NCBI GenBank assembly: GCA_950022655.1
Contig: OX465584.1
Location: 65,492,937 to 65,556,936 of the forward strand
DNA from: Alentia gelatinosa
Lineage: Eukaryota; Annelida; Polychaeta; Phyllodocida; Polynoidae
Reading direction: 5' to 3'
DNA length: 64,000 nucleotides
How positions within the stretch are numbered: the stretch's first letter is position 1; each line of letters begins with the position of its first letter. The notes under the pieces are model-generated. The model saw only the letters and a program-made list of their open reading frames with translations. It was not told the DNA's origin and searched no databases. A program made the position numbers and the translations under genes. Positions 1-64,000 of the stretch are shown one piece after another.

Positions 1-73
1 TCCACAAAGGATCTGAAAAATATTATTTTTTTACCCTCTAGGTCTGAAGTGCTGTCAAATTCTGAATATCGAC

Positions 74-148
74 CATATATATATATATATATATATATGT
101 TAGAAGCTAGATCATTATTGCTCTTAATTCTGAGATTTGTCCTGCCAG

Positions 149-243
<95 letters not shown>
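74..243. repeat. Microsatellites (AT)n, then (TC)n-(TA)n
   Basis: A short AT run (about 74-98) is followed, after about 50 bp of unique sequence, by a compound tract of TC repeats (about 150-203) that passes directly into TA repeats (about 203-243). Any reading frame through it is low-complexity translation, not a gene. Confidence 0.97.
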
Positions 244-246
<3 letters not shown>

Positions 247-930
247 CTAGTTGTCTTGGACGGAGGTTAATAATAGTAATACATAGATATAGATCTATAG
301 ATCAATGTGTGATCCGTACCTTACAGAGGTGACGCCTGTAGCGCCAATAGCGGGGTTGGCCGTCAGTAGCGCCACCTGGGTTTATAGACAAATATACCCG
401 GGAGTTTATCTTTACAATACATATATATATCCACAATTATGAATCTAGCCATGAAATATTAAAAAAAAAATTTAAAAAAAAGTAGTCATATGCCATCAAA
501 CTAACTTCAGTGATTGTCTTGAAACATTCCCATTTCAATACGCTAACAACAAGTTGTTCATTTTCGATATCGAATCTAATCGATATTATACATCGCTTTA
601 GAATTGACTTTTTGTGTTAGTTCTTTATTGTGAACTCTCACCTCAGTGAGTTTTTCAGTTACAATGTTTTGATATCATCACTACATATACAACACTTCCT
701 ATCAGTACATCAAAGTTATTACAAATAATGAGAGAACAGTTGGATGAATAAGATGAAGATAACAATATGTATGTGATTCAATCATGGTAGCAAATGAATA
801 TCATAAGTTCTTCCGATTAAATAACAGTTATTTCATTTCAAAGATCTTCCTCTTTTGTTTATCATGTCAAGTTTTACATAAATAAAACCACACTGAGGAG
901 AAAAAAAGGAGAAAGTTGAGAACAAAACGG
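244..930. other. No gene recognised
   Basis: AT-rich unique-looking sequence. I see no long reading frame, tRNA-like box or inverted-repeat element in it. Confidence 0.6.
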
Positions 931-933
931 AAA

Positions 934-996
934 TGACGTCATTGCGCAGGCGCACTAAAAGATGGCGTCTTTGTGAGAGCGAGGCTCACTTCCGGT
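934..996. promoter_or_regulatory. TATA-less promoter-like cluster: CRE, NRF1, YY1, ETS
   Basis: Within about 60 bp there is a palindromic CRE (TGACGTCA, 934-941), an NRF1-type word (TGCGCAGGCGCA, 943-954), a YY1-like AAGATGGCG (about 959) and an ETS word (ACTTCCGG, about 988). This combination is typical of CpG-island housekeeping promoters in animals. The following GC-rich stretch to about 1080 could be a 5' exon, but I cannot identify a coding sequence or splice sites with confidence. Transcription direction is unknown. Confidence 0.5.
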
Positions 997-1349
997 AGAT
1001 GCGCGCGCAGCTGAACCCGGGTTGGCCGGAAACAGGTTCACAAAGCCCTGTCCGCGAAGCCCATCTTTGTTGTTTGAGGGAATGGGAAAAAAAGGTAAAC
1101 TGTAAAATATTCACAGACTTGACTTCATATCAAATCAATGGTTCTGACAGGAATAGTCGAATACTTCATTCGTTGAATAGGAAGGGAAAGACGTTGAAAT
1201 CTGGAGGGAAATACCTCGAGGCAGGGGGTTGATTTCCTCCGGGCGTCGTAGATATCCCCCGAGGAATAATCAAAGATAATGATGGGAAGGTGTTCAAACC
1301 CTGAAACATGATGACAAAAGAAAACTGGCTTTGGTCGGTCAGCCGGCCG

Positions 1350-1917
1350 GTAGGGAGGTCGGAGGGAGGGACAGAAGGAGGCACAGAGAGAGGAAGGGAG
1401 GGACTGACGGACGGACGGAGGAGGGAGGGAGGGAGGGATGAAGGGAGGAGGGAGGTATGGAGGTTGGGAAGAGGGGGTACGGAGGAGGGACAGACAGAGA
1501 GGGAGGGACGGAGGGACGGACGAACGGAGGAGGGACAGAGAGAGAGGGAGGGACGTAGGGAGGGAGAGAGGGAGAGAGGAGGGAGGGACGAAGGGAGGGA
1601 TGGACAGATGGGGTGACAGACAGAAGGGGGAGGAGAGAGGGAGGCAGGAGAGAAGTAGGGAAGAGGGAGGGAGGAGGGAAGGAGGAAGGGAGGAGGAGGG
1701 AGGTTAGAGGGAGGGAGGTAGGAGGGAGGAGGGAGGAAGGAGGAACGGAAGGAGGGAGGGAGGAGGAAGGGAGGAGAGAGGGAGAAGGGAGGGAGGGAGG
1801 AGGGAAGGAGGAGGGAGGTTAGAGGGAGGGAGGGAGGGAGGGAAAAGGGAGGCAGGGAGGGAGGAGGGAGGAACGGAGGGAGGGAGGAATGGAGGGAGGG
1901 AGGAATGGAGGGAGGAA
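1350..1917 (+). repeat. Polypurine GGGA/GGAGGA microsatellite, left part
   Basis: A strongly strand-asymmetric purine tract made of variants of GGGAGGGA and GGAGGAAC. It is the left half of a tract interrupted by the LINE; the right half resumes at 7871. Frames on both strands (Arg/Glu/Gly-rich or Pro/Ser/Leu-rich) are artefacts of composition. Confidence 0.95.
1908..1917 (+). repeat. Candidate target-site duplication, left copy
   Basis: The 10-mer GAGGGAGGAA just before the LINE is repeated directly after its poly(A) at 7871-7880. This is what target-primed reverse transcription would leave. The target is itself repetitive, so the match could be partly chance. Confidence 0.5.
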
Positions 1918-2063
1918 ATGGGGAGTGGTATGTAGGTCGTAAGACGCATACAGGGGTAGCAGAGTACCATATGGCTATAATAACAAGGATCTAAGTCGAC
2001 ACAAGGCAAGATCAATGTAACAAGAGGTGTATAAAGGTATCAAGTACAACTCGGATTCCTGCA

Positions 2064-3383
2064 ATGCCCCCAAGACTTACTCGGGCGTCGAGATCAGAGC
2101 AAGTTACAGAAACAAACTTACCGGCATCGGAAGCATCCAAGATGGCGGCGAAAGGAGACATAAAGACACCCCAGAAAACGAATGACGAACTTTGGACACT
2201 ACTCCAGTCGATAAGTAATAACTTTGAAGACCAAAAGGTATCCAACAAAAAGGCACTGGATGAGATAAACGGAAATCTAGGTGACATCAAATCTCAAAAC
2301 ACCACTCTGACTAATGAACTCACATGTATGGCGAGCCAAGTAAACAGAAATACGGAACTGCTAACTGAACATGAAGCAAAAATTGTCGAGAATGAAACCG
2401 AGATCGCTGAGCTCAAACAGGAAAAACTTAAACTTAGGGATGACAAAAAACGGAACAATATCATAATAGAAGGCCTACCGGAAACTGTGAACCATGTTAA
2501 AAGGGACTGTTACGACTTTCTGGAATATCTAGGCACTGACTTCAGAACTGACGACATTGAAGCCTGTTACAGAATGGGACCGGAGCCACAAGATCCAAAC
2601 AACATAACAAAAATTCGACCCGTAATGATGAAGTTGAAAAATTCATCGCAGAAGGGCTCCATTTATAGGAACGTGCACAAACTAAAAGACCAAGCAAAAT
2701 ATAATAAGATACATGTGAATGACGACCTGTCTCCAGAGGAGGCACGCATGCGAAGAGACATGAGAGAAATCGCCGAAAAAGCAAAGTCAATACACATAGA
2801 CTGCAAAGTAAGAGGTACCACCATCATCCTCAAGGGGAAAAGATATCTACCAGCCCAACTCCATTTACTACCCGAAGAACTCCAGCTGCACAAAGTAAAA
2901 ATCAGAGAGACAAAGGATGGCTTTGCCTTCCAAGGCCATCACGCCTTCTTATCAAATCTATTTCCGATTGAGGTAGAAACCAAACTCGGCACATTCAAAT
3001 CCGCCGAAGCCGCATATATTGCGGAACAGGCCTCCCATACGGGGCATAAGGATATGATCCCGCAGCTAATGAAATGCAAGGACGCATACAGTGCAAAAAA
3101 GATGGGAAAATCTCTGCCGAAACCAACAACATGGCTAAACAATAAGGTTGGCTGTATGCAAAATATCGTCACCGGAAAATTCACCCAGAACCCATCTATC
3201 ATGACGAAACTCCAAGAACTTCAAGGCCACTTGTACGAAGCAACAGGTGACACGGAATTCGGCTGCGGAGTACCACTGCGAAAGAGCACCACCATAGATC
3301 AGACATCTATCAAAGGAAAAAACGCACTGGGAGTTATACTCGAAAAGATTAGAGACGACCACGCCAGAACAGTGGACAAATAA
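2064..3383 (+). CDS. LINE ORF1: coiled coil, RRM-like region, C-terminal NADAR (YbiA-like) domain
   Basis: 439 residues. Residues about 50-130 are charged and heptad-like (coiled coil, probably for multimerisation). From about 133 (RNNIIIEGLPE) to about 280 lies the RRM-plus-C-terminal arrangement common in LINE ORF1 RNA-binding proteins, with a YRMG block and a VNDDLSPEE block. Residues about 285-434 match the NADAR/DUF1768 fold: an opening FxSNLFP-type block (FLSNLFP), a SAEAAYIAEQA block with the conserved glutamate, KFTQNPSI, LYEATGDTEFGCG and GKNALGVILEKIR near the end. NADAR proteins act on ADP-ribose conjugates; some are reported to remove ADP-ribose from guanine in DNA. An inferred role here is to counter host ADP-ribosylation during integration, or simply to bind an ADP-ribosyl ligand. 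The ATG was chosen because the coiled-coil head follows it and no longer in-frame start is evident. The SGNH-like ORF starts 14 nt after the stop. Confidence 0.88.
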   Translation: MPPRLTRASRSEQVTETNLPASEASKMAAKGDIKTPQKTNDELWTLLQSISNNFEDQKVSNKKALDEINGNLGDIKSQNTTLTNELTCMASQVNRNTELLTEHEAKIVENETEIAELKQEKLKLRDDKKRNNIIIEGLPETVNHVKRDCYDFLEYLGTDFRTDDIEACYRMGPEPQDPNNITKIRPVMMKLKNSSQKGSIYRNVHKLKDQAKYNKIHVNDDLSPEEARMRRDMREIAEKAKSIHIDCKVRGTTIILKGKRYLPAQLHLLPEELQLHKVKIRETKDGFAFQGHHAFLSNLFPIEVETKLGTFKSAEAAYIAEQASHTGHKDMIPQLMKCKDAYSAKKMGKSLPKPTTWLNNKVGCMQNIVTGKFTQNPSIMTKLQELQGHLYEATGDTEFGCGVPLRKSTTIDQTSIKGKNALGVILEKIRDDHARTVDK

Positions 3384-3397
3384 TCATCGATACAACC

Positions 3398-4045
3398 ATG
3401 AACATTGTGATCATAGCAGACTCCCGTGGATATAAATTATATCCTCATCTACAACGTACCCAACCGGACTTCATTTCAACCAACACGGTTAAGGTTTATG
3501 CGGTCGGGGGTGCTTCCATTACAAGGTCAGTTAATAGTTTTATAAACTCAAAGGAACCAAACGCAGACAAGGTCGACTACATTCTAATAATGAGTGGGGT
3601 TAACAACCTCACGACTCGCAACCATGAGGGTACTGTTAAACTGGCCTTCACTGAGGTAGGAACCCTTGTTAACACCATTACAGATGAGTTTATTGAAACT
3701 AGAGACGTGCTTCAACCCTATGCCAACAATGTAATTATTGCTTACCAAATAGGCATGAGTCTTAGATCATACAATATCTTTACCAAAGCACCCCTGTACC
3801 CACAAATCGACCAAGACCAAGAAACTCTAGACGCAGGAATCAAAGCCCTTAACCACACAATTGCCATACTGAACAAAGAACAAGACTTCATAAGTCCACG
3901 CATCCATTCTACTGTACACTTTAGAATGGGCAACACCAATTATAATACCTATGGCCGCCTGTACGATGGCCTTCATCCTAAATCAGACCTCCTAGACTAC
4001 TGGGCAAAGTGTGTTGCAAAAACATTCTCAAACCTCTCTAATTGA
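3398..4045 (+). CDS. LINE second ORF: SGNH/GDSL-hydrolase-like protein
   Basis: 215 residues. The start (NIVIIADSRG) matches SGNH block I, with Ser9 as the predicted nucleophile. VGGAS (residues 36-40) fits block II, SGVNNLT (66-72) resembles the block III GxND motif, and DGLHPKSD (190-197) supplies the block V Asp190/His193 pair. The length is normal for a one-domain SGNH esterase. In CR1/L2-type LINEs such an esterase is usually fused into ORF1; here it is a separate frame 14 nt after ORF1's stop, so translation probably needs reinitiation or coupled termination-initiation. No signal peptide or membrane segment is visible. Its natural substrate is unknown; roles in lipid or RNP association have been proposed for LINE esterases. 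All predicted catalytic residues are present. Confidence 0.8.
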   Translation: MNIVIIADSRGYKLYPHLQRTQPDFISTNTVKVYAVGGASITRSVNSFINSKEPNADKVDYILIMSGVNNLTTRNHEGTVKLAFTEVGTLVNTITDEFIETRDVLQPYANNVIIAYQIGMSLRSYNIFTKAPLYPQIDQDQETLDAGIKALNHTIAILNKEQDFISPRIHSTVHFRMGNTNYNTYGRLYDGLHPKSDLLDYWAKCVAKTFSNLSN

Positions 4046-4613
4046 AATCTACTATAAACAGTGTGTCACGGGTGGTTAAAGCCGAGCCCGTCCCATAGGG
4101 GAGACTTGGTCACCCCCCCCCCTTGACCCATTGCGTATAATTAGATATACTAGAGTGATGATCGTATTGGCTATGCTACATAGAACCCAGGCCCGTCCCA
4201 TAGGGGAGACCTGGTTTACTTACTTACTTACCTACTTAAATTATCTATATGACGCCGCTATGATGCAATCATCAATCTGGTATATGGATCAACCTTGATC
4301 CAGAAGTTATTGCCATGTTACCTGCCTCCTTGTAAGGAATCGCAGCTTTTTTTCTTTGATATTTATAACTCTTATTTGGCCAAGATACGCGCACACACGT
4401 ACCCTGCGACCTTAGACGTCGATGCAGGACTCAGTTTGTGAGTATCTAAAATCTTCTTTACTGCAACTTATATTTTGTGTAGAACTTAAGCATGATCCAA
4501 CTAAACAATGTACTGCTTTCTAATGTGTGTCTTATGAATGGGGGGAGGTGGCAGTTTTGCTGCCGGTCACATTCTACTCGGTTGATTGACTCACTTGAAA
4601 AATTTCGATTTAA
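4046..4613 (+). other. Spacer between the SGNH ORF and ORF2, with a duplicated structured word
   Basis: No frame of note. A near-identical 24-nt segment occurs twice (about 4086-4110 and 4191-4214). Each contains CCCGTCCCATAGGGGAGAC, which can fold as a small hairpin (TCCC/GGGA), and each is followed by TTGGT or CTGGT. A C-run (about 4111-4122) and a short TTAC repeat (about 4215-4236) also lie here. The length is unusual for a LINE inter-ORF spacer, and the segment could help ORF2 translation; that is inference. Confidence 0.6.
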
Positions 4614-7493
4614 ATGATTGTATACACAGGGGGGAAAAGGTTGAAAATAGTTCATTACAATGTAAGAAGCCTTTGGTCTAAAATAGACCCTATTCATTGC
4701 TACTTGACGGAATCGGACATTGATATTATGTGTGTGACTGAATCATGGTTAAAAGAGGCGATGCCTACTTATCTGGTTGACATCCCAGGATACTCCTTTT
4801 ATAGAAACGATAGAAACTGGTCGGAAGATGGTGAAACAAAGATAAAAACTGGAGGGGGGGTGGGGGTATATGTTAAAGATCACCTGGAGGTAAAAATAGA
4901 GAACCTTTCGACCCTAAATAAAAATAGTAAAGACATGGAAAGCTTCTGGCTCGAACTTAATCTACCTTTCACAAAACGCATTGTTATTGGAAATATATAC
5001 AGATCACCAGATGGAAACTACAATACTTTTTGCACTATGTTAAACTCAAACATCCAAGAGGCTTCTGCCCTGGGAACATGTGACTTATATATTCTAGGTG
5101 ATATAAATATAGACTATTTAGATAAAAAAGATCCTAGCTTTAAAGAACTGAAAAAAGTTGAACAAATGAACGGAATTAACCAACTTATTAGTGAACCCAC
5201 AAGGCATGGCCAAAAGGACAGTTGCCTAGACCACTGTTACTCCAATAATAATAATTATATAGATGTAGGTCTTACAGGCTGTAAATTTAGTGATCACGAA
5301 GGCATTTTTATTGTAAGACAAAAACCAAAAATCAAAAAAGAAAAAACTACCTTCTTAGGCCGCTCAAAAAGACACTATGACTTTAGTGAGTTTAAACGGT
5401 TACTACTAAGCGAAAATTGGAACAATTACTTCGACATACTGGACCCAAACAAACTCTGGGATATTTTATATACCTCCATTTTAAGGAACCTAGACAGACT
5501 ATGCCCGACAAAAGAGTTTAGAGTAAATAAAATTAGAGAAGATTGGATAACAAACGAAGTAATTGAACTAATCAAAGAAAAGGACAGGCTACTGAGACGA
5601 GCGAAACGAACAAATAAACCTGAAGATTGGGACCGAGCCCGACTCTCGAGAAACAGTACAAATAGGTTAATCAAACAAGCAAAATCATCTTTTATCAAAA
5701 ATTCCCTAGAAGAAAATAAGTCAAACAGCAAAAAATTTTGGAGTACAATTTCTGGACTCGTCAAAGACGGTGGAAATTCTAAATCAAATATCAAACTAAG
5801 AGATCAAGTAAATGACGAAGAAGTAAAAACAGAAGATACGGCTGAGTTCATTAATAATTATTTTACAAACATAGGCCCAACACTTGCAGAACAACATAAC
5901 GAGATCTGGGACTATACAGGAACAGTAAACGAAAACAAACTTGAATCTATTAACACATCCAAACCAGAGGTTTTGAAATATCTTAATCAAATTGAAATAA
6001 GTAAAGCATCCTCCGTTAAGGACATCACTACCATGTATCTGAAAGATGCACTTATTATTTTATTACCCCAATTTACCTACCTTCTAAATGTATCGTTATC
6101 GAGTGGCATTTATCCAGCTGCATGGAAATTGGCTACCATCGTTCCGTTAAAAAAGGAAACAAACTCACATGACGTAAATAATCAGAGACCAATTTCTCTC
6201 CTCCCCATACCAGGTAAAATACTTGAAAAAATTATTCATCAACACACTATTGACTTCCTAGATAATAACAATATTATAACAAATACGCAATCAGGTTTTA
6301 GGAAAGGCTATTCGACAATCAGCACAATAGCGTCACTCTCATCTCATATTTTTCAAGCTATTAATCAAAACAATTTAACAATCTGCATTTATATTGATTT
6401 TAGGAAAGCTTTTGACACAATAAATCATAAAATTTTATTACAGAAATTACTTCACCTTGGAATATCCTCGACCCTACATGACTGGTACTCAGATTATTTA
6501 TCAAACCGCTTCCAGCAGACGGTGGCAAACAATGTGGTCTCGGATCCAAGATTGATCACCTGCGGGGTGCCTCAGGGATCGATCTTGGGTCCCTTGCTAT
6601 TTTTACTGTATATCAACGACCTGGAGACGTGTATAAAGTGTCGTCCAAATGGGAAGATGACTGGTCACCTTCTCTATGCGGACGACACAGTGTTATTCAG
6701 ATCGGGTTCCGACATGGATTTAATTTCAAGAGAACTGCAACAAGACCTGGACTCATTACAATCATGGTGTACCAAAAACAAACTTACAATCAATGTCAAG
6801 AAAACCAAGTCTGTTGTATATGGCACTAGACATGGTATAGCCAAAACACATCGTCCTGATCGGAACCTGTATCTGAATGAAAATGCCATTGCTTGGGTGC
6901 CCTCATATAAATACCTGGGAGTGACGCTTGATCAGCAAATGACCTTTAAACCACACATGAACAAGATCTGCGAACAGGTAAATCATAAACTGTATTTACT
7001 AAAAAAGATTCGTCCATACTTGACTATGCAAGCCTGTCTCCAGATTTACAAAGCTATGATCCTCCCAGTTATCGATTATGGGGATATTCTTTATGGTAAT
7101 TGTTCAAAAGTTGACTTGTACAAACTTCAAATAGCCCAAAATAATGCCCTAAGAATAATCACTGGGGCAATTCCGCTCACAAATGTTGACTTATTGCATC
7201 GTTCAACCCAGCTACCATACCTATGTCGGCGTCGTGATGTTCATGTAGCAACCTTTATGTACAACAACTTAAAAAACTTAGACCTTTTACAGAAACCAGT
7301 AAGAACAACCAGGAAAACTCAAGCACCAACCTTTATAATTACCAAACCAAACAACCAGACTTTTACTAGGAATGTATACTTTTACGGTGCACAGACTTGG
7401 AACGATTTACCTGTAGATGTACGTAACATTACATCTACAGAAGGATTCAAGAGGTATCAAAAAGACTCTCTACTATACATGGCTCCGAAATGA
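4614..7493 (+). CDS. LINE ORF2: AP-like endonuclease plus reverse transcriptase
   Basis: 959 residues. An N-terminal exonuclease-endonuclease-phosphatase domain (about 12-240) carries HYNVRSLW, the catalytic-glutamate block TESWLK, GDIN (about 162) and SDHEG (about 226). A linker to about 450 is followed by reverse transcriptase: RPISLLPIPGK, SGFRKGYST, the FRKAFDTINH block with its catalytic aspartate, GVPQGSILGPLLF and YADD (688-691), then TINVKKTK and YKYLGVTLD. The C terminus (to about 950) is the usual basic tail with the AQTWNDLP word. No RNase H is seen. All catalytic residues look intact. The ORF is read from the first ATG ahead of the endonuclease start; the domain begins within 15 residues, so few residues are uncertain. 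It nicks DNA and copies the LINE RNA in the nucleus by target-primed reverse transcription. Confidence 0.95.
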   Translation: MIVYTGGKRLKIVHYNVRSLWSKIDPIHCYLTESDIDIMCVTESWLKEAMPTYLVDIPGYSFYRNDRNWSEDGETKIKTGGGVGVYVKDHLEVKIENLSTLNKNSKDMESFWLELNLPFTKRIVIGNIYRSPDGNYNTFCTMLNSNIQEASALGTCDLYILGDINIDYLDKKDPSFKELKKVEQMNGINQLISEPTRHGQKDSCLDHCYSNNNNYIDVGLTGCKFSDHEGIFIVRQKPKIKKEKTTFLGRSKRHYDFSEFKRLLLSENWNNYFDILDPNKLWDILYTSILRNLDRLCPTKEFRVNKIREDWITNEVIELIKEKDRLLRRAKRTNKPEDWDRARLSRNSTNRLIKQAKSSFIKNSLEENKSNSKKFWSTISGLVKDGGNSKSNIKLRDQVNDEEVKTEDTAEFINNYFTNIGPTLAEQHNEIWDYTGTVNENKLESINTSKPEVLKYLNQIEISKASSVKDITTMYLKDALIILLPQFTYLLNVSLSSGIYPAAWKLATIVPLKKETNSHDVNNQRPISLLPIPGKILEKIIHQHTIDFLDNNNIITNTQSGFRKGYSTISTIASLSSHIFQAINQNNLTICIYIDFRKAFDTINHKILLQKLLHLGISSTLHDWYSDYLSNRFQQTVANNVVSDPRLITCGVPQGSILGPLLFLLYINDLETCIKCRPNGKMTGHLLYADDTVLFRSGSDMDLISRELQQDLDSLQSWCTKNKLTINVKKTKSVVYGTRHGIAKTHRPDRNLYLNENAIAWVPSYKYLGVTLDQQMTFKPHMNKICEQVNHKLYLLKKIRPYLTMQACLQIYKAMILPVIDYGDILYGNCSKVDLYKLQIAQNNALRIITGAIPLTNVDLLHRSTQLPYLCRRRDVHVATFMYNNLKNLDLLQKPVRTTRKTQAPTFIITKPNNQTFTRNVYFYGAQTWNDLPVDVRNITSTEGFKRYQKDSLLYMAPK

Positions 7494-7870
7494 TCAATTG
7501 ATCTACAGATCTTAAAGCTTTTGTAACAGGACTGTTTTCTCTTTTCTTACTATGTTACATTATCAACCTGTTGACTAATAATCCCAACGGATAAGTCTGT
7601 CTACCTGTGTCAAACTATCAATAATCGAGTGTTGTGAGCCGGTTATTTGTCCATCTTGACCTGTTCCATTGTTGACATACGTTGTCATGAATCAAGTTCT
7701 ATGTTTTTTGGATCAATTGTAAATACGTTTGTACTTACCATCCCTCTTAAACAAAATGGATTACAACGAATATGTAGTTAACGAAACTGGGCGCACATTG
7801 AAACCAGCTCTAGGGCTGAGTGCGTTTTCCCAGTATAAATAAACGTTTCAAAAAAAAAAAAAAAAAAAAA
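7494..7870 (+). other. LINE 3' UTR and poly(A)
   Basis: The AT-rich UTR ends with AATAAACGTTTC followed by 20 A residues. The segment just before it (GGGCTGAGTGCG...AATAAACG) resembles the end of a truncated element at 51898-52145 (GGGACTGAGCATT...AATAAATG), which suggests related LINEs. Confidence 0.8.
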
Positions 7871-7955
7871 GAGGGAGGAACGGAGGGAAGGAGGAGGGAG
7901 GAACGGAGGAGAGAGGGAGGAGGGAGGGACGGATAGAGCGACGAAGAGAGAAAGT
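7871..7955 (+). repeat. Polypurine microsatellite, right part
   Basis: Continuation of the GGGA/GGAGGAAC tract interrupted by the LINE, starting with the second copy of GAGGGAGGAA. Confidence 0.9.
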
Positions 7956-8198
7956 TTCGCTGTATTGAGAGAAAGAACATTTTCCTAGAGCAAGATGATC
8001 GTAGGTTTATTCAACAATACAGGAATCTGTCCTGACTCAAGGGACAGTCTCCGAGTAATGTCCTGGGACATGTCCTAAAACATGATCTGTGTCCAATCTA
8101 TCATATATCTCACCAAGGATCGGACACGCCACCCGGGACAACATTTATAAACAAATTCTGTGGTAAGTCGTACACACTCTCCTTTATGATGATTATAT

Positions 8199-8700
8199 CT
8201 ATGTTATTACCCACCGATTACGGAGTCTCCATAGGAAATGTATAGGGCACCTAAATACAACTACCCGGAGATTCTGACATGTCAGAATCTCCTGCAGAAG
8301 ATTCCAGAAAAATAGTCCTGTCCATAATGAGGTCAAATCATCATGTACTTTGAAATAAGTTTCTTGAATGTTCATTCAATGTTAGTTATTTAGAAGCAAT
8401 CATAATAATCTCATTTATCATCAGAAATCATTGTAATAATACACTTTGCATGCTAAAAGTACAGGCTAATTACTGCCACGCTTAACAGTGCTGTGGTGTC
8501 TGGAACTAAATGAATTAAAGAAACATTTTTATTACAATAGATTTGTTATAATCTTGTAGGTGGGTAATAAATACAATAACGACTGGTTTTGTATACGAGT
8601 GACCGTAATCTCCTCGTAGCTAATCGCTCGGATATTACTACGCGTCAACTACTCGGAGATTACGGCCACTCGTATCAAAACCAGTCATTATTGTGTATGT
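8199..8700 (+). mobile_element. Family B bipartite foldback element, copy 1
   Basis: The left end TTATTACCCACC (about 8200) has an inverted copy GGTGGGTAATAA (about 8560-8572). Immediately right is a palindrome of about 44-bp arms (about 8575-8620 and 8652-8697) around a 29-nt spacer. The left end continues with GAGTCTCCATAGGAAATG, as in copy 2 at 43986. It encodes nothing. Confidence 0.75.
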
Positions 8701-10814
8701 AAAGCCAGGACATGTACTCCAGAATATCAAATAGCACCCAGGGTGCTATGGATTCATGTTTTATCGCAGAATAGCGCCCCAGTTGAAATCGTTGCTCCAG
8801 ATTCTTTGCAGATCGCATTATAACTATGCCACCATCTCTATTCAATTAAAAATCTAATGAACCTTTCTACTATGTCACTGAAAATCTGGTGTTGTAAAAA
8901 GTAGTCATACAACGTGAAAATAACAATACCACACAACACGATCTGATATTACTGGAGCAACGCTTTTCTCAGATTTCTAGGAGCAACGAACCTCTGGGTA
9001 ACTAGCTGGTTCCCGACGGTGGCTCTCTGTATCCCCTAATGGCGCTAGGTACCAGCGCCCATGAGGCTAAACACCTACACACCAGGAACAAGCAGACCGA
9101 CCCCAAGGGGGCCCTTGAGAGGACGGAAGGGTCATTAAGTACACCGAGGGGGGATGAGTGGGCGGGCTCGGGGCGACTATTAAAGTTTACAGAGATGGGG
9201 ATTTGATGGCGTGATGAAGATGAGCGTAATTATACAAATATAACAATAACGAAATGATTTACACACTTTGTATGATAAATACATGTATACAAGTAAATGG
9301 ATATCAAAAACTGACACTTAAACATTGATTAGTATGCCATTTATCTCATTCCTTAACTTTTGGATTTTCAGTATTTCGATTAATCTTGCATACACTAGTA
9401 CTGATCGGGCTCAGGGTAAACAAAGAAAATTAAAAAAAAACAAAAAACATGTAATTCTAAAATATAAAACGTTCCTGACTGTACTTTTGGAGAGAAAAAA
9501 TATAATCAGGGTAATTTAGTTTAAAACCATCGACAAAGATATTGCACAGTAGTGGGGGTGTAATTAGTGACCCTTTAGTAGTTGCTTCGGTAGCTAGCTC
9601 ATTGTCTTATATTCTTCCGTCTTCTTACTTATGTAGAGAGTTTTAGGGGATAGAAATACTTGCTTAGCGGAGTCACCGAGACACGGTGACCTCACATCTC
9701 GATGACCTGAGAGGAGGAAAGATGAACACTGCAATTAAAGTTAATCGCTTTAATCTCCTGAGAGCAATCTGTGTTATACAAATACAGGCAGTATTATCCA
9801 ATGCGATGTTTTAGTCTCCTTGACCATGTTGTACAAACCATATACAAAATTTCAGCTTAATGTCCATAAATGTTCTGTTTCATTCAATCTTCCATAGTTC
9901 ACATCATCCTTGCAGTGGTTCACTTCATTTCCTATGTTTTGCTGGATTAGTTGTGAGTCCTAGTGTTCATCAGTAGATGTTATAAGTTTAGTCCACACAT
10001 TCTGTGTTCTCTCCACTGAGAGGTTGTTACTCACACGTCAGTCTGTAGGTAACTAACAGAACAGGGAATCCACACATTGAATGTCTATAGTAGATGACTC
10101 CACTCTCACGTGATGAAGTCTCCGGCACCTAACCCTACTCCAGTGGGTGCAGGATTTTGTAGCTCAGCTAGATCTTACTCCTCGCACCTTTGTGCTGCCT
10201 CTGGCAGCTGCAACGAAGGTGTACTCCTCCGCTGCTTAAAACACCTGGTCACGTGACCAGCCATACGCTCTAGAAGCTTCCTCCTGTTTACATTCTGCTA
10301 CTAACATTCATGTGCTTCCACCATCTCTATGTGATGTTAATTGAATAAAGAATAACACAATCTCAGACAAGCGCGCAGTGCAATATTGAAAGTAAATGAA
10401 TCGATAAAAATGAACGACCATTGGTGTTTCTTTTCAGATTATTCATTACTGGTCCGCTTTTTTTTTCCTTTTGATATCATTGAATTGCAAGTACTTACAT
10501 TTCCTTTTTGCAGTTTCAGATAGTAAAAACTATTACTATGACACTTGTATAAATCTGTATTGCTGAAAAACAGTATTTTACAGGTGCCGATAAAAGCTGC
10601 ATCTTGTGTCAGATTGGTTTTCTAGTCAAAGCCCAATATGAAGTAACACATTTGCTTTCACACATCTAGCTCAAATAAAATATGCATATATAATCAAGTG
10701 AGCTTTGGTATCTATGAATGAAATATCATCAGATGAATAAAGACGTACATATTTCATAAAGGTGTTACAAAAAGAGAGAAAGGAGATGAGAGATGAGGCC
10801 ACAAATCTTCTTCA
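8701..10814. other. No gene recognised
   Basis: Mostly unique sequence with no convincing coding frame. Small items: a 17-bp palindrome TAGCACCCAGGGTGCTA (about 8732), and a palindromic E-box GGTCACGTGACC (about 10248-10259) close to a GAAGCTTC-type heat-shock-like word. Frames of about 60 codons here are not supported. Confidence 0.5.
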
Positions 10815-11105
10815 TTATCCTACCTTTAATAAAAAACGCCATAGGCTTAACATGGGATTTGTTTATGTCACGGGTGTGACATAAAGTGCTGTTTATGCCA
10901 CTACTTTCTGATGCTGAAAAAATATGGAAACGGGGTAGGATAAAATCTAGACGCCACTCGTTTGAGTTTGAGCTTATTTATGCCACGCATTTTGTTGGCT
11001 CCATAATTTTACGAGTCGAAGGCGAGTGACATTACGGAGCCAACAAAATGAGTGGCATAAATAAGCTCAAACTCAAACGAGTGACGTCTCTTCATATTAT
11101 ACAAT
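10815..11105 (+). mobile_element. Family A bipartite foldback element A1
   Basis: Module 1: TTATCCTACC (10816) with its inverse GGTAGGATAA (10934-10943). Module 2: a palindrome with arms of about 70 bp (10949-11099), with the apical word ACGAGTCGAAGGCGAGTGAC at 11011-11030. The left end shares CCATAGGCTTAACAT with other A copies. The direct repeat TCTTCAT (10809-10815 and 11099-11105) may be a target duplication, but A7 has similar right-end sequence, so this is uncertain. Confidence 0.8.
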
Positions 11106-11290
11106 TACAAAACCGGTACAGTATAACCCCGCTTCTGGGACACCTCGCTGAAGGGGACACCTCGCTTAAGAGGCCAGTTTGCTAGAAACAAAAATTCGTA
11201 TATAGTTTATTTTAATCCCGCTTAAGGGGACACCCCGCTTAAGGGGGCACTCTGCTCGGTACGGAGGGTGACCCCTGAAGTGGAGTTTTA
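11106..11290 (+). repeat. Dispersed repeat with CGCTTAAGGGGACAC words
   Basis: The phrase CCCCGCTTAAGGGGACACC and variants occur four times in about 150 bp. No coding signal. A weakly similar ACGCGGGGTGTGC segment occurs near 46355-46375. Family unknown. Confidence 0.45.
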
Positions 11291-11853
11291 CTGTATTTTG
11301 GCACACAGTATTCCCGCTAGATGGCATCATTGAGATCATTGGAACCTTAGTGTTCCATTGATGTACGTCTTTAGCACGGGAGGCAGGCCAGTCGATTCTC
11401 AAGGCTCTAAGCCTAGTTGGTTAAGAATTCTTCTCCCATAGAGCGTATTGAGAGTACAGAATACCACTTAGAGAGTGTGAGATCTTATGAGAGGGTGCTC
11501 TGAAAGTGGGAAGCAATGGTCTGTGTACCTGAATGAGAACCAGTCAATGATCAAGTAGATCCATGGTAGCAGGCAAAGTGGAGAAGTAGTCCAGATAATG
11601 GACATGGACAGGAGGGTGGTTGAGGCCCCTAAGATTCGAGGTCAACTCTCGACCGTAGAACTGTCCCAAGGCGCTATAAATATCATGTAAGGCGGTCAGG
11701 GTCAAGGTCGGGGTTTCCTGCGAATGCAGTCATTGGCTACTCGGTCTACTCTATTCCTTATATGGACTTAGTGTAATGGGACAACTCCATGCTGACAGAG
11801 TCCTCTCCTCGATTCACTTATCTTACTTAACATACTTTCTTGAATATAGTCCA
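11291..11853. other. No gene recognised
   Basis: Unique-looking sequence between repeats, with no convincing frame or element boundaries. Confidence 0.5.
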
Positions 11854-12133
11854 TTATCCTACCCCTAATATAAAGTCCCATAGGCTTAACATTGAGTTTC
11901 TGTATGCCACGCTGACTGGCATGCGAAGTTTTATATGCCACTAGTGGCATACAGAATTGTTATCACGTAATATTCCAAAATCGAGGAGACGGGGTAGGAT
12001 GCAATAAAAACCTGATTTGTTTTAATCTTGGCCACCATATGCCACTCCTGGAGTTTGCCTCATGAAGTCACTACGCCAAACTCCAGTCGTGGCATACGGT
12101 GGCCAAGATTAAAACTCATCCAGTTTTACGATA
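11854..12133 (+). mobile_element. Family A bipartite foldback element A2
   Basis: Module 1 runs from TTATCCTACCCC (11854) to GGGGTAGGAT (11991-12000). Module 2 is a palindrome from about 12007 to the shared right end CCAGTTTTACGATA (12133). The left arm near the apex is shortened compared with A3, leaving GCCTCATGAAGTCAC. Confidence 0.8.
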
Positions 12134-12249
12134 TGATTAACGAAAAGCCTCATTGGCAAAATGTTTGGTCTTTTTTCTCCACTGGGAGAGGTAAACGCTA
12201 CAGGGTCAATCTTAAAACAACCAATGACAGGCTTGTAGTCGTCTTGACA

Positions 12250-12440
12250 TTTACCTTTAATCCCTGCAGCATATAGAAGATCTACTAATTGGTCTTGATG
12301 ATCATCAAATTGTAAGAGACGATCTGATTGGTCTAAATGTCAACCTTGGGTAGTATACGGCAACCTTGGGTAGTATACATAAGTTACTCCACCCCCAGTA
12401 CGTGGTGAAAGCATAGAGTGTACGGCCATAGGTATATAGG
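12250..12440 (-). mobile_element. Family E fragment E1
   Basis: Reading on the minus strand from 12440, the sequence starts TTCCTATATACCTATGGCC and contains CCAAGGTTGAC and GACCAATCAGATCGTC, as in E2 (29128 onward). The distal end and hairpin are missing. Confidence 0.6.
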
Positions 12441-12443
12441 AAC

Positions 12444-12709
12444 ATCGGAATATGACCATGGTAGAATCTCGTAATGAAAGTTTAAGGAAAATGACATGGG
12501 TTTTACTATAGGAAAAGGAACCCTTTAGGATTTCTCTATGTTCGTTGATAATATTATCAATATATTGATCAATAAATAAAAAAACTAGCACGGTGACCCC
12601 CAAATTTGAATTAGAAATGTATTCTACTACACTTTGAGATCATTATATCAGATTTTCAAGAAAATGGCACGGGCTTTAATTTTCAAGACAAATTGTCCGA
12701 TATACCTTC
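12444..12709 (+). mobile_element. Family F MITE fragment F6
   Basis: Carries the family words AGGAAAATGACATGGGTTTT and GCACGGTGACCCCC, and the right end AATTGTCCGATAT. The left terminal repeat is missing. Confidence 0.7.
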
Positions 12710-12720
12710 TACACTAACGT

Positions 12721-12738
12721 CCCCCCCCCCCCCCCCCC
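12721..12738 (+). repeat. Poly(C) tract
   Basis: A run of 18 C. It may be a polymorphic site or poorly assembled. Confidence 0.9.
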
Positions 12739-12846
12739 GCACACACATACTCGTAATATATTAGTACTGGCGCCCAATCCCGTCCCCTATGGTTTCCATT
12801 CCGTTTGACTTTAAATCTTTTGGCAGTCTGAAAGTAGTCCCGTTCC

Positions 12847-12948
12847 ACTTCCGGTTTGTCACGTGACTAGGGGGTTCAGGATCTCTGCTGGGAGAGTGAG
12901 GTGGTCGCAGATAATAGAGCCGGGCTCAGGATCTCTGCTGGGAGAGTG
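12847..12948. promoter_or_regulatory. Promoter-like cluster with paired TCTGCTGGGAGAGTG word
   Basis: An ETS word (ACTTCCGG, 12847-12854) and an E-box (TCACGTGA, 12859-12866) are followed by CTCTGCTGGGAGAGTG twice (12883-12898 and 12933-12948). Each copy is preceded by CAGGAT. The same word recurs at 21015, 28076, 57364 and 58112. Confidence 0.45.
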
Positions 12949-13825
12949 TGGAGTGACAGGGTCTATTTTTAGCACGTCCTCATATCCCCGCCCCTCTCCG
13001 CCCACGTCTGAGCGATAATTGGGGAGGTGGGCGATATTACGTGCAGGGAGTGACAACGAGGTCACCGGACGCCGTCCTCTTCCCGACGTGCATCTCGCGC
13101 CTGTCAGCGTCTCTGAGTTGTGTCGGACTTCCCTTTTCACGAGTGACACCTCCACGCCCTCTAGCGAGTGCCACTTTCACTAGTAAAATGGCGTAGGTGG
13201 GTGTTTTGCGTGGGTGGTTAGGTGAGAGGGGTGGGGGGGGGGGGGTGGTCAGAGGTCGTGGTTGAACTAGGTGTCTGTATGACGACTTGAGCGACCTTGA
13301 AAGGTCAATCAGCACTTTGCGCCAAAGAACTCACCTCGTATTTGACCGGCTCGATGTACATTTTAGTGCCTCGTTCCTACTTCGTATTCCATTCAACATC
13401 TAACATTAGTCCACAGGTGGGCAAAAAGAGCTCCTCAAATTGAGAAATATTTACTAGGGGCGTTTTTTTAACAGAGCTGCTATTTGAGTGTAATTTATCA
13501 GAGATCCTGAGAAATATATGTATCACAGGCGTTTCTCTGTTAACTAGAGTTGTTATTTTATTGTTATCTATCGATCCCAATTGGTTCTAGGAAGGTTACT
13601 TTCTTTTGAGTAGGTATATGCTAATCAAACTTGAGTTTCAGGAAGTGAAAGAATAGAAAAGTGAATGTAGTTGTGTGAGTATCTCAACATCTGGGAATCC
13701 TCGTCTCTAGCACACCACTTGGCCTAATCCGCCATAGGCAGCACCACCGTCACTGATCGTTATTGACAACAATCAGAAGTCCCGTCAGCCACTGCGCAGC
13801 CCACGCATTATTCAAATGTAATAAG
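12949..13825. other. No gene recognised; G-run near 13230
   Basis: Moderately GC-rich sequence with a G-rich run (about 13228-13246). It might include a first exon of the flanking promoter-like clusters, but I cannot support a coding exon. Confidence 0.4.
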
Positions 13826-13862
13826 CACTTCCGGTCACGTGACCAGTTACACACTGACGTCA
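13826..13862. promoter_or_regulatory. ETS, E-box and CRE cluster
   Basis: CACTTCCGG (13826) runs into a palindromic GGTCACGTGACC (about 13833-13844), followed by a perfect CRE, TGACGTCA (13855-13862). It lies 11 bp before the 60-bp array containing nuclear-receptor half-sites. Confidence 0.55.
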
Positions 13863-13872
13863 GCGACTCTAC

Positions 13873-15031
13873 GAACCTTCTGACCTTCTGAGAGGTCCCT
13901 ACTCCTACATCTACTGTTACCTGTTCAATCTCTGACCTTGTGACCTTCTGAGAGGTCCCTACTCCTATATCTACTGTTACCTGTTTAATGCATGACCTTG
14001 TGACCTTCTGAGAGGTCTCTACTCCTACATCTACTGTTACCTGCTTAATGCATGACCTTGTGACCTTCTGAGAGGTCCCTCCTCTACATCTACTGTTACC
14101 TGTCTAATCTATGACCTTATGACCTTCTGAGAGGTCCCTACTTCTACATCTACCGCTACCTGTTAAATGTCTGACCTTGTGACCTTCTGAGAGGTCCCTA
14201 CTCTTACATCTACTGTTACCTGTTTAATGTCTGACCTTGTGACCTTCTGAGAGGTCCCTACTCTTACATCTACTGTTACCTGTTTAACGTCTGACCTTGT
14301 GACCTTCTGAGAGGTCCCTTCTTCTACATCTACTGTTACCTGTTTAATGTATGACCTTGTGACCTTTTGAAAGGTCCCTACTCCTACATCTACTGTTACC
14401 TGTTTAATGTATGACCTTGTGACCTTCTTAGAGGTCCCTACTTCTACATCTACCGTTACCTGTTAAATTTCTGACCTTGTGACCTTCTGAGAGGTCCCTA
14501 CTCCTACATTTGCTGTTACCTGTCCAATGTATGACCTTGTGACCTTCTGAGAGGTCCCTAATCCTACATCTACTGTTACCTGTTTAATGTATGACCTTGT
14601 GGCCTTCTGAGAGGTCCTTACTCCTACATCTACTGTTACCTGTTAGATGTATGACCTTGTGACCTTCTGAGAGGTCCCTACTCCTATATCTACTGTTACC
14701 TGTTTAATGCATGACCTTGTGACCTTCTGAGAGGTCCCTAATCCTACATCTACTGTTACCTGTTTAATGTATGACCTTGTGACCTTCTGAGAGGTCCTTA
14801 CTCCTATATCTACTGTTACCTGTTTAATGTATGACCTTGTGACCTTCTGATAGGTCCCTACTCCTACATCTACTGTAACCTGTTTAATGTATGACCTTGT
14901 GACCTTCTGAGAGGTCCCTTCTCCTACATCTACTGTCACCTGTTTAATGTATGACTTTGTGACCTTCTGAGAGGTCCCTAGTCCTAAATCTACTGTAACC
15001 TGTTTTATGTATCACCTTGTGACCTTCTTAC
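13873..15031 (+). repeat. 60-bp minisatellite, about 19 units, each with a DR2 nuclear-receptor motif (T1)
   Basis: The unit is 60 bp and diverged by a few percent. About 16 of 19 units keep TGACCT, 2 nt, TGACCT, which is a direct repeat of the AGGTCA half-site on the minus strand with 2-bp spacing (DR2). Each unit also has TGACCTTCTGAGAGGTC, half-sites facing away from each other with a 6-bp gap (ER6-like). DR2 is a known RXR/RAR binding layout. The minus-strand frame of 98 codons is the repeat itself, not a gene. Confidence 0.9.
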
Positions 15032-15739
15032 TGATGTAAGGGTTATTTCAAAGTTAGACCTGAAACTCTGAGAAGGCCTTGCCATGTTTTGGGACAGGAA
15101 CTCTAATTTTTAAATGATCGCTATCATCTTTAGGGAAGCTTTCACAGACAGCAAAACATCGTCCTTACTTTCTGTTTTGCTAAATGACGAAATCCAACTC
15201 TCGACATCGAAACTGATGATCTATTGAGATGAAGAAAATATCTTTAAATGGAATTTTGGGACATCACTACAATAAACCAGCCGTTCATCGATTATTGTTA
15301 TATCTTGGAAAATAGAGAAAACACAAAATGCAGAATCAGATAAATACAATAAAAGTGTGTTTCCAAACGTCAGAGGGTCGCTGGGCATGGAACTACTCCG
15401 TGAGGGGCAGCACTGAGCAAACGTAATATGGCGCAGTGTTGTGACTGCCAACACTGCGGCACTTGGCGATGATAGGGGAAGAATACAGCACTGGGCGATA
15501 ATACAGGTCCTGGCTCGAACTGCAGGACCAGCGCACGCTTGTGTTTGTCTCCAAGCAGAGACGAGGGTAATATGTATCAGACTGTGCACAGGAGATCTGT
15601 GGTTGGAGTGTGACATATGAGCCTCCACCTCATCACAGTGCAGTGTCAGAGTGTTTGGTTTATTTTGCTCTTGTTAGAAATGTATTTTGGTATGAGTACG
15701 TCATTCGCACGCTCTATAAACATTGCCTAAATGTTTGGG
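15032..15739. other. No gene recognised
   Basis: A 135-codon minus-strand frame (15221-15628) has no domain or coding signature I recognise; I do not call it a gene. Confidence 0.45.
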
Positions 15740-16105
15740 GGGTAACATCTAGACTTCCAGCGTGCTGCAAAAAAACCTATCCCGTCACTATCTGTGTGCT
15801 ATTCACTGTGATATTGAGAAAGGAGCAGAGGGCCAGTGTCTTAGGGTCTGAGAGGTGTGCCCAGCTGACCATGACCAATCACTCAATCACTCAAGACTAT
15901 AATACCTCAAGACCCACTGGTGCTTGATATGTATGGATCCTAGACTCAGGCAGTTTCAAAAATGGCAAGTTGAATGAGTGTAAGTAGGTTACAGAAAACC
16001 ATAAATAGACTGAATGTAACCCAAACCTTTTAATTATTATTCATGCATAATTGCATGCTCATTCATCAATGATGAACATATTATTTGCTTCTAGTTTCGT
16101 GAGTC
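15740..16105 (+). mobile_element. Dispersed repeat family G, copy 1
   Basis: Order of shared words: CTTCCAGCGTGCTGCAAAAA, TTCACTGTGATATTGAGAAA, AGGAGCAGAGGGCCAGTGTC, GCCCAGCTGACCATGACC, TGGCAAGTTGAATGAGTG, then AATGTAACCCAAACCTTTT. Similar strings occur at 16565, 16800-17300, 28920 (minus), 42680-43510 and 45310-45760. Terminal structure is unclear. Confidence 0.65.
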
Positions 16106-16799
16106 AAGGGCAGACCTTCAGAGAGAAGGATTCTATGACTGCTGAATAGTTACGGGTAAACTCATGAAATTAATCCACCAACCTGAAGTGACGTGCATGC
16201 ACCGATTTAGTAGTGAACGATTACTTGTTTCTTAATTTTTCTATTTACAATTCCAAAATCTGGATACTGAACGATTATTTCCCAAATCGTCGGCCCTGAT
16301 TTTTTTTACCTATTCATTCTATATATTGCTCCTTTTAAAGGGTTCTTCCTTTTAAAGGGTTCTTCAAAGCAAATCATTTTACAGACAATATCAGTTGGAC
16401 TCAACTTAAGCATGGAATATGGTATGGATTGAAGGCCAAAGTTTGCTCCTGAGTTAGTATGTATGGCCCTGTATAGCCCCTGTGATCACAATTCTTCGAT
16501 ATTCTAAGAGCGTGCCTGAGTTACCTATATATACGTTGCCTTAAGGTCAGATTAAGCTCATATGGGCTTCCAGCGTGCTGCAAAAAAGACCTGGGAGCTG
16601 TTACAACAGTCGAGTGAGGTCTCGCCAGCGGCACGTCACATTTTGTAAGCGAGAGGCCGGCAACAGCGAGCGGCAACTCAAATCAAAGCGGCAACAAAAC
16701 TACTACCAATATCCCGTAGAGAGCGGCACCTCAAGTTCCATTGTTGGCCTCTCGCATTGGCGATGAGTACTCTCGTTTAGCACCCTCCAGACTTTTGAA
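16106..16799. other. No gene recognised; small repeat fragments
   Basis: Around 16200-16300 there are words shared with family L (GAACGATTA, CCCAAATCGT), and at about 16565 a short piece of family G. No coding evidence. Confidence 0.4.
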
Positions 16800-17300
16800 A
16801 CAGCTCCCTGGAATCTACTTCTCTTCATGGGTCCTATTCACTGTGGTAATGTGAAAGGAGCAGAGTGCCAGTGTCTCAGGGTCTTGCCCGGCGTGCCCAA
16901 GTGACCATGACTATTCACTCACGACCGAAAAAAACAAAAAATCCACTGGTACTTGATATGTCAGGATTCTTAAGTAGTCAGGCAGTTGCAGAATTGGCAA
17001 ATTTACTGGGTGCAAGTGGTTTATAGAATAGGGCAAATTTACTGGGTGCAAGTGGCTTATAGAATAGGGAAAATTGACTGGGTGCAAGTGGTTTATAGAA
17101 TAGGGCAAATTTACTGGGTGCAAGTGGTTTATAGTATAGGGCAAATTTACCGGGTGCTAGTGGTTTATAGTATAGGGCAAATTTATTGGGTGCAAGTTGG
17201 TAGCAGAAAATGATCTTTGACTGAATATAACCTAACACTTTTAATCGTTGTTTATTTATACGCTCATTTATCCATGATGTACATTTTATTTACTCCTAGA
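16800..17300 (+). mobile_element. Family G, copy 2, with internal tandem expansion
   Basis: Starts with the AGGAGCAGAGTGCCAGTGTC block and ends with the ACTGAATATAACCTAACAC block. The segment corresponding to TGGCAAGTTGAATGGGTGCA is expanded as a tandem array (16996-17212). Confidence 0.65.
16996..17212 (+). repeat. 36-bp tandem repeat, about 6 units (T2)
   Basis: The period is 36 bp (ACTGGGTGCAAGTGG at 17005, 17041, 17077 and on). Since 36 is a multiple of three, open frames arise on both strands; these are artefacts. Confidence 0.9.
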
Positions 17301-18180
17301 CTTCAACGGGCTCTGTACTGTGACTTACATCAGTCTCAATGTAAAGAGTTGCCTAGTTACTTATCTTGTCTAACAACATCACTTACATTAAAATGATTAT
17401 CATTCAACTTTGTGTATCTCAGAACTTCTACTCCTTTCAGTTGACACACCTCATATTTCCTAAAACTCTATCAAATGTGAATTGGGATCGCTGTCATTGT
17501 AGGATTTCGATAAAGAATAATCCTGTGACTTATTCCTTTTAGAAACACCCCCTGATGTCTCTTAATACTACAGATTCATACATTAATTACCACTCAGAGT
17601 CGCCAGTTATATAGTTCGCTACATTTCTTTGTTTTTGGTCTGAAAAACGTTTTATGACAGTGATTTCTGATGGCAAATGAGATTATTGTGACTGATTATA
17701 AATAACAGGGATGTCAGTTGGGGTCAGGAAAAAATCCTACACGGGGACTGAGGCCAGTCTATGTATCATCGAAAACGCACATGGTGTATGGGGAATCCCC
17801 ATCACTCTCCTATCAGATCCTTTGGCATGGACAGGCATTATAGGACATCTAGGTGTCTGCTATGAGAGTGGGTATATGAGTAGTTCTGCACTAAATGGTG
17901 TACTTCTCAAAGAAAATCATTTAAGAAAGATTACCACATACTAGCAGTTCTATATTCTGCAAAATATCTTTACAAGTTCATTAGGCATTCCTTTGATATT
18001 TTCTTTTAGACTTGATAATGCTTTAATAACTGTATTCTCACATGACACATTTTAAGCCAATCAGAGGTCAGTATGGGACTGGTGCACCACCTCTTCTAGA
18101 CTTGCATAAGTCGTTGATTATTGACATTCATAATTAAACAAAATGTAAATAAAGTATTTTGCAGTGTGACTAGTCCGGGA
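17301..18180. other. No gene recognised; one family R terminal word
   Basis: CAGGGATGTCAGTTGGGGTC at 17706 matches the left end of element R at 57704. No matching right end was found here. Confidence 0.4.
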
Positions 18181-18186
18181 ATCCCC

Positions 18187-19795
18187 GTGAGGAGGGGTGA
18201 GGTAGGTGGAGTGGTAGTCATAGGATGCAGGGACTGGAGCCTGTATCACTGTGAGGAGGGGTGAGGTAGGTGGAGTGGTAGTCATAGGATGCAGGGACTG
18301 GAGCCTGTATCACTGTGAGGAGGGGGAGGTAGGTGGAGTGGTAGTCATAGGATGCAGGGACTGGAGCCTGTATCACTGTGAGGAGGGGTGAGGTAGGTGG
18401 AGTGGTAGGCATAGGATGCAGGGACTGGAGCCTTATCACTGTGAGGAGGGGTGAGGTAGGTGGAGTGGTAGGCATAGGATGCAGGGACTGGAGCCTTATC
18501 ACTGTGAGGAGGGGTGAGGTAGGTGGAGTGGTAGGCATAGGATGCAGGGACTGGAGCCTGTATCACGGTGAGGAGGGGTGAGGTAGGTGGAGTGGTAGTC
18601 ATAGGATGCAGGGACTGGAGCCTGTATCACTGTGAGGAGGGGTGAGGTAGGTGGAGTGGTAGTCATAGGATGCAGGGACTGGAGCCTGTATCACTGTGAG
18701 GAGGGGTGAGGTAGGTGGAGTGGTAGTCATAGGATGCAGGGACTGGAGCCTGTATCACTGGAGGAGGGGTGAGGTAGGTGGAGGAGGGGTAGGCATAGGA
18801 TGCAGGGACTGGGGCCTGTATCCCTGTGAGGAGGGGTGAGGTAGGTGGAGGAGGGGTAGGCATAGGATGCAGGGACTGGAGCCTGTATCACTGTGAGGAG
18901 GGGTGAGGTAGGTGGAGTGGTAGGCATAGGATGCAGGGACTGGAGCCTGTATCACGGTGAGGAGGGGTGAGGTAGGTGGAGTGGTAGGCATAGGATGCAG
19001 GGACTGGAGCCTGTATCACTGTGAGGAGGGGTGAGGTAGGTGGAGTGGTAGGCATAGGATGCAGGGACTGGAGCCTGTATCACTGTGAGGAGGGGTGAGG
19101 TAGGTGGAGTGGTAGGCATAGGATGCAGGGACTGGAGCCTGTATCACTGTGAGGAGGGGTGAGGTAGGTGGAGTGGTAGGCATAGGATGCAGGGACTGGA
19201 GCCTGTATCACTGTGAGGAGGGGTGAGGTAGGTGGAGTGGTAGGCATAGGATGCAGGGACTGGAGCCTGTATCACTGTGAGGAGGGGTGAGGTAGGTGGA
19301 GTGGTAGGCATAGGATGCAGGGACTGGAGCCTGTATCACTGTGAGGAGGGGTGAGGTAGGTGGAGTGGTAGGCATAGGATGCAGGGACTGGAGCCTGTAT
19401 CACTGTGAGGAGGGGGAGGTAGGTGGAGTGGTAGGCATAGGATGCAGGGACTGGAGCCTGTATCACAGTGAGGAAGGGTGAGGTAGGTGGAGGGGTAGGT
19501 ATAGGACGCAGGGACTGGAGCCTGTATCACTGTGAGGAGGGGTGAGGTAGGTGGAGTGGTAGGCATAGGATGCAGGGACTGGAGCCTTATCACTGTGAGG
19601 AGGGGTGAGGTAGGTGGAGTGGTAGGCATAGGATGCAGGGACTGGAGCCTGTATCACTGTGAGGAGGGGTGAGGTAGGTGGAGTGGTAGGCATAGGATGC
19701 AGGGACTGGAGCCTGTATCACTGTGAGGAGGGGTGAGGTAGGTGGAGGGGTAGCATAGGATGCAGGGATTGGAGCTAGCATCACGGTGAGGAATG
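18187..19795 (+). repeat. 64-bp minisatellite, about 25 units (T3a)
   Basis: Highly uniform 64-bp units of the form GTGAGGAGGGGTGAGGTAGG, TGGAGTGGTAGGCATAGGAT, GCAGGGACTGGAGCCTGTAT, CACT. Few substitutions and occasional 1-bp deletions suggest recent homogenisation. The many minus-strand Pro/Ser/Thr-rich frames are repeat translations. Confidence 0.97.
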
Positions 19796-19875
19796 GTGGG
19801 GTAGGTGGAGGAGTAACCGTAGGAGTGAGATAGGTGGAGGGCTAGGAAAGGGACATAGAGACTGAGGCCTGAGTC

Positions 19876-20570
19876 CTGATGAGGAGGGGTGGGGTAGGTG
19901 GAGGGGTACAGGGACTGAAGCCTGTATCACAGTGAGGAGGGGTGGGGTAGGTGGAGGGGTACAGGGACTGAAGCCTGTATCATGGTGAGGAGGGGTGGGG
20001 TAGGTGGAGGGGTACAGGGACTGAAGCCTTTATCACAGTGAGGAGGTGTTGGGTAGGTGGAGGGGTACAGGGACTGAAGCCTGTATCATGGTGAGGAGGG
20101 GTGGGGCAGGTGGAGGGGTACAGGGACTGAAGCCTGTATCACAGTGAGGAGGGGTGGGGTAGGTGGAGGGGTACAGGGACTGAAGCCTTTATCACAGTGA
20201 GGAGGTGTTGGGTAGGTGGAGGGGTACAGGGACTGAAGCCTGTATCATGGTGAGGAGGGGTGGGGCAGGTGGAGGGGTACAGGGACTGAAGCCTGTATCA
20301 CAGTGAGGAGGGGTGAGGTAGGTGGAAGGGTACAGGGACTGAAGCCTGTATCATGGTGAGGAGGGGTGGGGCAGGTGGAGGGGTACAGGGACTGAAGCCT
20401 GTATCACAGTGAGGAGGGGTGGGGTAGGTGGAGGGGTACAGGGACTGAAGCCTGTATCACAGTGAGGAGGGGTGGGGTAGGTGGAGGGGTACAGGGACTG
20501 AAGCCTGTATCACAGTGAGGAGGGGTGGGGCAGGTGGAGGGGTACAGGGATCACAGTAAGGAGGGGGAAG
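19876..20570 (+). repeat. 53-bp variant of the same minisatellite, about 13 units (T3b)
   Basis: The units lack an 11-bp piece (GGCATAGGATG) of the 64-bp unit and carry GTGGGG instead of GTGAGG. Units ending in CATGGTGAGG alternate with units ending in CACAGTGAGG, and a GGTGTTGGGTAGG variant recurs at about 20045 and 20205, suggesting higher-order repeats. An 80-bp irregular stretch separates it from T3a. Confidence 0.93.
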
Positions 20571-20985
20571 GTAGGTGGAGGGCCAACCATAGGAATACAC
20601 GGACTAGAACCAGTCTGCACCTCTCCGCATCAGTGTCGCTCATCTCCTCGTGAAAAACTCTGATCAGGATTTCGGCAATTAAGATGGCACCATCTCACTC
20701 CGTGCATTCAAATCCGGCACGATTCAAAGTGGGCCGTGAGAAAAAAGTGTGACCGGGGAACCATCCTCGCTCCTTCATTAAACCACGCTTTACTAATTAA
20801 CTGCCAATCTCTAATTACCACTGCAGGAAGCTTCATAATTCTGAAGCACACCCCTGTGGGTCCACACTCTCTCTCTCTCTGGTTGAATCTACCAATGAGC
20901 ATTAAAACTTGTTAGAACCGACCCCCCCCCCCTCCTCTCTCCCATTCGTCACTTATTACATTTACTCATCCGGGTCTCGCTCTGT
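20571..20985. other. No gene recognised
   Basis: Contains a short TC run (about 20866-20880) and a C-run (about 20922). No coding evidence. Confidence 0.45.
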
Positions 20986-20990
20986 GGCTT

Positions 20991-21030
20991 TGCGCATGCG
21001 CCGGAAGTAACTCACACTCTCCCAGCAGAG
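20991..21030. promoter_or_regulatory. NRF1-ETS composite with TCTGCTGGGAGAGTG word
   Basis: TGCGCATGCGC (20991-21001) abuts CCGGAAGT (21001-21008), and the recurring word, here on the minus strand as CACTCTCCCAGCAGAG, follows at 21015-21030. The arrangement suggests a TATA-less promoter; no transcript is identified. Confidence 0.5.
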
Positions 21031-21479
21031 TCTCCACGGGCCACGGGCTTCCAGCACAGTTCTTAATTAGGCTTTGTAGTGAAAGGTTGAGGTGTGAATT
21101 GATAACCCTGTTCGCCTTCCTCCTGCTTTCTCCGTCTACCTCGGAAAGGCGACGTGTCTTTAACTTTTTCTTTAGTGGAAACTCTGATACCAAAGTCGTA
21201 TCTAAATTCTAAAGTCCCTAGCTGCGCCTGAGAGTTATTGTTAGCCAAGTGGTTATCACGTGCAAAAGGGACGATGATTAGATTTGGGAATATGATATTA
21301 TTATCAGTTGTGAATAGTTAGCTGAATGAATGACTCCAAGGCTTCGTCCTGTTACAAGCTTTATTGCTGGTGTAATATCGACACACTGGAAAATAGGAGG
21401 AACATCCAATTGTTATGTGTGATGTATTTGTATATTATAGACTACAGTATTTGGACACTTATAGAATACATAGACAATA

Positions 21480-21835
21480 ATCGATGGTTTTGTGGACAGG
21501 CGGCCGTAAACCACGAGAGGTTGACGCGTAGTAATACACGAGCGTTAGCCGTCTGTCCACAAAACCATCGTTTGTTGTATTTATTATCTATATTCTCCAA
21601 TAAAATAAACCCAGTTATTGCCATATTAAAAGGTACAACAATAGGGACTATTTCTTTGCTCTATAGCACAAAGGGACTATTTTTCCCGTATACCATGGTT
21701 TTGAGGCCGTATACCACAGGTTTGAATCCGTATACCACAGTTATGGTATCTGACAGGTTTTATACAATGGGTCGTGGTTTACTGAGTCCCCATACATATT
21801 CAATGGGGGCTTTGTATACGTTGAATAATAAAAAA
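21480..21835 (-). mobile_element. Bipartite foldback element D (minus orientation)
   Basis: Palindrome 21481-21571 with arms of about 27 bp (CGATGGTTTTGTGGACAG and its complement), and GACGCGTAGTAATA in the loop. To its right is TTTATTATC (about 21577). The opposite end reads on the minus strand TTATTATTCAACGTATAC (about 21830), resembling families B and C. A 181-codon plus-strand frame over it (21326-21871) is not protein-like. Confidence 0.6.
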
Positions 21836-21855
21836 ATAGAAACAACGAGGAATGG

Positions 21856-22140
21856 GTGGATACGAGAGTAAGACGTACAAGAACCCAAAATAAAATATTG
21901 TTTCAATTAAATACAACAAGATGCTCCACAGTCTACAATAATCCTTACCAAAGAGGAGCTCGTATGTGGAATGCGCTTAATGAGGATCTACAAAATACAC
22001 CGGACAAGGATAGTTTCAAAAGAAAGTTGCTCCAAAAAGGACAAATCAATTAGCAGCAACTAACTATTAATCGAGGAAATATGGACTAAATCCAAACTAC
22101 TCATCCATTACCATTATTTCTTTGAACTTTATTCTACTCA
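21856..22140 (+). pseudogene. LINE ORF2 C-terminal fragment and 3' UTR
   Basis: A frame at 21856-22053 encodes NNPYQRGARMWNALNEDLQ followed by a DSFKRKLL-type end, the hallmark C-terminal tail of EN-RT LINE ORF2 proteins (compare AQTWNDLP near the end of the ORF at 4614). It is a strongly 5'-truncated copy with no RT core. The UTR runs toward about 22190, where element J1 starts. Confidence 0.7.
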
Positions 22141-22192
22141 GCTGTGTATACCAGTGTTATATGTGTATATCCTACAAGCGTTATGTGTATCT

Positions 22193-22480
22193 GGGACCTG
22201 TTTCACTAGTTTCGTGACATGTCTAGATGGCGTGTCCGGTTTCTCCGGTTTCATAAGCACTATACATTAGACTTCGTTTTGTCCGTTCTTGCTTTCACTG
22301 TTGGTACCACTTTTGCCACGAAACTAGTGAAACAGGTCCATGATGTGTAGATTTGTCTAATTCTTATGTTTGGGGTCTGTCTTTTCCTAAGGGCAGCTAC
22401 TTGCGTTGTCACGAAACTAGACAGCCCCAATGTCCGTATGGTGTCACAGACATGTCACAAAACTAGTGAAACAGGTCCCA
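22193..22480. mobile_element. Family J MITE, copy 1
   Basis: TIR GGGACCTGTTTCACTAGT at the left and its complement ending AACAGGTCCCA at 22480. A second internal copy of the right-end motif lies at about 22317-22339, and the following segment is shared with J3. About 288 bp. Confidence 0.8.
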
Positions 22481-22803
22481 GATGCCTTCTGAGATGCCTG
22501 AAAAACTCAACTTTGTTGAGAGGCATTGATGATAAAAAAACACACAAAAAAACTGGTGTTACTGCAATGCGCTACACTGATCGGACTGCCGAGAGTACAT
22601 GGAGACCACAAAGGACCAGACTATGGAGTCCAATACCAAAGTTTAATCTAATGAGTCATTGTAATACTTAAAAGAACACAGAACCAAGTAATGATTTTCA
22701 GCACTCAGAATTATAGGTGTTGAGGCATTTTGACGGGAGATCTCTTCAACAGCTGTTGTCATGGTAATCTGACCACTTGCCAGAGCGACAACAAGTGGAA
22801 ATG

Positions 22804-23331
22804 TTAAAGGCATATCCTACAATCCACAGGGGCGCCACCTGGTGATTTTTAAATATACCCATTCATCCATCGAAATTGGTAATTTGTGGCATATTCAAAA
22901 CTCATAAGAGCAAAATTTAAATTTCGTCTAGTTTGACCTAATCCAATAGGTAGAATAGGCCCTTTTTCATTTGCTTGATTTACATAGGAAATGTACTGAA
23001 AAATATGGTTTTCTTCAATTCTTTCAAAAATAAGGACGGTGACCTATGATTTTTAAAACCTAAATAGGGAGAACTATACATTGACTATATTCTGTGAAAG
23101 ATTGAGGAAAATGACATGGGATTTACTATGTGAAAAACAACTTTTTAGATTTTTTATATATTCTTATATAAAATGATCATAATTTTGATCTCTAAATCAA
23201 AGACGAGGACGGTGACCCCCAATTTTAAAGTCAGATATGTGCTCTATAACATTTAGAGATCATTGTATTAAATCTTCAGAAAAATGACATGGGTTTTCAT
23301 TTTCACGCCAAATTGTCCGATATGCCTTTAA
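22804..23331 (+). mobile_element. Family F TTAA-flanked MITE F1
   Basis: TTAA plus AGGCATATCCTACAAT at the left, AATTGTCCGATATGCCT plus TTAA at the right; about 528 bp. It is built of two diverged half-units, each with a CGGTGACC word followed about 70-110 bp later by AAATGACATGGG. Confidence 0.85.
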
Positions 23332-23711
23332 CTAGAAGGATGGATCTACAAGATAAAACAATAAAACAAATGTTTCCAGGGGGGGCAGCGGAAATTTTGG
23401 GGTCTTGGCCCAGGGACTAGTATAAACGGTTTTGTGCATGCAGCTGTGTTATTGACTACAATGATAGCGAGCATAATTCTTATTATATCCTTTCTGACTT
23501 GTCAATACTATAGCACTCACGGAATACTGTATACTACTACATAGTTAAGGCAAATTTATGAATTGTCTCCCAGAATTGTCTAGTGTAAACATCTAGTTAG
23601 TTGGACAGCAGGAAATAATACATTGCTCATTTAAACGAGTATGAATCGTCTAGTGTACACGATTGACACACTTCTTGGGTGGACGATTCTTGGTGAGGAT
23701 ATATTGCATCA
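23332..23711. other. No gene recognised; possible flank of family H
   Basis: TCTAGTGTAAACATCTAG (about 23578) and TCGTCTAGTGTACACG (about 23648) resemble the terminal words of family H, whose 64-bp unit forms the next array. Confidence 0.4.
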
Positions 23712-24315
23712 TAGGGCACCACCTGACGATTAATTGATACTCGGTGTTTATACCAGATGATTATAAGCGGCAACTTTTTAATTAAGCACCAACTGACAAT
23801 TTACCCGGCGTTTACATGAGACAATTACAGTGGCGATTCTTGAATTTAGCACCATCTGACCACTTAACCGGCGTTTACACTAAACGATTATAGGTGGCGA
23901 TTCTTGAATTTAGCACCATCTGACAACCTACCCGATGTTTACACTGTACGATTATAGGTGGATATTCTTGAATTTAGCACCACCTGACGACTTACCCGGC
24001 GTTTACAAGAGACGATTATAGGTGGCGATTCTTGAATTTAGCACCACCTGACGACTTACCCGATGTTTACATTAGATGATTATAGGCGGCGATTCTTGAA
24101 TTTAGCACCACCTGATGATTTACCAGGTGTTTACACTAGACGATTATAGGTGGCGATTCTTAAAGTTAGCACCATCTGACAACTTACCTGATTTTTACAC
24201 TAGATGATTATAAGTGGCGATTCTTGAATTTAGCACCACCTGACAACTTACCTGATGTTTACACTGTACGATTATAGGTGGCAATTCTTGAATTTAGCAC
24301 CACCTGACGACTTTC
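23712..24315 (+). repeat. 64-bp tandem array derived from family H (T4)
   Basis: About 9 units, period 64 (TTAGC at 23846, 23910 and on), with words GTTTACACTAGACGATTATA and GGTGGCGATTCTTGAATT, then AGCACCACCTGACGACTT. Single dispersed copies of the same unit occur at 53404 and, inverted, near 54470. Confidence 0.85.
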
Positions 24316-24457
24316 CGACTTCAATGGCTAGAAATCGTCCATTGTAAACACAAAGCCAATAAAGTTTTGCTGACATCACGATGGAATCGGTATGGTGTCG
24401 GGAAGTGAATAGTAAGGCCTATCGGGACCAGAATCGGCGTTGGTGGGGGCAGGAGTT

Positions 24458-24929
24458 TTAAGGAATATCGGACAATTTGGCTTGAAAATTAAAACCCATG
24501 TCATTTTCCTGAAGATTGAATATGATGATCTTCAAGTGTTGTGGAACACATATCTAACTTTAAAATCTGGGGTCACCGTGCTAGTTTTTGATTTATAGAT
24601 CAATATGAAGATAATTTTATAAAGTATTTTTTCACATAGTAAAACCCATGTCATTTTCCTCAAATTTTATCAGCAGATGTATCAGCAGAGGTCACCGTCC
24701 TTGTTTTGAAAGAATTGGAGAAAACCATATTTTTCAGTAGATTTCTTTTGTAGATCAAGCAAAAACAAATTGGCCTATTTTACCTATTTAGATTGGATAA
24801 ACTGGACAGAATGTTACATTTACTTATGTAGAATCACAATGAATCCCAAGAAACCATTCTTGACTAATAATTCACATTATTTAAAAATCACCAGGTGGCG
24901 CTACTGTGAATTACAGGATATGCCTTTAA
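24458..24929 (-). mobile_element. Family F MITE F2 (minus)
   Basis: TTAA at 24458-24461 and 24926-24929; 472 bp, opposite orientation to F1. The left end has mutated to AGGAATATCGGACAA; the right end is ACAGGATATGCCT. Confidence 0.85.
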
Positions 24930-25515
24930 GGGTGGCTTTACGACAGTTTGTCAGGATGTGTCAGGAAGTGCAAGTCAGGGTGAAGGTCATGGTTTGCTCT
25001 GAATGCAGTCATTGGCTGCTGGGCCTACTATATTCCTTATATGGCAATGAAGGCGGAGGGACAACTCCATGCAGGAATGGAGGCATTGGAGCGATGAGTT
25101 TTCCATGTCCCAACTCTCGAAATCGCCATCGCTGTGCTAAGCAGCTTACAAGTTTCCTCTTTTTAACTCAATGTTCTGTGTCATTTCAATCACAGCTTAG
25201 TTTGGCGAATTTCTTTCGGATGAACGTTGCGTGTTTCCGTTTATTAAATACTCTGGTTTTTATTCGGCGGCCTGACAGGTTTGTTTTTTAATCACCTCGT
25301 TTTCTGCACCTGCCAGCGCTTAGTGACAAGAGTGAAATATCCTCAACTCGAAAACATGTCCATCAATTATCGGCTTTTTCCTGTAAAGTGCAGCTCACTT
25401 GTTTAAAGGCGTCGACACTTAATGGCGGCTCAGTTTGCACCCAGATGACCCCGGCGGCATTGATTGGGCCTGATTGCTGACAAGGAACCACCAGCGAGAT
25501 ATCCCACACAACTAA
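24930..25515. other. No gene recognised
   Basis: A 173-codon frame (24770-25291) begins inside element F2 and continues here. It shows no recognisable domain, and its N-terminal part is transposon sequence, so I do not call it. Confidence 0.45.
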
Positions 25516-26031
25516 TTAAAGGCATATCGGACAATTTGACGTGAAAATTAAAACCAATGTCAGTTTTCTGAAAATTTGATATGATGATCTCCAAGTGTTG
25601 TGGAACACATATCTAACTTAAAACCGGGGGTCACCATGCTAGTCTTTGATTTATAGATCAATATTACGATACTTTCATATTCGAATATATAGAAATTCTA
25701 AAAAGTACACTTTCCCATAGTGAAACCCACGTCATTTTCCTCAAACTTTCACAGAACAGAGTACAAAGATAATACTACTTATTTAGGTTTTGAAAATCAT
25801 AGGTCACCGTCCTTGTTTTTGACAGAATTGAAGAAAACTCTAATTTTCAGTAAATTTCCCAATTTTCCAAATTTGCCTATTTTACCTATCAAGATTGGAT
25901 AAACTGGACCATATGTTGAATTTACTCATGTAGAATTAGAATGAATCCCAAAAAACAGTTTTGACTTATGATTGTTATTATTTAGAAATCACCAGGTGGG
26001 CGCCATCGTGAATTGTCCGATATGCTTTTAA
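25516..26031 (-). mobile_element. Family F MITE F3 (minus)
   Basis: TTAA at 25516-25519 and 26028-26031, AGGCATATCGGACAATTTG at the left and AATTGTCCGATATGCTTT at the right. It abuts F4, sharing one TTAA. Confidence 0.85.
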
Positions 26032-26133
26032 AAGCATATTGGACAATTCACAAGGAATTAATTTTGACTTATGATAGACAATACCTAAAAATCACCAGGT
26101 AGCGGCACTGTGAATTGTATTATATGCCTTTAA
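26028..26133. mobile_element. Family F deletion derivative F4
   Basis: 106 bp: TTAAAAGCATATTGGACAAT to ATTGTATTATATGCCTTTAA. Both terminal repeats are kept and most of the interior is lost. It sits head to tail with F3. Confidence 0.8.
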
Positions 26134-26229
26134 GATTCTGTTTGTATAACTTTCAGGACTACATTTTACGTAATTTTAAAGATTCCAATCTATGGCTAAG
26201 TTAAATCAGCAAACACTGACAGCTAATGC

Positions 26230-26725
26230 CGGATGTCCATCTACCGATTTCGGTATGAACGATTAGTTCCCAAATCGTATAGGAGTCGGTCACCTTGTCG
26301 CAGGCAAATTACGTAACAACTTGCTCGACCCGCACACTGAAGAAATCGGTGTATGGTCCACTAATCGCTACGGGAGGGCAAAAACCAAAGAAACCGAGTG
26401 TGGCACCCCCTACAAGCCTCACCAAGCGATTACTGTATTTACTGCGTCGGTCAACCTATCAACCGTCCATTCCCAGCATTCCGTTGTCGCAGACTACATT
26501 TATCAACATGTTGATAAACTGATCCCCACCGATTTTGGAACATTGAAACCACAACTTGGCGACAAAAGGACGTCTGAAGGCTGTGGTTCACTAATCGGTG
26601 GGTAGCCTTGCCTAGCTGTCCTACATCTACCGACTCCGTTAGGATGGGTTGCCTGAGACAAATTACCGCCCGTTTGTCGCCGACATACGTACATAAATGT
26701 TCCAAAATCGGTAGATGGGCATTGG
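26230..26725. mobile_element. Family L MITE, copy 1
   Basis: Left GTCCATCTACCGATTTCGG and right CCAAAATCGGTAGATGGGC form terminal inverted repeats, about 495 bp apart. The interior repeats ATCGGT/ACCGAT words on both strands. Short frames inside it are not genes. Confidence 0.8.
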
Positions 26726-27138
26726 CTTGTAGCAGTGGGAATAAAGACCGTAAAATGTCAACATTTATGACCGTTACTCCAACGTTACATCCACAACCTA
26801 TTTCTTTTTAAATTCAAACGTCTACGGCAGCCTGCACGTCACCCATCCATTCCGAGTACTCAACTGGACTTGTATTTATTATTCTCTTGATTTTGCTAAT
26901 GCTGATCAACAACAATTAGATGCATTAACTCAATTTATGGACTTTGGGGGCCTCTGGCACAGTGTAAGACACAATGCACAAAACACAGCAGTTCCTGCAC
27001 ATCGAGACTAATTACTCACCAAAAATACACACCAAGGTTTGTAGCGCCATCTCACGAGTTACCCGGGCGTTATACATCTCATAATGTCTTTTACCCGTTC
27101 CCTAGCCTGGCAGCCTGGCCTAGTGAGACTATAGGCCA
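26726..27138. other. No gene recognised
   Basis: Unique-looking sequence. Just before element K there is a palindromic piece (AGCCTGGCCTAGTG and ATAGGCCAGG, about 27113-27140). Confidence 0.4.
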
Positions 27139-27809
27139 GGGACCCGTTTCAATAGCCTGTAGGACGTCCGTTATTGGGTTTAGTGACACAATAGCGGTAC
27201 TTCGCGTTGCAGTAGTTAAGGGACAACCCATTCTGCGACTGAGGGTAAGAGACGGACACAAATAGGGGCTTGTACCATTTCAGAAATGACTGTCCGGTCA
27301 CTGTATGGGTCACTGTAGTGTCTTAAATGGCGAGAGGGTATACCCTCTCGCTTTTGATGTCACAAACACATTACTTTACTTTCCATAGGAATAAAGCTAT
27401 GAAACTTGAACCCTAGTTAGGGACACATATAACATATAAACATGCCAAATATGAAGGAAATCGGCTCATGCAATCCAAAATATTCACATTTGAATTCTGT
27501 CACAGCAAATGCTCCTCTGGTGGCCCGTGTAGAATTTTTCATGGCTGTCACTTATTTATGCAGTGACCTTCACTTTGATGGCACTTGTTCCCGGTATGAC
27601 ATGAGTATGTGATGTGGGGTACCCAACATGTTTTTCCGCTATGCTGTCCCAAACTAGGGACACATCCACAATAGTGACAAGACACACCTCCCCTTTAGTG
27701 ACATGCCTATTGCAACGAGACCAAACTTTTTCTGTTATTCAAGTCACTATTGGCATCACTAAACATGTCACTAAGTGGTTTAGTGACCCATTCTATTGAA
27801 ACGGGCCCC
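27139..27809. mobile_element. Element K, long relative of family J
   Basis: TIR GGGACCCGTTTCAATAG and CTATTGAAACGGGCCC, about 670 bp. Inside, GGAATAAAGCTATGAAACTT and GGGACACATATAACATATAA are shared with J4 (about 55580-55630). No coding capacity is seen. Confidence 0.7.
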
Positions 27810-28041
27810 AGGTAACGGGTTGCAGTTTCGTGGTGCATTATTGGTAACGCCTCCATTTTTCTGTTGCATTGTGGGATTGTCAGACCAGCAGATACACTGG
27901 TTCCCAGGGTATCCACTAGGGGGCTCGGCAGAGATATATGCGGAACCCAGCCAAACCACTAGTCAACTAGGTCCCTGGCCCTAGCGACAGCGGGACGTAC
28001 TACAGTCTAGTTGAAGGTTGTAGGAACCCGTTACCTGACCC
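27808..28041. mobile_element. MITE P
   Basis: CCCCAGGTAACGGGTT at the left and AACCCGTTACCTGACCC at the right, 234 bp. It adjoins K, overlapping it by one or two bases. Confidence 0.7.
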
Positions 28042-28380
28042 TTATTTCATTAGGGCAGGGAACCAGTCCGTGCCCCACTCTCCTAGCAGAGACCCTCCGC
28101 TCTACTTTATGTGGCCGCTTGTATCTCTGCCCCAACCTGCCTGTTTGGGCCAGTTTTTAAAATCTCCTAAATTCTTAGCATTTTGGGGACTATTCCGTGG
28201 TTTACGTGTAAATGAAGATGTACATAATAATATGGTAAATAACTCATTTCTGTTATTACATGTAGTACATTATCAAATGTAGTACATTGTTTAACTAGGA
28301 ACAAATACAACCTGGCAACCAGCTTATTAGCCGCTTCTGGATCGCCTATGCATAACCCAAATGGGTTCACCACCAGTTTG
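28042..28380. other. No gene recognised; one copy of the CACTCTCCTAGCAGAG word
   Basis: The recurring word occurs at 28076-28091 with one mismatch. The rest is AT-rich without coding evidence. Confidence 0.45.
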
Positions 28381-28907
28381 TTAAAGGCATATCCTACAAT
28401 TAACAGTAGCGCCACCTTGTGATTTTTAAATAATGTGAATTGTTAGTCAAAAATGGTTTCTTGGGATTCATTGTCATTCTACATGAGTAACTGTAACATT
28501 TTGTCCAGTTTATCTAATCTCAATAGGTAAAATAGGCCAATTTGTTTTTGCTTGATCTACAAACGAAATCTACTAAAACATATGGTTTTCTCCAATTCTT
28601 TCAAAACAAGGACGGTGACCTATGATTTTTAAACCATAAATAAGTAGTACTATATATGTACTATATTCTGTGAAAATTTGAGGGAAATGACATGGGTTTT
28701 ACTATGTGAAAAAATACTTTTTAGAATTCTTATATATTCTTATATAAAGTTATCTTCATATTGATCTATAAATCAAAAACCAGCACAGTGACCCAAGATT
28801 TTAAAGCTAGATATTTGTTCCACAACAGTTGGAGATCATCGTATTCAATTTTCAGGAAAATGACATGGGTTTTGATTTTCAAGCCAAATTGTCCGATATG
28901 CCTTTAA
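28381..28907 (+). mobile_element. Family F TTAA-flanked MITE F5
   Basis: TTAA at 28381-28384 and 28904-28907, ends as in F1, 527 bp. The two half-units are clear: GGACGGTGACCTATGATTTT then GGAAATGACATGGGTTTT, and GCACAGTGACCCAAGATTTT then GGAAAATGACATGGGTTTT. Confidence 0.88.
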
Positions 28908-28919
28908 TGACGTCGTTTG

Positions 28920-29060
28920 GTCTGTGGGGATTGGTCATAGTCAGCTGGGCACCTCTGTGAGAGAGACTGGTCATCTGCTCCTTACCAATGCCACAGAGTT
29001 GGCATACGGATGGTGACGGGATGATGTTTGCAGCATGCTGAAAGTCTATCCTCTCACTAT
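28920..29060 (-). mobile_element. Family G fragment (minus)
   Basis: In reverse orientation it matches the GCCCAGCTGACCATGACC block and, further on, the CAGCATGCTGCAA block of family G. Confidence 0.5.
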
Positions 29061-29127
29061 CTCTCTCTACTGGGCACAACATTGGCGATGTTTCCATGAC
29101 CATTGACGTCAGTTGCCAGTATTCCTA

Positions 29128-29862
29128 TATACCTATGGCCGAACACTCCATGGTTACACCATGCTACGGGGGGGGGGGGGGGGTGGAAATAACTGACGTT
29201 TCCTACTCAAGGCTGACATTTACTACCAAAGGTTGACGTTTAGACCAATCAGATCGTCTCTTACAAAATGTGTATGAGAGTAGCAGTGGATAGAAAACAT
29301 AGAGTGTCAAGTTACTTGATAATTATGCCCCAGTCACACTGGCGTAAAAAACGGCGTTTTCCCGTGTACGCACGTCTACGTTCTTCTACGCATTTTGAAA
29401 TCTAAAAATACGCGGTGATGCGCGGGAAAACGCGGAGATGCGTAAATGAAAGTCGGCATGCGCCGAAAAACGCCACAATACGTACAAAAGCGTAAAGAAG
29501 CGTTGATGAACGTTGAGAAGCGTTCTAAAACGTTAAAGCAAAGCAAACAATACGTTCTAAATACGTTCAAAATCCGTAGCTAATACGTGGTCCCCATCAT
29601 TTCAAATACGTAGAAGAAACGCCAGATTTTACGCCAGTGTGACTGGGGCATTATATAATTATGGTTGGTTCTGGCTTCACTTTTGAAGGCAGGTAAGCAA
29701 ATACTGCTATTTATCATCATCAAACTACATTTGGAGGTATATAGGAATAGGGAAACCAAGTTTCCGGAGAGAGAAGGTCAAAGTTACTCGGTGAGGCTCG
29801 AAAAAATTACTGCTCACAGCCAAGGCCAACATAGTTTCTTTCTAGTGGTATATTGGTCAAGA
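29128..29862 (+). mobile_element. Family E bipartite foldback element E2 (interrupted)
   Basis: Left end TATTCCTATATACCTATGGC (29128), inverted copy GGTATATAGGAATA (about 29735-29748), then a weaker hairpin (GGGAAACCAAGTTTCCGG and CATAGTTTCTTTC, to about 29848). Contains AAGGTTGACGTTTAGACC and CAATCAGATCGTCTC like E1. MITE I is inserted in its first module, and there is a G-run at about 29168-29184. Confidence 0.65.
29325..29651. mobile_element. MITE I with near-perfect TIRs and CpG-phased interior
   Basis: ATGCCCCAGTCACACTGG and, at the other end, its complement form TIRs of about 24 bp. The interior is a run of phrases such as AAAACGCGG, GATGCGTAAA, AATACGTAC and GAAGCGTT, in which CG recurs every 8-12 bp. 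327 bp; it lies inside E2. Confidence 0.85.
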
Positions 29863-30029
29863 GGTTCTACAGTAGAACATGGACTTGTAGAGAGGAAGCT
29901 GAGAGACTCTCTACATTAATGTGCTGACACTTTTATCTCCTCGTACCATGCCATCTAACAGGGTAATGGGCATTGAGGGAACTAGACCCCTGCGCTTCTC
30001 TGAGACGGGTGAACGGGTCTACCATCACT

Positions 30030-32052
30030 GAAATACAACATCTACTGACAGCTTTCAACATCTACCAAATATCACTAAGATACAACATCTACTGACACCT
30101 TTACAAATCTACCAAATATTACTAAGATACAACATCTACTGACAACTTTACAAATCTACCAAATATAACTAAGATACAACATCTACTGACACCTTTACAC
30201 ATCTACCAAATATCACTAAGATACAACATCTACTGACAACTTTACACATCTGCCAAATATCACTAAGATACAACATCTACTGACAGCTTTACACATCTAC
30301 CAAATATCACTAAGATACAACATCTACTGACACCTTTACACATCTACCAAATATCACTAAGATACAACATCTACTGACACCTTTACAAATCTACCAAATA
30401 TCTCTAAGATACAACATCTACTGACAACTTAACACATCTACCAAATATCACTAAGATACAACATCTACTGACACCTTTACACATCTACCAAATATCACTA
30501 AGATACAACATCTACTGACACCTTTACACATCTACCAAATATAACTAAGATACAACATCTACTGACAACTTTACAAAACTACCAAATATCACTTAGATAC
30601 AACATCTACTGACACCTTTACAAATCTACCAAATATCACTAAGATACAACATCTACTGACAACTTTACAAATCTACCAAATATCTCTAAGATACAACATC
30701 TACTGACACCTTTACACATCTACCAAATATCACTAAGATACAACATCTACTGACACCTTTACAAATCTACCAAATATTACTAAGATACAACATCTACTGA
30801 CACCTTTACAAATTTACCAAATATTACTAAGATACAACATCTACTGACACCTTTACAAATCTACCAAATATCTCTAAGATACAACATCTACTGACACCTT
30901 TACAAATCTACCAAATATCACTAAGATACAACATCTACTGACAACTTTACAAATCTACCAAATATCTCTAAGATACAACATCTACTGACACCTTTACACA
31001 TCTACCAAATATCACTAAGATACAACATCTACTGACAACTTTACAAATCTACCAAATATCACTTAGATACAACATCTACTGACACCTTTACAAATCTACC
31101 AAATATCACTAAGATACAACATATACTGACAACTTTACAAATCTACCAAATATCTCTAAGATACAACATCTACTGACACCTTTACAAATCTACCAAATAT
31201 CACTAAGATACAACATTTACTGACACCTTTACAAATCTACCAAATATCTCTAAGATACAACATCTACTGACAACTTTACACATCTACCAAATATCACTAA
31301 GATACAACATCTACTGACACCTTTACACATCTACCAAATATCACTAAGATACAACATCTACTGACACCTTTACACATCTACCAAATATAACTAAGATACA
31401 ACATCTACTGACAACGTTACAAATCTACCAAATATTACTAAGATACAACATCTACTGACACCTTTACAAATCTACCAAATATCTCTAAGATACAACATCT
31501 ACTGACAACTTTACACATCTACCAAATATCACTAAGATACAACATCTACTGACACCTTTACACATCTACCAAATATCACTAAGATACAACATCTACTGAC
31601 ACCTTTACACATCTACCAAATATAACTAAGATACAACATCTACTGACAACTTTACAAATCTACCAAATATCACTTAGATACAACATCTACTGACACCTTT
31701 ACAAATCTACCAAATATCACTAAGATACAACATCTACTGACAACTTTACAAATCTACCAAATATCTCTAAGATACAACATCTACTGACACCTTTACACAT
31801 CTACCAAATATCACTAAGATACAACATCTACTGACACCTTTACACATCTACCAAATATAACTAAGATACAACATCTACTGACAACTTTACAAATCTACCA
31901 AATATCACTTAGATACAACATCTACTGACACCTTTACAAATCTACCAAATATCACTAAGATACAACATCTACTGACAACTTTACAAATCTACCAAATATC
32001 ACTAAGATACAACATCTACTGACACCTTTACAAATCTACCAAATATAACTAA
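30030..32052 (+). repeat. 47-bp minisatellite, about 43 units (T5)
   Basis: Unit: ACTAAGATACAACATCTACT, GACACCTTTACAAATCTACC, AAATATC; exact 47-bp spacing. Variants (ACAACTTTAC, TCTCTAAG, ATAACTAAG, ACTTAGATA) recur in the same order at 30401 onward and 31482 onward, so a block of at least six units was duplicated 23 units away. It continues past element L2. Confidence 0.97.
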
Positions 32053-32346
32053 CCCCAATGCCCATCTACCGATTTCAGAATATTCATGTACCTTTATCTG
32101 TGACAAACGGACGGTAATTAGTCTCAGGCGAGGCACCTTAAAGGAATCGGCCGTAGTTGGTAGATAGGCAAGGGTGAGCCACCGATTAGTAGACTTATTT
32201 GTTTAGGAACAATACCCACCAACCCCTCTCCTTGATTTCTACCTGTCGAGCGAACGGTTACGTAATTTGGCTGCGACAAGTTCACCGACTCCTATACAAT
32301 TTGCGAGCTAATCGTGCAACCCTTAATCGGTAGATGGACACTGGGC
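32053..32346. mobile_element. Family L MITE, copy 2, inside the 47-bp array
   Basis: CCCAATGCCCATCTACCGAT at the left and ATCGGTAGATGGACACTGGG at the right, 294 bp. The array sequence resumes immediately right of it (TTTAGATATAACATCTACTG), so it inserted into T5. Confidence 0.85.
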
Positions 32347-32590
32347 TTTAGATATAACATCTACTGATACCTTTACACATCTACAAAATATCATTAACAT
32401 ACATATACTGACAACTTTACATATCTACCAAATACCAATAAGATACAACGTCTACAGACAACTTTACACATGTACCAAATATCACTAAAATACATCATCT
32501 ACCAATACCTTTACACATCTATCAAATATCACTAAAAAATCAAAATCTACTGACAGCTTTACACATTTACCAAAGTTTGAAAAAATACAC
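32347..32590 (+). repeat. Diverged tail of the 47-bp array
   Basis: About five units with clear divergence and length changes, the decayed edge expected of a minisatellite. Confidence 0.85.
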
Positions 32591-32930
32591 CAGCTACTGA
32601 CAACTGTACATATCTGCCAAATATCACTATGTATTGCTATGCATGTTGCTATGCAACACTGGCATGGCGACATCATAGCCGCATCGATGTAGTATGTTTA
32701 CATTTTACAGGCTTCAAAATCCTACTATTTAAAATCTTTTACATTAATTTCCAGCATGAAATACCTCCATACTTAGTTGTTACATACAACGAGGAGTAGT
32801 TGATTGTTCAACAAAGCGATCTGAACTCACCTCCATCGCCATAATCCAGTCACCTCACCCCAAGTAAAAGTATGTAAACATAGTGTTATCACTCACAGGT
32901 ATATAGGAATAGAGTATCATCAATTATCTT
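32591..32930. other. No gene recognised; RFX-like palindrome and an E-type end
   Basis: GTTGCTATGCAAC (about 32645-32657) resembles an RFX X-box. GGTATATAGGAATA (about 32898) is the module-1 right end word of family E, without a matching left end. Confidence 0.35.
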
Positions 32931-32933
32931 ACC

Positions 32934-33274
32934 CCTGGTGCAAGGTTAGCCATGGGAATAATATTAGAAAAAAATACTCAACGATCACCCCCGTAAAGTG
33001 ATAATACTACACCACGGTCGTGGCACAGTGAATTTGAGATGACGTCATATAAATTTGCCAAGTCTATTCTAATTATTTTGAAATTTTGATGATATCTAAT
33101 GTCATAAAAAGGGGTGAGATAAATCCAGAACCGCGTGCACTCAAATCGTAAAATGCACAAAACTCCACTCGTTTGAATGGGCCATAATCGTCACTCGGCT
33201 TCGCTTCGATGACTATTGCGGCCCATCCAAACTCGTGGAGTATTGTGTATTTATACGATTCTCGATGCAGTTCT
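32934..33274 (+). mobile_element. Family A bipartite foldback element A8 (diverged)
   Basis: TTATCTTACCCC (32934) and inverse GGGGTGAGATAA (33111-33122). Palindrome 33125-33274 with arms of about 70 bp; apex CGTCACTCGGCTTCGCTTCG (33189 on). It sits directly left of E3. Confidence 0.78.
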
Positions 33275-33277
33275 ATA

Positions 33278-33602
33278 TATTCCTATATACCCATTATTGA
33301 ACTAGATAGAGTTACATACCGGTGCTGGGGGGTGCATTAAAAATAAGTTATGTGTCAAGGTTGACGTTTTCGTCCCGCTCTCATGTTTTTGTCCCGCTCT
33401 GACGTTTTTGTTCCGCTCTGATCACGTGATAAAATACAGCAGCGGGACGAAACAATAGCTGTTGTGGTTACTCAATAAGGGTGGTCACTTGCTTCGGAAG
33501 TGTTTCACGTAAAGAATTAAGCATTTTTATCAATATTTGAAGGTATATAGGAATAGGGAAACCAAGTACCGGTAAGCATGATCACCGGAACATAGTTTCC
33601 CT
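33278..33602 (+). mobile_element. Family E bipartite foldback element E3
   Basis: Left TATTCCTATATACCC (33278), inverse GGTATATAGGAATA (33541-33554), then a hairpin GGGAAACCAAGTACCGGT / ACCGGAACATAGTTTCCC (33555-33602). The interior has three short CCCGCTCTGACGTTTTTG-type direct repeats. Confidence 0.7.
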
Positions 33603-33734
33603 CTAATAATCCCATTCCTTCCCTCCTGAAACAAGATACAGAACACCAACACATTAACACACAGAGCTGAACCCACCTCCCTCCCCACACCCTATGAGCC
33701 TCTAGCAGTGTGCGCACTCAGTGACCTCTGAGCC

Positions 33735-33850
33735 CGCCTTCTGATCTCACCTGCGCGTGCGCGGCTTTTCACAGACCTACTTCCGGTGAGCGATAATATG
33801 GAGATCTTAGAGAGCAGGCGCAGTGCGTGTATGGTGAAAGGGAAGAGCTG
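33735..33850. promoter_or_regulatory. NRF1/ETS promoter-like cluster
   Basis: TGCGCGTGCGCGG (about 33753) and ACTTCCGGTGAGC (about 33779), plus CAGGCGCAGTGCG (about 33816), in a GC-rich stretch. No start codon or exon is convincingly visible downstream. Confidence 0.4.
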
Positions 33851-34064
33851 AGATCAGGGAATCTGCCCTGAGATTGAGAGATGTACCTGACATGGAAGTG
33901 CAGCCATGATCTTCACAGAACAGCTCTGATATCTCCTACCTGTCACCTACCTGTCTCCAAGCAGATCATTGGTCCATTTTGGAAGCTGAGTTTTTTTTTC
34001 TTTTTAAAAAGATATATTTTAGACTATTGCCATTCACTCTAACATGGATGTTTTATAATGGTAT

Positions 34065-34367
34065 ATTACTAGATACATAAAGCCGAACATGTATAAAAGG
34101 GGTATAGTATAAATAATGTTTGCGCCTGCTCTGATAGTGGGCCGGAGTGAATTGCAGTGACTTTTGAAAAGTTAATAAAACGGCATTTTAAACGATTAGG
34201 AGGTGTATAGTAATAAAAAAACGTAGTGACTGAGCCCGAACAGGTGGCTGTTCTCAGTCATTTGACGCAAAAATATGTCCCGCTGCCTGTGGCGTCAGGA
34301 TATAATTTTGCATCAATTGACCTCAAACGGCCACCCGTTATAGATCAGTAACCACATTTTTCCTTAG
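34065..34367 (+). mobile_element. Family N bipartite foldback element N1
   Basis: Module 1 is bounded by TATTACTAGATAC (about 34065) and GTGTATAGTAATA (about 34203). The palindrome (about 34215-34367) has arms of about 70 bp with moderate divergence from AAAACGTAGTGACTGAGCCC inward to CCCGCTGCC. Confidence 0.65.
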
Positions 34368-34375
34368 TACGACTA

Positions 34376-35060
34376 TTTACATGATACTTATAATTTATCT
34401 CTCATACCAAATCTGTTCCTGCTTCTTTTCATCCATATTGGTCCACTTGTAAAGTCCTGGGCCCTGTTTTTCAGTCACGACATAATCGGCCAACGATATG
34501 CTGAGACATCTCTGTGATTGGAAGACAATTTGCAAGACACAAAATGGCGGCTGTGCTATAGACATGGTCTCAGTGCAGCGCGCTCAATCGCCGCTAAAAG
34601 TGTCTCAAGTATAGAACTGTCTCCGGTTCTATCAAACCTCACTGTGTTTATATAGAGGATTTCCCGTACTTTCCATACAAATCTAGGATTGAAATTTTAA
34701 CACGAGTAAAAAACAAGGCCCTGGTCTATACATCCCTATTGTGACCTCTTATATTGGTTTCTATGCAAAGAGATTAAATTCATCTAAATTGCCCATATTC
34801 ATTAGTACCAAAGAAGCATTAAGAAAGTCACCATTTTGTAGCAGCTCCTCCCTGTCTTGATGTTGACCGTATGGCAACCCTGTAGTGAATGGCATGTTTA
34901 CCCCCATTATTGCTCACTCTAGTTCCTGGTCTGGCCACATGGGGGCAGGGTGCTTCAACATGACACTGACACCTGAGTTGTTAAGGACATGAGTAGCCCT
35001 CCTGGCATGTGCCACAGACCGGAATGAGACTGTTCAATCGTCATTCCCAATCCCAGCACA
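34376..35060. other. No gene recognised
   Basis: Unique-looking sequence with no supported frame. Confidence 0.5.
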
Positions 35061-35062
35061 GA

Positions 35063-36159
35063 CACTGCACGAAAACCACCAGTTTATTCCTATATATGCC
35101 ATCGCGGAAGTATATGTATCGGCTGTATATTGACTTTTTTTCATATATATATATGCCCATATTTCACGCCAGCGTATAAGGCGTATAAAATACCGTTTCC
35201 ATTTAAATATGGATGCGATTTGGCTGTATTTCACACCTGGCGTATATGAGAGGAATTAACCTCTGCGCAATATATATATGCCAGGCGTATATGTGTACAA
35301 GTAGAATTTAAAAAAGGTTCCCCCCACCCTTTTTCTCTGGTGTAGGGAGAGCTGGCAAGCGAGTGGGTATTGGTAGAAGTTGTACCAACACTGACCCTCT
35401 GTCTCCCGCCTAACCTCTGCCTTCAGTTACAGCTACATCTACTAAGCTACAGATAAGCATTCACACCATGGCCGAACCCGGCTGGGTACCGGTTCGGGAG
35501 GTGTCGCATTAGGCGGGAGGTGGCGGGTCAAGTGGGAGGTGTCGGGTCAGGCGGGAGGTGTCGGGTCAGGCGGGAGGTGTCGGGTCAGGCGGGAGGTGTC
35601 GGGTCAGGCGGGAGGTGGCGGGTCAGGTGGGAGGTGGCGGGTCAGGTGGGACTGGACTAAAGTCAGCAGCTTCTGGCTGGGGTAATTTCAGGATTCAACT
35701 GTAAGTTCGAACAGGGCCATTAAATACTGGACCTGGACTGACGACACCTAGAAATGGTGTTTTAAAGTAAAATCTATTAGAAAAACTGTAAAAAACCAAC
35801 ATAATGCAGGGTTTATAATGTGTAATTAATCAATTTATACTCAGTCAGGTTTTATAATGGTTTTATAAAATAAATATAAGATTGTATTTTTCTTAAAATG
35901 CAGACTTAGATGGTTAATGGACAACGAAATATGCTACCAGTAGCGTCCCGAAGTGGCAGATATTGGAACTATTCGATAGTGGTGTAAATACAAGAGAATC
36001 AGGCGTATATGTGATGTATATTTGACCGCACCATGGATGCTTATATACCCCTACAGATGAGGCATATACCCATGGGGAATAGAACGCCCTTGTATATGCA
36101 AAAGCATACCTATATACGCCGGGCGCATATATATGTAAAATGGTGGTTCTCGTGCAGCG
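35063..36159. mobile_element. Family M: large element or two partial copies
   Basis: CACTGCACGAAAACCACCA at 35063 and TGGTGGTTCTCGTGCAGCG at about 36141-36159 form inverted ends. Near each end are GCGTATATG-type words (CCAGGCGTATATGTG, TATACGCCGGGC). About 1.1 kb with no RT or transposase frame. It could be one element containing a 19-bp array, or two truncated copies. Confidence 0.5.
35498..35650 (+). repeat. 19-bp tandem repeat, about 8 units
   Basis: Units of GGTCAGGCGGGAGGTGTCG with a GTGGCGGGTCAGGTGGGAG variant at the right edge. Confidence 0.9.
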
Positions 36160-36390
36160 AGAGTTTACAAGCTTACCCTGTTCCAAGATGCCATCTGCTG
36201 ATTGTATACAAGCTGGATTAACCTGTCATTAAAGCTGTTAGGCATTTAAGTTCTTGACTCTTAGTAGTACATAGTTCACTTATGTTGGAGTTCTTACTCC
36301 CTTATTCTTAAGGTCTACACCTAGCTAGTCTAAGCCTCTAGGCTTTACACACTGTTTACCTTATCACATCATCCTTTTGGACATCCTACC
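36160..36390. other. No gene recognised
   Basis: Short AT-rich interval between element M and the SINE, without features. Confidence 0.4.
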
Positions 36391-36625
36391 TTATTTTTGT
36401 TTCTTTTTTTTTCAATTTAAAATTTGAAATCACTGAATTTGGGTAGACAACCATTCCTCCACTCGGGCCCTAGCCCCCTACGCCTCATTCTAATGACGGG
36501 TGTTAAGCCGAATGGGCAGTGGGTACCATTTTGTGCAAGTCTTTGGTATGACCCGGCCGGGGTTCGAACCCCTGATTTCCGATGCTTGAGGCGAACATCC
36601 CTACCACTTAGCCACTGAGATTGAT
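36391..36625 (-). mobile_element. tRNA-derived SINE
   Basis: On the minus strand the head holds a Pol III A box (TGGCTAAGTGG, 36604-36614) and B box (GGTTCGAACCC, about 36561-36571) spaced as in a tRNA. It is followed by a central region of about 140 bp and an A-rich tail (36391-36412 as T/A on the plus strand). No CCA-ready acceptor stem or proper anticodon arm, so it is not a functional tRNA. Minus-strand frames of about 77 codons over it are not genes. Confidence 0.8.
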
Positions 36626-38700
36626 ATTTTTTTAGCTTGTTGATCAGCATTTAGGAACCTCCAGGAGAGTGGTTGAGTTTCTGCATGGTCTGTCAAGATG
36701 GCTCATTTAGGTTGAGGTGAAGCGGGGCAGGGTCTGTGCTCAGGGTCTATTGAGATTGTAAACTCCACCCACCACCTGGAGTTCATTTCGACTTTGGGGA
36801 AAAAAGGTTAGCACCCAAGTGACATAGTTTGGCCACCAACCCCTATCTACTATATACGGCATATAGCCTATGATCCACGGGGGCCGCCATGGCGCCCCCC
36901 GAGTAGGTGTTCTTCACTATTGGAGGTGAAAAACTAGGTGTTCTTCACTAAAGGAGGTGGAAAAGAAGTGAGTGATAATTGGGAAATGTCACTACTTTAG
37001 CCTTGCTCACATATTTATATAAAGTGTTCCATGTGAAAAACATCATGTCTTGGGTTTAATCATTATGTCATCCTGCTTTGGGATGGGTGTAGAGAGTCAA
37101 GGGAACCATAGTAAAATATTGAAAGGCAGTTGAATTTTGTAAGAACAAAGAGCCAGAATACAGGTTTGTCCCCCGACCACCTGGTGACTTCTTCGTGAAC
37201 TAACAATGGCTCTGTCCCCTATAGGGGTTGGTCGGGATGAATCCCACACGGGATCACTCGGGTGCACCTCAAATCAAATCCTTTTGTTCTATGTAGGCTC
37301 TAAAAGCAGAAATAATTAATAGGTCATATTCATAGCTTTGTACAACGTACTTGTCCAAAAATTATGTTCTTGTCTTGTAGTAAATACTTATTATTTAGTG
37401 GCTAATAATGTAATAGCATGTGAGCAGAGGTTGGAGGTAAACTTTAGGGTAGAAATTCTGTATAAGGAAGTAAGACATAGAGCAGATCGTCTGTATAAGG
37501 AAGGGAATGATCATGTGAGTTGCTGACGTAGCAGCAGAGGGGTGTACCTCTGCGGTTCCTGCTGTGAGCAGCAGCGAGTATGAGGTAAAGATCTAGTAGA
37601 GAACTAGAGAGAAAAGCCGCTCCTCACTGGAGGACGAGCTTATTCTAGGCGCCATAGGCTTCACTCTACATGGAGTGGAGTCGCCTACTGGTGAAGGTTA
37701 TTTCTTTGAACTTTCCTACTCTGTGAGTAACTTACATAACGACATGTGAGAAACTATCTTTCACTGATAGAGAACACAAAGAGGATATTCCGGACTTGTG
37801 TAAGAGGTCCCTGGTCCATATACTGGTTCAAGGCGGACGCTTATTAAACCCAACCAGAGCTAACTTTGTCTAGCTCTGGTTGCCAGTGTACCAGATGACA
37901 ATACGTTCCTGTCAAATAAATAAGTGAAGCAAAGGTTTTAAAGAAGATATCAAATATGACAACAAATAGATTTCAATTTATACCTTTAGAAGAAACTTTC
38001 TTTAATGATATATAATTCAAAGATAATTCATTACATTGGTTTCTGTATAACGAGACACTCTGGCAAGGGCAGCAGCAGTAACCTCACAGCTCTTAACCTA
38101 CTGCATGCGAATGTTCAATTACGAGCCTGGGCCACGTTGAAAAAAAAAGATGAACTATAAAAAAGTATCTTACAAGTCTCTTTGGTGCCAAACCATAGCA
38201 TAAAACCTATGTTGTAGGCGAACGACCCTTTGACGAGACGATAGAATGAAAGGTTGTACGTGGTGTAGCATAAGATGTTAATTTTGAAAATGTTGTCCAT
38301 TTATTGTCCCGAAAGACACCTCAAGAGGTGTTGTAGCCGGTGTCAAACTCGTTTTTCATGCACTAAATCTCATTCAAATTGAAATATAGTATGAAGAGAG
38401 AAATACATATTTGTGTAATATGTGTGTACTATACACCTATGCCTACAATTACTCCAAATACCAACCTCTGCTATGCAAGTGGTAGTTGAGGTGTACCACC
38501 ATACTGTGCTGGTATGGCGCCCTACCACCACACTTTGAATACTCAATCTGATTGGTTAATAAAATCAACCGACCTATTTATGACGCGATGCCGCGATGCC
38601 ATGCGTAAACGGTTGTTACAAAATGTAAACAAAGACGATCGCAAGCAATAATGATCAAATAAGATTAGCATAGCGATTTGCAACAATCTAACAACAATTA
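36626..38700. other. No gene recognised; minor repeats
   Basis: TAGGTGTTCTTCACTA occurs twice (about 36904 and 36935). A hairpin CCAGAGCTA/TAGCTCTGG (about 37855-37881) is shared in diverged form with 54150-54177, hinting at a dispersed repeat covering about 37800-37900. A GCAGAGG/CCTCTGC hairpin lies near 37533. No supported coding frame. Confidence 0.4.
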
Positions 38701-38706
38701 TAGGAA

Positions 38707-41421
38707 GTGCTAAGTTATATTACAACACATTGCAAAGCGAGTATGTGTATGTTTCAAATCCCAAACTATTCTCTCGCCAGAAACGATAGGCAATGGCTTA
38801 ACGAGAAAGGGGAGGTGAAGGTAGGGGGCGGTGTAGGGGCTTATATCAGAGACGACATCGACTTTGAAATCCTTCACAATTTGAATGTGAGTAACAGCAA
38901 CCTAGAAAATCTATGGCTATTAACTAAACCCCCTCATCAAAAGAAACAGCTCGTATGTGTGATCTATCGGCCGAATCATGGCAACGTGGGTACCTTTGTT
39001 GATACATTGTTAGAACAGATAAACGAAGTAGAACGTAAGTATAATGCTGAAATAACCTTGATAGGAGACTTCAACATTAATTATTCTGACAACAACAACC
39101 TTGATAAACAACTACTAAGGAATATAGAAACAGAAGCAAACTTAATCCAACATATTAAAACCCCAACTAGATTTGCCAACACAATCGATCTAATATTTAC
39201 TAACATGCAACATATAAAGGAAGCTAAGGTTATAAATTACAATATTAGTGACCATAGTAGTATCTGCATTACCAAAAAGAAAGACAAGTGCAAATATGAA
39301 CAAAAACAATTCTTTGGGCGCTCCTACAAAAATTATTCTAAAGACATAATGCAAACCAACCTCAGGGAGATAGACTGGACAAATTTCCAAATTCACACAG
39401 ATCCAAATATAGCATGGAAAGATATGTTGTTCCAGATTGAGAGATGTCTTGATATACAATGCAAAATGAAGATGCACCAAATCAAATACATAGAGGAGCC
39501 ATGGCTCACTAATGACATCATAGGTCAAATACTTGAAAAAGATAACGCCTGGAAGCAGGCAACCCGATCAAACTTAGAGGCAGACTGGAGTAATGCTAAA
39601 CGATTAAGAAATCAGGTAAAAAGCGCTATACTAAGGGCCAAACAGAATTATATACAGGAACAACAGCACTTGGACACAAACAAATTCTGGTCAAAAATAA
39701 ACAAACTCCTTCCAAACAGCTCAAACAAGTCCACCTTTAAACTAAAGGATCTGGCAACTAACATAGACATCGATGACAACCTAGTTGCTGATCACATAAA
39801 TAACTATTTTACGGACATTGGTGCCAACCTTGCTGATAAATTTGCGGGAAATTGGAATCCAGTTGATGCCCACCCCGACATAGTTATGGATAATGTAATC
39901 ATTTATGAAGATGAGGTGTCGGACATGGTCAATACTATTGCCATTGGCAAATCATCTGCAGTTGATGGAGTATCATCACGTATATTCAAGGATAGTTTTG
40001 AAATACTGATACCCCAGTTGACTTTTCTCTTTAACCTGATACTAACCACATCAACATACCCCGATGACTGGAAAAAGGCGAAAGTTACCCCGATTCCCAA
40101 ACCAGGGTTCAAGCACGAAGTAAACAACCTACGCCCCATCTCATTGCTATCTCTCCCAGGGAAGCTATTCGAAAAAATCATCCATAAACACATATCAAAT
40201 CACCTTAATAGTCACAACCTGCTGAGCGCTAACCAAGGGGGTTTCAGGAAAAACTTTTCAACATCCCAGACAATTGCTGACTATACTGATGACATATTGA
40301 TAGGAATAGACCAAAAGGAAATTACAATAGCTGCTTACCTAGACTTTACAAAAGCTTTCGACACTGTTCACCACAAGATATTAATTCAAAGATTAACTAA
40401 CATCGGAATAAACACGCAAATAATAAACTGGACTAAAAATTACTTAACCAATAGATACCAGAGCACAGTAGCAAACAGTAAACTATCCGCTCCCAGACGC
40501 ATCTCATATGGGGTCCCGCAGGGATCGACACTTGGCCCGCTTTTCTTTATAATATTTATCAACTCCCTTGAAACCGCCCTTGAACACTGCAAGATAAGAA
40601 TGTACGCAGATGATGCAGTCTTATATATCACAGGCGAAAATCACGCAGACCTCGTCAAACTGCTACAAAACGACCTGTCGAGAGTCTATAACTGGTGTAA
40701 TCAAAATAAACTTACGATCAACCTGAAGAAGACTAAGGTACAAACATTTGGTTCTAAAACCATCCTTACCCGCACGCCCGACACCAAGCTAACACTTGGT
40801 AATGTAGACTTAGACGAAGTCCACAGCTTCAAATATCTAGGTGTCACTCTGGATAGCTCGTTAAATTACTCACAATACATCAAGGATATAATCAAAAAGG
40901 TTGCACACAAAAACTACATGCTCTCGTTCATCCGTAAATATCTAACACAACAGCAAGCCATCATGATATATAAAACTAAAACTCTACCGTACTTAGACTA
41001 CGGAGGAGTACTAATACATGACACTCACAGCACTCTCCTTACCCAACTGCAAAGATGTCAGAATAAAGCACTCAGAATTTGTTATAACTCTAAAAACCGC
41101 ATACCCACCAATATCCTCCACAAATCGTTTAAGTTGAACTACCTAAATGATCGCAGAATTATCCAACTACAAAAACTAGCCTACAAACGTAGCAAAATCC
41201 ATAGAAACTTATTAGAACAAACTCGAGAAACACGTCTCCACGATGGTCCGGTTATGAAAATAAAACGTCATATACGCACAAGCAAGTATAAAGAATCAGT
41301 TATGTACAAAGTAGCCAGTCACTGGAATAAACTGAGTCCCACATTGAGGCTTACCCCCACGGAGAATGACTTCAATACTGCTATCAAACAGTTACAACGC
41401 AGGAAAATCCAACATTACTAA
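38707..41421 (+). CDS. LINE ORF2 (5'-truncated): partial endonuclease plus reverse transcriptase
   Basis: 904 codons open to the stop. The first 16 or so residues are probably flanking sequence. Homology to the ORF2 at 4614 begins at QIPNYSLARND, so the endonuclease's first metal-binding block and the TESW block are absent. LIGDFNINYSD and ISDHSSICI remain. The RT is complete by eye: RPISLLSLPGK, GGFRKNFST, FTKAFDTVHH, GVPQGSTLGP, MYADDAVLY (YADD at about 633-636) and FKYLGVTLDSS. C terminus normal (ASHWNKLSPTLR). It differs clearly from the other LINE in this window, so it belongs to a related but separate family. Unlikely to be autonomous because the endonuclease is broken; the intact RT frame suggests a recent insertion. 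Confidence 0.9.
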   Translation: MLSYITTHCKASMCMFQIPNYSLARNDRQWLNEKGEVKVGGGVGAYIRDDIDFEILHNLNVSNSNLENLWLLTKPPHQKKQLVCVIYRPNHGNVGTFVDTLLEQINEVERKYNAEITLIGDFNINYSDNNNLDKQLLRNIETEANLIQHIKTPTRFANTIDLIFTNMQHIKEAKVINYNISDHSSICITKKKDKCKYEQKQFFGRSYKNYSKDIMQTNLREIDWTNFQIHTDPNIAWKDMLFQIERCLDIQCKMKMHQIKYIEEPWLTNDIIGQILEKDNAWKQATRSNLEADWSNAKRLRNQVKSAILRAKQNYIQEQQHLDTNKFWSKINKLLPNSSNKSTFKLKDLATNIDIDDNLVADHINNYFTDIGANLADKFAGNWNPVDAHPDIVMDNVIIYEDEVSDMVNTIAIGKSSAVDGVSSRIFKDSFEILIPQLTFLFNLILTTSTYPDDWKKAKVTPIPKPGFKHEVNNLRPISLLSLPGKLFEKIIHKHISNHLNSHNLLSANQGGFRKNFSTSQTIADYTDDILIGIDQKEITIAAYLDFTKAFDTVHHKILIQRLTNIGINTQIINWTKNYLTNRYQSTVANSKLSAPRRISYGVPQGSTLGPLFFIIFINSLETALEHCKIRMYADDAVLYITGENHADLVKLLQNDLSRVYNWCNQNKLTINLKKTKVQTFGSKTILTRTPDTKLTLGNVDLDEVHSFKYLGVTLDSSLNYSQYIKDIIKKVAHKNYMLSFIRKYLTQQQAIMIYKTKTLPYLDYGGVLIHDTHSTLLTQLQRCQNKALRICYNSKNRIPTNILHKSFKLNYLNDRRIIQLQKLAYKRSKIHRNLLEQTRETRLHDGPVMKIKRHIRTSKYKESVMYKVASHWNKLSPTLRLTPTENDFNTAIKQLQRRKIQHY

Positions 41422-41842
41422 CTAACACACTTGATCACTTTTTTACTGTTCTTATGTCTGAGCATAACCTTCCCCCACCCCTAAGCTATTCAACATTGTA
41501 TAGTTCAACCGCCGAAGTCCACAAATGTGTAATGCTACTACCAGGAAAGGTCTGGGGTGACCAATCTGGACCTATCTACTGTGTGTGAGTTACCTATGTT
41601 TTCTGACTTTTCTTTGGGCTTAAGCCTAGACATAATGTTTGTATTGAACTTGACATGACTGTGACTTAATAACAACTTGGTATCCGCAATGCTCTGTGAG
41701 CTTACTCTGTAAGCAAATACGCGGTAAGTTATTCGTTCTGCTGGAGCCACCGGAAGATAGGACATTCATAGTCCTAGGTGTCCACTCCAGGGTAAATAAA
41801 AACCTAAAAAAAAAAAAAAATAAATAAATAAATAAATAAATA
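38750..41842 (+). mobile_element. 5'-truncated CR1/L2-type LINE with A-rich tail
   Basis: Runs from the truncation point near 38750 through ORF2, a 3' UTR of about 380 bp and an A-run passing into a TAAA microsatellite (about 41806-41842). No target duplication could be picked out with confidence. Confidence 0.8.
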
Positions 41843-42679
41843 ACAGAAATACAAAAATAAATCATAAATAATCAATATCCGGACAAAAAAATCATTTTCC
41901 AAGAGTTTGAATCTTATTTACGAAATCGCGGCTATTAATATTTTGATAAAGCCATTAATGAGGTCAAGCAGTCTCCCCCACATGAACTAGTTTCCCTAAA
42001 GTACCAAGTTTCACCATTTTATAAGAATCAACCCATTTGTGACAAACATTGTACCATTCGGACCAATCCAGAGGGACTGCACCACTCGGCCTGCTTTTCC
42101 CAGAAATACCACTGCATCGCGTGATGAGTATCAGCGTTTATATAGTAAATATACTGAACGATACTGCTGATGCCAACGACTAGTTTTATGCTACCCAAAA
42201 TAAAAAAGGTCGTATACAATGTCGTTCATTGTTCAATATGTCGTATCGTCCAGCCTCATAGACAACACAATTTGATTCAACGGCCCCCAGGAAGGTTACA
42301 AGAGGTTTATGTTCACCAATGAGAAACAGGTGAAAAGATATCGCATTTCAGATGGTAGTCTACAAAATAGCATGACTAGTGGAATACTAATGGTGATCCA
42401 TAACATTTAATGTATGTTGCCACACATGTATGATTATTATACACCTCTGAACGCCATAGTCATATGGCATCCGTTCATCGCTTAAGTGGCGTACTATATA
42501 TAATACTACCCTCCATACCACGTGACTTGTCATTTATGACGGAGTAAAACAAAATGGCGGACAATTCCTCAATTATAAGGCTGATATACATTGATAAGAA
42601 GACGGTGTGGCTGAATTGCATCTGTTAAATGTTTTTCAAACTTGATCAGTGCCCTCGCGCCCTAAATATATTGCCTATA
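41843..42679. other. No gene recognised
   Basis: AT-rich sequence without a supported frame or element ends. Confidence 0.5.
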
Positions 42680-43510
42680 GGTTAGAGTGGTCACATATAC
42701 ACTTCCAGCATGCTTCCAGAAACCGTCGCTTCACTATCCGAATGCTATTCACTGTGATACTACTAATGTACTGAGCGCTGTACTTTTTTCCATATATCCC
42801 AAAACCACACTCCACTACACTATACTACATTAGTATCATATGTGTTAAAACAAAATTATAATGTCTACTAGCCACCCTGACTTTATGAATGCTAGGTAGA
42901 TGGTAATACCCAAAAAGTACCCAACAGGATAATTGCTGGAAATTACCATGTAGGGATCCAATGGAAACCAGCCTCATGTAGTGGCTGATGGATGCCCGCT
43001 TTGTTGTTATCCATATTATACACCTGAAAATTTCTTCTACTTGACTTGGTAATCAATTGTAATGAGAGGACTCAATAAAGAAATGTTACAAAAAAATATA
43101 AAAAATCAAGTATCAAATGTTAATTGACAAATTTCTTTGTGCATTGTATATAGTATTATGTACCTTTTGTCTGTACTATGCGATGAACTGTAAGTGTTTA
43201 CTGAGTTATATAATTTCTATTTTTGTAACACCTTGTACCAAATGTTACCTTTTCTTTCTTCTAAAATACCCAAAACGAGATCGAAACTAAAATATGGCCC
43301 TGGAGCCTACCGAAAATAGGGTGATCTTGCACCCTAGTAGCTAACTCCAGAAAAAAAATCAACTAAAAAAAAAAAAAAAAAAAATACTGAGAAAGGAGCA
43401 GGATGCCAGTGTCTCGGGGTCTCTAGCCTGCCCAGCTGACCATGACTATGACCAAACACCTCAATACCAAAATACCTCATGTGCTTGATATGTTTAGATA
43501 TGCAGACTCT
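42680..43510 (+). mobile_element. Family G copy 3, split by a retroelement insertion
   Basis: The left part (CTTCCAGCATGCTTCCAGAA, then TATTCACTGTGATACT, to about 42757) and the right part (GAGAAAGGAGCAGGATGCCA, from about 43388) are contiguous in copy 1. The intervening block ends in poly(A). Confidence 0.65.
42757..43384 (+). mobile_element. Retroelement 3' end inserted in family G
   Basis: About 628 bp, ending in about 18 A residues and flanked by TACT on both sides in the split G copy. CTCAATAAAGAAA inside it (about 43070) resembles the fragment at 51300. Its left edge has a 15-bp inverted repeat (GATACTACTAATGTA and TACATTAGTATC). Confidence 0.55.
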
Positions 43511-43593
43511 GTACTGTGTGCAGGTCCAAATCTAGCAGCGAATTGTAATATTTAATGAAAGTGTGTAACGCAGAAGAAGTAGAGCAGTGTTCT

Positions 43594-43897
43594 TTATCCT
43601 ACCCCTAATATAAAATCCCCTAGGCTTAACATTGAGTTTCTGTATGCCATGCTGACTGGCATACAGAGTTTTATATGCCACTAGTGGCATACAGAATTTT
43701 TATTACATAATAATCCAAAATCGAGGAGACTGGGTAGGATAAAATTAAAACCTGATTCGTTTTAATCATGACCACCGCATGCCACTCCTGGAGTTTTGGC
43801 TCCGGACTTCACCCGGCTTCGCCTCATGAAGTCACTTTGCCAAACTCCAGTCATGGCATACGGTGGCCAAGATTAAAACTCATCCAGTTTTACGATA
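43594..43897 (+). mobile_element. Family A bipartite foldback element A3
   Basis: TTATCCTACCCC (43594), inverse GGGTAGGATAA (to 43742), palindrome 43745-43897 ending CCAGTTTTACGATA. Apex ACTTCACCCGGCTTCGCCTC (43806 on). The fullest A2/A3/A4 copy. Confidence 0.85.
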
Positions 43898-43985
43898 GTA
43901 TATGGAATGATTAGTCACATGATGCAAAATGAATTGCTGACTGACTATAACATTACTGGCTGCTAATGACATTTGATATTTTTTA

Positions 43986-44527
43986 TTACCCACCTAATAC
44001 TGAGTCTCCATAGGAAATGTATAGGGCACCTGGAAACAGTTACCGGGAGATTCTGGCATGTCAGAATCTCCTGCAGGAGATTCCGGAAAAATAGTCCTCT
44101 CCATAATAAGGTTGAATCATCATGTACTTCGAATTAAGTTTCTTGAATGTCTATTCAATGCTAATTATTTAGAATCAATCAAAATGATCTTATTCATCAT
44201 AAGAAAATACACTTTGTATGCTAAAATCCCAGGTTAATGGCGAACTATATTATAGGTGTCAGTCTGCACCGAATTACTGCCACACTTAACAGTGCTGTGG
44301 TGCCTGGAACTAAACGGCTTACACAAACTTTTTAATTGCAATAGATTTCTGATTAATCTTGTAGGTGGGTAATAAATACAATAACGACTGGTTTTGTATA
44401 CGAATGACTGTAATCTCCTTGTAGTTGACGACGTAATATCCTCGCAAATCACTCGGATATTACTACGCGTCAACTACTCGGAGATTACGGCCACTCGTAC
44501 ACAAAACTAGTCATTAGTGTGTATGTA
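43986..44527 (+). mobile_element. Family B bipartite foldback element, copy 2
   Basis: TTATTACCCACC (43986), inverse GGTGGGTAATAA (about 44364-44375). Palindrome 44378-44520 with arms of about 62 bp reaching inward to GTAATATCC / GGATATTAC, so only about 13 nt remain at the apex. Similar to copy 1 along its whole length apart from small indels. Confidence 0.82.
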
Positions 44528-44839
44528 TTCAGCTTTGTGAATTAATGTCGTTGGAAGTAGTACCTAATCAAAAGGAATTATCAAGAATCATTGTCCAACA
44601 TTTTACCTGGAGTTGGATGGTGTGTTAGGTTACCGTGCTACATCGGCTATAAGATCACAAGCGAAGCTCTACTAAGGAACTAAGGAACTATCAACGATTA
44701 TCTAGTATATAAGATTAAGTTTGAAAGGAGTTAATACATATTCCATCCTTGAGCTAGTATCATCCACAGTGTAAGAGTCAGCGATAATGAGGAGCTAACC
44801 ATGAAGTAGATGAATGGATGTAGGCTCAACCCTTTAAAA
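44528..44839. other. No gene recognised
   Basis: Short interval without a supported feature. Confidence 0.4.
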
Positions 44840-45006
44840 GCAGCATGATGACTGCAGGCATTCCCCTGGCTATAGCAGCATGGTGCCTCCAGGCATTCCC
44901 CTGGCTATGGCAGCATGATGCCTGCAGGCATTCCCCTGGCTATAGGAGCATGATGCCTCCAGGCATTCCCCTGGCTATGGCAGGAAGATGCCCCCAGGCA
45001 TTTTCG
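44840..45006 (+). repeat. 35-bp tandem repeat, about 4.6 units (T6)
   Basis: AGGCATTCCCCTGGCTAT recurs at 44856, 44891, 44926 and 44961, exactly 35 bp apart, with a decayed last unit. Confidence 0.92.
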
Positions 45007-45309
45007 AGGTATCATTGATACTTCTATACAATATTCAGTAAATAAAAAGATACTTCTTTAAATTAAAAGAAATTTTGACGAAGTATAAGAGCCATATTTA
45101 CCTTTTATTCAACATGCAAAAATATCATCAGTTACCAAGGTAAATTACTCAAATCACATGACACATCATGTGACATTGCTATTTCCCCAAAAATGTGCCT
45201 GCAGGAGCAGGGTCGTTTATGCAGGTAATGCCTTCTGTGTAATGCTAAGTAGGGGAACTGGGTGCTGCAGAGAAAGGGTTAAGAAGATCCTAGACTACAA
45301 AACGATAAA

Positions 45310-45760
45310 ATTCAGGTGGATGCAGAAATGGCAAGTTGAATGGGTCCAAGTGGGCTACTATAGAGGAAACCCAAGAAGGTTTAGGGTCTGAGCTCGTATC
45401 CCATCGAGTTTGAATCGTGTAGTAATTCACAAGGCGAAGCCGCGTGAATTGCTATGTGATTCAAATGAGATGGGATCGAGCTTTGACCCTAAATTGAATG
45501 GGTTTCTGAATTTATCTCACCCTTAATATTGACTAATGGGCTAACATTTGTGACCTTATCCCCCATTGGATATTTTTCCTAAATATTTAATGGGTGTTAG
45601 ATATGAGTTTCCAATGTTAAGTCTATGGAGAAAAAATATATTGGGTGAGATAAAGAATGCTATCCATAGACTTAATGTAACCCAAACCTTTTATTGCTGC
45701 TCCTTCATAAGTGCACGCTCATTCGTAAATGATGAACATACCATTTGCTCCTAGTTTGTT
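45310..45760 (+). mobile_element. Family G copy 5, split by foldback element A9
   Basis: Left part AAATGGCAAGTTGAATGGGT (about 45327) and right part TTAATGTAACCCAAACCTTT (about 45672 on) are about 20-30 bp apart in copy 1. A9 lies between them. Confidence 0.65.
45374..45653 (-). mobile_element. Family A bipartite foldback element A9 (minus)
   Basis: On the minus strand it starts TTATCTCACCC (45653) and CCATAGACTTAACATTGG follows. The inverted copy is at 45512-45522, and the palindrome covers 45374-45505 with apex AATTCACAAGGCGAAGCCGC (45424 on). Confidence 0.75.
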
Positions 45761-46949
45761 GACAGTTTGCATGCGGCATACATCAGATATATCTAATATT
45801 GATGGCCCTTTGAATGGATGCCAAGATCTAAGAACGATAAAGGATGATGAATATGAAATATTCTCTTTACGCTTTTTTGGGGTAGAAGAACGGTTCACAA
45901 ACATGAAACCGGAGATTCCTTCAGTTATTTTTAGAGGTATATCTAATGATTCACATTGAAAATACAAGTGTGCTATATCGTTCATGCAAATAGTTAGATA
46001 AGTTTTTCAGAGTTTCCCATGTACAATCTTTGATTTCAGACATTGTTCTTCGTTGGAGTGATCACTTGTAGCCCTTTGGATGGTCCGTTATGCACCGATG
46101 GAAAGTTCACGTTTTTTTTTACACAAACTTACTGTAACTCTTTCGGTTCAATAAATAGAGCAAAGCTTGATACTTCAAAAAACTAACTTGATTTTCATCA
46201 CCAAGCCATAAAAAATATGACTAGGGCGCTTTTTTTCATTTTTTTACAGCTAGATCAAAGATGGCTTTTGAAGTGTCATAAAATGGGCTTCAGACATACA
46301 ATAAAACCCCCCATAAGCAGCCACCCTCCGATCCAGACCAAAGTGTGCACTTACGCGGGGTGTGCAATTACGCGGGGTTTCCAGAATTTTACATCAGGAC
46401 ATCAGGAGTTTTAATATGATACTAAATACACATGCCTTTCATAATTTCTATCAAGGTTCATCTTTTTTTATGAAAAAAAAAAGAAATCTTCTAAAATCGT
46501 TTTTTCTGATGCTCGCGGTGATGAGAAACAAGGTTTTTTTTGAGTGGCCTTAGTTTTAGATCTAGAGATTGCTACAATAATACTACTTTAAACATATATA
46601 TTGGGTTGAGACAAACTAGACAAAGCCTAATATTTACTCATTTGATATTAGAATACGGCACGAGAATTGAGTTTAACTGAGGTTTGGCATCTTCAGAATG
46701 CTAATCGGTAAAGATTCCCACTTCCCTGGCAGTGTTTACCTGTAACCTGTTTCTGGTGAATTGATAAAGCAGAATACGGTCAGATTCAAAATGTCATAAA
46801 ATGGAAGTTTTGAGGAGAAGGCTGGTTATGCGATCGGTCACCAGGTGGCGTATCAAGTACGAGGAAGAAACTGTTTTCTTGAACGTGGAGAGCGATAATT
46901 GATGACTTCTTGTACTCAGGTTAAGGCACAAATTACTCTAAATCATTAG
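45761..46949. other. No gene recognised
   Basis: AT-rich with T-runs. A GGGGTGTGCAATTACGCGGG segment (about 46358) recalls the repeat at 11106. Frames under 90 codons here are unsupported. Confidence 0.4.
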
Positions 46950-47905
46950 TCACTCACTCTCTATCCCCATGTCCCTCACTCTCTCTTTCTGTCTCTTCTC
47001 CTGCCTCTGTCTCTCACTCTCGTTGCATCTCTTTCTGTCCCTCACTTCTCACTCTCTCTGCCTCTCTCTCTCTCTGTCTCTCACTCTCTCTGCCTCTCAT
47101 TATCACTCTTTCTGTCTCTCACTCTCTCTGCCTCTCTCTTCCTGTCCCTGTCTCTCTTTCTGTCTCTCACTCTCTCCCGCTCTCTATTTCTCTCTATATC
47201 TCTTTAGGTGTTACTATCTGTCTCTCTGTATCTCACATTACCCTTCTCTACCTCTATCTTTCTCTCCTAATTTCTCTCCTAAGTTCTTTTTGTGTCTGTC
47301 TCTGTCTCTGTCTCTTTGTCTCTCTCTCTCTCTTCTCTCTTCCTGTCTCTCTCCCTCTTTATCTTTATCTGTGTGTCTATGTGTGTGTCTGTCTCCCTCC
47401 CTATCTATGTCTCTGTGTCAGTCTCTCTACCTTTCTCTCTGACGCTTTCTCTCTGTCTGTCTGTCTCTCTATCCTTGTGCCTGTCTCTCACCTCATCTCT
47501 CTATCTCTGTCTCTATCTCTTTATGTCTGCCTGTCTGCCTCTCCCTCTGTCTCCCTCACTCTCTTTGTATCGTCTCTCTATTTTTCTCTCTGTTTTCTCT
47601 GTCTCTCTCTCTTTCACTGCATGAAAACCACCATTTTACATATGTATGCGCCCAGCATATATAAGTATGTGTTTGCTTATACTAGGTTAACCTTTTTTCC
47701 ATCGTGTATACGCCGTATCTATTGGCGTATACATGTATATGGCATACATTGGAATAAAGTGGTAGTTTTTCGCGCAGTGTTTTTTTCTGTGTCGCTCTCC
47801 TCTCTCTGTCTCTCTTTGTATGAGTGCCTCTCCCTGTCTATTTGTTGCTCGGACATTCTCTGCCATTCTCTTTCTCTCTGCCTCTGTCTCTTTCTTTCTG
47901 TCTCT
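46950..47905 (+). repeat. Polypyrimidine CTCTGTCTCTCACTCT microsatellite
   Basis: A long imperfect CT/CTGT/CACT tract interrupted by MITE M2 (47615-47779). Ser/Leu-rich frames of up to 219 codons are composition artefacts. Confidence 0.95.
47615..47779. mobile_element. Family M MITE M2
   Basis: CACTGCATGAAAACCACCA at the left and CTACCAC-type complement ending CGCGCAGTG at the right, 165 bp. The interior is rich in GTATAC and GCGTATA words, like the 35063-36159 copy. Confidence 0.82.
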
Positions 47906-48137
47906 CCCCAATCATCCCCAATTCACCAACCTTGCGTCCACAAGATGCTATTGATTCAGAAGATATTGTTATATTATCTTACCCCGATCAGTCAAGTAGT
48001 GGGACGACTGCAGACTAGGAGTTATTTGTACAATAGTTAACTCGGGAGGAGGCAAATGAAGCGTTAACAAATTGGACATTGGACAACACGACGTTACTGT
48101 GAATTACAGCATTATCGAGACAGATCATAATACGTAT

Positions 48138-48415
48138 TTATCCTACCCCTCATATTAATCTCCATAGACTTAACATGGTGTGACTGTATGCCACGGTTAT
48201 GGCATTAAATATTTATATGCCACTGGTGACATATGAGGTTAAAAACATGTGACAGGGTAGGATAAAATCTAAACATCACTCAATTTCATATAATTGTTTA
48301 TATGCCATTCATTGCCGCTACAGATACCACTCAGCTCCGCTTCGTGATATCATGCCGCGAAGACAACTCATGCCATATAAACAATCATATGAAATTTCGG
48401 GATGTTTCATGATAT
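48138..48415 (+). mobile_element. Family A bipartite foldback element A5
   Basis: TTATCCTACCCCTCATA (48138), inverse GGGTAGGATAA (48255-48265), palindrome to about 48412 with apex CCACTCAGCTCCGCTTCGTG (48328 on). It abuts N2. Confidence 0.8.
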
Positions 48416-48760
48416 TATTACATACCTATGGCCGAACGTCTATGAAATACTACCCGCTGCTATGGGTGCAATATAGATAATGTTCGGGCGCACTGCGCCC
48501 GTAGGGAATATTCGGGCACACTGTGACAATCGGGTGAATTGATAGATATGATAAGTATTTGAAATGGCCTTTTTGTTGAATTTATGTATGTAATAATAAG
48601 AAAACGTACCGACTGAGCCCGTAGGGATGCCATTCTCGGCCTTTTTATGCCATGAATACGTCCCGACGCCGCAGGCGTCGGGACGTATTCATGGCATAAA
48701 AAGACCTCGAACGGCCATCCCTTCGGACTCAGTAACCACGTTTTCTCTTAATACGGGACA
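48413..48760 (+). mobile_element. Family N bipartite foldback element N2
   Basis: ATTATTACATAC (48413) and inverse GTATGTAATAAT (about 48586-48597). Then a palindrome of about 72-bp arms (48600-48757) in which the inner 31 bp on each side are a perfect match around a 3-bp centre (GACGCC, GCA, GGCGTC). Confidence 0.82.
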
Positions 48761-48949
48761 CACTGGTGACTTGTGTGACAGAGCCTCAGCTGGAAAACGT
48801 GCAAATAGACAAGATACAACTCCCAGAATAGCATTAGGTTAGCGTCAAGGGTATCTGCTGACCATGCATGGTATCAATATAGATCTTCTCCAAGTTCATA
48901 CACGGAGGATGAAGAATTGTTACAGATTTAGACATGATGAAAGGTGCTA

Positions 48950-49006
48950 TCGTAAAACTGGATGAGTTTTAATCTTGGCCATCGTATGTCACGACTGCAC
49001 CCCTTT
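48950..49006 (-). mobile_element. Family A right-end fragment
   Basis: TATCGTAAAACTGGATGAG followed by TTTTAATCTTGGCCATCGTA is the reverse complement of the right end of A2/A3/A4. No palindrome partner remains. Confidence 0.65.
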
Positions 49007-49124
49007 CTACTCTTTAGCATTACTAAAGAACTCATCTGCCTGCCTAAAATGCGTGCCTGATATTATATAAGTCCTAACCCGATCTCTTTGATTTTAGGCC
49101 CAACTTAGCATTGTTTAACTGAGC

Positions 49125-49521
49125 TTAAAGGGGAGCGTCTACCAACCTCGACAAGGCTACGACAATGGGTCACCGACAAGGTCCACGACTGGCCTACGAC
49201 TGGAGGCCTTGTCGTGGTTGGTGGACCCCAGTTCCCGACAAGAGTCTATGACAAGGTCACGATTTGGCTGCGTTTGGAAGCTTGTCGCGAGTCTTCCGAC
49301 AAGGCTACGAAAGCGTCGAACATGTTTGATTTTTCCCAAGTCTGTTGTAGTGTGTCGGTACCATGGGCATCTTTTTTACAGGACCCAGCGATGTCTACGA
49401 CACGCCCCAACAACGCTGTCGCAGATCCCCCTTCTTACGTCAAGGCTGCAACAAATCCGATTGGAACTTTCTTGTTGGCACTTGTCGTAGCCTTGTCGTG
49501 ATTGGTGGACGCCCCCTTTAA
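49125..49521. mobile_element. TTAA-flanked MITE S with CGACAAGG repeats
   Basis: TTAA (49125-49128) plus AGGGGAGCGTCTACCAACC, and GGTGGACGCCCCCT plus TTAA (49518-49521). TIRs of about 40 bp. The word CGACAAGG or its complement CCTTGTCG occurs at least eight times inside. Frames of about 93 codons inside it are not genes. Confidence 0.82.
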
Positions 49522-49567
49522 CTAAACGCTTCACCGCTAGATGCGCTGAACGTTAACCCATGTATCA

Positions 49568-49843
49568 TTATCCTACCCTTAATAAAAAAAGCCATAGGCT
49601 TAACATGGGATTTGTTTATGTCACGGGTGTGACATAAAGTGTCGTTTATGTCACTACTTTCTAATACTAAAAAAATGTGGAAACGGGGTAGGATAAAATC
49701 TAGACGCCACTCGTTTGAGTTTGAGTTTACTTATGTCACTCATTGTGTTGGCTCCATAATGTCACTCTTCTTTGACTCGTGAAATTATGGAGCCAACAAA
49801 ATGTGTGACATAAATAAACTCAGACTCAAACTCGTGACGTCTC
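49568..49843 (+). mobile_element. Family A bipartite foldback element A7
   Basis: TTATCCTACCC (49568), inverse GGGTAGGATAA (to 49696), palindrome 49702-49842. Same subfamily as A1 (AGACGCCACTCGTTTGAG arm). Apex GTCACTCTTCTTTGACTCGT (49761 on). Confidence 0.82.
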
Positions 49844-49869
49844 TTTCTAATGCTGCTTGTAAATTAGAA

Positions 49870-50020
49870 GCTAACATGGCGACTCCAGCCCTCACCAGCT
49901 ACCCACTTACAATGCATGCCGGGAGGGGAGCGTCACACCCTGGAGGAACGTCCTCCCGACCCCACGTGACCCCAACGTCACGTGACCACAGCTGAGCTTC
50001 ATCACGCATGCGCGGAAGTC
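49870..50020. promoter_or_regulatory. Promoter-like cluster: YY1, two CACGTGAC E-boxes, NRF1, ETS
   Basis: AACATGGCGAC (about 49874), CACGTGAC (about 49962) and CACGTGACC (about 49979), then GCATGCGCGGAAGT (about 50007). If transcription runs leftward, the AACATGGCG word is a YY1-type site. A plus-strand start at 49876 (MATPALTSYPL) is weak. Confidence 0.45.
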
Positions 50021-50069
50021 AGTCCCGTCAGCAACAGGTGAAGGTCAAGGTCGTTGTTACCCAGTACCG

Positions 50070-50600
50070 GCGTTGTCTTTTGAGAACTGTTTTTTGTTTG
50101 TTTTATCTTCATGAGTCTGGGTTTTGTCTTCCAGGAACTAATTTTGATTTTATCTTCGTTCAGTCTGGATCTTGTCTTCTATGAACTATTTTTAGTTTTA
50201 TCTACATAGAGTGTGGTTGTCACATGAGAAATGTTTTTTTTTGTTTAATCTAGACATTGAGTCTGTGCGTTTTCTTCTAGCAACTGTTTTTTAGTTTTAG
50301 CTTCATTTAGTATGGGTGTTATTTTTTGGAAACTCTTTTTTGGTCGGCACTGGGTGTGCCTGTTTTTCTCTGGGAACTATTTTTAGTGAGTCTGAATCTT
50401 TTCCTCGAGGAACTACTTTTAGTTTCATCTGTACTGAGTCTCAGTATTATTTCTATGTCAAGATTTTTTCTTTGTTTTTCCTTTTTTCTCCATGGAGGTT
50501 TATGGAAAAATGAAAAGTGTATAAGACCATAGACCTTTAGACCTTTTTCAGGTACCTGAACAAATTTTGAGTCTGAGTATTATCCTCTTGAAAATCTTTT
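50070..50600 (+). repeat. Diverged T-rich tandem repeat, about 9 units of 55-60 bp (T10)
   Basis: The phrase GAACTATTTTTAGTTTTATC, then CATTGAGTCTG, then TTTTGTCTTCT returns every 55-60 bp with heavy divergence, the mark of an old array. Confidence 0.65.
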
Positions 50601-50849
50601 TTAGTTTTATGAATAATAAGTCTATCTAATATACTGAATACCAATGAATATTAGGACTTCTTCTCAAAACAGCTTACAATCATGTACATATATCGCCCCG
50701 TTCTATTCTCTGCAGTGCTGGTAAACGTACAAGATGCTGATATATATGATCAAGCTTATACAAATGTGGTGGTCGCCGCCTGTCTAGCAGGTTGGATGAC
50801 CCCGATCCGGAATGCTAGTTCCAGGCAGGATCCCACCCTACGCACTCTA

Positions 50850-51226
50850 CGTAGGTTGGTTCAGTTTTCGGTGAGTTTACACGGACCTAGTCACACACAA
50901 CACAACACACGCGTTTAATAAACAGGGATGTTTATTAACGAACTACTTCTTGGAAAGATCTGGAAGATCTTTCGCACAAGTACAGTACCCCAGTACAATG
51001 TCCCAGGTAACGCTGGAGAGGCTAATCTGAAAGACTCGCCTAACCACCAGGATGGTTACAAGAACCCGCCTGCAACGTGAAGGCCCAAGGGTCTGTTCCG
51101 TAGAAGAGACGAGCTAGGACAGCCTGTCGACCTACTGTAAACGCTGAATATATATACCTAGCGTTACGTAATCCCGGTCTCCGCCGCACCACTCTCGTGT
51201 GCGGCGTTGCCCGGAATCACTACACA
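50850..51226 (-). mobile_element. Possible solo LTR or LTR fragment
   Basis: On the minus strand: a TGTAGTGATTCC start (about 51224), a GC-rich hairpin (CGCCGCACACGAGAGTGGTGCG), a TATATATA box (about 51152), AATAAACATCCCTG (about 50925) and then a GT-rich stretch. This order fits an LTR promoter and poly(A) region. No gag-pol and no second LTR are in the window, and the right boundary is unclear. Confidence 0.3.
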
Positions 51227-51299
51227 GTAAGGATCAGCACGTCGCGCCACCTTCCGTAGAACACACAAACACTGCTGGATTCCCACCCCACTACACAAA

Positions 51300-51468
51300 T
51301 ATACATTGTTATACTAGATTTATCGGATGGCAGGACCGTGAAAACCAACCCAATAAAAGGGCTGAGGTCCACGCCTCTTTGTTGAGATTACCAAAACGAA
51401 CATATATCAAAATGGATGTGAAACTGAAACATTGACTCAATAAAGAAACTTTTGAAAAAAAAAAAAAA
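51300..51468 (+). mobile_element. Truncated retroelement 3' end with poly(A)
   Basis: ACTCAATAAAGAAACTTTTG followed by 14 A residues. Only the 3' UTR is visible. Confidence 0.5.
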
Positions 51469-51540
51469 TATCCCCATCTGAAATGTCTCACCAAGACTCA
51501 CAATCCCTATCTTGTCATGTTGCTATTCACATACTCGATA

Positions 51541-52500
51541 TTATCCTACCTCCCATACAAATCTCCATAGACTTAACATGGAGTGACTGTATGTCATGGT
51601 TATTATCCTACCCCTCATACAAATCTCCATAGACTTAACATGGAGTGACTGTATGTCACGGTTATTACCCTACCCCTCATACAAATATCCATAGACTTAA
51701 CATGGTGTGACTGTATGTTACGGTTACTATCCTACCCCTCATACAAATCTCCATAGACTTAACATGGAGTGACTGTATGTCACGGTTATTACCCTACCCC
51801 TCATATAAATCTCCATAGACTTAACATGGTTTGACTGTATGCAATGGTTATTATCCTACCCCTCATATAAATCTCCATAGACTTAACATGGTGTGACCGG
51901 ACTCTTAGATGTTATACTCTAATTTTGTACTTCAAAGCTACATGGGAGAATTGTCACACTTTATGCTCTCCAAAGTCTATATTGTTCTATTTATATCTAT
52001 TTTCCGATGTTGTATATATGTTGCGTTATAGCGCCACAAAACGGAGACTGTATCTACTGGTAAACTGGTTATGCGTTAAGACCAGTCCCTCGGGACTGAG
52101 CATTTAGCCAGTCTAAATAAATGTCTTAAAAAAAACAAAAAAAAACTGTATGCCACGGTTATTATCCTACCCCTCATATAAATCTCATAGACTTAACATG
52201 GTGTGACTGTATGCCACGGTTATTATCCTACCCCTCATATAAATCTCCATAGACTTAACATGGTGTAACTGTATGCCACAGTTATGCCATAAAATATTTA
52301 TATGCCACGGATGACATATGAAGTTAAAAACATGTAACAGGTAGGATAAAATCTAAATGTTACTCAATTTCAAATAATTTGTTTACATGTCATTCATTGT
52401 CTTCTGCTACAGATATCACTCAGCTCTGCTTCGTGATATCATTCTGTGAAGATAACTCATGCAATATAAACAATCATATGAAATTTTGTGACATTTCTTG
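51541..52500 (+). mobile_element. Family A foldback element A6 with left end amplified about 8 times
   Basis: The left 62 bp of an A5-like element (TTATCCTACCCCTCATA, CCATAGACTTAACATGG, GACTGTATGCCACGGTTA) is repeated head to tail about eight times (51541, 51603, 51665 and on to 52223). One complete copy follows (inverse GGTAGGATAA at about 52339, palindrome with apex ATATCACTCAGCTCTGCTTC at 52413, to about 52500). A truncated LINE splits the array. Confidence 0.8.
51898..52145 (+). mobile_element. 5'-truncated LINE end nested in the A6 array
   Basis: 248 bp ending AATAAATGTCTTAAAAAAAA. Left flank GGTGTGAC and right flank CTGTATGCC rejoin the array unit with a one- or two-base overlap. The end resembles the 3' UTR of the LINE at 1918-7870. 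Confidence 0.75.
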
Positions 52501-52559
52501 ATAATACAGTTGAAATACTGAAAACAAAGTCAGCCATGTTGTAATATGTGTAGGGATCA

Positions 52560-52860
52560 GGGACCTGTTTCAGTAGTCTCGTGACATTAGGCCTAGACAG
52601 ACATCAACAGCGGCACCAATAGTGCAAACAATAGCGAGTATAGATTTAGCAAATATCAGCGGATTGGAGTGGCCAATATTCTTCATATTTGGAACGATTA
52701 TAAGTCATATGTATTCCCTACTCATGTTAAAGTGTCATCACTTAAATCCTACGGGAAGTGCATGAAATTCCGCGTGTCATCGATAGCAGTCTTGTAATCT
52801 GTCTGTATGGTGTCACAGACGCCATCTAGACATGTCACGAAACTACTGAAACAGGTCCCA
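52560..52860. mobile_element. Family J MITE, copy 2
   Basis: GGGACCTGTTTCAGTAGTCT and complement ending CTACTGAAACAGGTCCCA, 301 bp. The interior shares GATTGGAGTGG and TTCATATTTGGAACGATTAT, in inverted form, with J4 and K. Confidence 0.82.
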
Positions 52861-53001
52861 GGTCAGTTGAGTGGTGTTGTGTTCGGTTTACACTAGAGGA
52901 CACTTGTGCCAATCTTTGCTGTGTGGTGATTCCAGCAAGCCAGTGCATGGAAGTGCTAAGGTTTCGCCTGGATTACGTAATTTGGTCTTTATATATGACC
53001 A

Positions 53002-53295
53002 GGGGCCTGTTTCACTAGTCTTGTGACATGTCTAGATGGCATCTAGATGGTGTGTCTGGTTTCATAACAACTAGACATTAGACTTTGTTTTGTCCATTCT
53101 TGCTTGCACTGTTGGTGCCGCTTTTCATGTCAGTCTCACACTTTTGTCACGAAACTAGTGTCTAGATTTGTCTAATTCTTATGTTTGGGGTCTGTCTTTT
53201 CCTAAGGGCAGCTACTTGTGATGTTATGAATCTAAACAACCCCAATGTCTGTATGGTGTCACAGACATGGCACGAAACTAGTGGAACAGGTCCCA
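53002..53295. mobile_element. Family J MITE, copy 3
   Basis: GGGGCCTGTTTCACTAGTCT and ACGAAACTAGTGGAACAGGT at the ends. The interior closely matches J1, including the TATGTTTGGGGTCTGTCTTT segment. Confidence 0.82.
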
Positions 53296-53403
53296 GGTCC
53301 GCAGTGAGTCAAAAAGTTGCTCCATGTGTTCTTCTGTGTAGCGCAACCTTTCGGAGCCTCAAGACACCAGTAGTAGGTTTTTCTGAACCCTTTGGGTGGT
53401 TGA

Positions 53404-53500
53404 GTAACCCAGCATTTACACTAGACGATTATAGGCGGCAATTCTTGAACCTGACGACTTTCAGCCGTAAAAGTCTAGAAACCATCTAATATGAACGCCA
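53404..53500 (+). mobile_element. Family H single unit
   Basis: CATTTACACTAGACGATTAT followed by AGGCGGCAATTCTTGAACCT and GACGACTTTC, the same unit that forms array T4. Confidence 0.6.
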
Positions 53501-53575
53501 AGAGCATGGTGACTGCAGATCGTCTGATTACACTTCTGAGCTGTTACAAAACCTGGATAGCATTCTGCGCCATTA

Positions 53576-53719
53576 ACCCTGCACCACAAACGATCGGTGG
53601 CAGATACGGAGGATAGGAACCGCCCCCAAAGCCAAACTCTGTTCCTGCGTCGCCGTTGCTGCGAAGGTCACAAGGAACCCCCAGTGCCGGCAGAGCAGTG
53701 ATCGTTTGTGGTGCAGGGT
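53576..53719. mobile_element. MITE Q with perfect 20-bp TIRs
   Basis: ACCCTGCACCACAAACGATC (53576-53595) and its exact reverse complement (53700-53719). 144 bp, GC-rich middle. No convincing target duplication. Confidence 0.85.
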
Positions 53720-54469
53720 CATGGTAGATTGGCCACCACCTCTGTTTACACTGTGTTCCAACTAAGAGGTTGGTAACGTTAAACCCTGGTCGTGTCCATG
53801 AATTCTCACTCTCAGACCAAGAAGCTTTCTTTATCTGTAGATTCTGAGAGCTGAAATACCTATTAGCTCTTAAAATTGATAATAATGTCTATCCTTATGG
53901 TTATTTTATTCAAAATACACACAAAAGGAAACATGAACATGGAAAAATAGCTTCAAGAGTGAGAATGGACACATTCTCCAACCATAGGTATAGGTCACAT
54001 GAAAGATCTGAGGGAGAGTGTCAAGGCACTCATGGATTTAACCACAGAGTAAAAATAGATATCTCTCTACTATGTGATTTAACCCAACCACTGCAATGGC
54101 ATAGGATACCCGCTACCACGCCAGGTCAAGGCTCCTGTCAATTCAACGTGACCAGAGCTAACGTAGTGTAGCTCGGGTGGCCAGTGTAGGGTCATGGGCC
54201 CTCGCTGGCCCCTGGCGCTTCCCCTTGGCCTCAGGGAGTCCCAGCTCCGCGAGAAGTCCTATGGCCTTCAAAATGATTGAAGAGAAGTGGGACAAGGGAA
54301 CTGGGAGAAGGGGTGAGAGTGAGAGGTGAGAATGGAGAGTGATGTGGTGTTGGTTCTGTCCACCAGACAGTGATCGGCCCTGCCAAAACGGCAGGACCAT
54401 ACCATCTGATTACGCAATAAAGCACCACTTAACGACTATGGGACACGCTCTGACTCCGGTGACTATTTC

Positions 54470-54655
54470 AAGCTGGTTTGAATTAGTCGTCTACATAGGC
54501 GGCGATTCTGTAAAAAGTCATAGTCGTCAGTGTGAACACTTGGGTTAATTCTCACATCGACGACTTTTGTGGTGGACATTGCCACTGCCTGGCGACCATT
54601 GGCTGACGATCTACAGTCGCCACGTATTTAGTCGTCTAGTGTAAACGCCAGGTTA
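54470..54655 (-). mobile_element. Family H units, inverted
   Basis: TTTAGTCGTCTAGTGTAAAC (about 54629) and a related GTCGTCAGTGTGAACAC (about 54524) lie in the same orientation, with an AGGCGGCGATTCTGTAAA block near 54498. Confidence 0.55.
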
Positions 54656-54847
54656 GGGGACTTGCTTCACCTTGTGGACATACTCCCTTGGCTTTACTTG
54701 GCATTCTGGTGCCAAGTTAATGTATAGAAAGGTATCAATAAAGATTGTTCCCCTAATATCAGGAGTCTGGTTTTGTGTTAACAGGGATCTGTGAGAGTCA
54801 TCCGAGGACTAGTAACAAACTGGGGTATATCCGAAGCATCCTATGTA

Positions 54848-55151
54848 TTATCCTACCCCTATTATAAAATCCCATAGGCTTAACATTGAGTTTCCGTATG
54901 CCACGCTGACTGGCATACAGAGTTTTATATGCTACTAGTGGCATACAGAATTGTTATCACGTAATATTCCAAAATGGAAGAGACGGGGTAAGATAAAATC
55001 AAAACCTGATTTGTTTTAATCTTGGCCACCGCATTTCACTCCTAAAGTTTTGGCTCCGGACTTCACTCGGCTTCACCTTATGAAGTCATTATGCCAAACT
55101 CAAGTCGTGGCATATGGTGGCCAAGATTAAAACTCATCCAGTTTTACGATA
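54848..55151 (+). mobile_element. Family A bipartite foldback element A4
   Basis: TTATCCTACCCC (54848), inverse GGGGTAAGATAA (to 54996), palindrome 55001-55151 ending CCAGTTTTACGATAA. Apex CTTCACTCGGCTTCACCTTA (55061 on). Ends may be flanked by TA. Confidence 0.85.
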
Positions 55152-55472
55152 ATACCACATCGGTTAGCATAGTCTCACAGTCAGGATAGATAGGATCTAA
55201 TCCATGGATTATGATCCAGAAAGGCTAGAACCGGCGGACCGCTTCACATTTCACTTCTGTTCGATTTAACAGTTCCTCCAGTGAGGTAAGGAGCGTTACA
55301 TCACGATCGTTCACATGTTGATTGGTTATTTAGATGGGATGATGAGGTTTTTGTTAGTAAGTCTTTCTCGTTCTACCCAACATGTCTGAGAATTGATCTG
55401 GATTCTGGGTTTTCCTGCCTCCCTGGAGGTGATTCACTCTTATCTGTAAATACTCACAGGAGAGTGGGACCT
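55152..55472. other. No gene recognised
   Basis: No supported frame or repeat. Confidence 0.4.
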
Positions 55473-55772
55473 GGGACCTGTTTCAGTAGTTTCGTGACAT
55501 GTCTAGATGGCGTCTGTGACACCATACAGACAGATCACAACATTGCAATCAATGACACGCATAGTTTCACTTACTTCTCGTAGGAATAAAGCAATGACAC
55601 TTTAACATGAGTAGGGGATACATATAACCTATAATCGTTCCAAATGTGAAGAAGATTGGGCACTCTGATTTTCTGATATTTGCTAGTCTTTTTCCGCTTT
55701 TGCTTGCACTGTTGGTGCCGCTGTTGATGTCTGTCTAGGCCTTATGTCACGAGCCTACTGAAACAGGTCCCA
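55473..55772. mobile_element. Family J MITE, copy 4
   Basis: GGGACCTGTTTCAGTAGTTT to CCTACTGAAACAGGTCCCA, 300 bp. The interior is the reverse complement of that of J2. Confidence 0.82.
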
Positions 55773-55969
55773 GCAGGTGGCATTCAGCCTTCTGTCCACC
55801 CTCATGTCCCTCTAATTGATGTAGATCCCGTGAAGACAGGGATAATTGTCCTAACCACAGACACACGCATGCAGGGATACATCAACTCCACCGTCAAATA
55901 AACGTCCCCACCAAATAAACAACCACAGCCATGCCATATCAGTCCCTCGTACCCAACACTAATGTGGTA

Positions 55970-56955
55970 CTAAATGAGTGATGAGTATGATCACTTGTGG
56001 CACAGTGTGCGGGTATTTACAGCTACGTGATTGGTATGATGAATTACGGCACAGTGTGCTAATACTTATATATACGTGATGAGTATGATGAATTATGGCA
56101 CAGTGTGCTGGTATTTATATATATATATGTTATGAGTATGATGACTTACTTCACAGTGTGCTGGTATTTATATATACATGATGAGTATGATGATTTACGG
56201 TACAGTGTGCTGGTATGTATATGTATGTGATGAGTATGATGATTTACGGCACAGTGTGCTGGTATTTATATATATATATATGTGATGAGTATTTATATAA
56301 ATGTGATGAGTATGAGACTTACCTCGCAGTGTGCTGGTATTTATATATATGTGTGATGAGTATAATGACTTACGGCACAGTGTGCTGGTATTTATATATA
56401 TGTGATGAGTATAATGATTTACGGCACAGTGTGCTGGTATTTATATATACGTGATGAGTATGATGTTTTAGGGCACAGTATGCTGGTATTTATATAAACG
56501 TGATGAGTATGAGACTTACCTTCCAGTGTGCTGGTATTTATATATATGTTATGAGTATGATGAATTATGGCACAGTGTGCTGGTATTTATATATATGTGA
56601 TGAGTATGACGATTTACGGCACAGTGTGCTGGTATTTATATAAACGTGATGAGTAGGAGACTTACCTCGCAGTGTGCTGGTATTTATATATACATGATGA
56701 GCATGAGACAGTTACGTGATGAGTATGATGATTTATGGCACAGTGTGCTGGTATTGATATATATGTGATGAGTATGATGATTTACGGCACAGTGTGCTGG
56801 TATTTATATATACATGATGAGTATGATGACTCAAGGCACAGTGTGCTGGTATTTACAGTTACATAATGAGTATGATGATTTACGGCACAGTGTGCTGGTA
56901 TTTATATATACATAATGAGTATGATGACTCAAGGCACAGTGTGCTGGTATTTATG
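55970..56955 (+). repeat. AT-rich 49-bp minisatellite, about 19 units (T7)
   Basis: GCACAGTGTGCTGGTATTTA, then TATATA of variable length, then GTGATGAGTATGATGATTTA. Unit length varies with the TA run. Confidence 0.92.
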
Positions 56956-57703
56956 GTTAAGTCGTAACTAACATCCTTCTAGCATTTTATTGAGTTTGAA
57001 CAGAAGTTTTAATTCAGGAGAATTAATTTATTTTAATTTAATTCCCAATGATTCGTATGGACTCAGACTAAACATATGTAAATTGAAATTTTCATATTGT
57101 GATGCAAACAAGTAAGAATCCTTTGATTCATTATAACAACAGAGGAAGAAAAACCCTCAGAAGACACAACCTCTCTTGCAACCCCATCTAAAGAAAATTA
57201 CCCAGCAAAAAATATAATGGGAAAAAATGAAAGGAAGAGCAGAGAAAGATAGAAGGGACAGAGACTGGGATTGGCGCTGCCACCTCTGTGTAATGGATGG
57301 ACGAAGTGAGGCCTGCTGCCACACCTCGCACGCCTCCTCCGCTGGGAGACTGGCCATCCTCCACACTCTCCCAGCAGAGGTCCTGAACCGCCAGACGTAT
57401 CTCTGTGCCTGGGTACCATTCTCTGGGAAACTTAATCTTCTCTAGCGCTGATTTAAAGACTTGTATGGAACTCAGCGTAAACGCCTCATTCCGTACAAAC
57501 CGTAAATTACCATCTCATTCTGTGACTTGTACAGCATGGTCAGGACGTTCTATATAATAACTTACCCCATGAGAAATGCAGCATTGTGGTGCTGTAGCAT
57601 AATACTCCCCATAAACCCCATGAGAAACGTAGTGTGCTGGCAATGTGGCGTAAAGTCCAACATTTACCTTGTGAGAAGGCAAACGAATCGCTCTGCTAAT
57701 GCA
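56956..57703. other. No gene recognised; one CACTCTCCCAGCAGAG word at 57364
   Basis: The word at 57364-57379 is flanked on its own strand by GGTTCAGGAC, matching the flank at 12874. It marks a small GC-rich island (57280-57410) without a confident exon. Confidence 0.4.
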
Positions 57704-57983
57704 CAGGGACGACAGTTGGGGTCAGAAAGAAACCTTGAAATATATTTCTATTCAATACAGGGTTTACGCATTAAATACACATTACAGTGGGGAATCAAGG
57801 GATCAAGGGAATGCTCCAAGTTTTTACATGGGTCAGTGAAGAGATTCAGTTTGGGATCATGGGCTGTGGTTGAATTGGGTTATTGAGCGTTTAGCATGTC
57901 AATATTACACAATTGATTTTTTTTTATTATTCTAAAAATGACAAAATGATTTTCAATGGAAACATTGAAAACTGGCATCCCTG
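57704..57983. mobile_element. MITE R with CAGGG ends
   Basis: CAGGGACGACAGTT at the left and AACTGGCATCCCTG at the right, 280 bp. CAGGG ends are common in hAT elements, but an 8-bp duplication is not clean. Confidence 0.55.
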
Positions 57984-58050
57984 ATTTAATGCAGCCAAAT
58001 ATCGAGATACAAACTAACGGTTTGCCACCTGAATATAGTCCAAGTTCCTG

Positions 58051-58226
58051 TTCCGGTTCGTGACGTCATAGTTTTGCGCAGAGACAAATAGCGCCTGAGC
58101 GTCACTAAGAATCTGCTGGGAGAGTGAGTTCTAGGGTGTCTTCTATTATCGCCCATAGCGGAACAGTAATCCGGGCATTCGTCAGGGGGGCATTGTGGTC
58201 GGTGACACTGTAAGACTGCGCATGCG
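58051..58226. promoter_or_regulatory. Promoter-like cluster: ETS, CRE, NRF1, TCTGCTGGGAGAGTG
   Basis: TTCCGG (58051), TGACGTCA (58061-58068), TTTTGCGCAG (58072), the recurring word (58112-58126) and TGCGCATGCG (58217-58226), followed by a C-rich run. One of the strongest promoter candidates in the window. Confidence 0.5.
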
Positions 58227-58465
58227 TACCCCCCCCCCCCTCCCTGCCCCCCTCCCTGCCCCCTCCCTCCCTACCCGCCCGTATTTATGTGTCGTCTAAA
58301 GCCCAGAGAGAGACATAAACCAGAGTGATCTATGAATCCATCCATTTCCCCGCGTCGCCGGTCGCAGCGCCACCTTAGCGGGATTGCCGCACACTATATT
58401 AGCCTTCAGAGAAATGAGAGAGAGAGGGGGGAGCTAGGCTCACCGTGGTTTTATAGAGGAGAAAA

Positions 58466-58543
58466 ATGGCGACGTGCGGCGAAAACAGAGTAGATTCAAT
58501 TACAATGTCCAATTTAACCTCCGGATGGGAGAGACAGACCTAG
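58466..58543 (+). CDS. Possible first coding exon or short uORF
   Basis: An ATG in good context (AAAAATGGCG) 240 bp downstream of the promoter-like cluster begins a 25-codon frame (MATCGENRVDS...). I recognise no domain. It may be a first exon whose donor I cannot place, a uORF, or chance. Confidence 0.2.
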   Translation: MATCGENRVDSITMSNLTSGWERQT

Positions 58544-60499
58544 AGAGGAGGCATCGGTCACGGGAATGGAGTCTTGTCTCCCCAACTTATAAGTGTACAT
58601 TATATTACATTCATCTAAAGAAATGGGTTTTTAGCTACATGCTGATTCATTGCTTAGATCCTTGTAATAAAAATTGTGTTTGGCCTGGAAGGAAAATAGT
58701 TTTATATGATGATGATTATTTAGGTACCAATGTGAGATATGTGATATATTAATGATAGTATAATAAAATGCATTTGATTGCTATCAATTTTTTTTCTATT
58801 TTACAAGGTAGCATCGCTAGGGGAGAATGACGTTGGCTCGTCCTACTTTGATTGCTATTCATACCAACTCTTCCAGACCTCGTAGGCTATGCATACATAT
58901 ACCCCAGAGGAGAATGAAATAGTATTTAATTATATTTTAAACTTTTTTAACCCGCCTAACATGGTATGCTTTTTGACAATATTTCAGCATACTTTAGTGA
59001 AATTCGACTTGAAATGCTTCCTATTTCTTTTAGAATCAAATGTACTTACTGCGTCTACAACAATTACTATTGATGAATATGACATTGTATTGACTAGATA
59101 CAACAATATTGAACAGATCATCCTAATATCAAACTAAGCAAATAATATTGCATGTATTTAATTTGCCAAATAAAGAGAGCTAAGCTTATTTGCAAACCCG
59201 CCCCCCTAAAAAAATGAATGAATAAAAAATAAAAAATAAAAAAATGAAATCAGAAAGAATTTGATTGGCTTTGCCTGATGGTATTTCATTCCAGGATACT
59301 CAAATCATATATAACGAAAATGATATCCCCATTTGAATAAGGAAACTGAAGTTGGAAATAATATCTCCGTATATTCTGCCTGGACACTATCGAACCTATC
59401 CTGAAACCGTATGGAGATGCCTTCAAATCGAATCTTAAAGAAGTAATGATGTCTATGGAGATACTTGAAGAGCAATGAAAAGTAATAGGATTGAAAAGAA
59501 TATTAGATCATGAGATATATAAGTTCATAAGAACATACTCACGTAAATCCAAATTTTGTTGTATGGTCCTGTTATGTCTCATCCTCTGTATTGTCAGTAA
59601 CTCTGTCCTGTTATGTCCGTATTGTGTCTACATGTGACTCCGAAGTGGAAGAACACCCCTGGATGGTGAACTTTGTATGTCGTAAAATTATTTTTATTGA
59701 ATAAAAAAAATTAAAAAATCCTTAAATTTGATAACCACATAATGAACTTAACACCGCAAACAACGTTGACATCCACTTGATCGATCTCCCCTCACACTGT
59801 GAGGTGTGTCTGTCGTTGTATTATTTTTATGTGGGGTTTTGTTTGTTTAGAGAGAGGAGGGGGCTGTTGCTCACGACCCCAAATCTCCCAGCGACCAGGT
59901 TTTATTTTGAAACAGGCCCCTGACCCTAAACCCATTCATCCTATAGGCGGTAATCTAGGCTGTGGAGCCTGATCAAAGCCTAGCTAACCCAATCAGCGTC
60001 ATCTGAGGCCAGAACCTGACAATATTGATTTTCTCTCTGTTTTTTAACACCACCCGCTGAGTGTGGGTGAGGTATGGGGACTGGCATTGATAGAGTAATT
60101 GCCCAACGCCCACACCCCCACCCCACCTCCTCCCTCCCCCATAATCATCCTCCCTAATGATATTTTATTTATTATACACAATATTGCTGTAATCTTCACA
60201 TCAAAGGAGCCGACGTATTGCCGATCCATATTTAATCTATTCAATATCTATTATCAGGGAAATTCCCTTGTTATTTCCCACAGATGATTGGACATTAAAG
60301 AAAGCAATAATTGTATTAATGATATAAATTACTGCGCGGTTATTGTAGAATCTTGCGTCATGTTGATCAGAAATCAGCTTATGAAAACAGGAGTGCAGTA
60401 AATGTTCAATAATGTTGCTGCATGTCAGCCATTAAAAGGAGAGGGGGTCAATATGGGCGATAATAAGGGAATAATAGAGAGTCCCATGGCTTTTACTTT
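58544..60499. other. No gene recognised; two A-rich retroelement-like tails
   Basis: A-rich tails near 59205-59247 and 59700-59718 (TTGAATAAAAAAAATTAAAA) suggest short retroelement 3' ends. The 82-codon frame at 58889-59137 is AT-rich and unsupported. Confidence 0.4.
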
Positions 60500-61660
60500 T
60501 ATCATCCACCTTATACAAAGTGTCAATAGTAAACCTATAGAAACTCTGCATGTTTGGACATACCCAGCATATAAGAATATGTTATATCATCCACCTTATA
60601 CAAAGTGTCAATAGTAAACCTATAGAAACTCTGCATGTTTGGACATACCCAGCATATAAGAATATGTTATATCATCCACCTGATACAAAGTGTCAATAGT
60701 AAACCTATAGAAACTCTGCATGTTTGGACATACCCAGCATATAAGAATATGTTATATCATCCACCTTATACAAAGTGTCAATAGTAGACCTATAGAAACT
60801 CTGCATGTTTGGACATACCCAGCATATAAGAATATGTTATATCATCCACCTGATACAAAGTGTCAATAGTAAACCTATAGAAACTCTGCATGTTTGGACA
60901 TACCCAGCATATAAGAATATGTTATATCATCCACCTTATACAAAGTGTCAATAGTAAACCTATAGAAACTCTGCATGTTTGGACATACCCAGCATATAAG
61001 AATATGTTATATCATCCACCTTATACAAAGTGTCAATAGTAAACCTATAGGAACTCTGCATGTTTGGACATACCCAGCATATAAATATATACGTATATGT
61101 TATATCATCCACCTCATACAAAGTGTCCATAGCAAACCTATAGAAACTCTGCATGTTTGGACATACCCAGCATATATGAATATGTTATATCATCCACCTG
61201 ATACAAAGTGTCCATAGTAAACCTATAGAAACTCTGCATGTTTGGACATACCCAGCATATAAGAATATGTTATATCATCCACCTGATACAAGGTGTCCAT
61301 AGTAAACCTATAGAAACTCTGAATGAACATACCCGACACATACAGATATGTTATATTATCCATCTAATACAAGGTGTCCATAGTAAATCCATAGGATCTC
61401 TGTATGGATATACCCAGAGCATACAGATATGTTGTAATATCCACTTGATACAAAGTGTCCATAGTAAACCTATAGGAACTCTGTATGGACATACCCGGCG
61501 CATACAGATATGTTGTATCATCCACCCATACAAAGTGTCCATTGTAAACATATAGGAACTCTGTTTGGACATACCCGACACACACAGATATGTTATAATA
61601 TCCATCTAATACAAGGTGTCCATAGTAAATCCATAGGATCTCTGTATGGACATACATGGC
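60500..61660 (+). repeat. 85-bp minisatellite, about 13-14 units (T8)
   Basis: CATCCACCTTATACAAAGTG recurs every 85 bp (60503, 60588 and on), with ACCTATAGAAACTCTGCATG and TTTGGACATACCCAGCATAT in each unit. Uniform on the left, increasingly diverged after about 61320. Confidence 0.95.
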
Positions 61661-61739
61661 GCCTACGAAATGTTGTATGCTCCGGGCTGCAGAAAAATAG
61701 TGCATATGACAAAATAGTGCATAACTAAAGTGAACTCCG

Positions 61740-62250
61740 ATCGGAATGCCACCAGTTGGGTTGTTGATACGAAGTAAAACTCCGAGCGAAAACGAGGATC
61801 GTTACTTCGTGTCAACTACAAGGAGAATACGGCCACTCAGATCGAAATCATGGTAACGTTGTATTTATTATTCACCTTTCGAGTAATTATTAGGGAAAAA
61901 ACCTTGTAAATAATCAGAAATTCGACCCAAGCGCTCTGCATTGTTCATATAAGTTAGTTCCTATAATGCCCGTCAGGTGGCCGAAAAAACCGTATTCTCC
62001 TAGGAGATTCCGGAGGTCCGTATTCTACTCAGTAGCGATCTGTAGGCTCCACAAGCTTAGCATGGAGACTTCGTATTAGGTTGGCAATAAAGATAAATAA
62101 CAAATACAATATACACTTGTTTCAGATAAAAGCGGTTATATAATATATGCTCCTCGGAGTTGACCCCATACCATTTACTCGCATGCGCTCGGATATTACT
62201 ACACCTCATCTCCTCGGAGCATACGAAACCCGTCAATATTGTGTATGTTT
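61740..62250. mobile_element. Bipartite foldback element C, hairpins on both sides
   Basis: The central module (about 61856-62098) is bounded by TTGTATTTATTATTCACC and GGCAATAAAGATAAATAA. On the minus strand its end reads TTATTGCCAACCTAATACG, then AAGTCTCCATG, homologous to B. A palindrome lies on its left (61750-61852, GATACGAAGTAA / TTACTTCGTGTC) and another on its right (about 62145-62225, TGCTCCTCGGAG / CTCCTCGGAGCA), ending ATATTGTGTATGT like B. Confidence 0.65.
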
Positions 62251-63121
62251 ATGCTTATTTCCACCTGCCGACAAAATGATCGGCGATATTTATCAGCCAC
62301 ACCATCTTATATGCAGACATGGGGATGGTAGTACGAGCACCAAAGATGGTTTATTTCAGCTTGCCAACCAATCTTTGTTTCCTTTTACAGAACTCACTAA
62401 ACCCGACAAAATCAATCTTTGTTGAATTGATTTGTGACAGGAGGTAATATAAAAAATACCGACAATTAAATTGGGGACCAACGTTTTCATTCTGTTTCCA
62501 CTTTTGATAAAAATGATAAACAAAATCTGTGAGGTGGGTGACAAATTCATCTGGAGGACAAAGTGTGGCAAACATCGGCAAGTGGAAATAGGCCCTCCAC
62601 CACTGTCAAGTGCATATTCGTCGGAACCAATCACAGTACAGCTTACATTTTTACATGTTTACGTACCATCCGCCTTCAGAGCATAGACCTCTGTTCAGAG
62701 GTACGGTCCATGAAGGTCTAAGAGAGCAGGGCTGATTTTGGTCAGCGCCACTGGGTGGGAGGAATAACGTGGTTCATTGTTCTATTTATAGCATCAGTTT
62801 GACAAGAGCTGATTGGTTCCGACAAATATGCACAAGACGGCCCTCTAGGTTTTGGTCAAAGTCCAAAAATCCAAAGTTATTAATACTAAGCAATAAAAAT
62901 GTTCTTAGACTGTATCACGACAACAAGGCCTTCATTTCATCTCATTACCAACGTTATCACTTGTATAATATTCAGAAACTCTTGTTTCTGAAATTAAAAA
63001 AAAGAAGAAAAAGAAAGTCCTTGTTCTCCACGGGTTTGATGCGGAGGGATATGAACCAGGTGACAGCTGAGTGAATATCACATAGCATTCAAAGGAGAGG
63101 TACAGGAGACACAGGCCCTTA
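62251..63121. other. No gene recognised
   Basis: Frames of 70-100 codons on both strands lack recognisable domains. A GGTCCATGAAGG segment near 62700 is unremarkable. Confidence 0.45.
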
Positions 63122-63510
63122 GGACGATAATATGAGAATACCGCAGTGAGAGCCCACATAGAGGTAGAGCGGACAAAAATGTGAGAATACCGCAGTGAGG
63201 GCCCACATAGAGGTGCAGCGGATGATAATATGAGAATACCGCAGTGAGAGCCCACATAGAGGTACAGCGGATGATAATATGAGAATACCGCAGTCAGGGC
63301 CCACATAGAGGTACAGCGGATGATAATATGAGAATACCGCAGTGAGAGCCCACATAGAGGTACAGCGGATGATAATATGAGAATACCGCAGTGAGAGCCC
63401 ACATAGAGGTACAGCGGATGATAATATGAGAATACTGCAGTGAGAACCTACATAGAGGTACAGCGGACGATCAAATGAGAATTCCGCAGTCAGAGCCTAC
63501 ATAGCAGACA
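63122..63510 (+). repeat. 49-bp minisatellite, about 8 units (T9)
   Basis: GATGATAATATGAGAATACC, GCAGTGAGAGCCCACATAGA, GGTACAGCG; spacing 49 bp. Minus-strand frames of up to 156 codons are the repeat. Confidence 0.95.
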
Positions 63511-64000
63511 GAGTCAGCAGACAGAGTCAGTGTGGACGATAATAAGTGAATTCCGCAGTTTGAGCGATAATAGAGCACCATTCAGACTCCGACACGCCCC
63601 ACTGCTCACCGGAAGCGGCCTGCCCCCGCCGTATCGACCGGCGCCACAGTCATTTGCTGGAGTCTGCGTTTTGTCTGTTATACCGATTGAAATGTTTAAG
63701 CTGCGTTAAGCAATTATCGAAATAGCTATCGACATATATTTATATATATGTTGTAGCACAATCGACTTTAGAAGATTCGCTCTGTAGTATATAGTACACA
63801 AAAGAAGTCATTCGAGAGATAACGAAGGGCTCTAAATGTATTCTTCTGATTGACGTGTCTGAAGCTTACTATTAGTCAATATGCTATTTTCAAAGGGTCC
63901 AAAGAAAGAGAATGGTTCAGATGTTTGTTGACCACTTTTATTCCATGACTGAATAGGACCTAGGATGTATTTAAATAATCCGACGCATGTCAAAGTCAAG
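63511..64000. other. No gene recognised; ETS-like word at about 63609
   Basis: CACCGGAAGCGG in a short GC-rich patch, then AT-rich sequence to the window edge. Confidence 0.4.

Follow-up and report, generated by a model that had tools for sequence, protein, structure and literature searches.

The repeats in this Alentia gelatinosa window (the whole stretch of 64,000 nucleotides that was analysed) are probably, at roughly 75%, non-autonomous members of the Helentron/HINE group of rolling-circle transposons, with a proposed RepHel mechanism. Their unusual part, which the initial annotation missed, is a 3' hairpin of narrow length with recurrent unpaired CTCG positions. Twelve complete elements were mapped by coordinates (Table 1), 11 on the forward and 1 on the reverse strand, and each runs from a TTAT left end through an inverted copy of its own start to a palindrome and a short tail. 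All twelve start with a subTIR of ~11–15 bp that returns inverted close to the 3' end (the inverted copy of B1 is damaged), and subTIR and inverse change together from family to family. The inverse ends ~130–160 bp from the 3' end of the element and is separated, by 2–5 nt in 12 of 12, from a palindrome of 121–148 nt, mostly ~142 nt; the tail 3' of the hairpin is 5 to 7 nt long and ends in TA, with the ends as placed in this analysis. K1 follows N1 without a gap, and the junction between the N1 3' end and the K1 left end falls precisely where both ends were predicted. Some copies carry tandem repeats: a 62-bp array runs into N2, whose repeated upstream left ends may be part of the element, and an 85-bp array has left ends and no mapped hairpin. 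The initial annotation had rightly described several families with one common plan and a hairpin, not a second terminal inverted repeat, at one boundary; its count of at least 17 elements, given without coordinates for each, became 12 complete elements plus remnants.

Table 1. Elements, remnants, arrays and an empty site located in the window.
Feature	Position	Strand	Left end	Inverse	Hairpin	Remarks
D1	8204..8701	+	TTATTACCCACC	GGTGGGTAATAA, 8559-8570	8573-8694	tail ends TA
A1	10815..11096	+	TTATCCTACC	10932-10943	10949-11089	hairpin almost perfect, apex flipped
B1	11854..12133	+	TTATCCTACCCC	near 11990-12002, damaged	12007-12127	
F1	32924..33279	+	TTATCTTACCCC	33111-33122	33127-33274	3' end set by analogy
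B2	43594..43897	+	TTATCCTACCCC	43731-43742	43746-43892	
D2	43983..44527	+	TTATTACCCACC	44364-44375	44378-44520	
E1	45359..45653	-	TTATCTCACCC	45512-45523	45366-45506	
N1	48138..48414	+	TTATCCTACCCC	48254-48265	48271-48407	
K1	48415..48753	+	TTATTACATACC	48585-48596	48599-48746	
A2	49568..49849	+	TTATCCTACCC	49685-49696	49702-49842	CTCG at 9, 75 and 130
N2	52162..52503	+		52339-52350	52355-52496	start is the nearest left end
B3	54848..55151	+	TTATCCTACCCC	54985-54996	55001-55145	
Remnant hairpin	21460..21592	-				without mapped left end
Remnant hairpin	~61700-61890	-				spotted by eye only
Tandem array, 62-bp unit	51539..51897	+	TATCCTACCCC and CCATAGACTTAACAT			left ends in every unit
62-bp-unit array, second stretch	52144..52285	+				runs into N2
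Tandem array, 85-bp unit	60500..61648	+	TTATATCATCCACC			left end per unit; no own hairpin mapped
Paralogous empty site	35062..35241	+				for element at L032:7302

Pattern scans recovered the plan, and shuffled sequence did not contain it. A strict scan of the window returned 11 combinations of left end, inverse and hairpin over 8 distinct hairpins; none of 50 local dinucleotide shuffles contained any. The relaxed scan of the window and 38 loci of the A. gelatinosa genome, a few overlapping one another, gave 43 raw hits in 318,270 bases, and all of its 20 shuffles were empty; 40 hits were left once overlaps were removed, 4 of them judged doubtful (rows 12, 15, 23 and 30). The same code found no hit in 568,321 bases of 71 foreign loci (28 viral and 43 prokaryote stretches) containing the left-end motif by chance. 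Sequence read backwards yielded 15 hits, most of which are elements of the same kind as complement, so this control is not independent; because at least 2 of the 15 are not such elements (window 61436-62824 and L001 1446-1940), the relaxed scan includes some false positives. Across the genome the left-end motif is matched exactly at 52,478 places, 26,257 on one strand and 26,221 on the other. The apex motif was found in 4 viral contigs, a chance resemblance as judged by eye, and the apex word in four spellings had no occurrence in the literature text searched. A replication-linked orientation was suspected from 11 of 12 window elements on the forward strand and from 34 consecutive forward places on C1 (the last among the matches listed, with one array merged), and was rejected: C6, sampled for 10 kb every 100 kb, gave 17 forward and 13 reverse, and genome-wide counts are near equal. 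The run on C1 is probably an artefact of the set of matches listed.

The hairpin arms co-vary between families. Across 33 hairpins in 11 clusters, arms pair at 0.78 with their own partner and at 0.14 with partners from dissimilar hairpins; these statistics cover 33 of the 40 hits, leaving out the four doubtful rows and rows 8, 13 and 22 (incomplete hairpin calls). In a set of ten 141-nt hairpins, including 4 close A-family copies and 3 from one cluster, the percent paired was reached by none of 500 redeals, and some redeals reached the observed 57 double changes (mean over redeals 39, with a maximum of 58) and 100 extra pair types (mean 77, with a maximum of 105). RNAalifold on a MAFFT sequence alignment of 24 hairpins gave only 7 consensus pairs. 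Another 50 hairpin rows, of which 47 are distinct, contain an AT run as well as repeats from loci that overlap; 25 of the 50 have spans of 136–152. Adding the 29 of these 50 that could be oriented to the 33 gave 62 hairpins, reduced to 45 (8 clusters) by a length filter and duplicate removal, in which the unpaired fraction is highest at positions 10-11, 40-41 and 66. The word 5'-CTCG-3' tends to recur unpaired in both arms on the same strand, producing symmetric TC/TC internal loops near positions 10, 40 and 67. The top two 4-mer strand asymmetries, ACTC/GAGT and CTCG/CGAG, for which clusters were taken over manually from the arm-pairing analysis, were repeated in 16 hairpins from outside the first set. 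CTCG is absent from both N-cluster hairpins and from 2 of 8 B-cluster hairpins, is missing or altered in several copies, and is outnumbered by CGAG in the A1 hairpin. Stem sequence thus varies freely from one family to the next, and a few unpaired letters tend to be kept, which suggests what the copying enzyme may be reading.

We infer that the hairpin is a rolling-circle terminator, with strand-specific recognition through the TC/TC loops. RepHel, a protein with an HUH nuclease and a helicase, would be provided in trans, nick at the subTIR end and displace one strand, on which the 3' hairpin would fold and stop the helicase; the TC/TC loops would be the means by which the protein picks the right strand, which would then be cut behind its terminal TA and linked to target DNA. 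With somewhat less than even confidence, we propose a very abundant Helentron lineage in which the 3' hairpin, of almost uniform length (~142 nt), may be a strand-specific address, three TC/TC loops at fixed spacing may be read by the protein, and the stem may drift, so that numerous families of stem and subTIR would have arisen that share a single reader or a few related ones. It is rather unlikely, on our assessment, that the elements are HINEs whose CTCG mismatches were merely inherited from an ancestral hairpin, or merely weaken an unstable palindrome, and are unread by any protein. Genomes do not stably maintain long perfect palindromes, shared ancestry is itself likely because apex and length are common to many hairpins, and the existence of nearly perfect palindromes (A1 and L027:3236) favors unread mismatches. 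However, the stems have diverged to low similarity, yet the loop letters and their positions recur, and any mismatch would satisfy stability, but it is one strand-specific tetramer that recurs. Reading of the loops would also resemble known HUH systems. TnpA-REP and the IS200/IS605-type enzymes make contacts to mismatched stem bases and read one strand via the mismatches of an imperfect palindrome plus a tetranucleotide, as proposed here; REP hairpins differ in being bacterial, 23–37 nt long and used with no helicase in the covered part of that source, and only the working principle is alike (PMC8266576). In Helraiser, the hairpin loop is important, and ~90% of activity is kept with a foreign stem (PMC4778049, covered in part).

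The plan is not new in itself, having already been published for HINEs or non-autonomous Helentrons (PMC4067079 and PMC7492417, each covered in part). Because it is the published HINE plan, the initial annotation's suggestion of an HUH-type enzyme was well aimed, but the class was already known. Such an enzyme is the best candidate, and none of the observations hints at a tyrosine recombinase. HINEs of Metaseiulus occidentalis and DINE-1 of Drosophila share with our elements an 11–15 bp subTIR, both at the 5' end and inverted before the 3' palindrome, internal microsatellite or tandem repeats, many families with one plan and, in the part of the source covered, no target-site duplication (PMC4067079). 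In contrast, the mite palindrome is 5–10 bp, with the 3' subTIR 38–60 bp from the end (PMC4067079, in part), values that do not apply here, where the hairpin is far longer and has recurrent internal loops; we take this length mismatch as a variant because the mite values describe one species and are no definition. Cg_HINE of Crassostrea gigas aligns with our elements in its 5' subTIR, satellite-like inner repeats, 3' subTIR, 3' palindrome, lack of target-site duplication and exchange of modules between families, whereas its entire right flank is a 60-bp segment, and therefore the oyster palindrome must be far shorter than here; an inverted partner of its 5' subTIR is not established in the covered part of PMC7492417. 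Canonical Helitrons such as Helraiser likewise have a 3' hairpin terminator whose unpaired part outweighs the stem, but they are described, in the covered part of PMC4778049, with 5'-TC and CTRR-3' termini, a 16–20 nt palindrome, insertion between A and T and no inverted ends, whereas 12 of 12 elements here begin TTAT and finish TA as placed.

Helitron2 is closer in layout: it has asymmetric terminal inverted repeats, a 3' copy immediately before the hairpin, as the inverse is here, a left repeat at the 5' end and a 5' T (PMC3627910, in part). Elements of that type, with hairpins at both ends and the same rolling circle, are nevertheless an improbable identity for the present ones. Some of them do contain a short hairpin in the first 125 nt (z below -2 in 14 of 35, from 35 of the 40 hits), but the mean z is -1.7 and the subTIR lies mostly outside the stem in the folds shown, so no consistent 5' hairpin is built from the left repeat itself as in Helitron2; the Helitron2 distance of 20–30 bp from the 3' repeat to the end is also not found here (PMC3627910, in part).

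Each element inserts as a single unit made up of left end, inverse and palindrome. The joined-flank queries (39 run) gave 6 with junction-spanning matches, 4 of which were read base by base; the other 2 were one inside a tandem array (L008) and one from a doubtful row (L037). At the four paralogous empty sites, all three parts are missing together, and the case of an independent first module and palindrome, which the initial annotation had named as refuting, failed there. No target-site duplication is visible at 4 of 4 sites. The junctions are T/T, T/A, T/G and A/T, in paralogues too diverged for single-base certainty; with TT, the insertion preference of HINEs, at only 1 of 4, a strict TT target was not seen. 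Nested insertions are common here, such as the L030 element within an E-type hairpin. Plain TIR MITEs were rightly set aside by the initial annotation, as the second inverted copy lies inward of the hairpin, the hairpin forms the boundary, and target-site duplications are absent from the four empty sites.

A DDE-transposase system with two unlike ends, its hairpin serving as a binding array, is very improbable: with no transposase known here to carry such ends the enzyme class is unproven, but target duplications were not seen at the four empty sites and the plan fits rolling-circle elements (PMC4067079, PMC7492417, PMC3627910, each in part). Hardly credible is a TIR MITE lying by chance beside an independent foldback element, given the joint absence of both parts, the constant inverse-hairpin spacing and the lack of target-site duplication, even though the palindrome alone has a typical foldback shape and nesting is frequent. 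HINEs are characterised by ends in common with an autonomous Helentron that encodes RepHel plus AP endonuclease. This genome contains a decayed RepHel-coding locus with broken frames, the single family match that 3 scored candidates yielded across the genome; a pattern search over 17 kb found no ends there matching these elements, and no autonomous partner with such ends was found among the 3 scored candidates.

Recognition of the 3' hairpin by a Helentron protein has no test in the literature covered, the closest experiment being a reconstructed bat Helitron. Families with unlike stems tend to retain identical unpaired letters at matching positions, which resembles a natural selection experiment that tells the parts being read from those that only fold. 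They offer concrete substrates for assays of binding and termination, with loops left open, closed or exchanged. Where annotation looks for a short 3' palindrome, elements of this kind may be overlooked or broken up, and in this genome one left-end motif alone is matched exactly at 52,478 places.

The TTAT left end (subTIR), its inverse and the long palindrome behave as one insertion unit, without target-site duplication (TSD), at all four empty sites that were read base by base. When the joined flanks of 39 matches were compared by BLAST with all fetched DNA of the Alentia gelatinosa genome, six gave a junction-spanning match, and these four are among them (see table). In each, the left end, inverse, hairpin and tail are missing together, and no target duplication was seen, which bears out the initial annotation, where the three parts were described as one plan and empty sites were suggested as a check. 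The junctions fall between T and T, T and A, T and G, and A and T; single junction bases are uncertain because the paralogues are only 76–79% (L013, L032:7302 and L036 pairs) and 88% (L030:4022 pair) identical by BLAST. The L030:4022 element (minus strand, C6:65.40 Mb), with a TTATCCATCGTA left end, interrupts the hairpin of an E-type element.

Coordinates of empty sites and other features in the window and at further loci (L numbers) of the A. gelatinosa genome
Feature	Location	Detail
Element and empty site	L013; L020	CCATT[TTATCC...GTTGATA]TTAG vs CCATTTTAATCC
Element and empty site	L032:7302; window 35062-35241	CCTAT[TTATCC...CTTGATA]AAACGCC vs CCTATATATGCC
Element and empty site	L036; L004	AGTCT[ATTATCC...ACGATA]GTACGCC vs AGTCTGTACACC
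Element and empty site	L030:4022; L037	CTTTTA[TTATCC...CTATGTA]TCTCATCC vs CTCGTATCCCATCG
A-family hairpins, opposite-sense apex	window 10949-11089 (A1); L029:7233-7373; L038:3946-4086	CGAG for CTCG
D1 short palindrome	window 8265-8293	GGAGATTCTGACATGTCAGAATCTCC
D2 counterpart	near window 44050	
NADAR-domain frame and two LINE-type reverse transcriptase frames	window 1995-3383, 4614-7493, 38704-41421	
Long tandem arrays	window 18187-20550; 30024-32629	64/53-bp and 47-bp units
Decayed RepHel locus	G000 C7:36815000-36832000 (L041, L046, L047)	Helitron_like_N and PIF1-like helicase, broken frames

The elements share one order of parts, namely a 5'-TTAT subTIR (about 12 bp), interior, inverse subTIR, 2–5 nt, hairpin and tail. 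The window holds twelve complete elements of 277–545 bp (eleven on the plus strand, one on the minus), with hairpins of 121–148 nt followed by 5–7 nt ending in TA. The 3' ends were positioned partly by this TA rule, and the TA end is independently supported by the elements of the four empty sites, which likewise finish in TA, and by N1, whose ...CATGATA ends at 48414, immediately before the left end of K1 (48415). N1 and K1 are of different families and stand head to tail with zero bases between them. The subTIR types observed, each with a matching inverse, are TTATCCTACCCC, TTATCTCACCCC, TTATCTAACCCC, TTATTACCCACC, TTATTATCCACC and TTATTACATACC. Mismatches average 0.9 to an element's own inverse vs 3.4 to those of other elements, a contrast partly built in by the required 10/12 agreement; that distinct matching pairs exist at all does not follow from that criterion. 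In D elements, a further short palindrome, nearly perfect, lies some 60 nt in from the left end; the short hairpins that other families have within the first 125 nt are different.

A strict scan (TTAT 12-mer, inverse 60–1600 bp downstream, hairpin directly behind the inverse) returned 11 combinations with 8 distinct hairpins in the window and none in any of 50 local dinucleotide shuffles. The relaxed scan gave 43 raw matches in 318,270 bases of the genome (40 after overlap removal, 4 of them doubtful), none in each of 20 shuffles, none in 71 foreign loci (568,321 bases) carrying the left-end motif by chance, and 15 in backwards-read sequence, at least 2 of these not of the plan. Across the genome (1,234,393,884 bases in 101 contigs; the window is 64 kb of C6), CCATAGNCTTAACAT, a motif immediately internal to many left ends, gives 26,257 exact matches on the forward strand and 26,221 on the reverse; read backwards, the pattern gives 4 and 2. 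Among the matches listed, 34 same-strand places form a run at C1:1777575-2864515, probably an artefact of listing. The long tandem arrays of the table show a marked strand bias (GC skew 0.59 at 18-20 kb, -0.70 at 30-32 kb) and are as far as seen unrelated to the elements.

Hairpin spans in the 43 raw matches range from 108 to 183 nt, with 28 at 136–147 nt. A hairpin-only scan added 50 rows (47 distinct), 25 of them spanning 136–152 nt and several adjoining other subTIR-like sequences. In 264 kb not selected by motif (window plus L021–L040), 28 plan matches (4 doubtful) and 28 more hairpins of 100–165 nt amount to about one per 5 kb, all within one 2-Mb region and with membership proven for not every further hairpin. 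More long hairpins (137–185 nt) in L005, L013/L014, L016, L023, L027, L035 and L040 lie beside other end-like sequences, including GGTATATAGTAA and GGTATATAGGAAT, and may be additional families of the same kind. Among 33 hairpins, grouped into 11 clusters by sequence, an arm matches its own partner at 0.78 and the partners of dissimilar hairpins at 0.14. Ten hairpins of exactly 141 nt are 79.5% paired position by position. Reassigning right arms among elements lowers this to 53% on average (72.5% in the best of 500 redeals), and sliding the arms by 1–3 bases lowers it to 31–39%; double-change and pair-type counts in this set were not above every one of the 500 redeals. Twelve single-strand DNA folds gave z-scores of -5.3 to -15.4. 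RNAalifold on a sequence-only alignment of 24 hairpins returned only 7 consensus pairs, in our opinion because such an alignment loses arm register.

The same mismatches recur within these hairpins. Left arms carry (C)ACTCG and right arms, on the same strand, CTCGTG in place of CGAGTG, so that CTCG lies opposite CTCG and TC opposite TC. Across 45 hairpins in 8 clusters (cluster-weighted, left arm), the unpaired fraction is 0.52, 0.64 and 0.45 at positions 10, 11 and 12, 0.66 and 0.56 at 40 and 41, and 0.56 at 66, vs ≤0.40 over the rest of the first 66. The top two cluster-weighted 4-mer strand asymmetries, ACTC/GAGT (31.4 vs 6.6) and CTCG/CGAG (24.9 vs 4.4), again rank first and second (36 vs 13, 31 vs 11) in 16 hairpins outside that set, which were oriented by upstream sequence and, as some share families with the first set, are not fully independent; CTCG exceeds CGAG in 12 of the 16, equals it in 3 and is fewer in 1. 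CTCG is missing from the two N-cluster hairpins and from two of the eight B-cluster ones, where CTCA or TTC-type letters often replace it. In three A-family hairpins the apex runs the other way, as if flipped: A1, where the outer box is also perfect, has three CGAG vs one CTCG, and the copies at L029 and L038 each have two CGAG and two CTCG.

Known rolling-circle and HUH systems offer parallels. Published HINEs, which are non-autonomous Helentrons, have their parts in the same order (PMC4067079 and PMC7492417). Oyster Cg_HINEs hold satellite-like arrays between a 5' subTIR and a 60-bp right flank that contains a 3' subTIR and palindrome, and lack a TSD (PMC7492417); the 62-bp array that runs into N2 agrees with such inner arrays. 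In Helitron2, the terminal inverted repeats are asymmetric and the 3' one stands immediately ahead of the hairpin (PMC3627910). The Helraiser 3' hairpin is a terminator that keeps about 90% of activity with an exchanged stem, and altering its loop has about the effect of deleting the palindrome (PMC4778049). TnpA-REP, IS608 and ISDra2 HUH enzymes make contact with bases of imperfect hairpins that are mismatched or left unpaired, and TnpA-REP recognises a single strand only (PMC8266576). From these features we infer that a RepHel (HUH nuclease plus helicase) acting in trans would recognise the displaced 3' hairpin via its TC/TC loops, halt there and then cut after TA. Genome-wide, one match to Helitron_like_N came out of 3 scored candidates, at C7:36825292, adjoining a PIF1-like frame in a locus interrupted by stops; to the elements' end patterns, the 17 kb around it hold no more than loose single matches.

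The class to which these elements probably belong is already known, and we file them provisionally as a variant of the HINE/Helentron kind. In the open-access literature searched, a 3' hairpin of such length with recurrent internal loops was not found. It is this length, together with the recurrent internal loops, that is unusual here.
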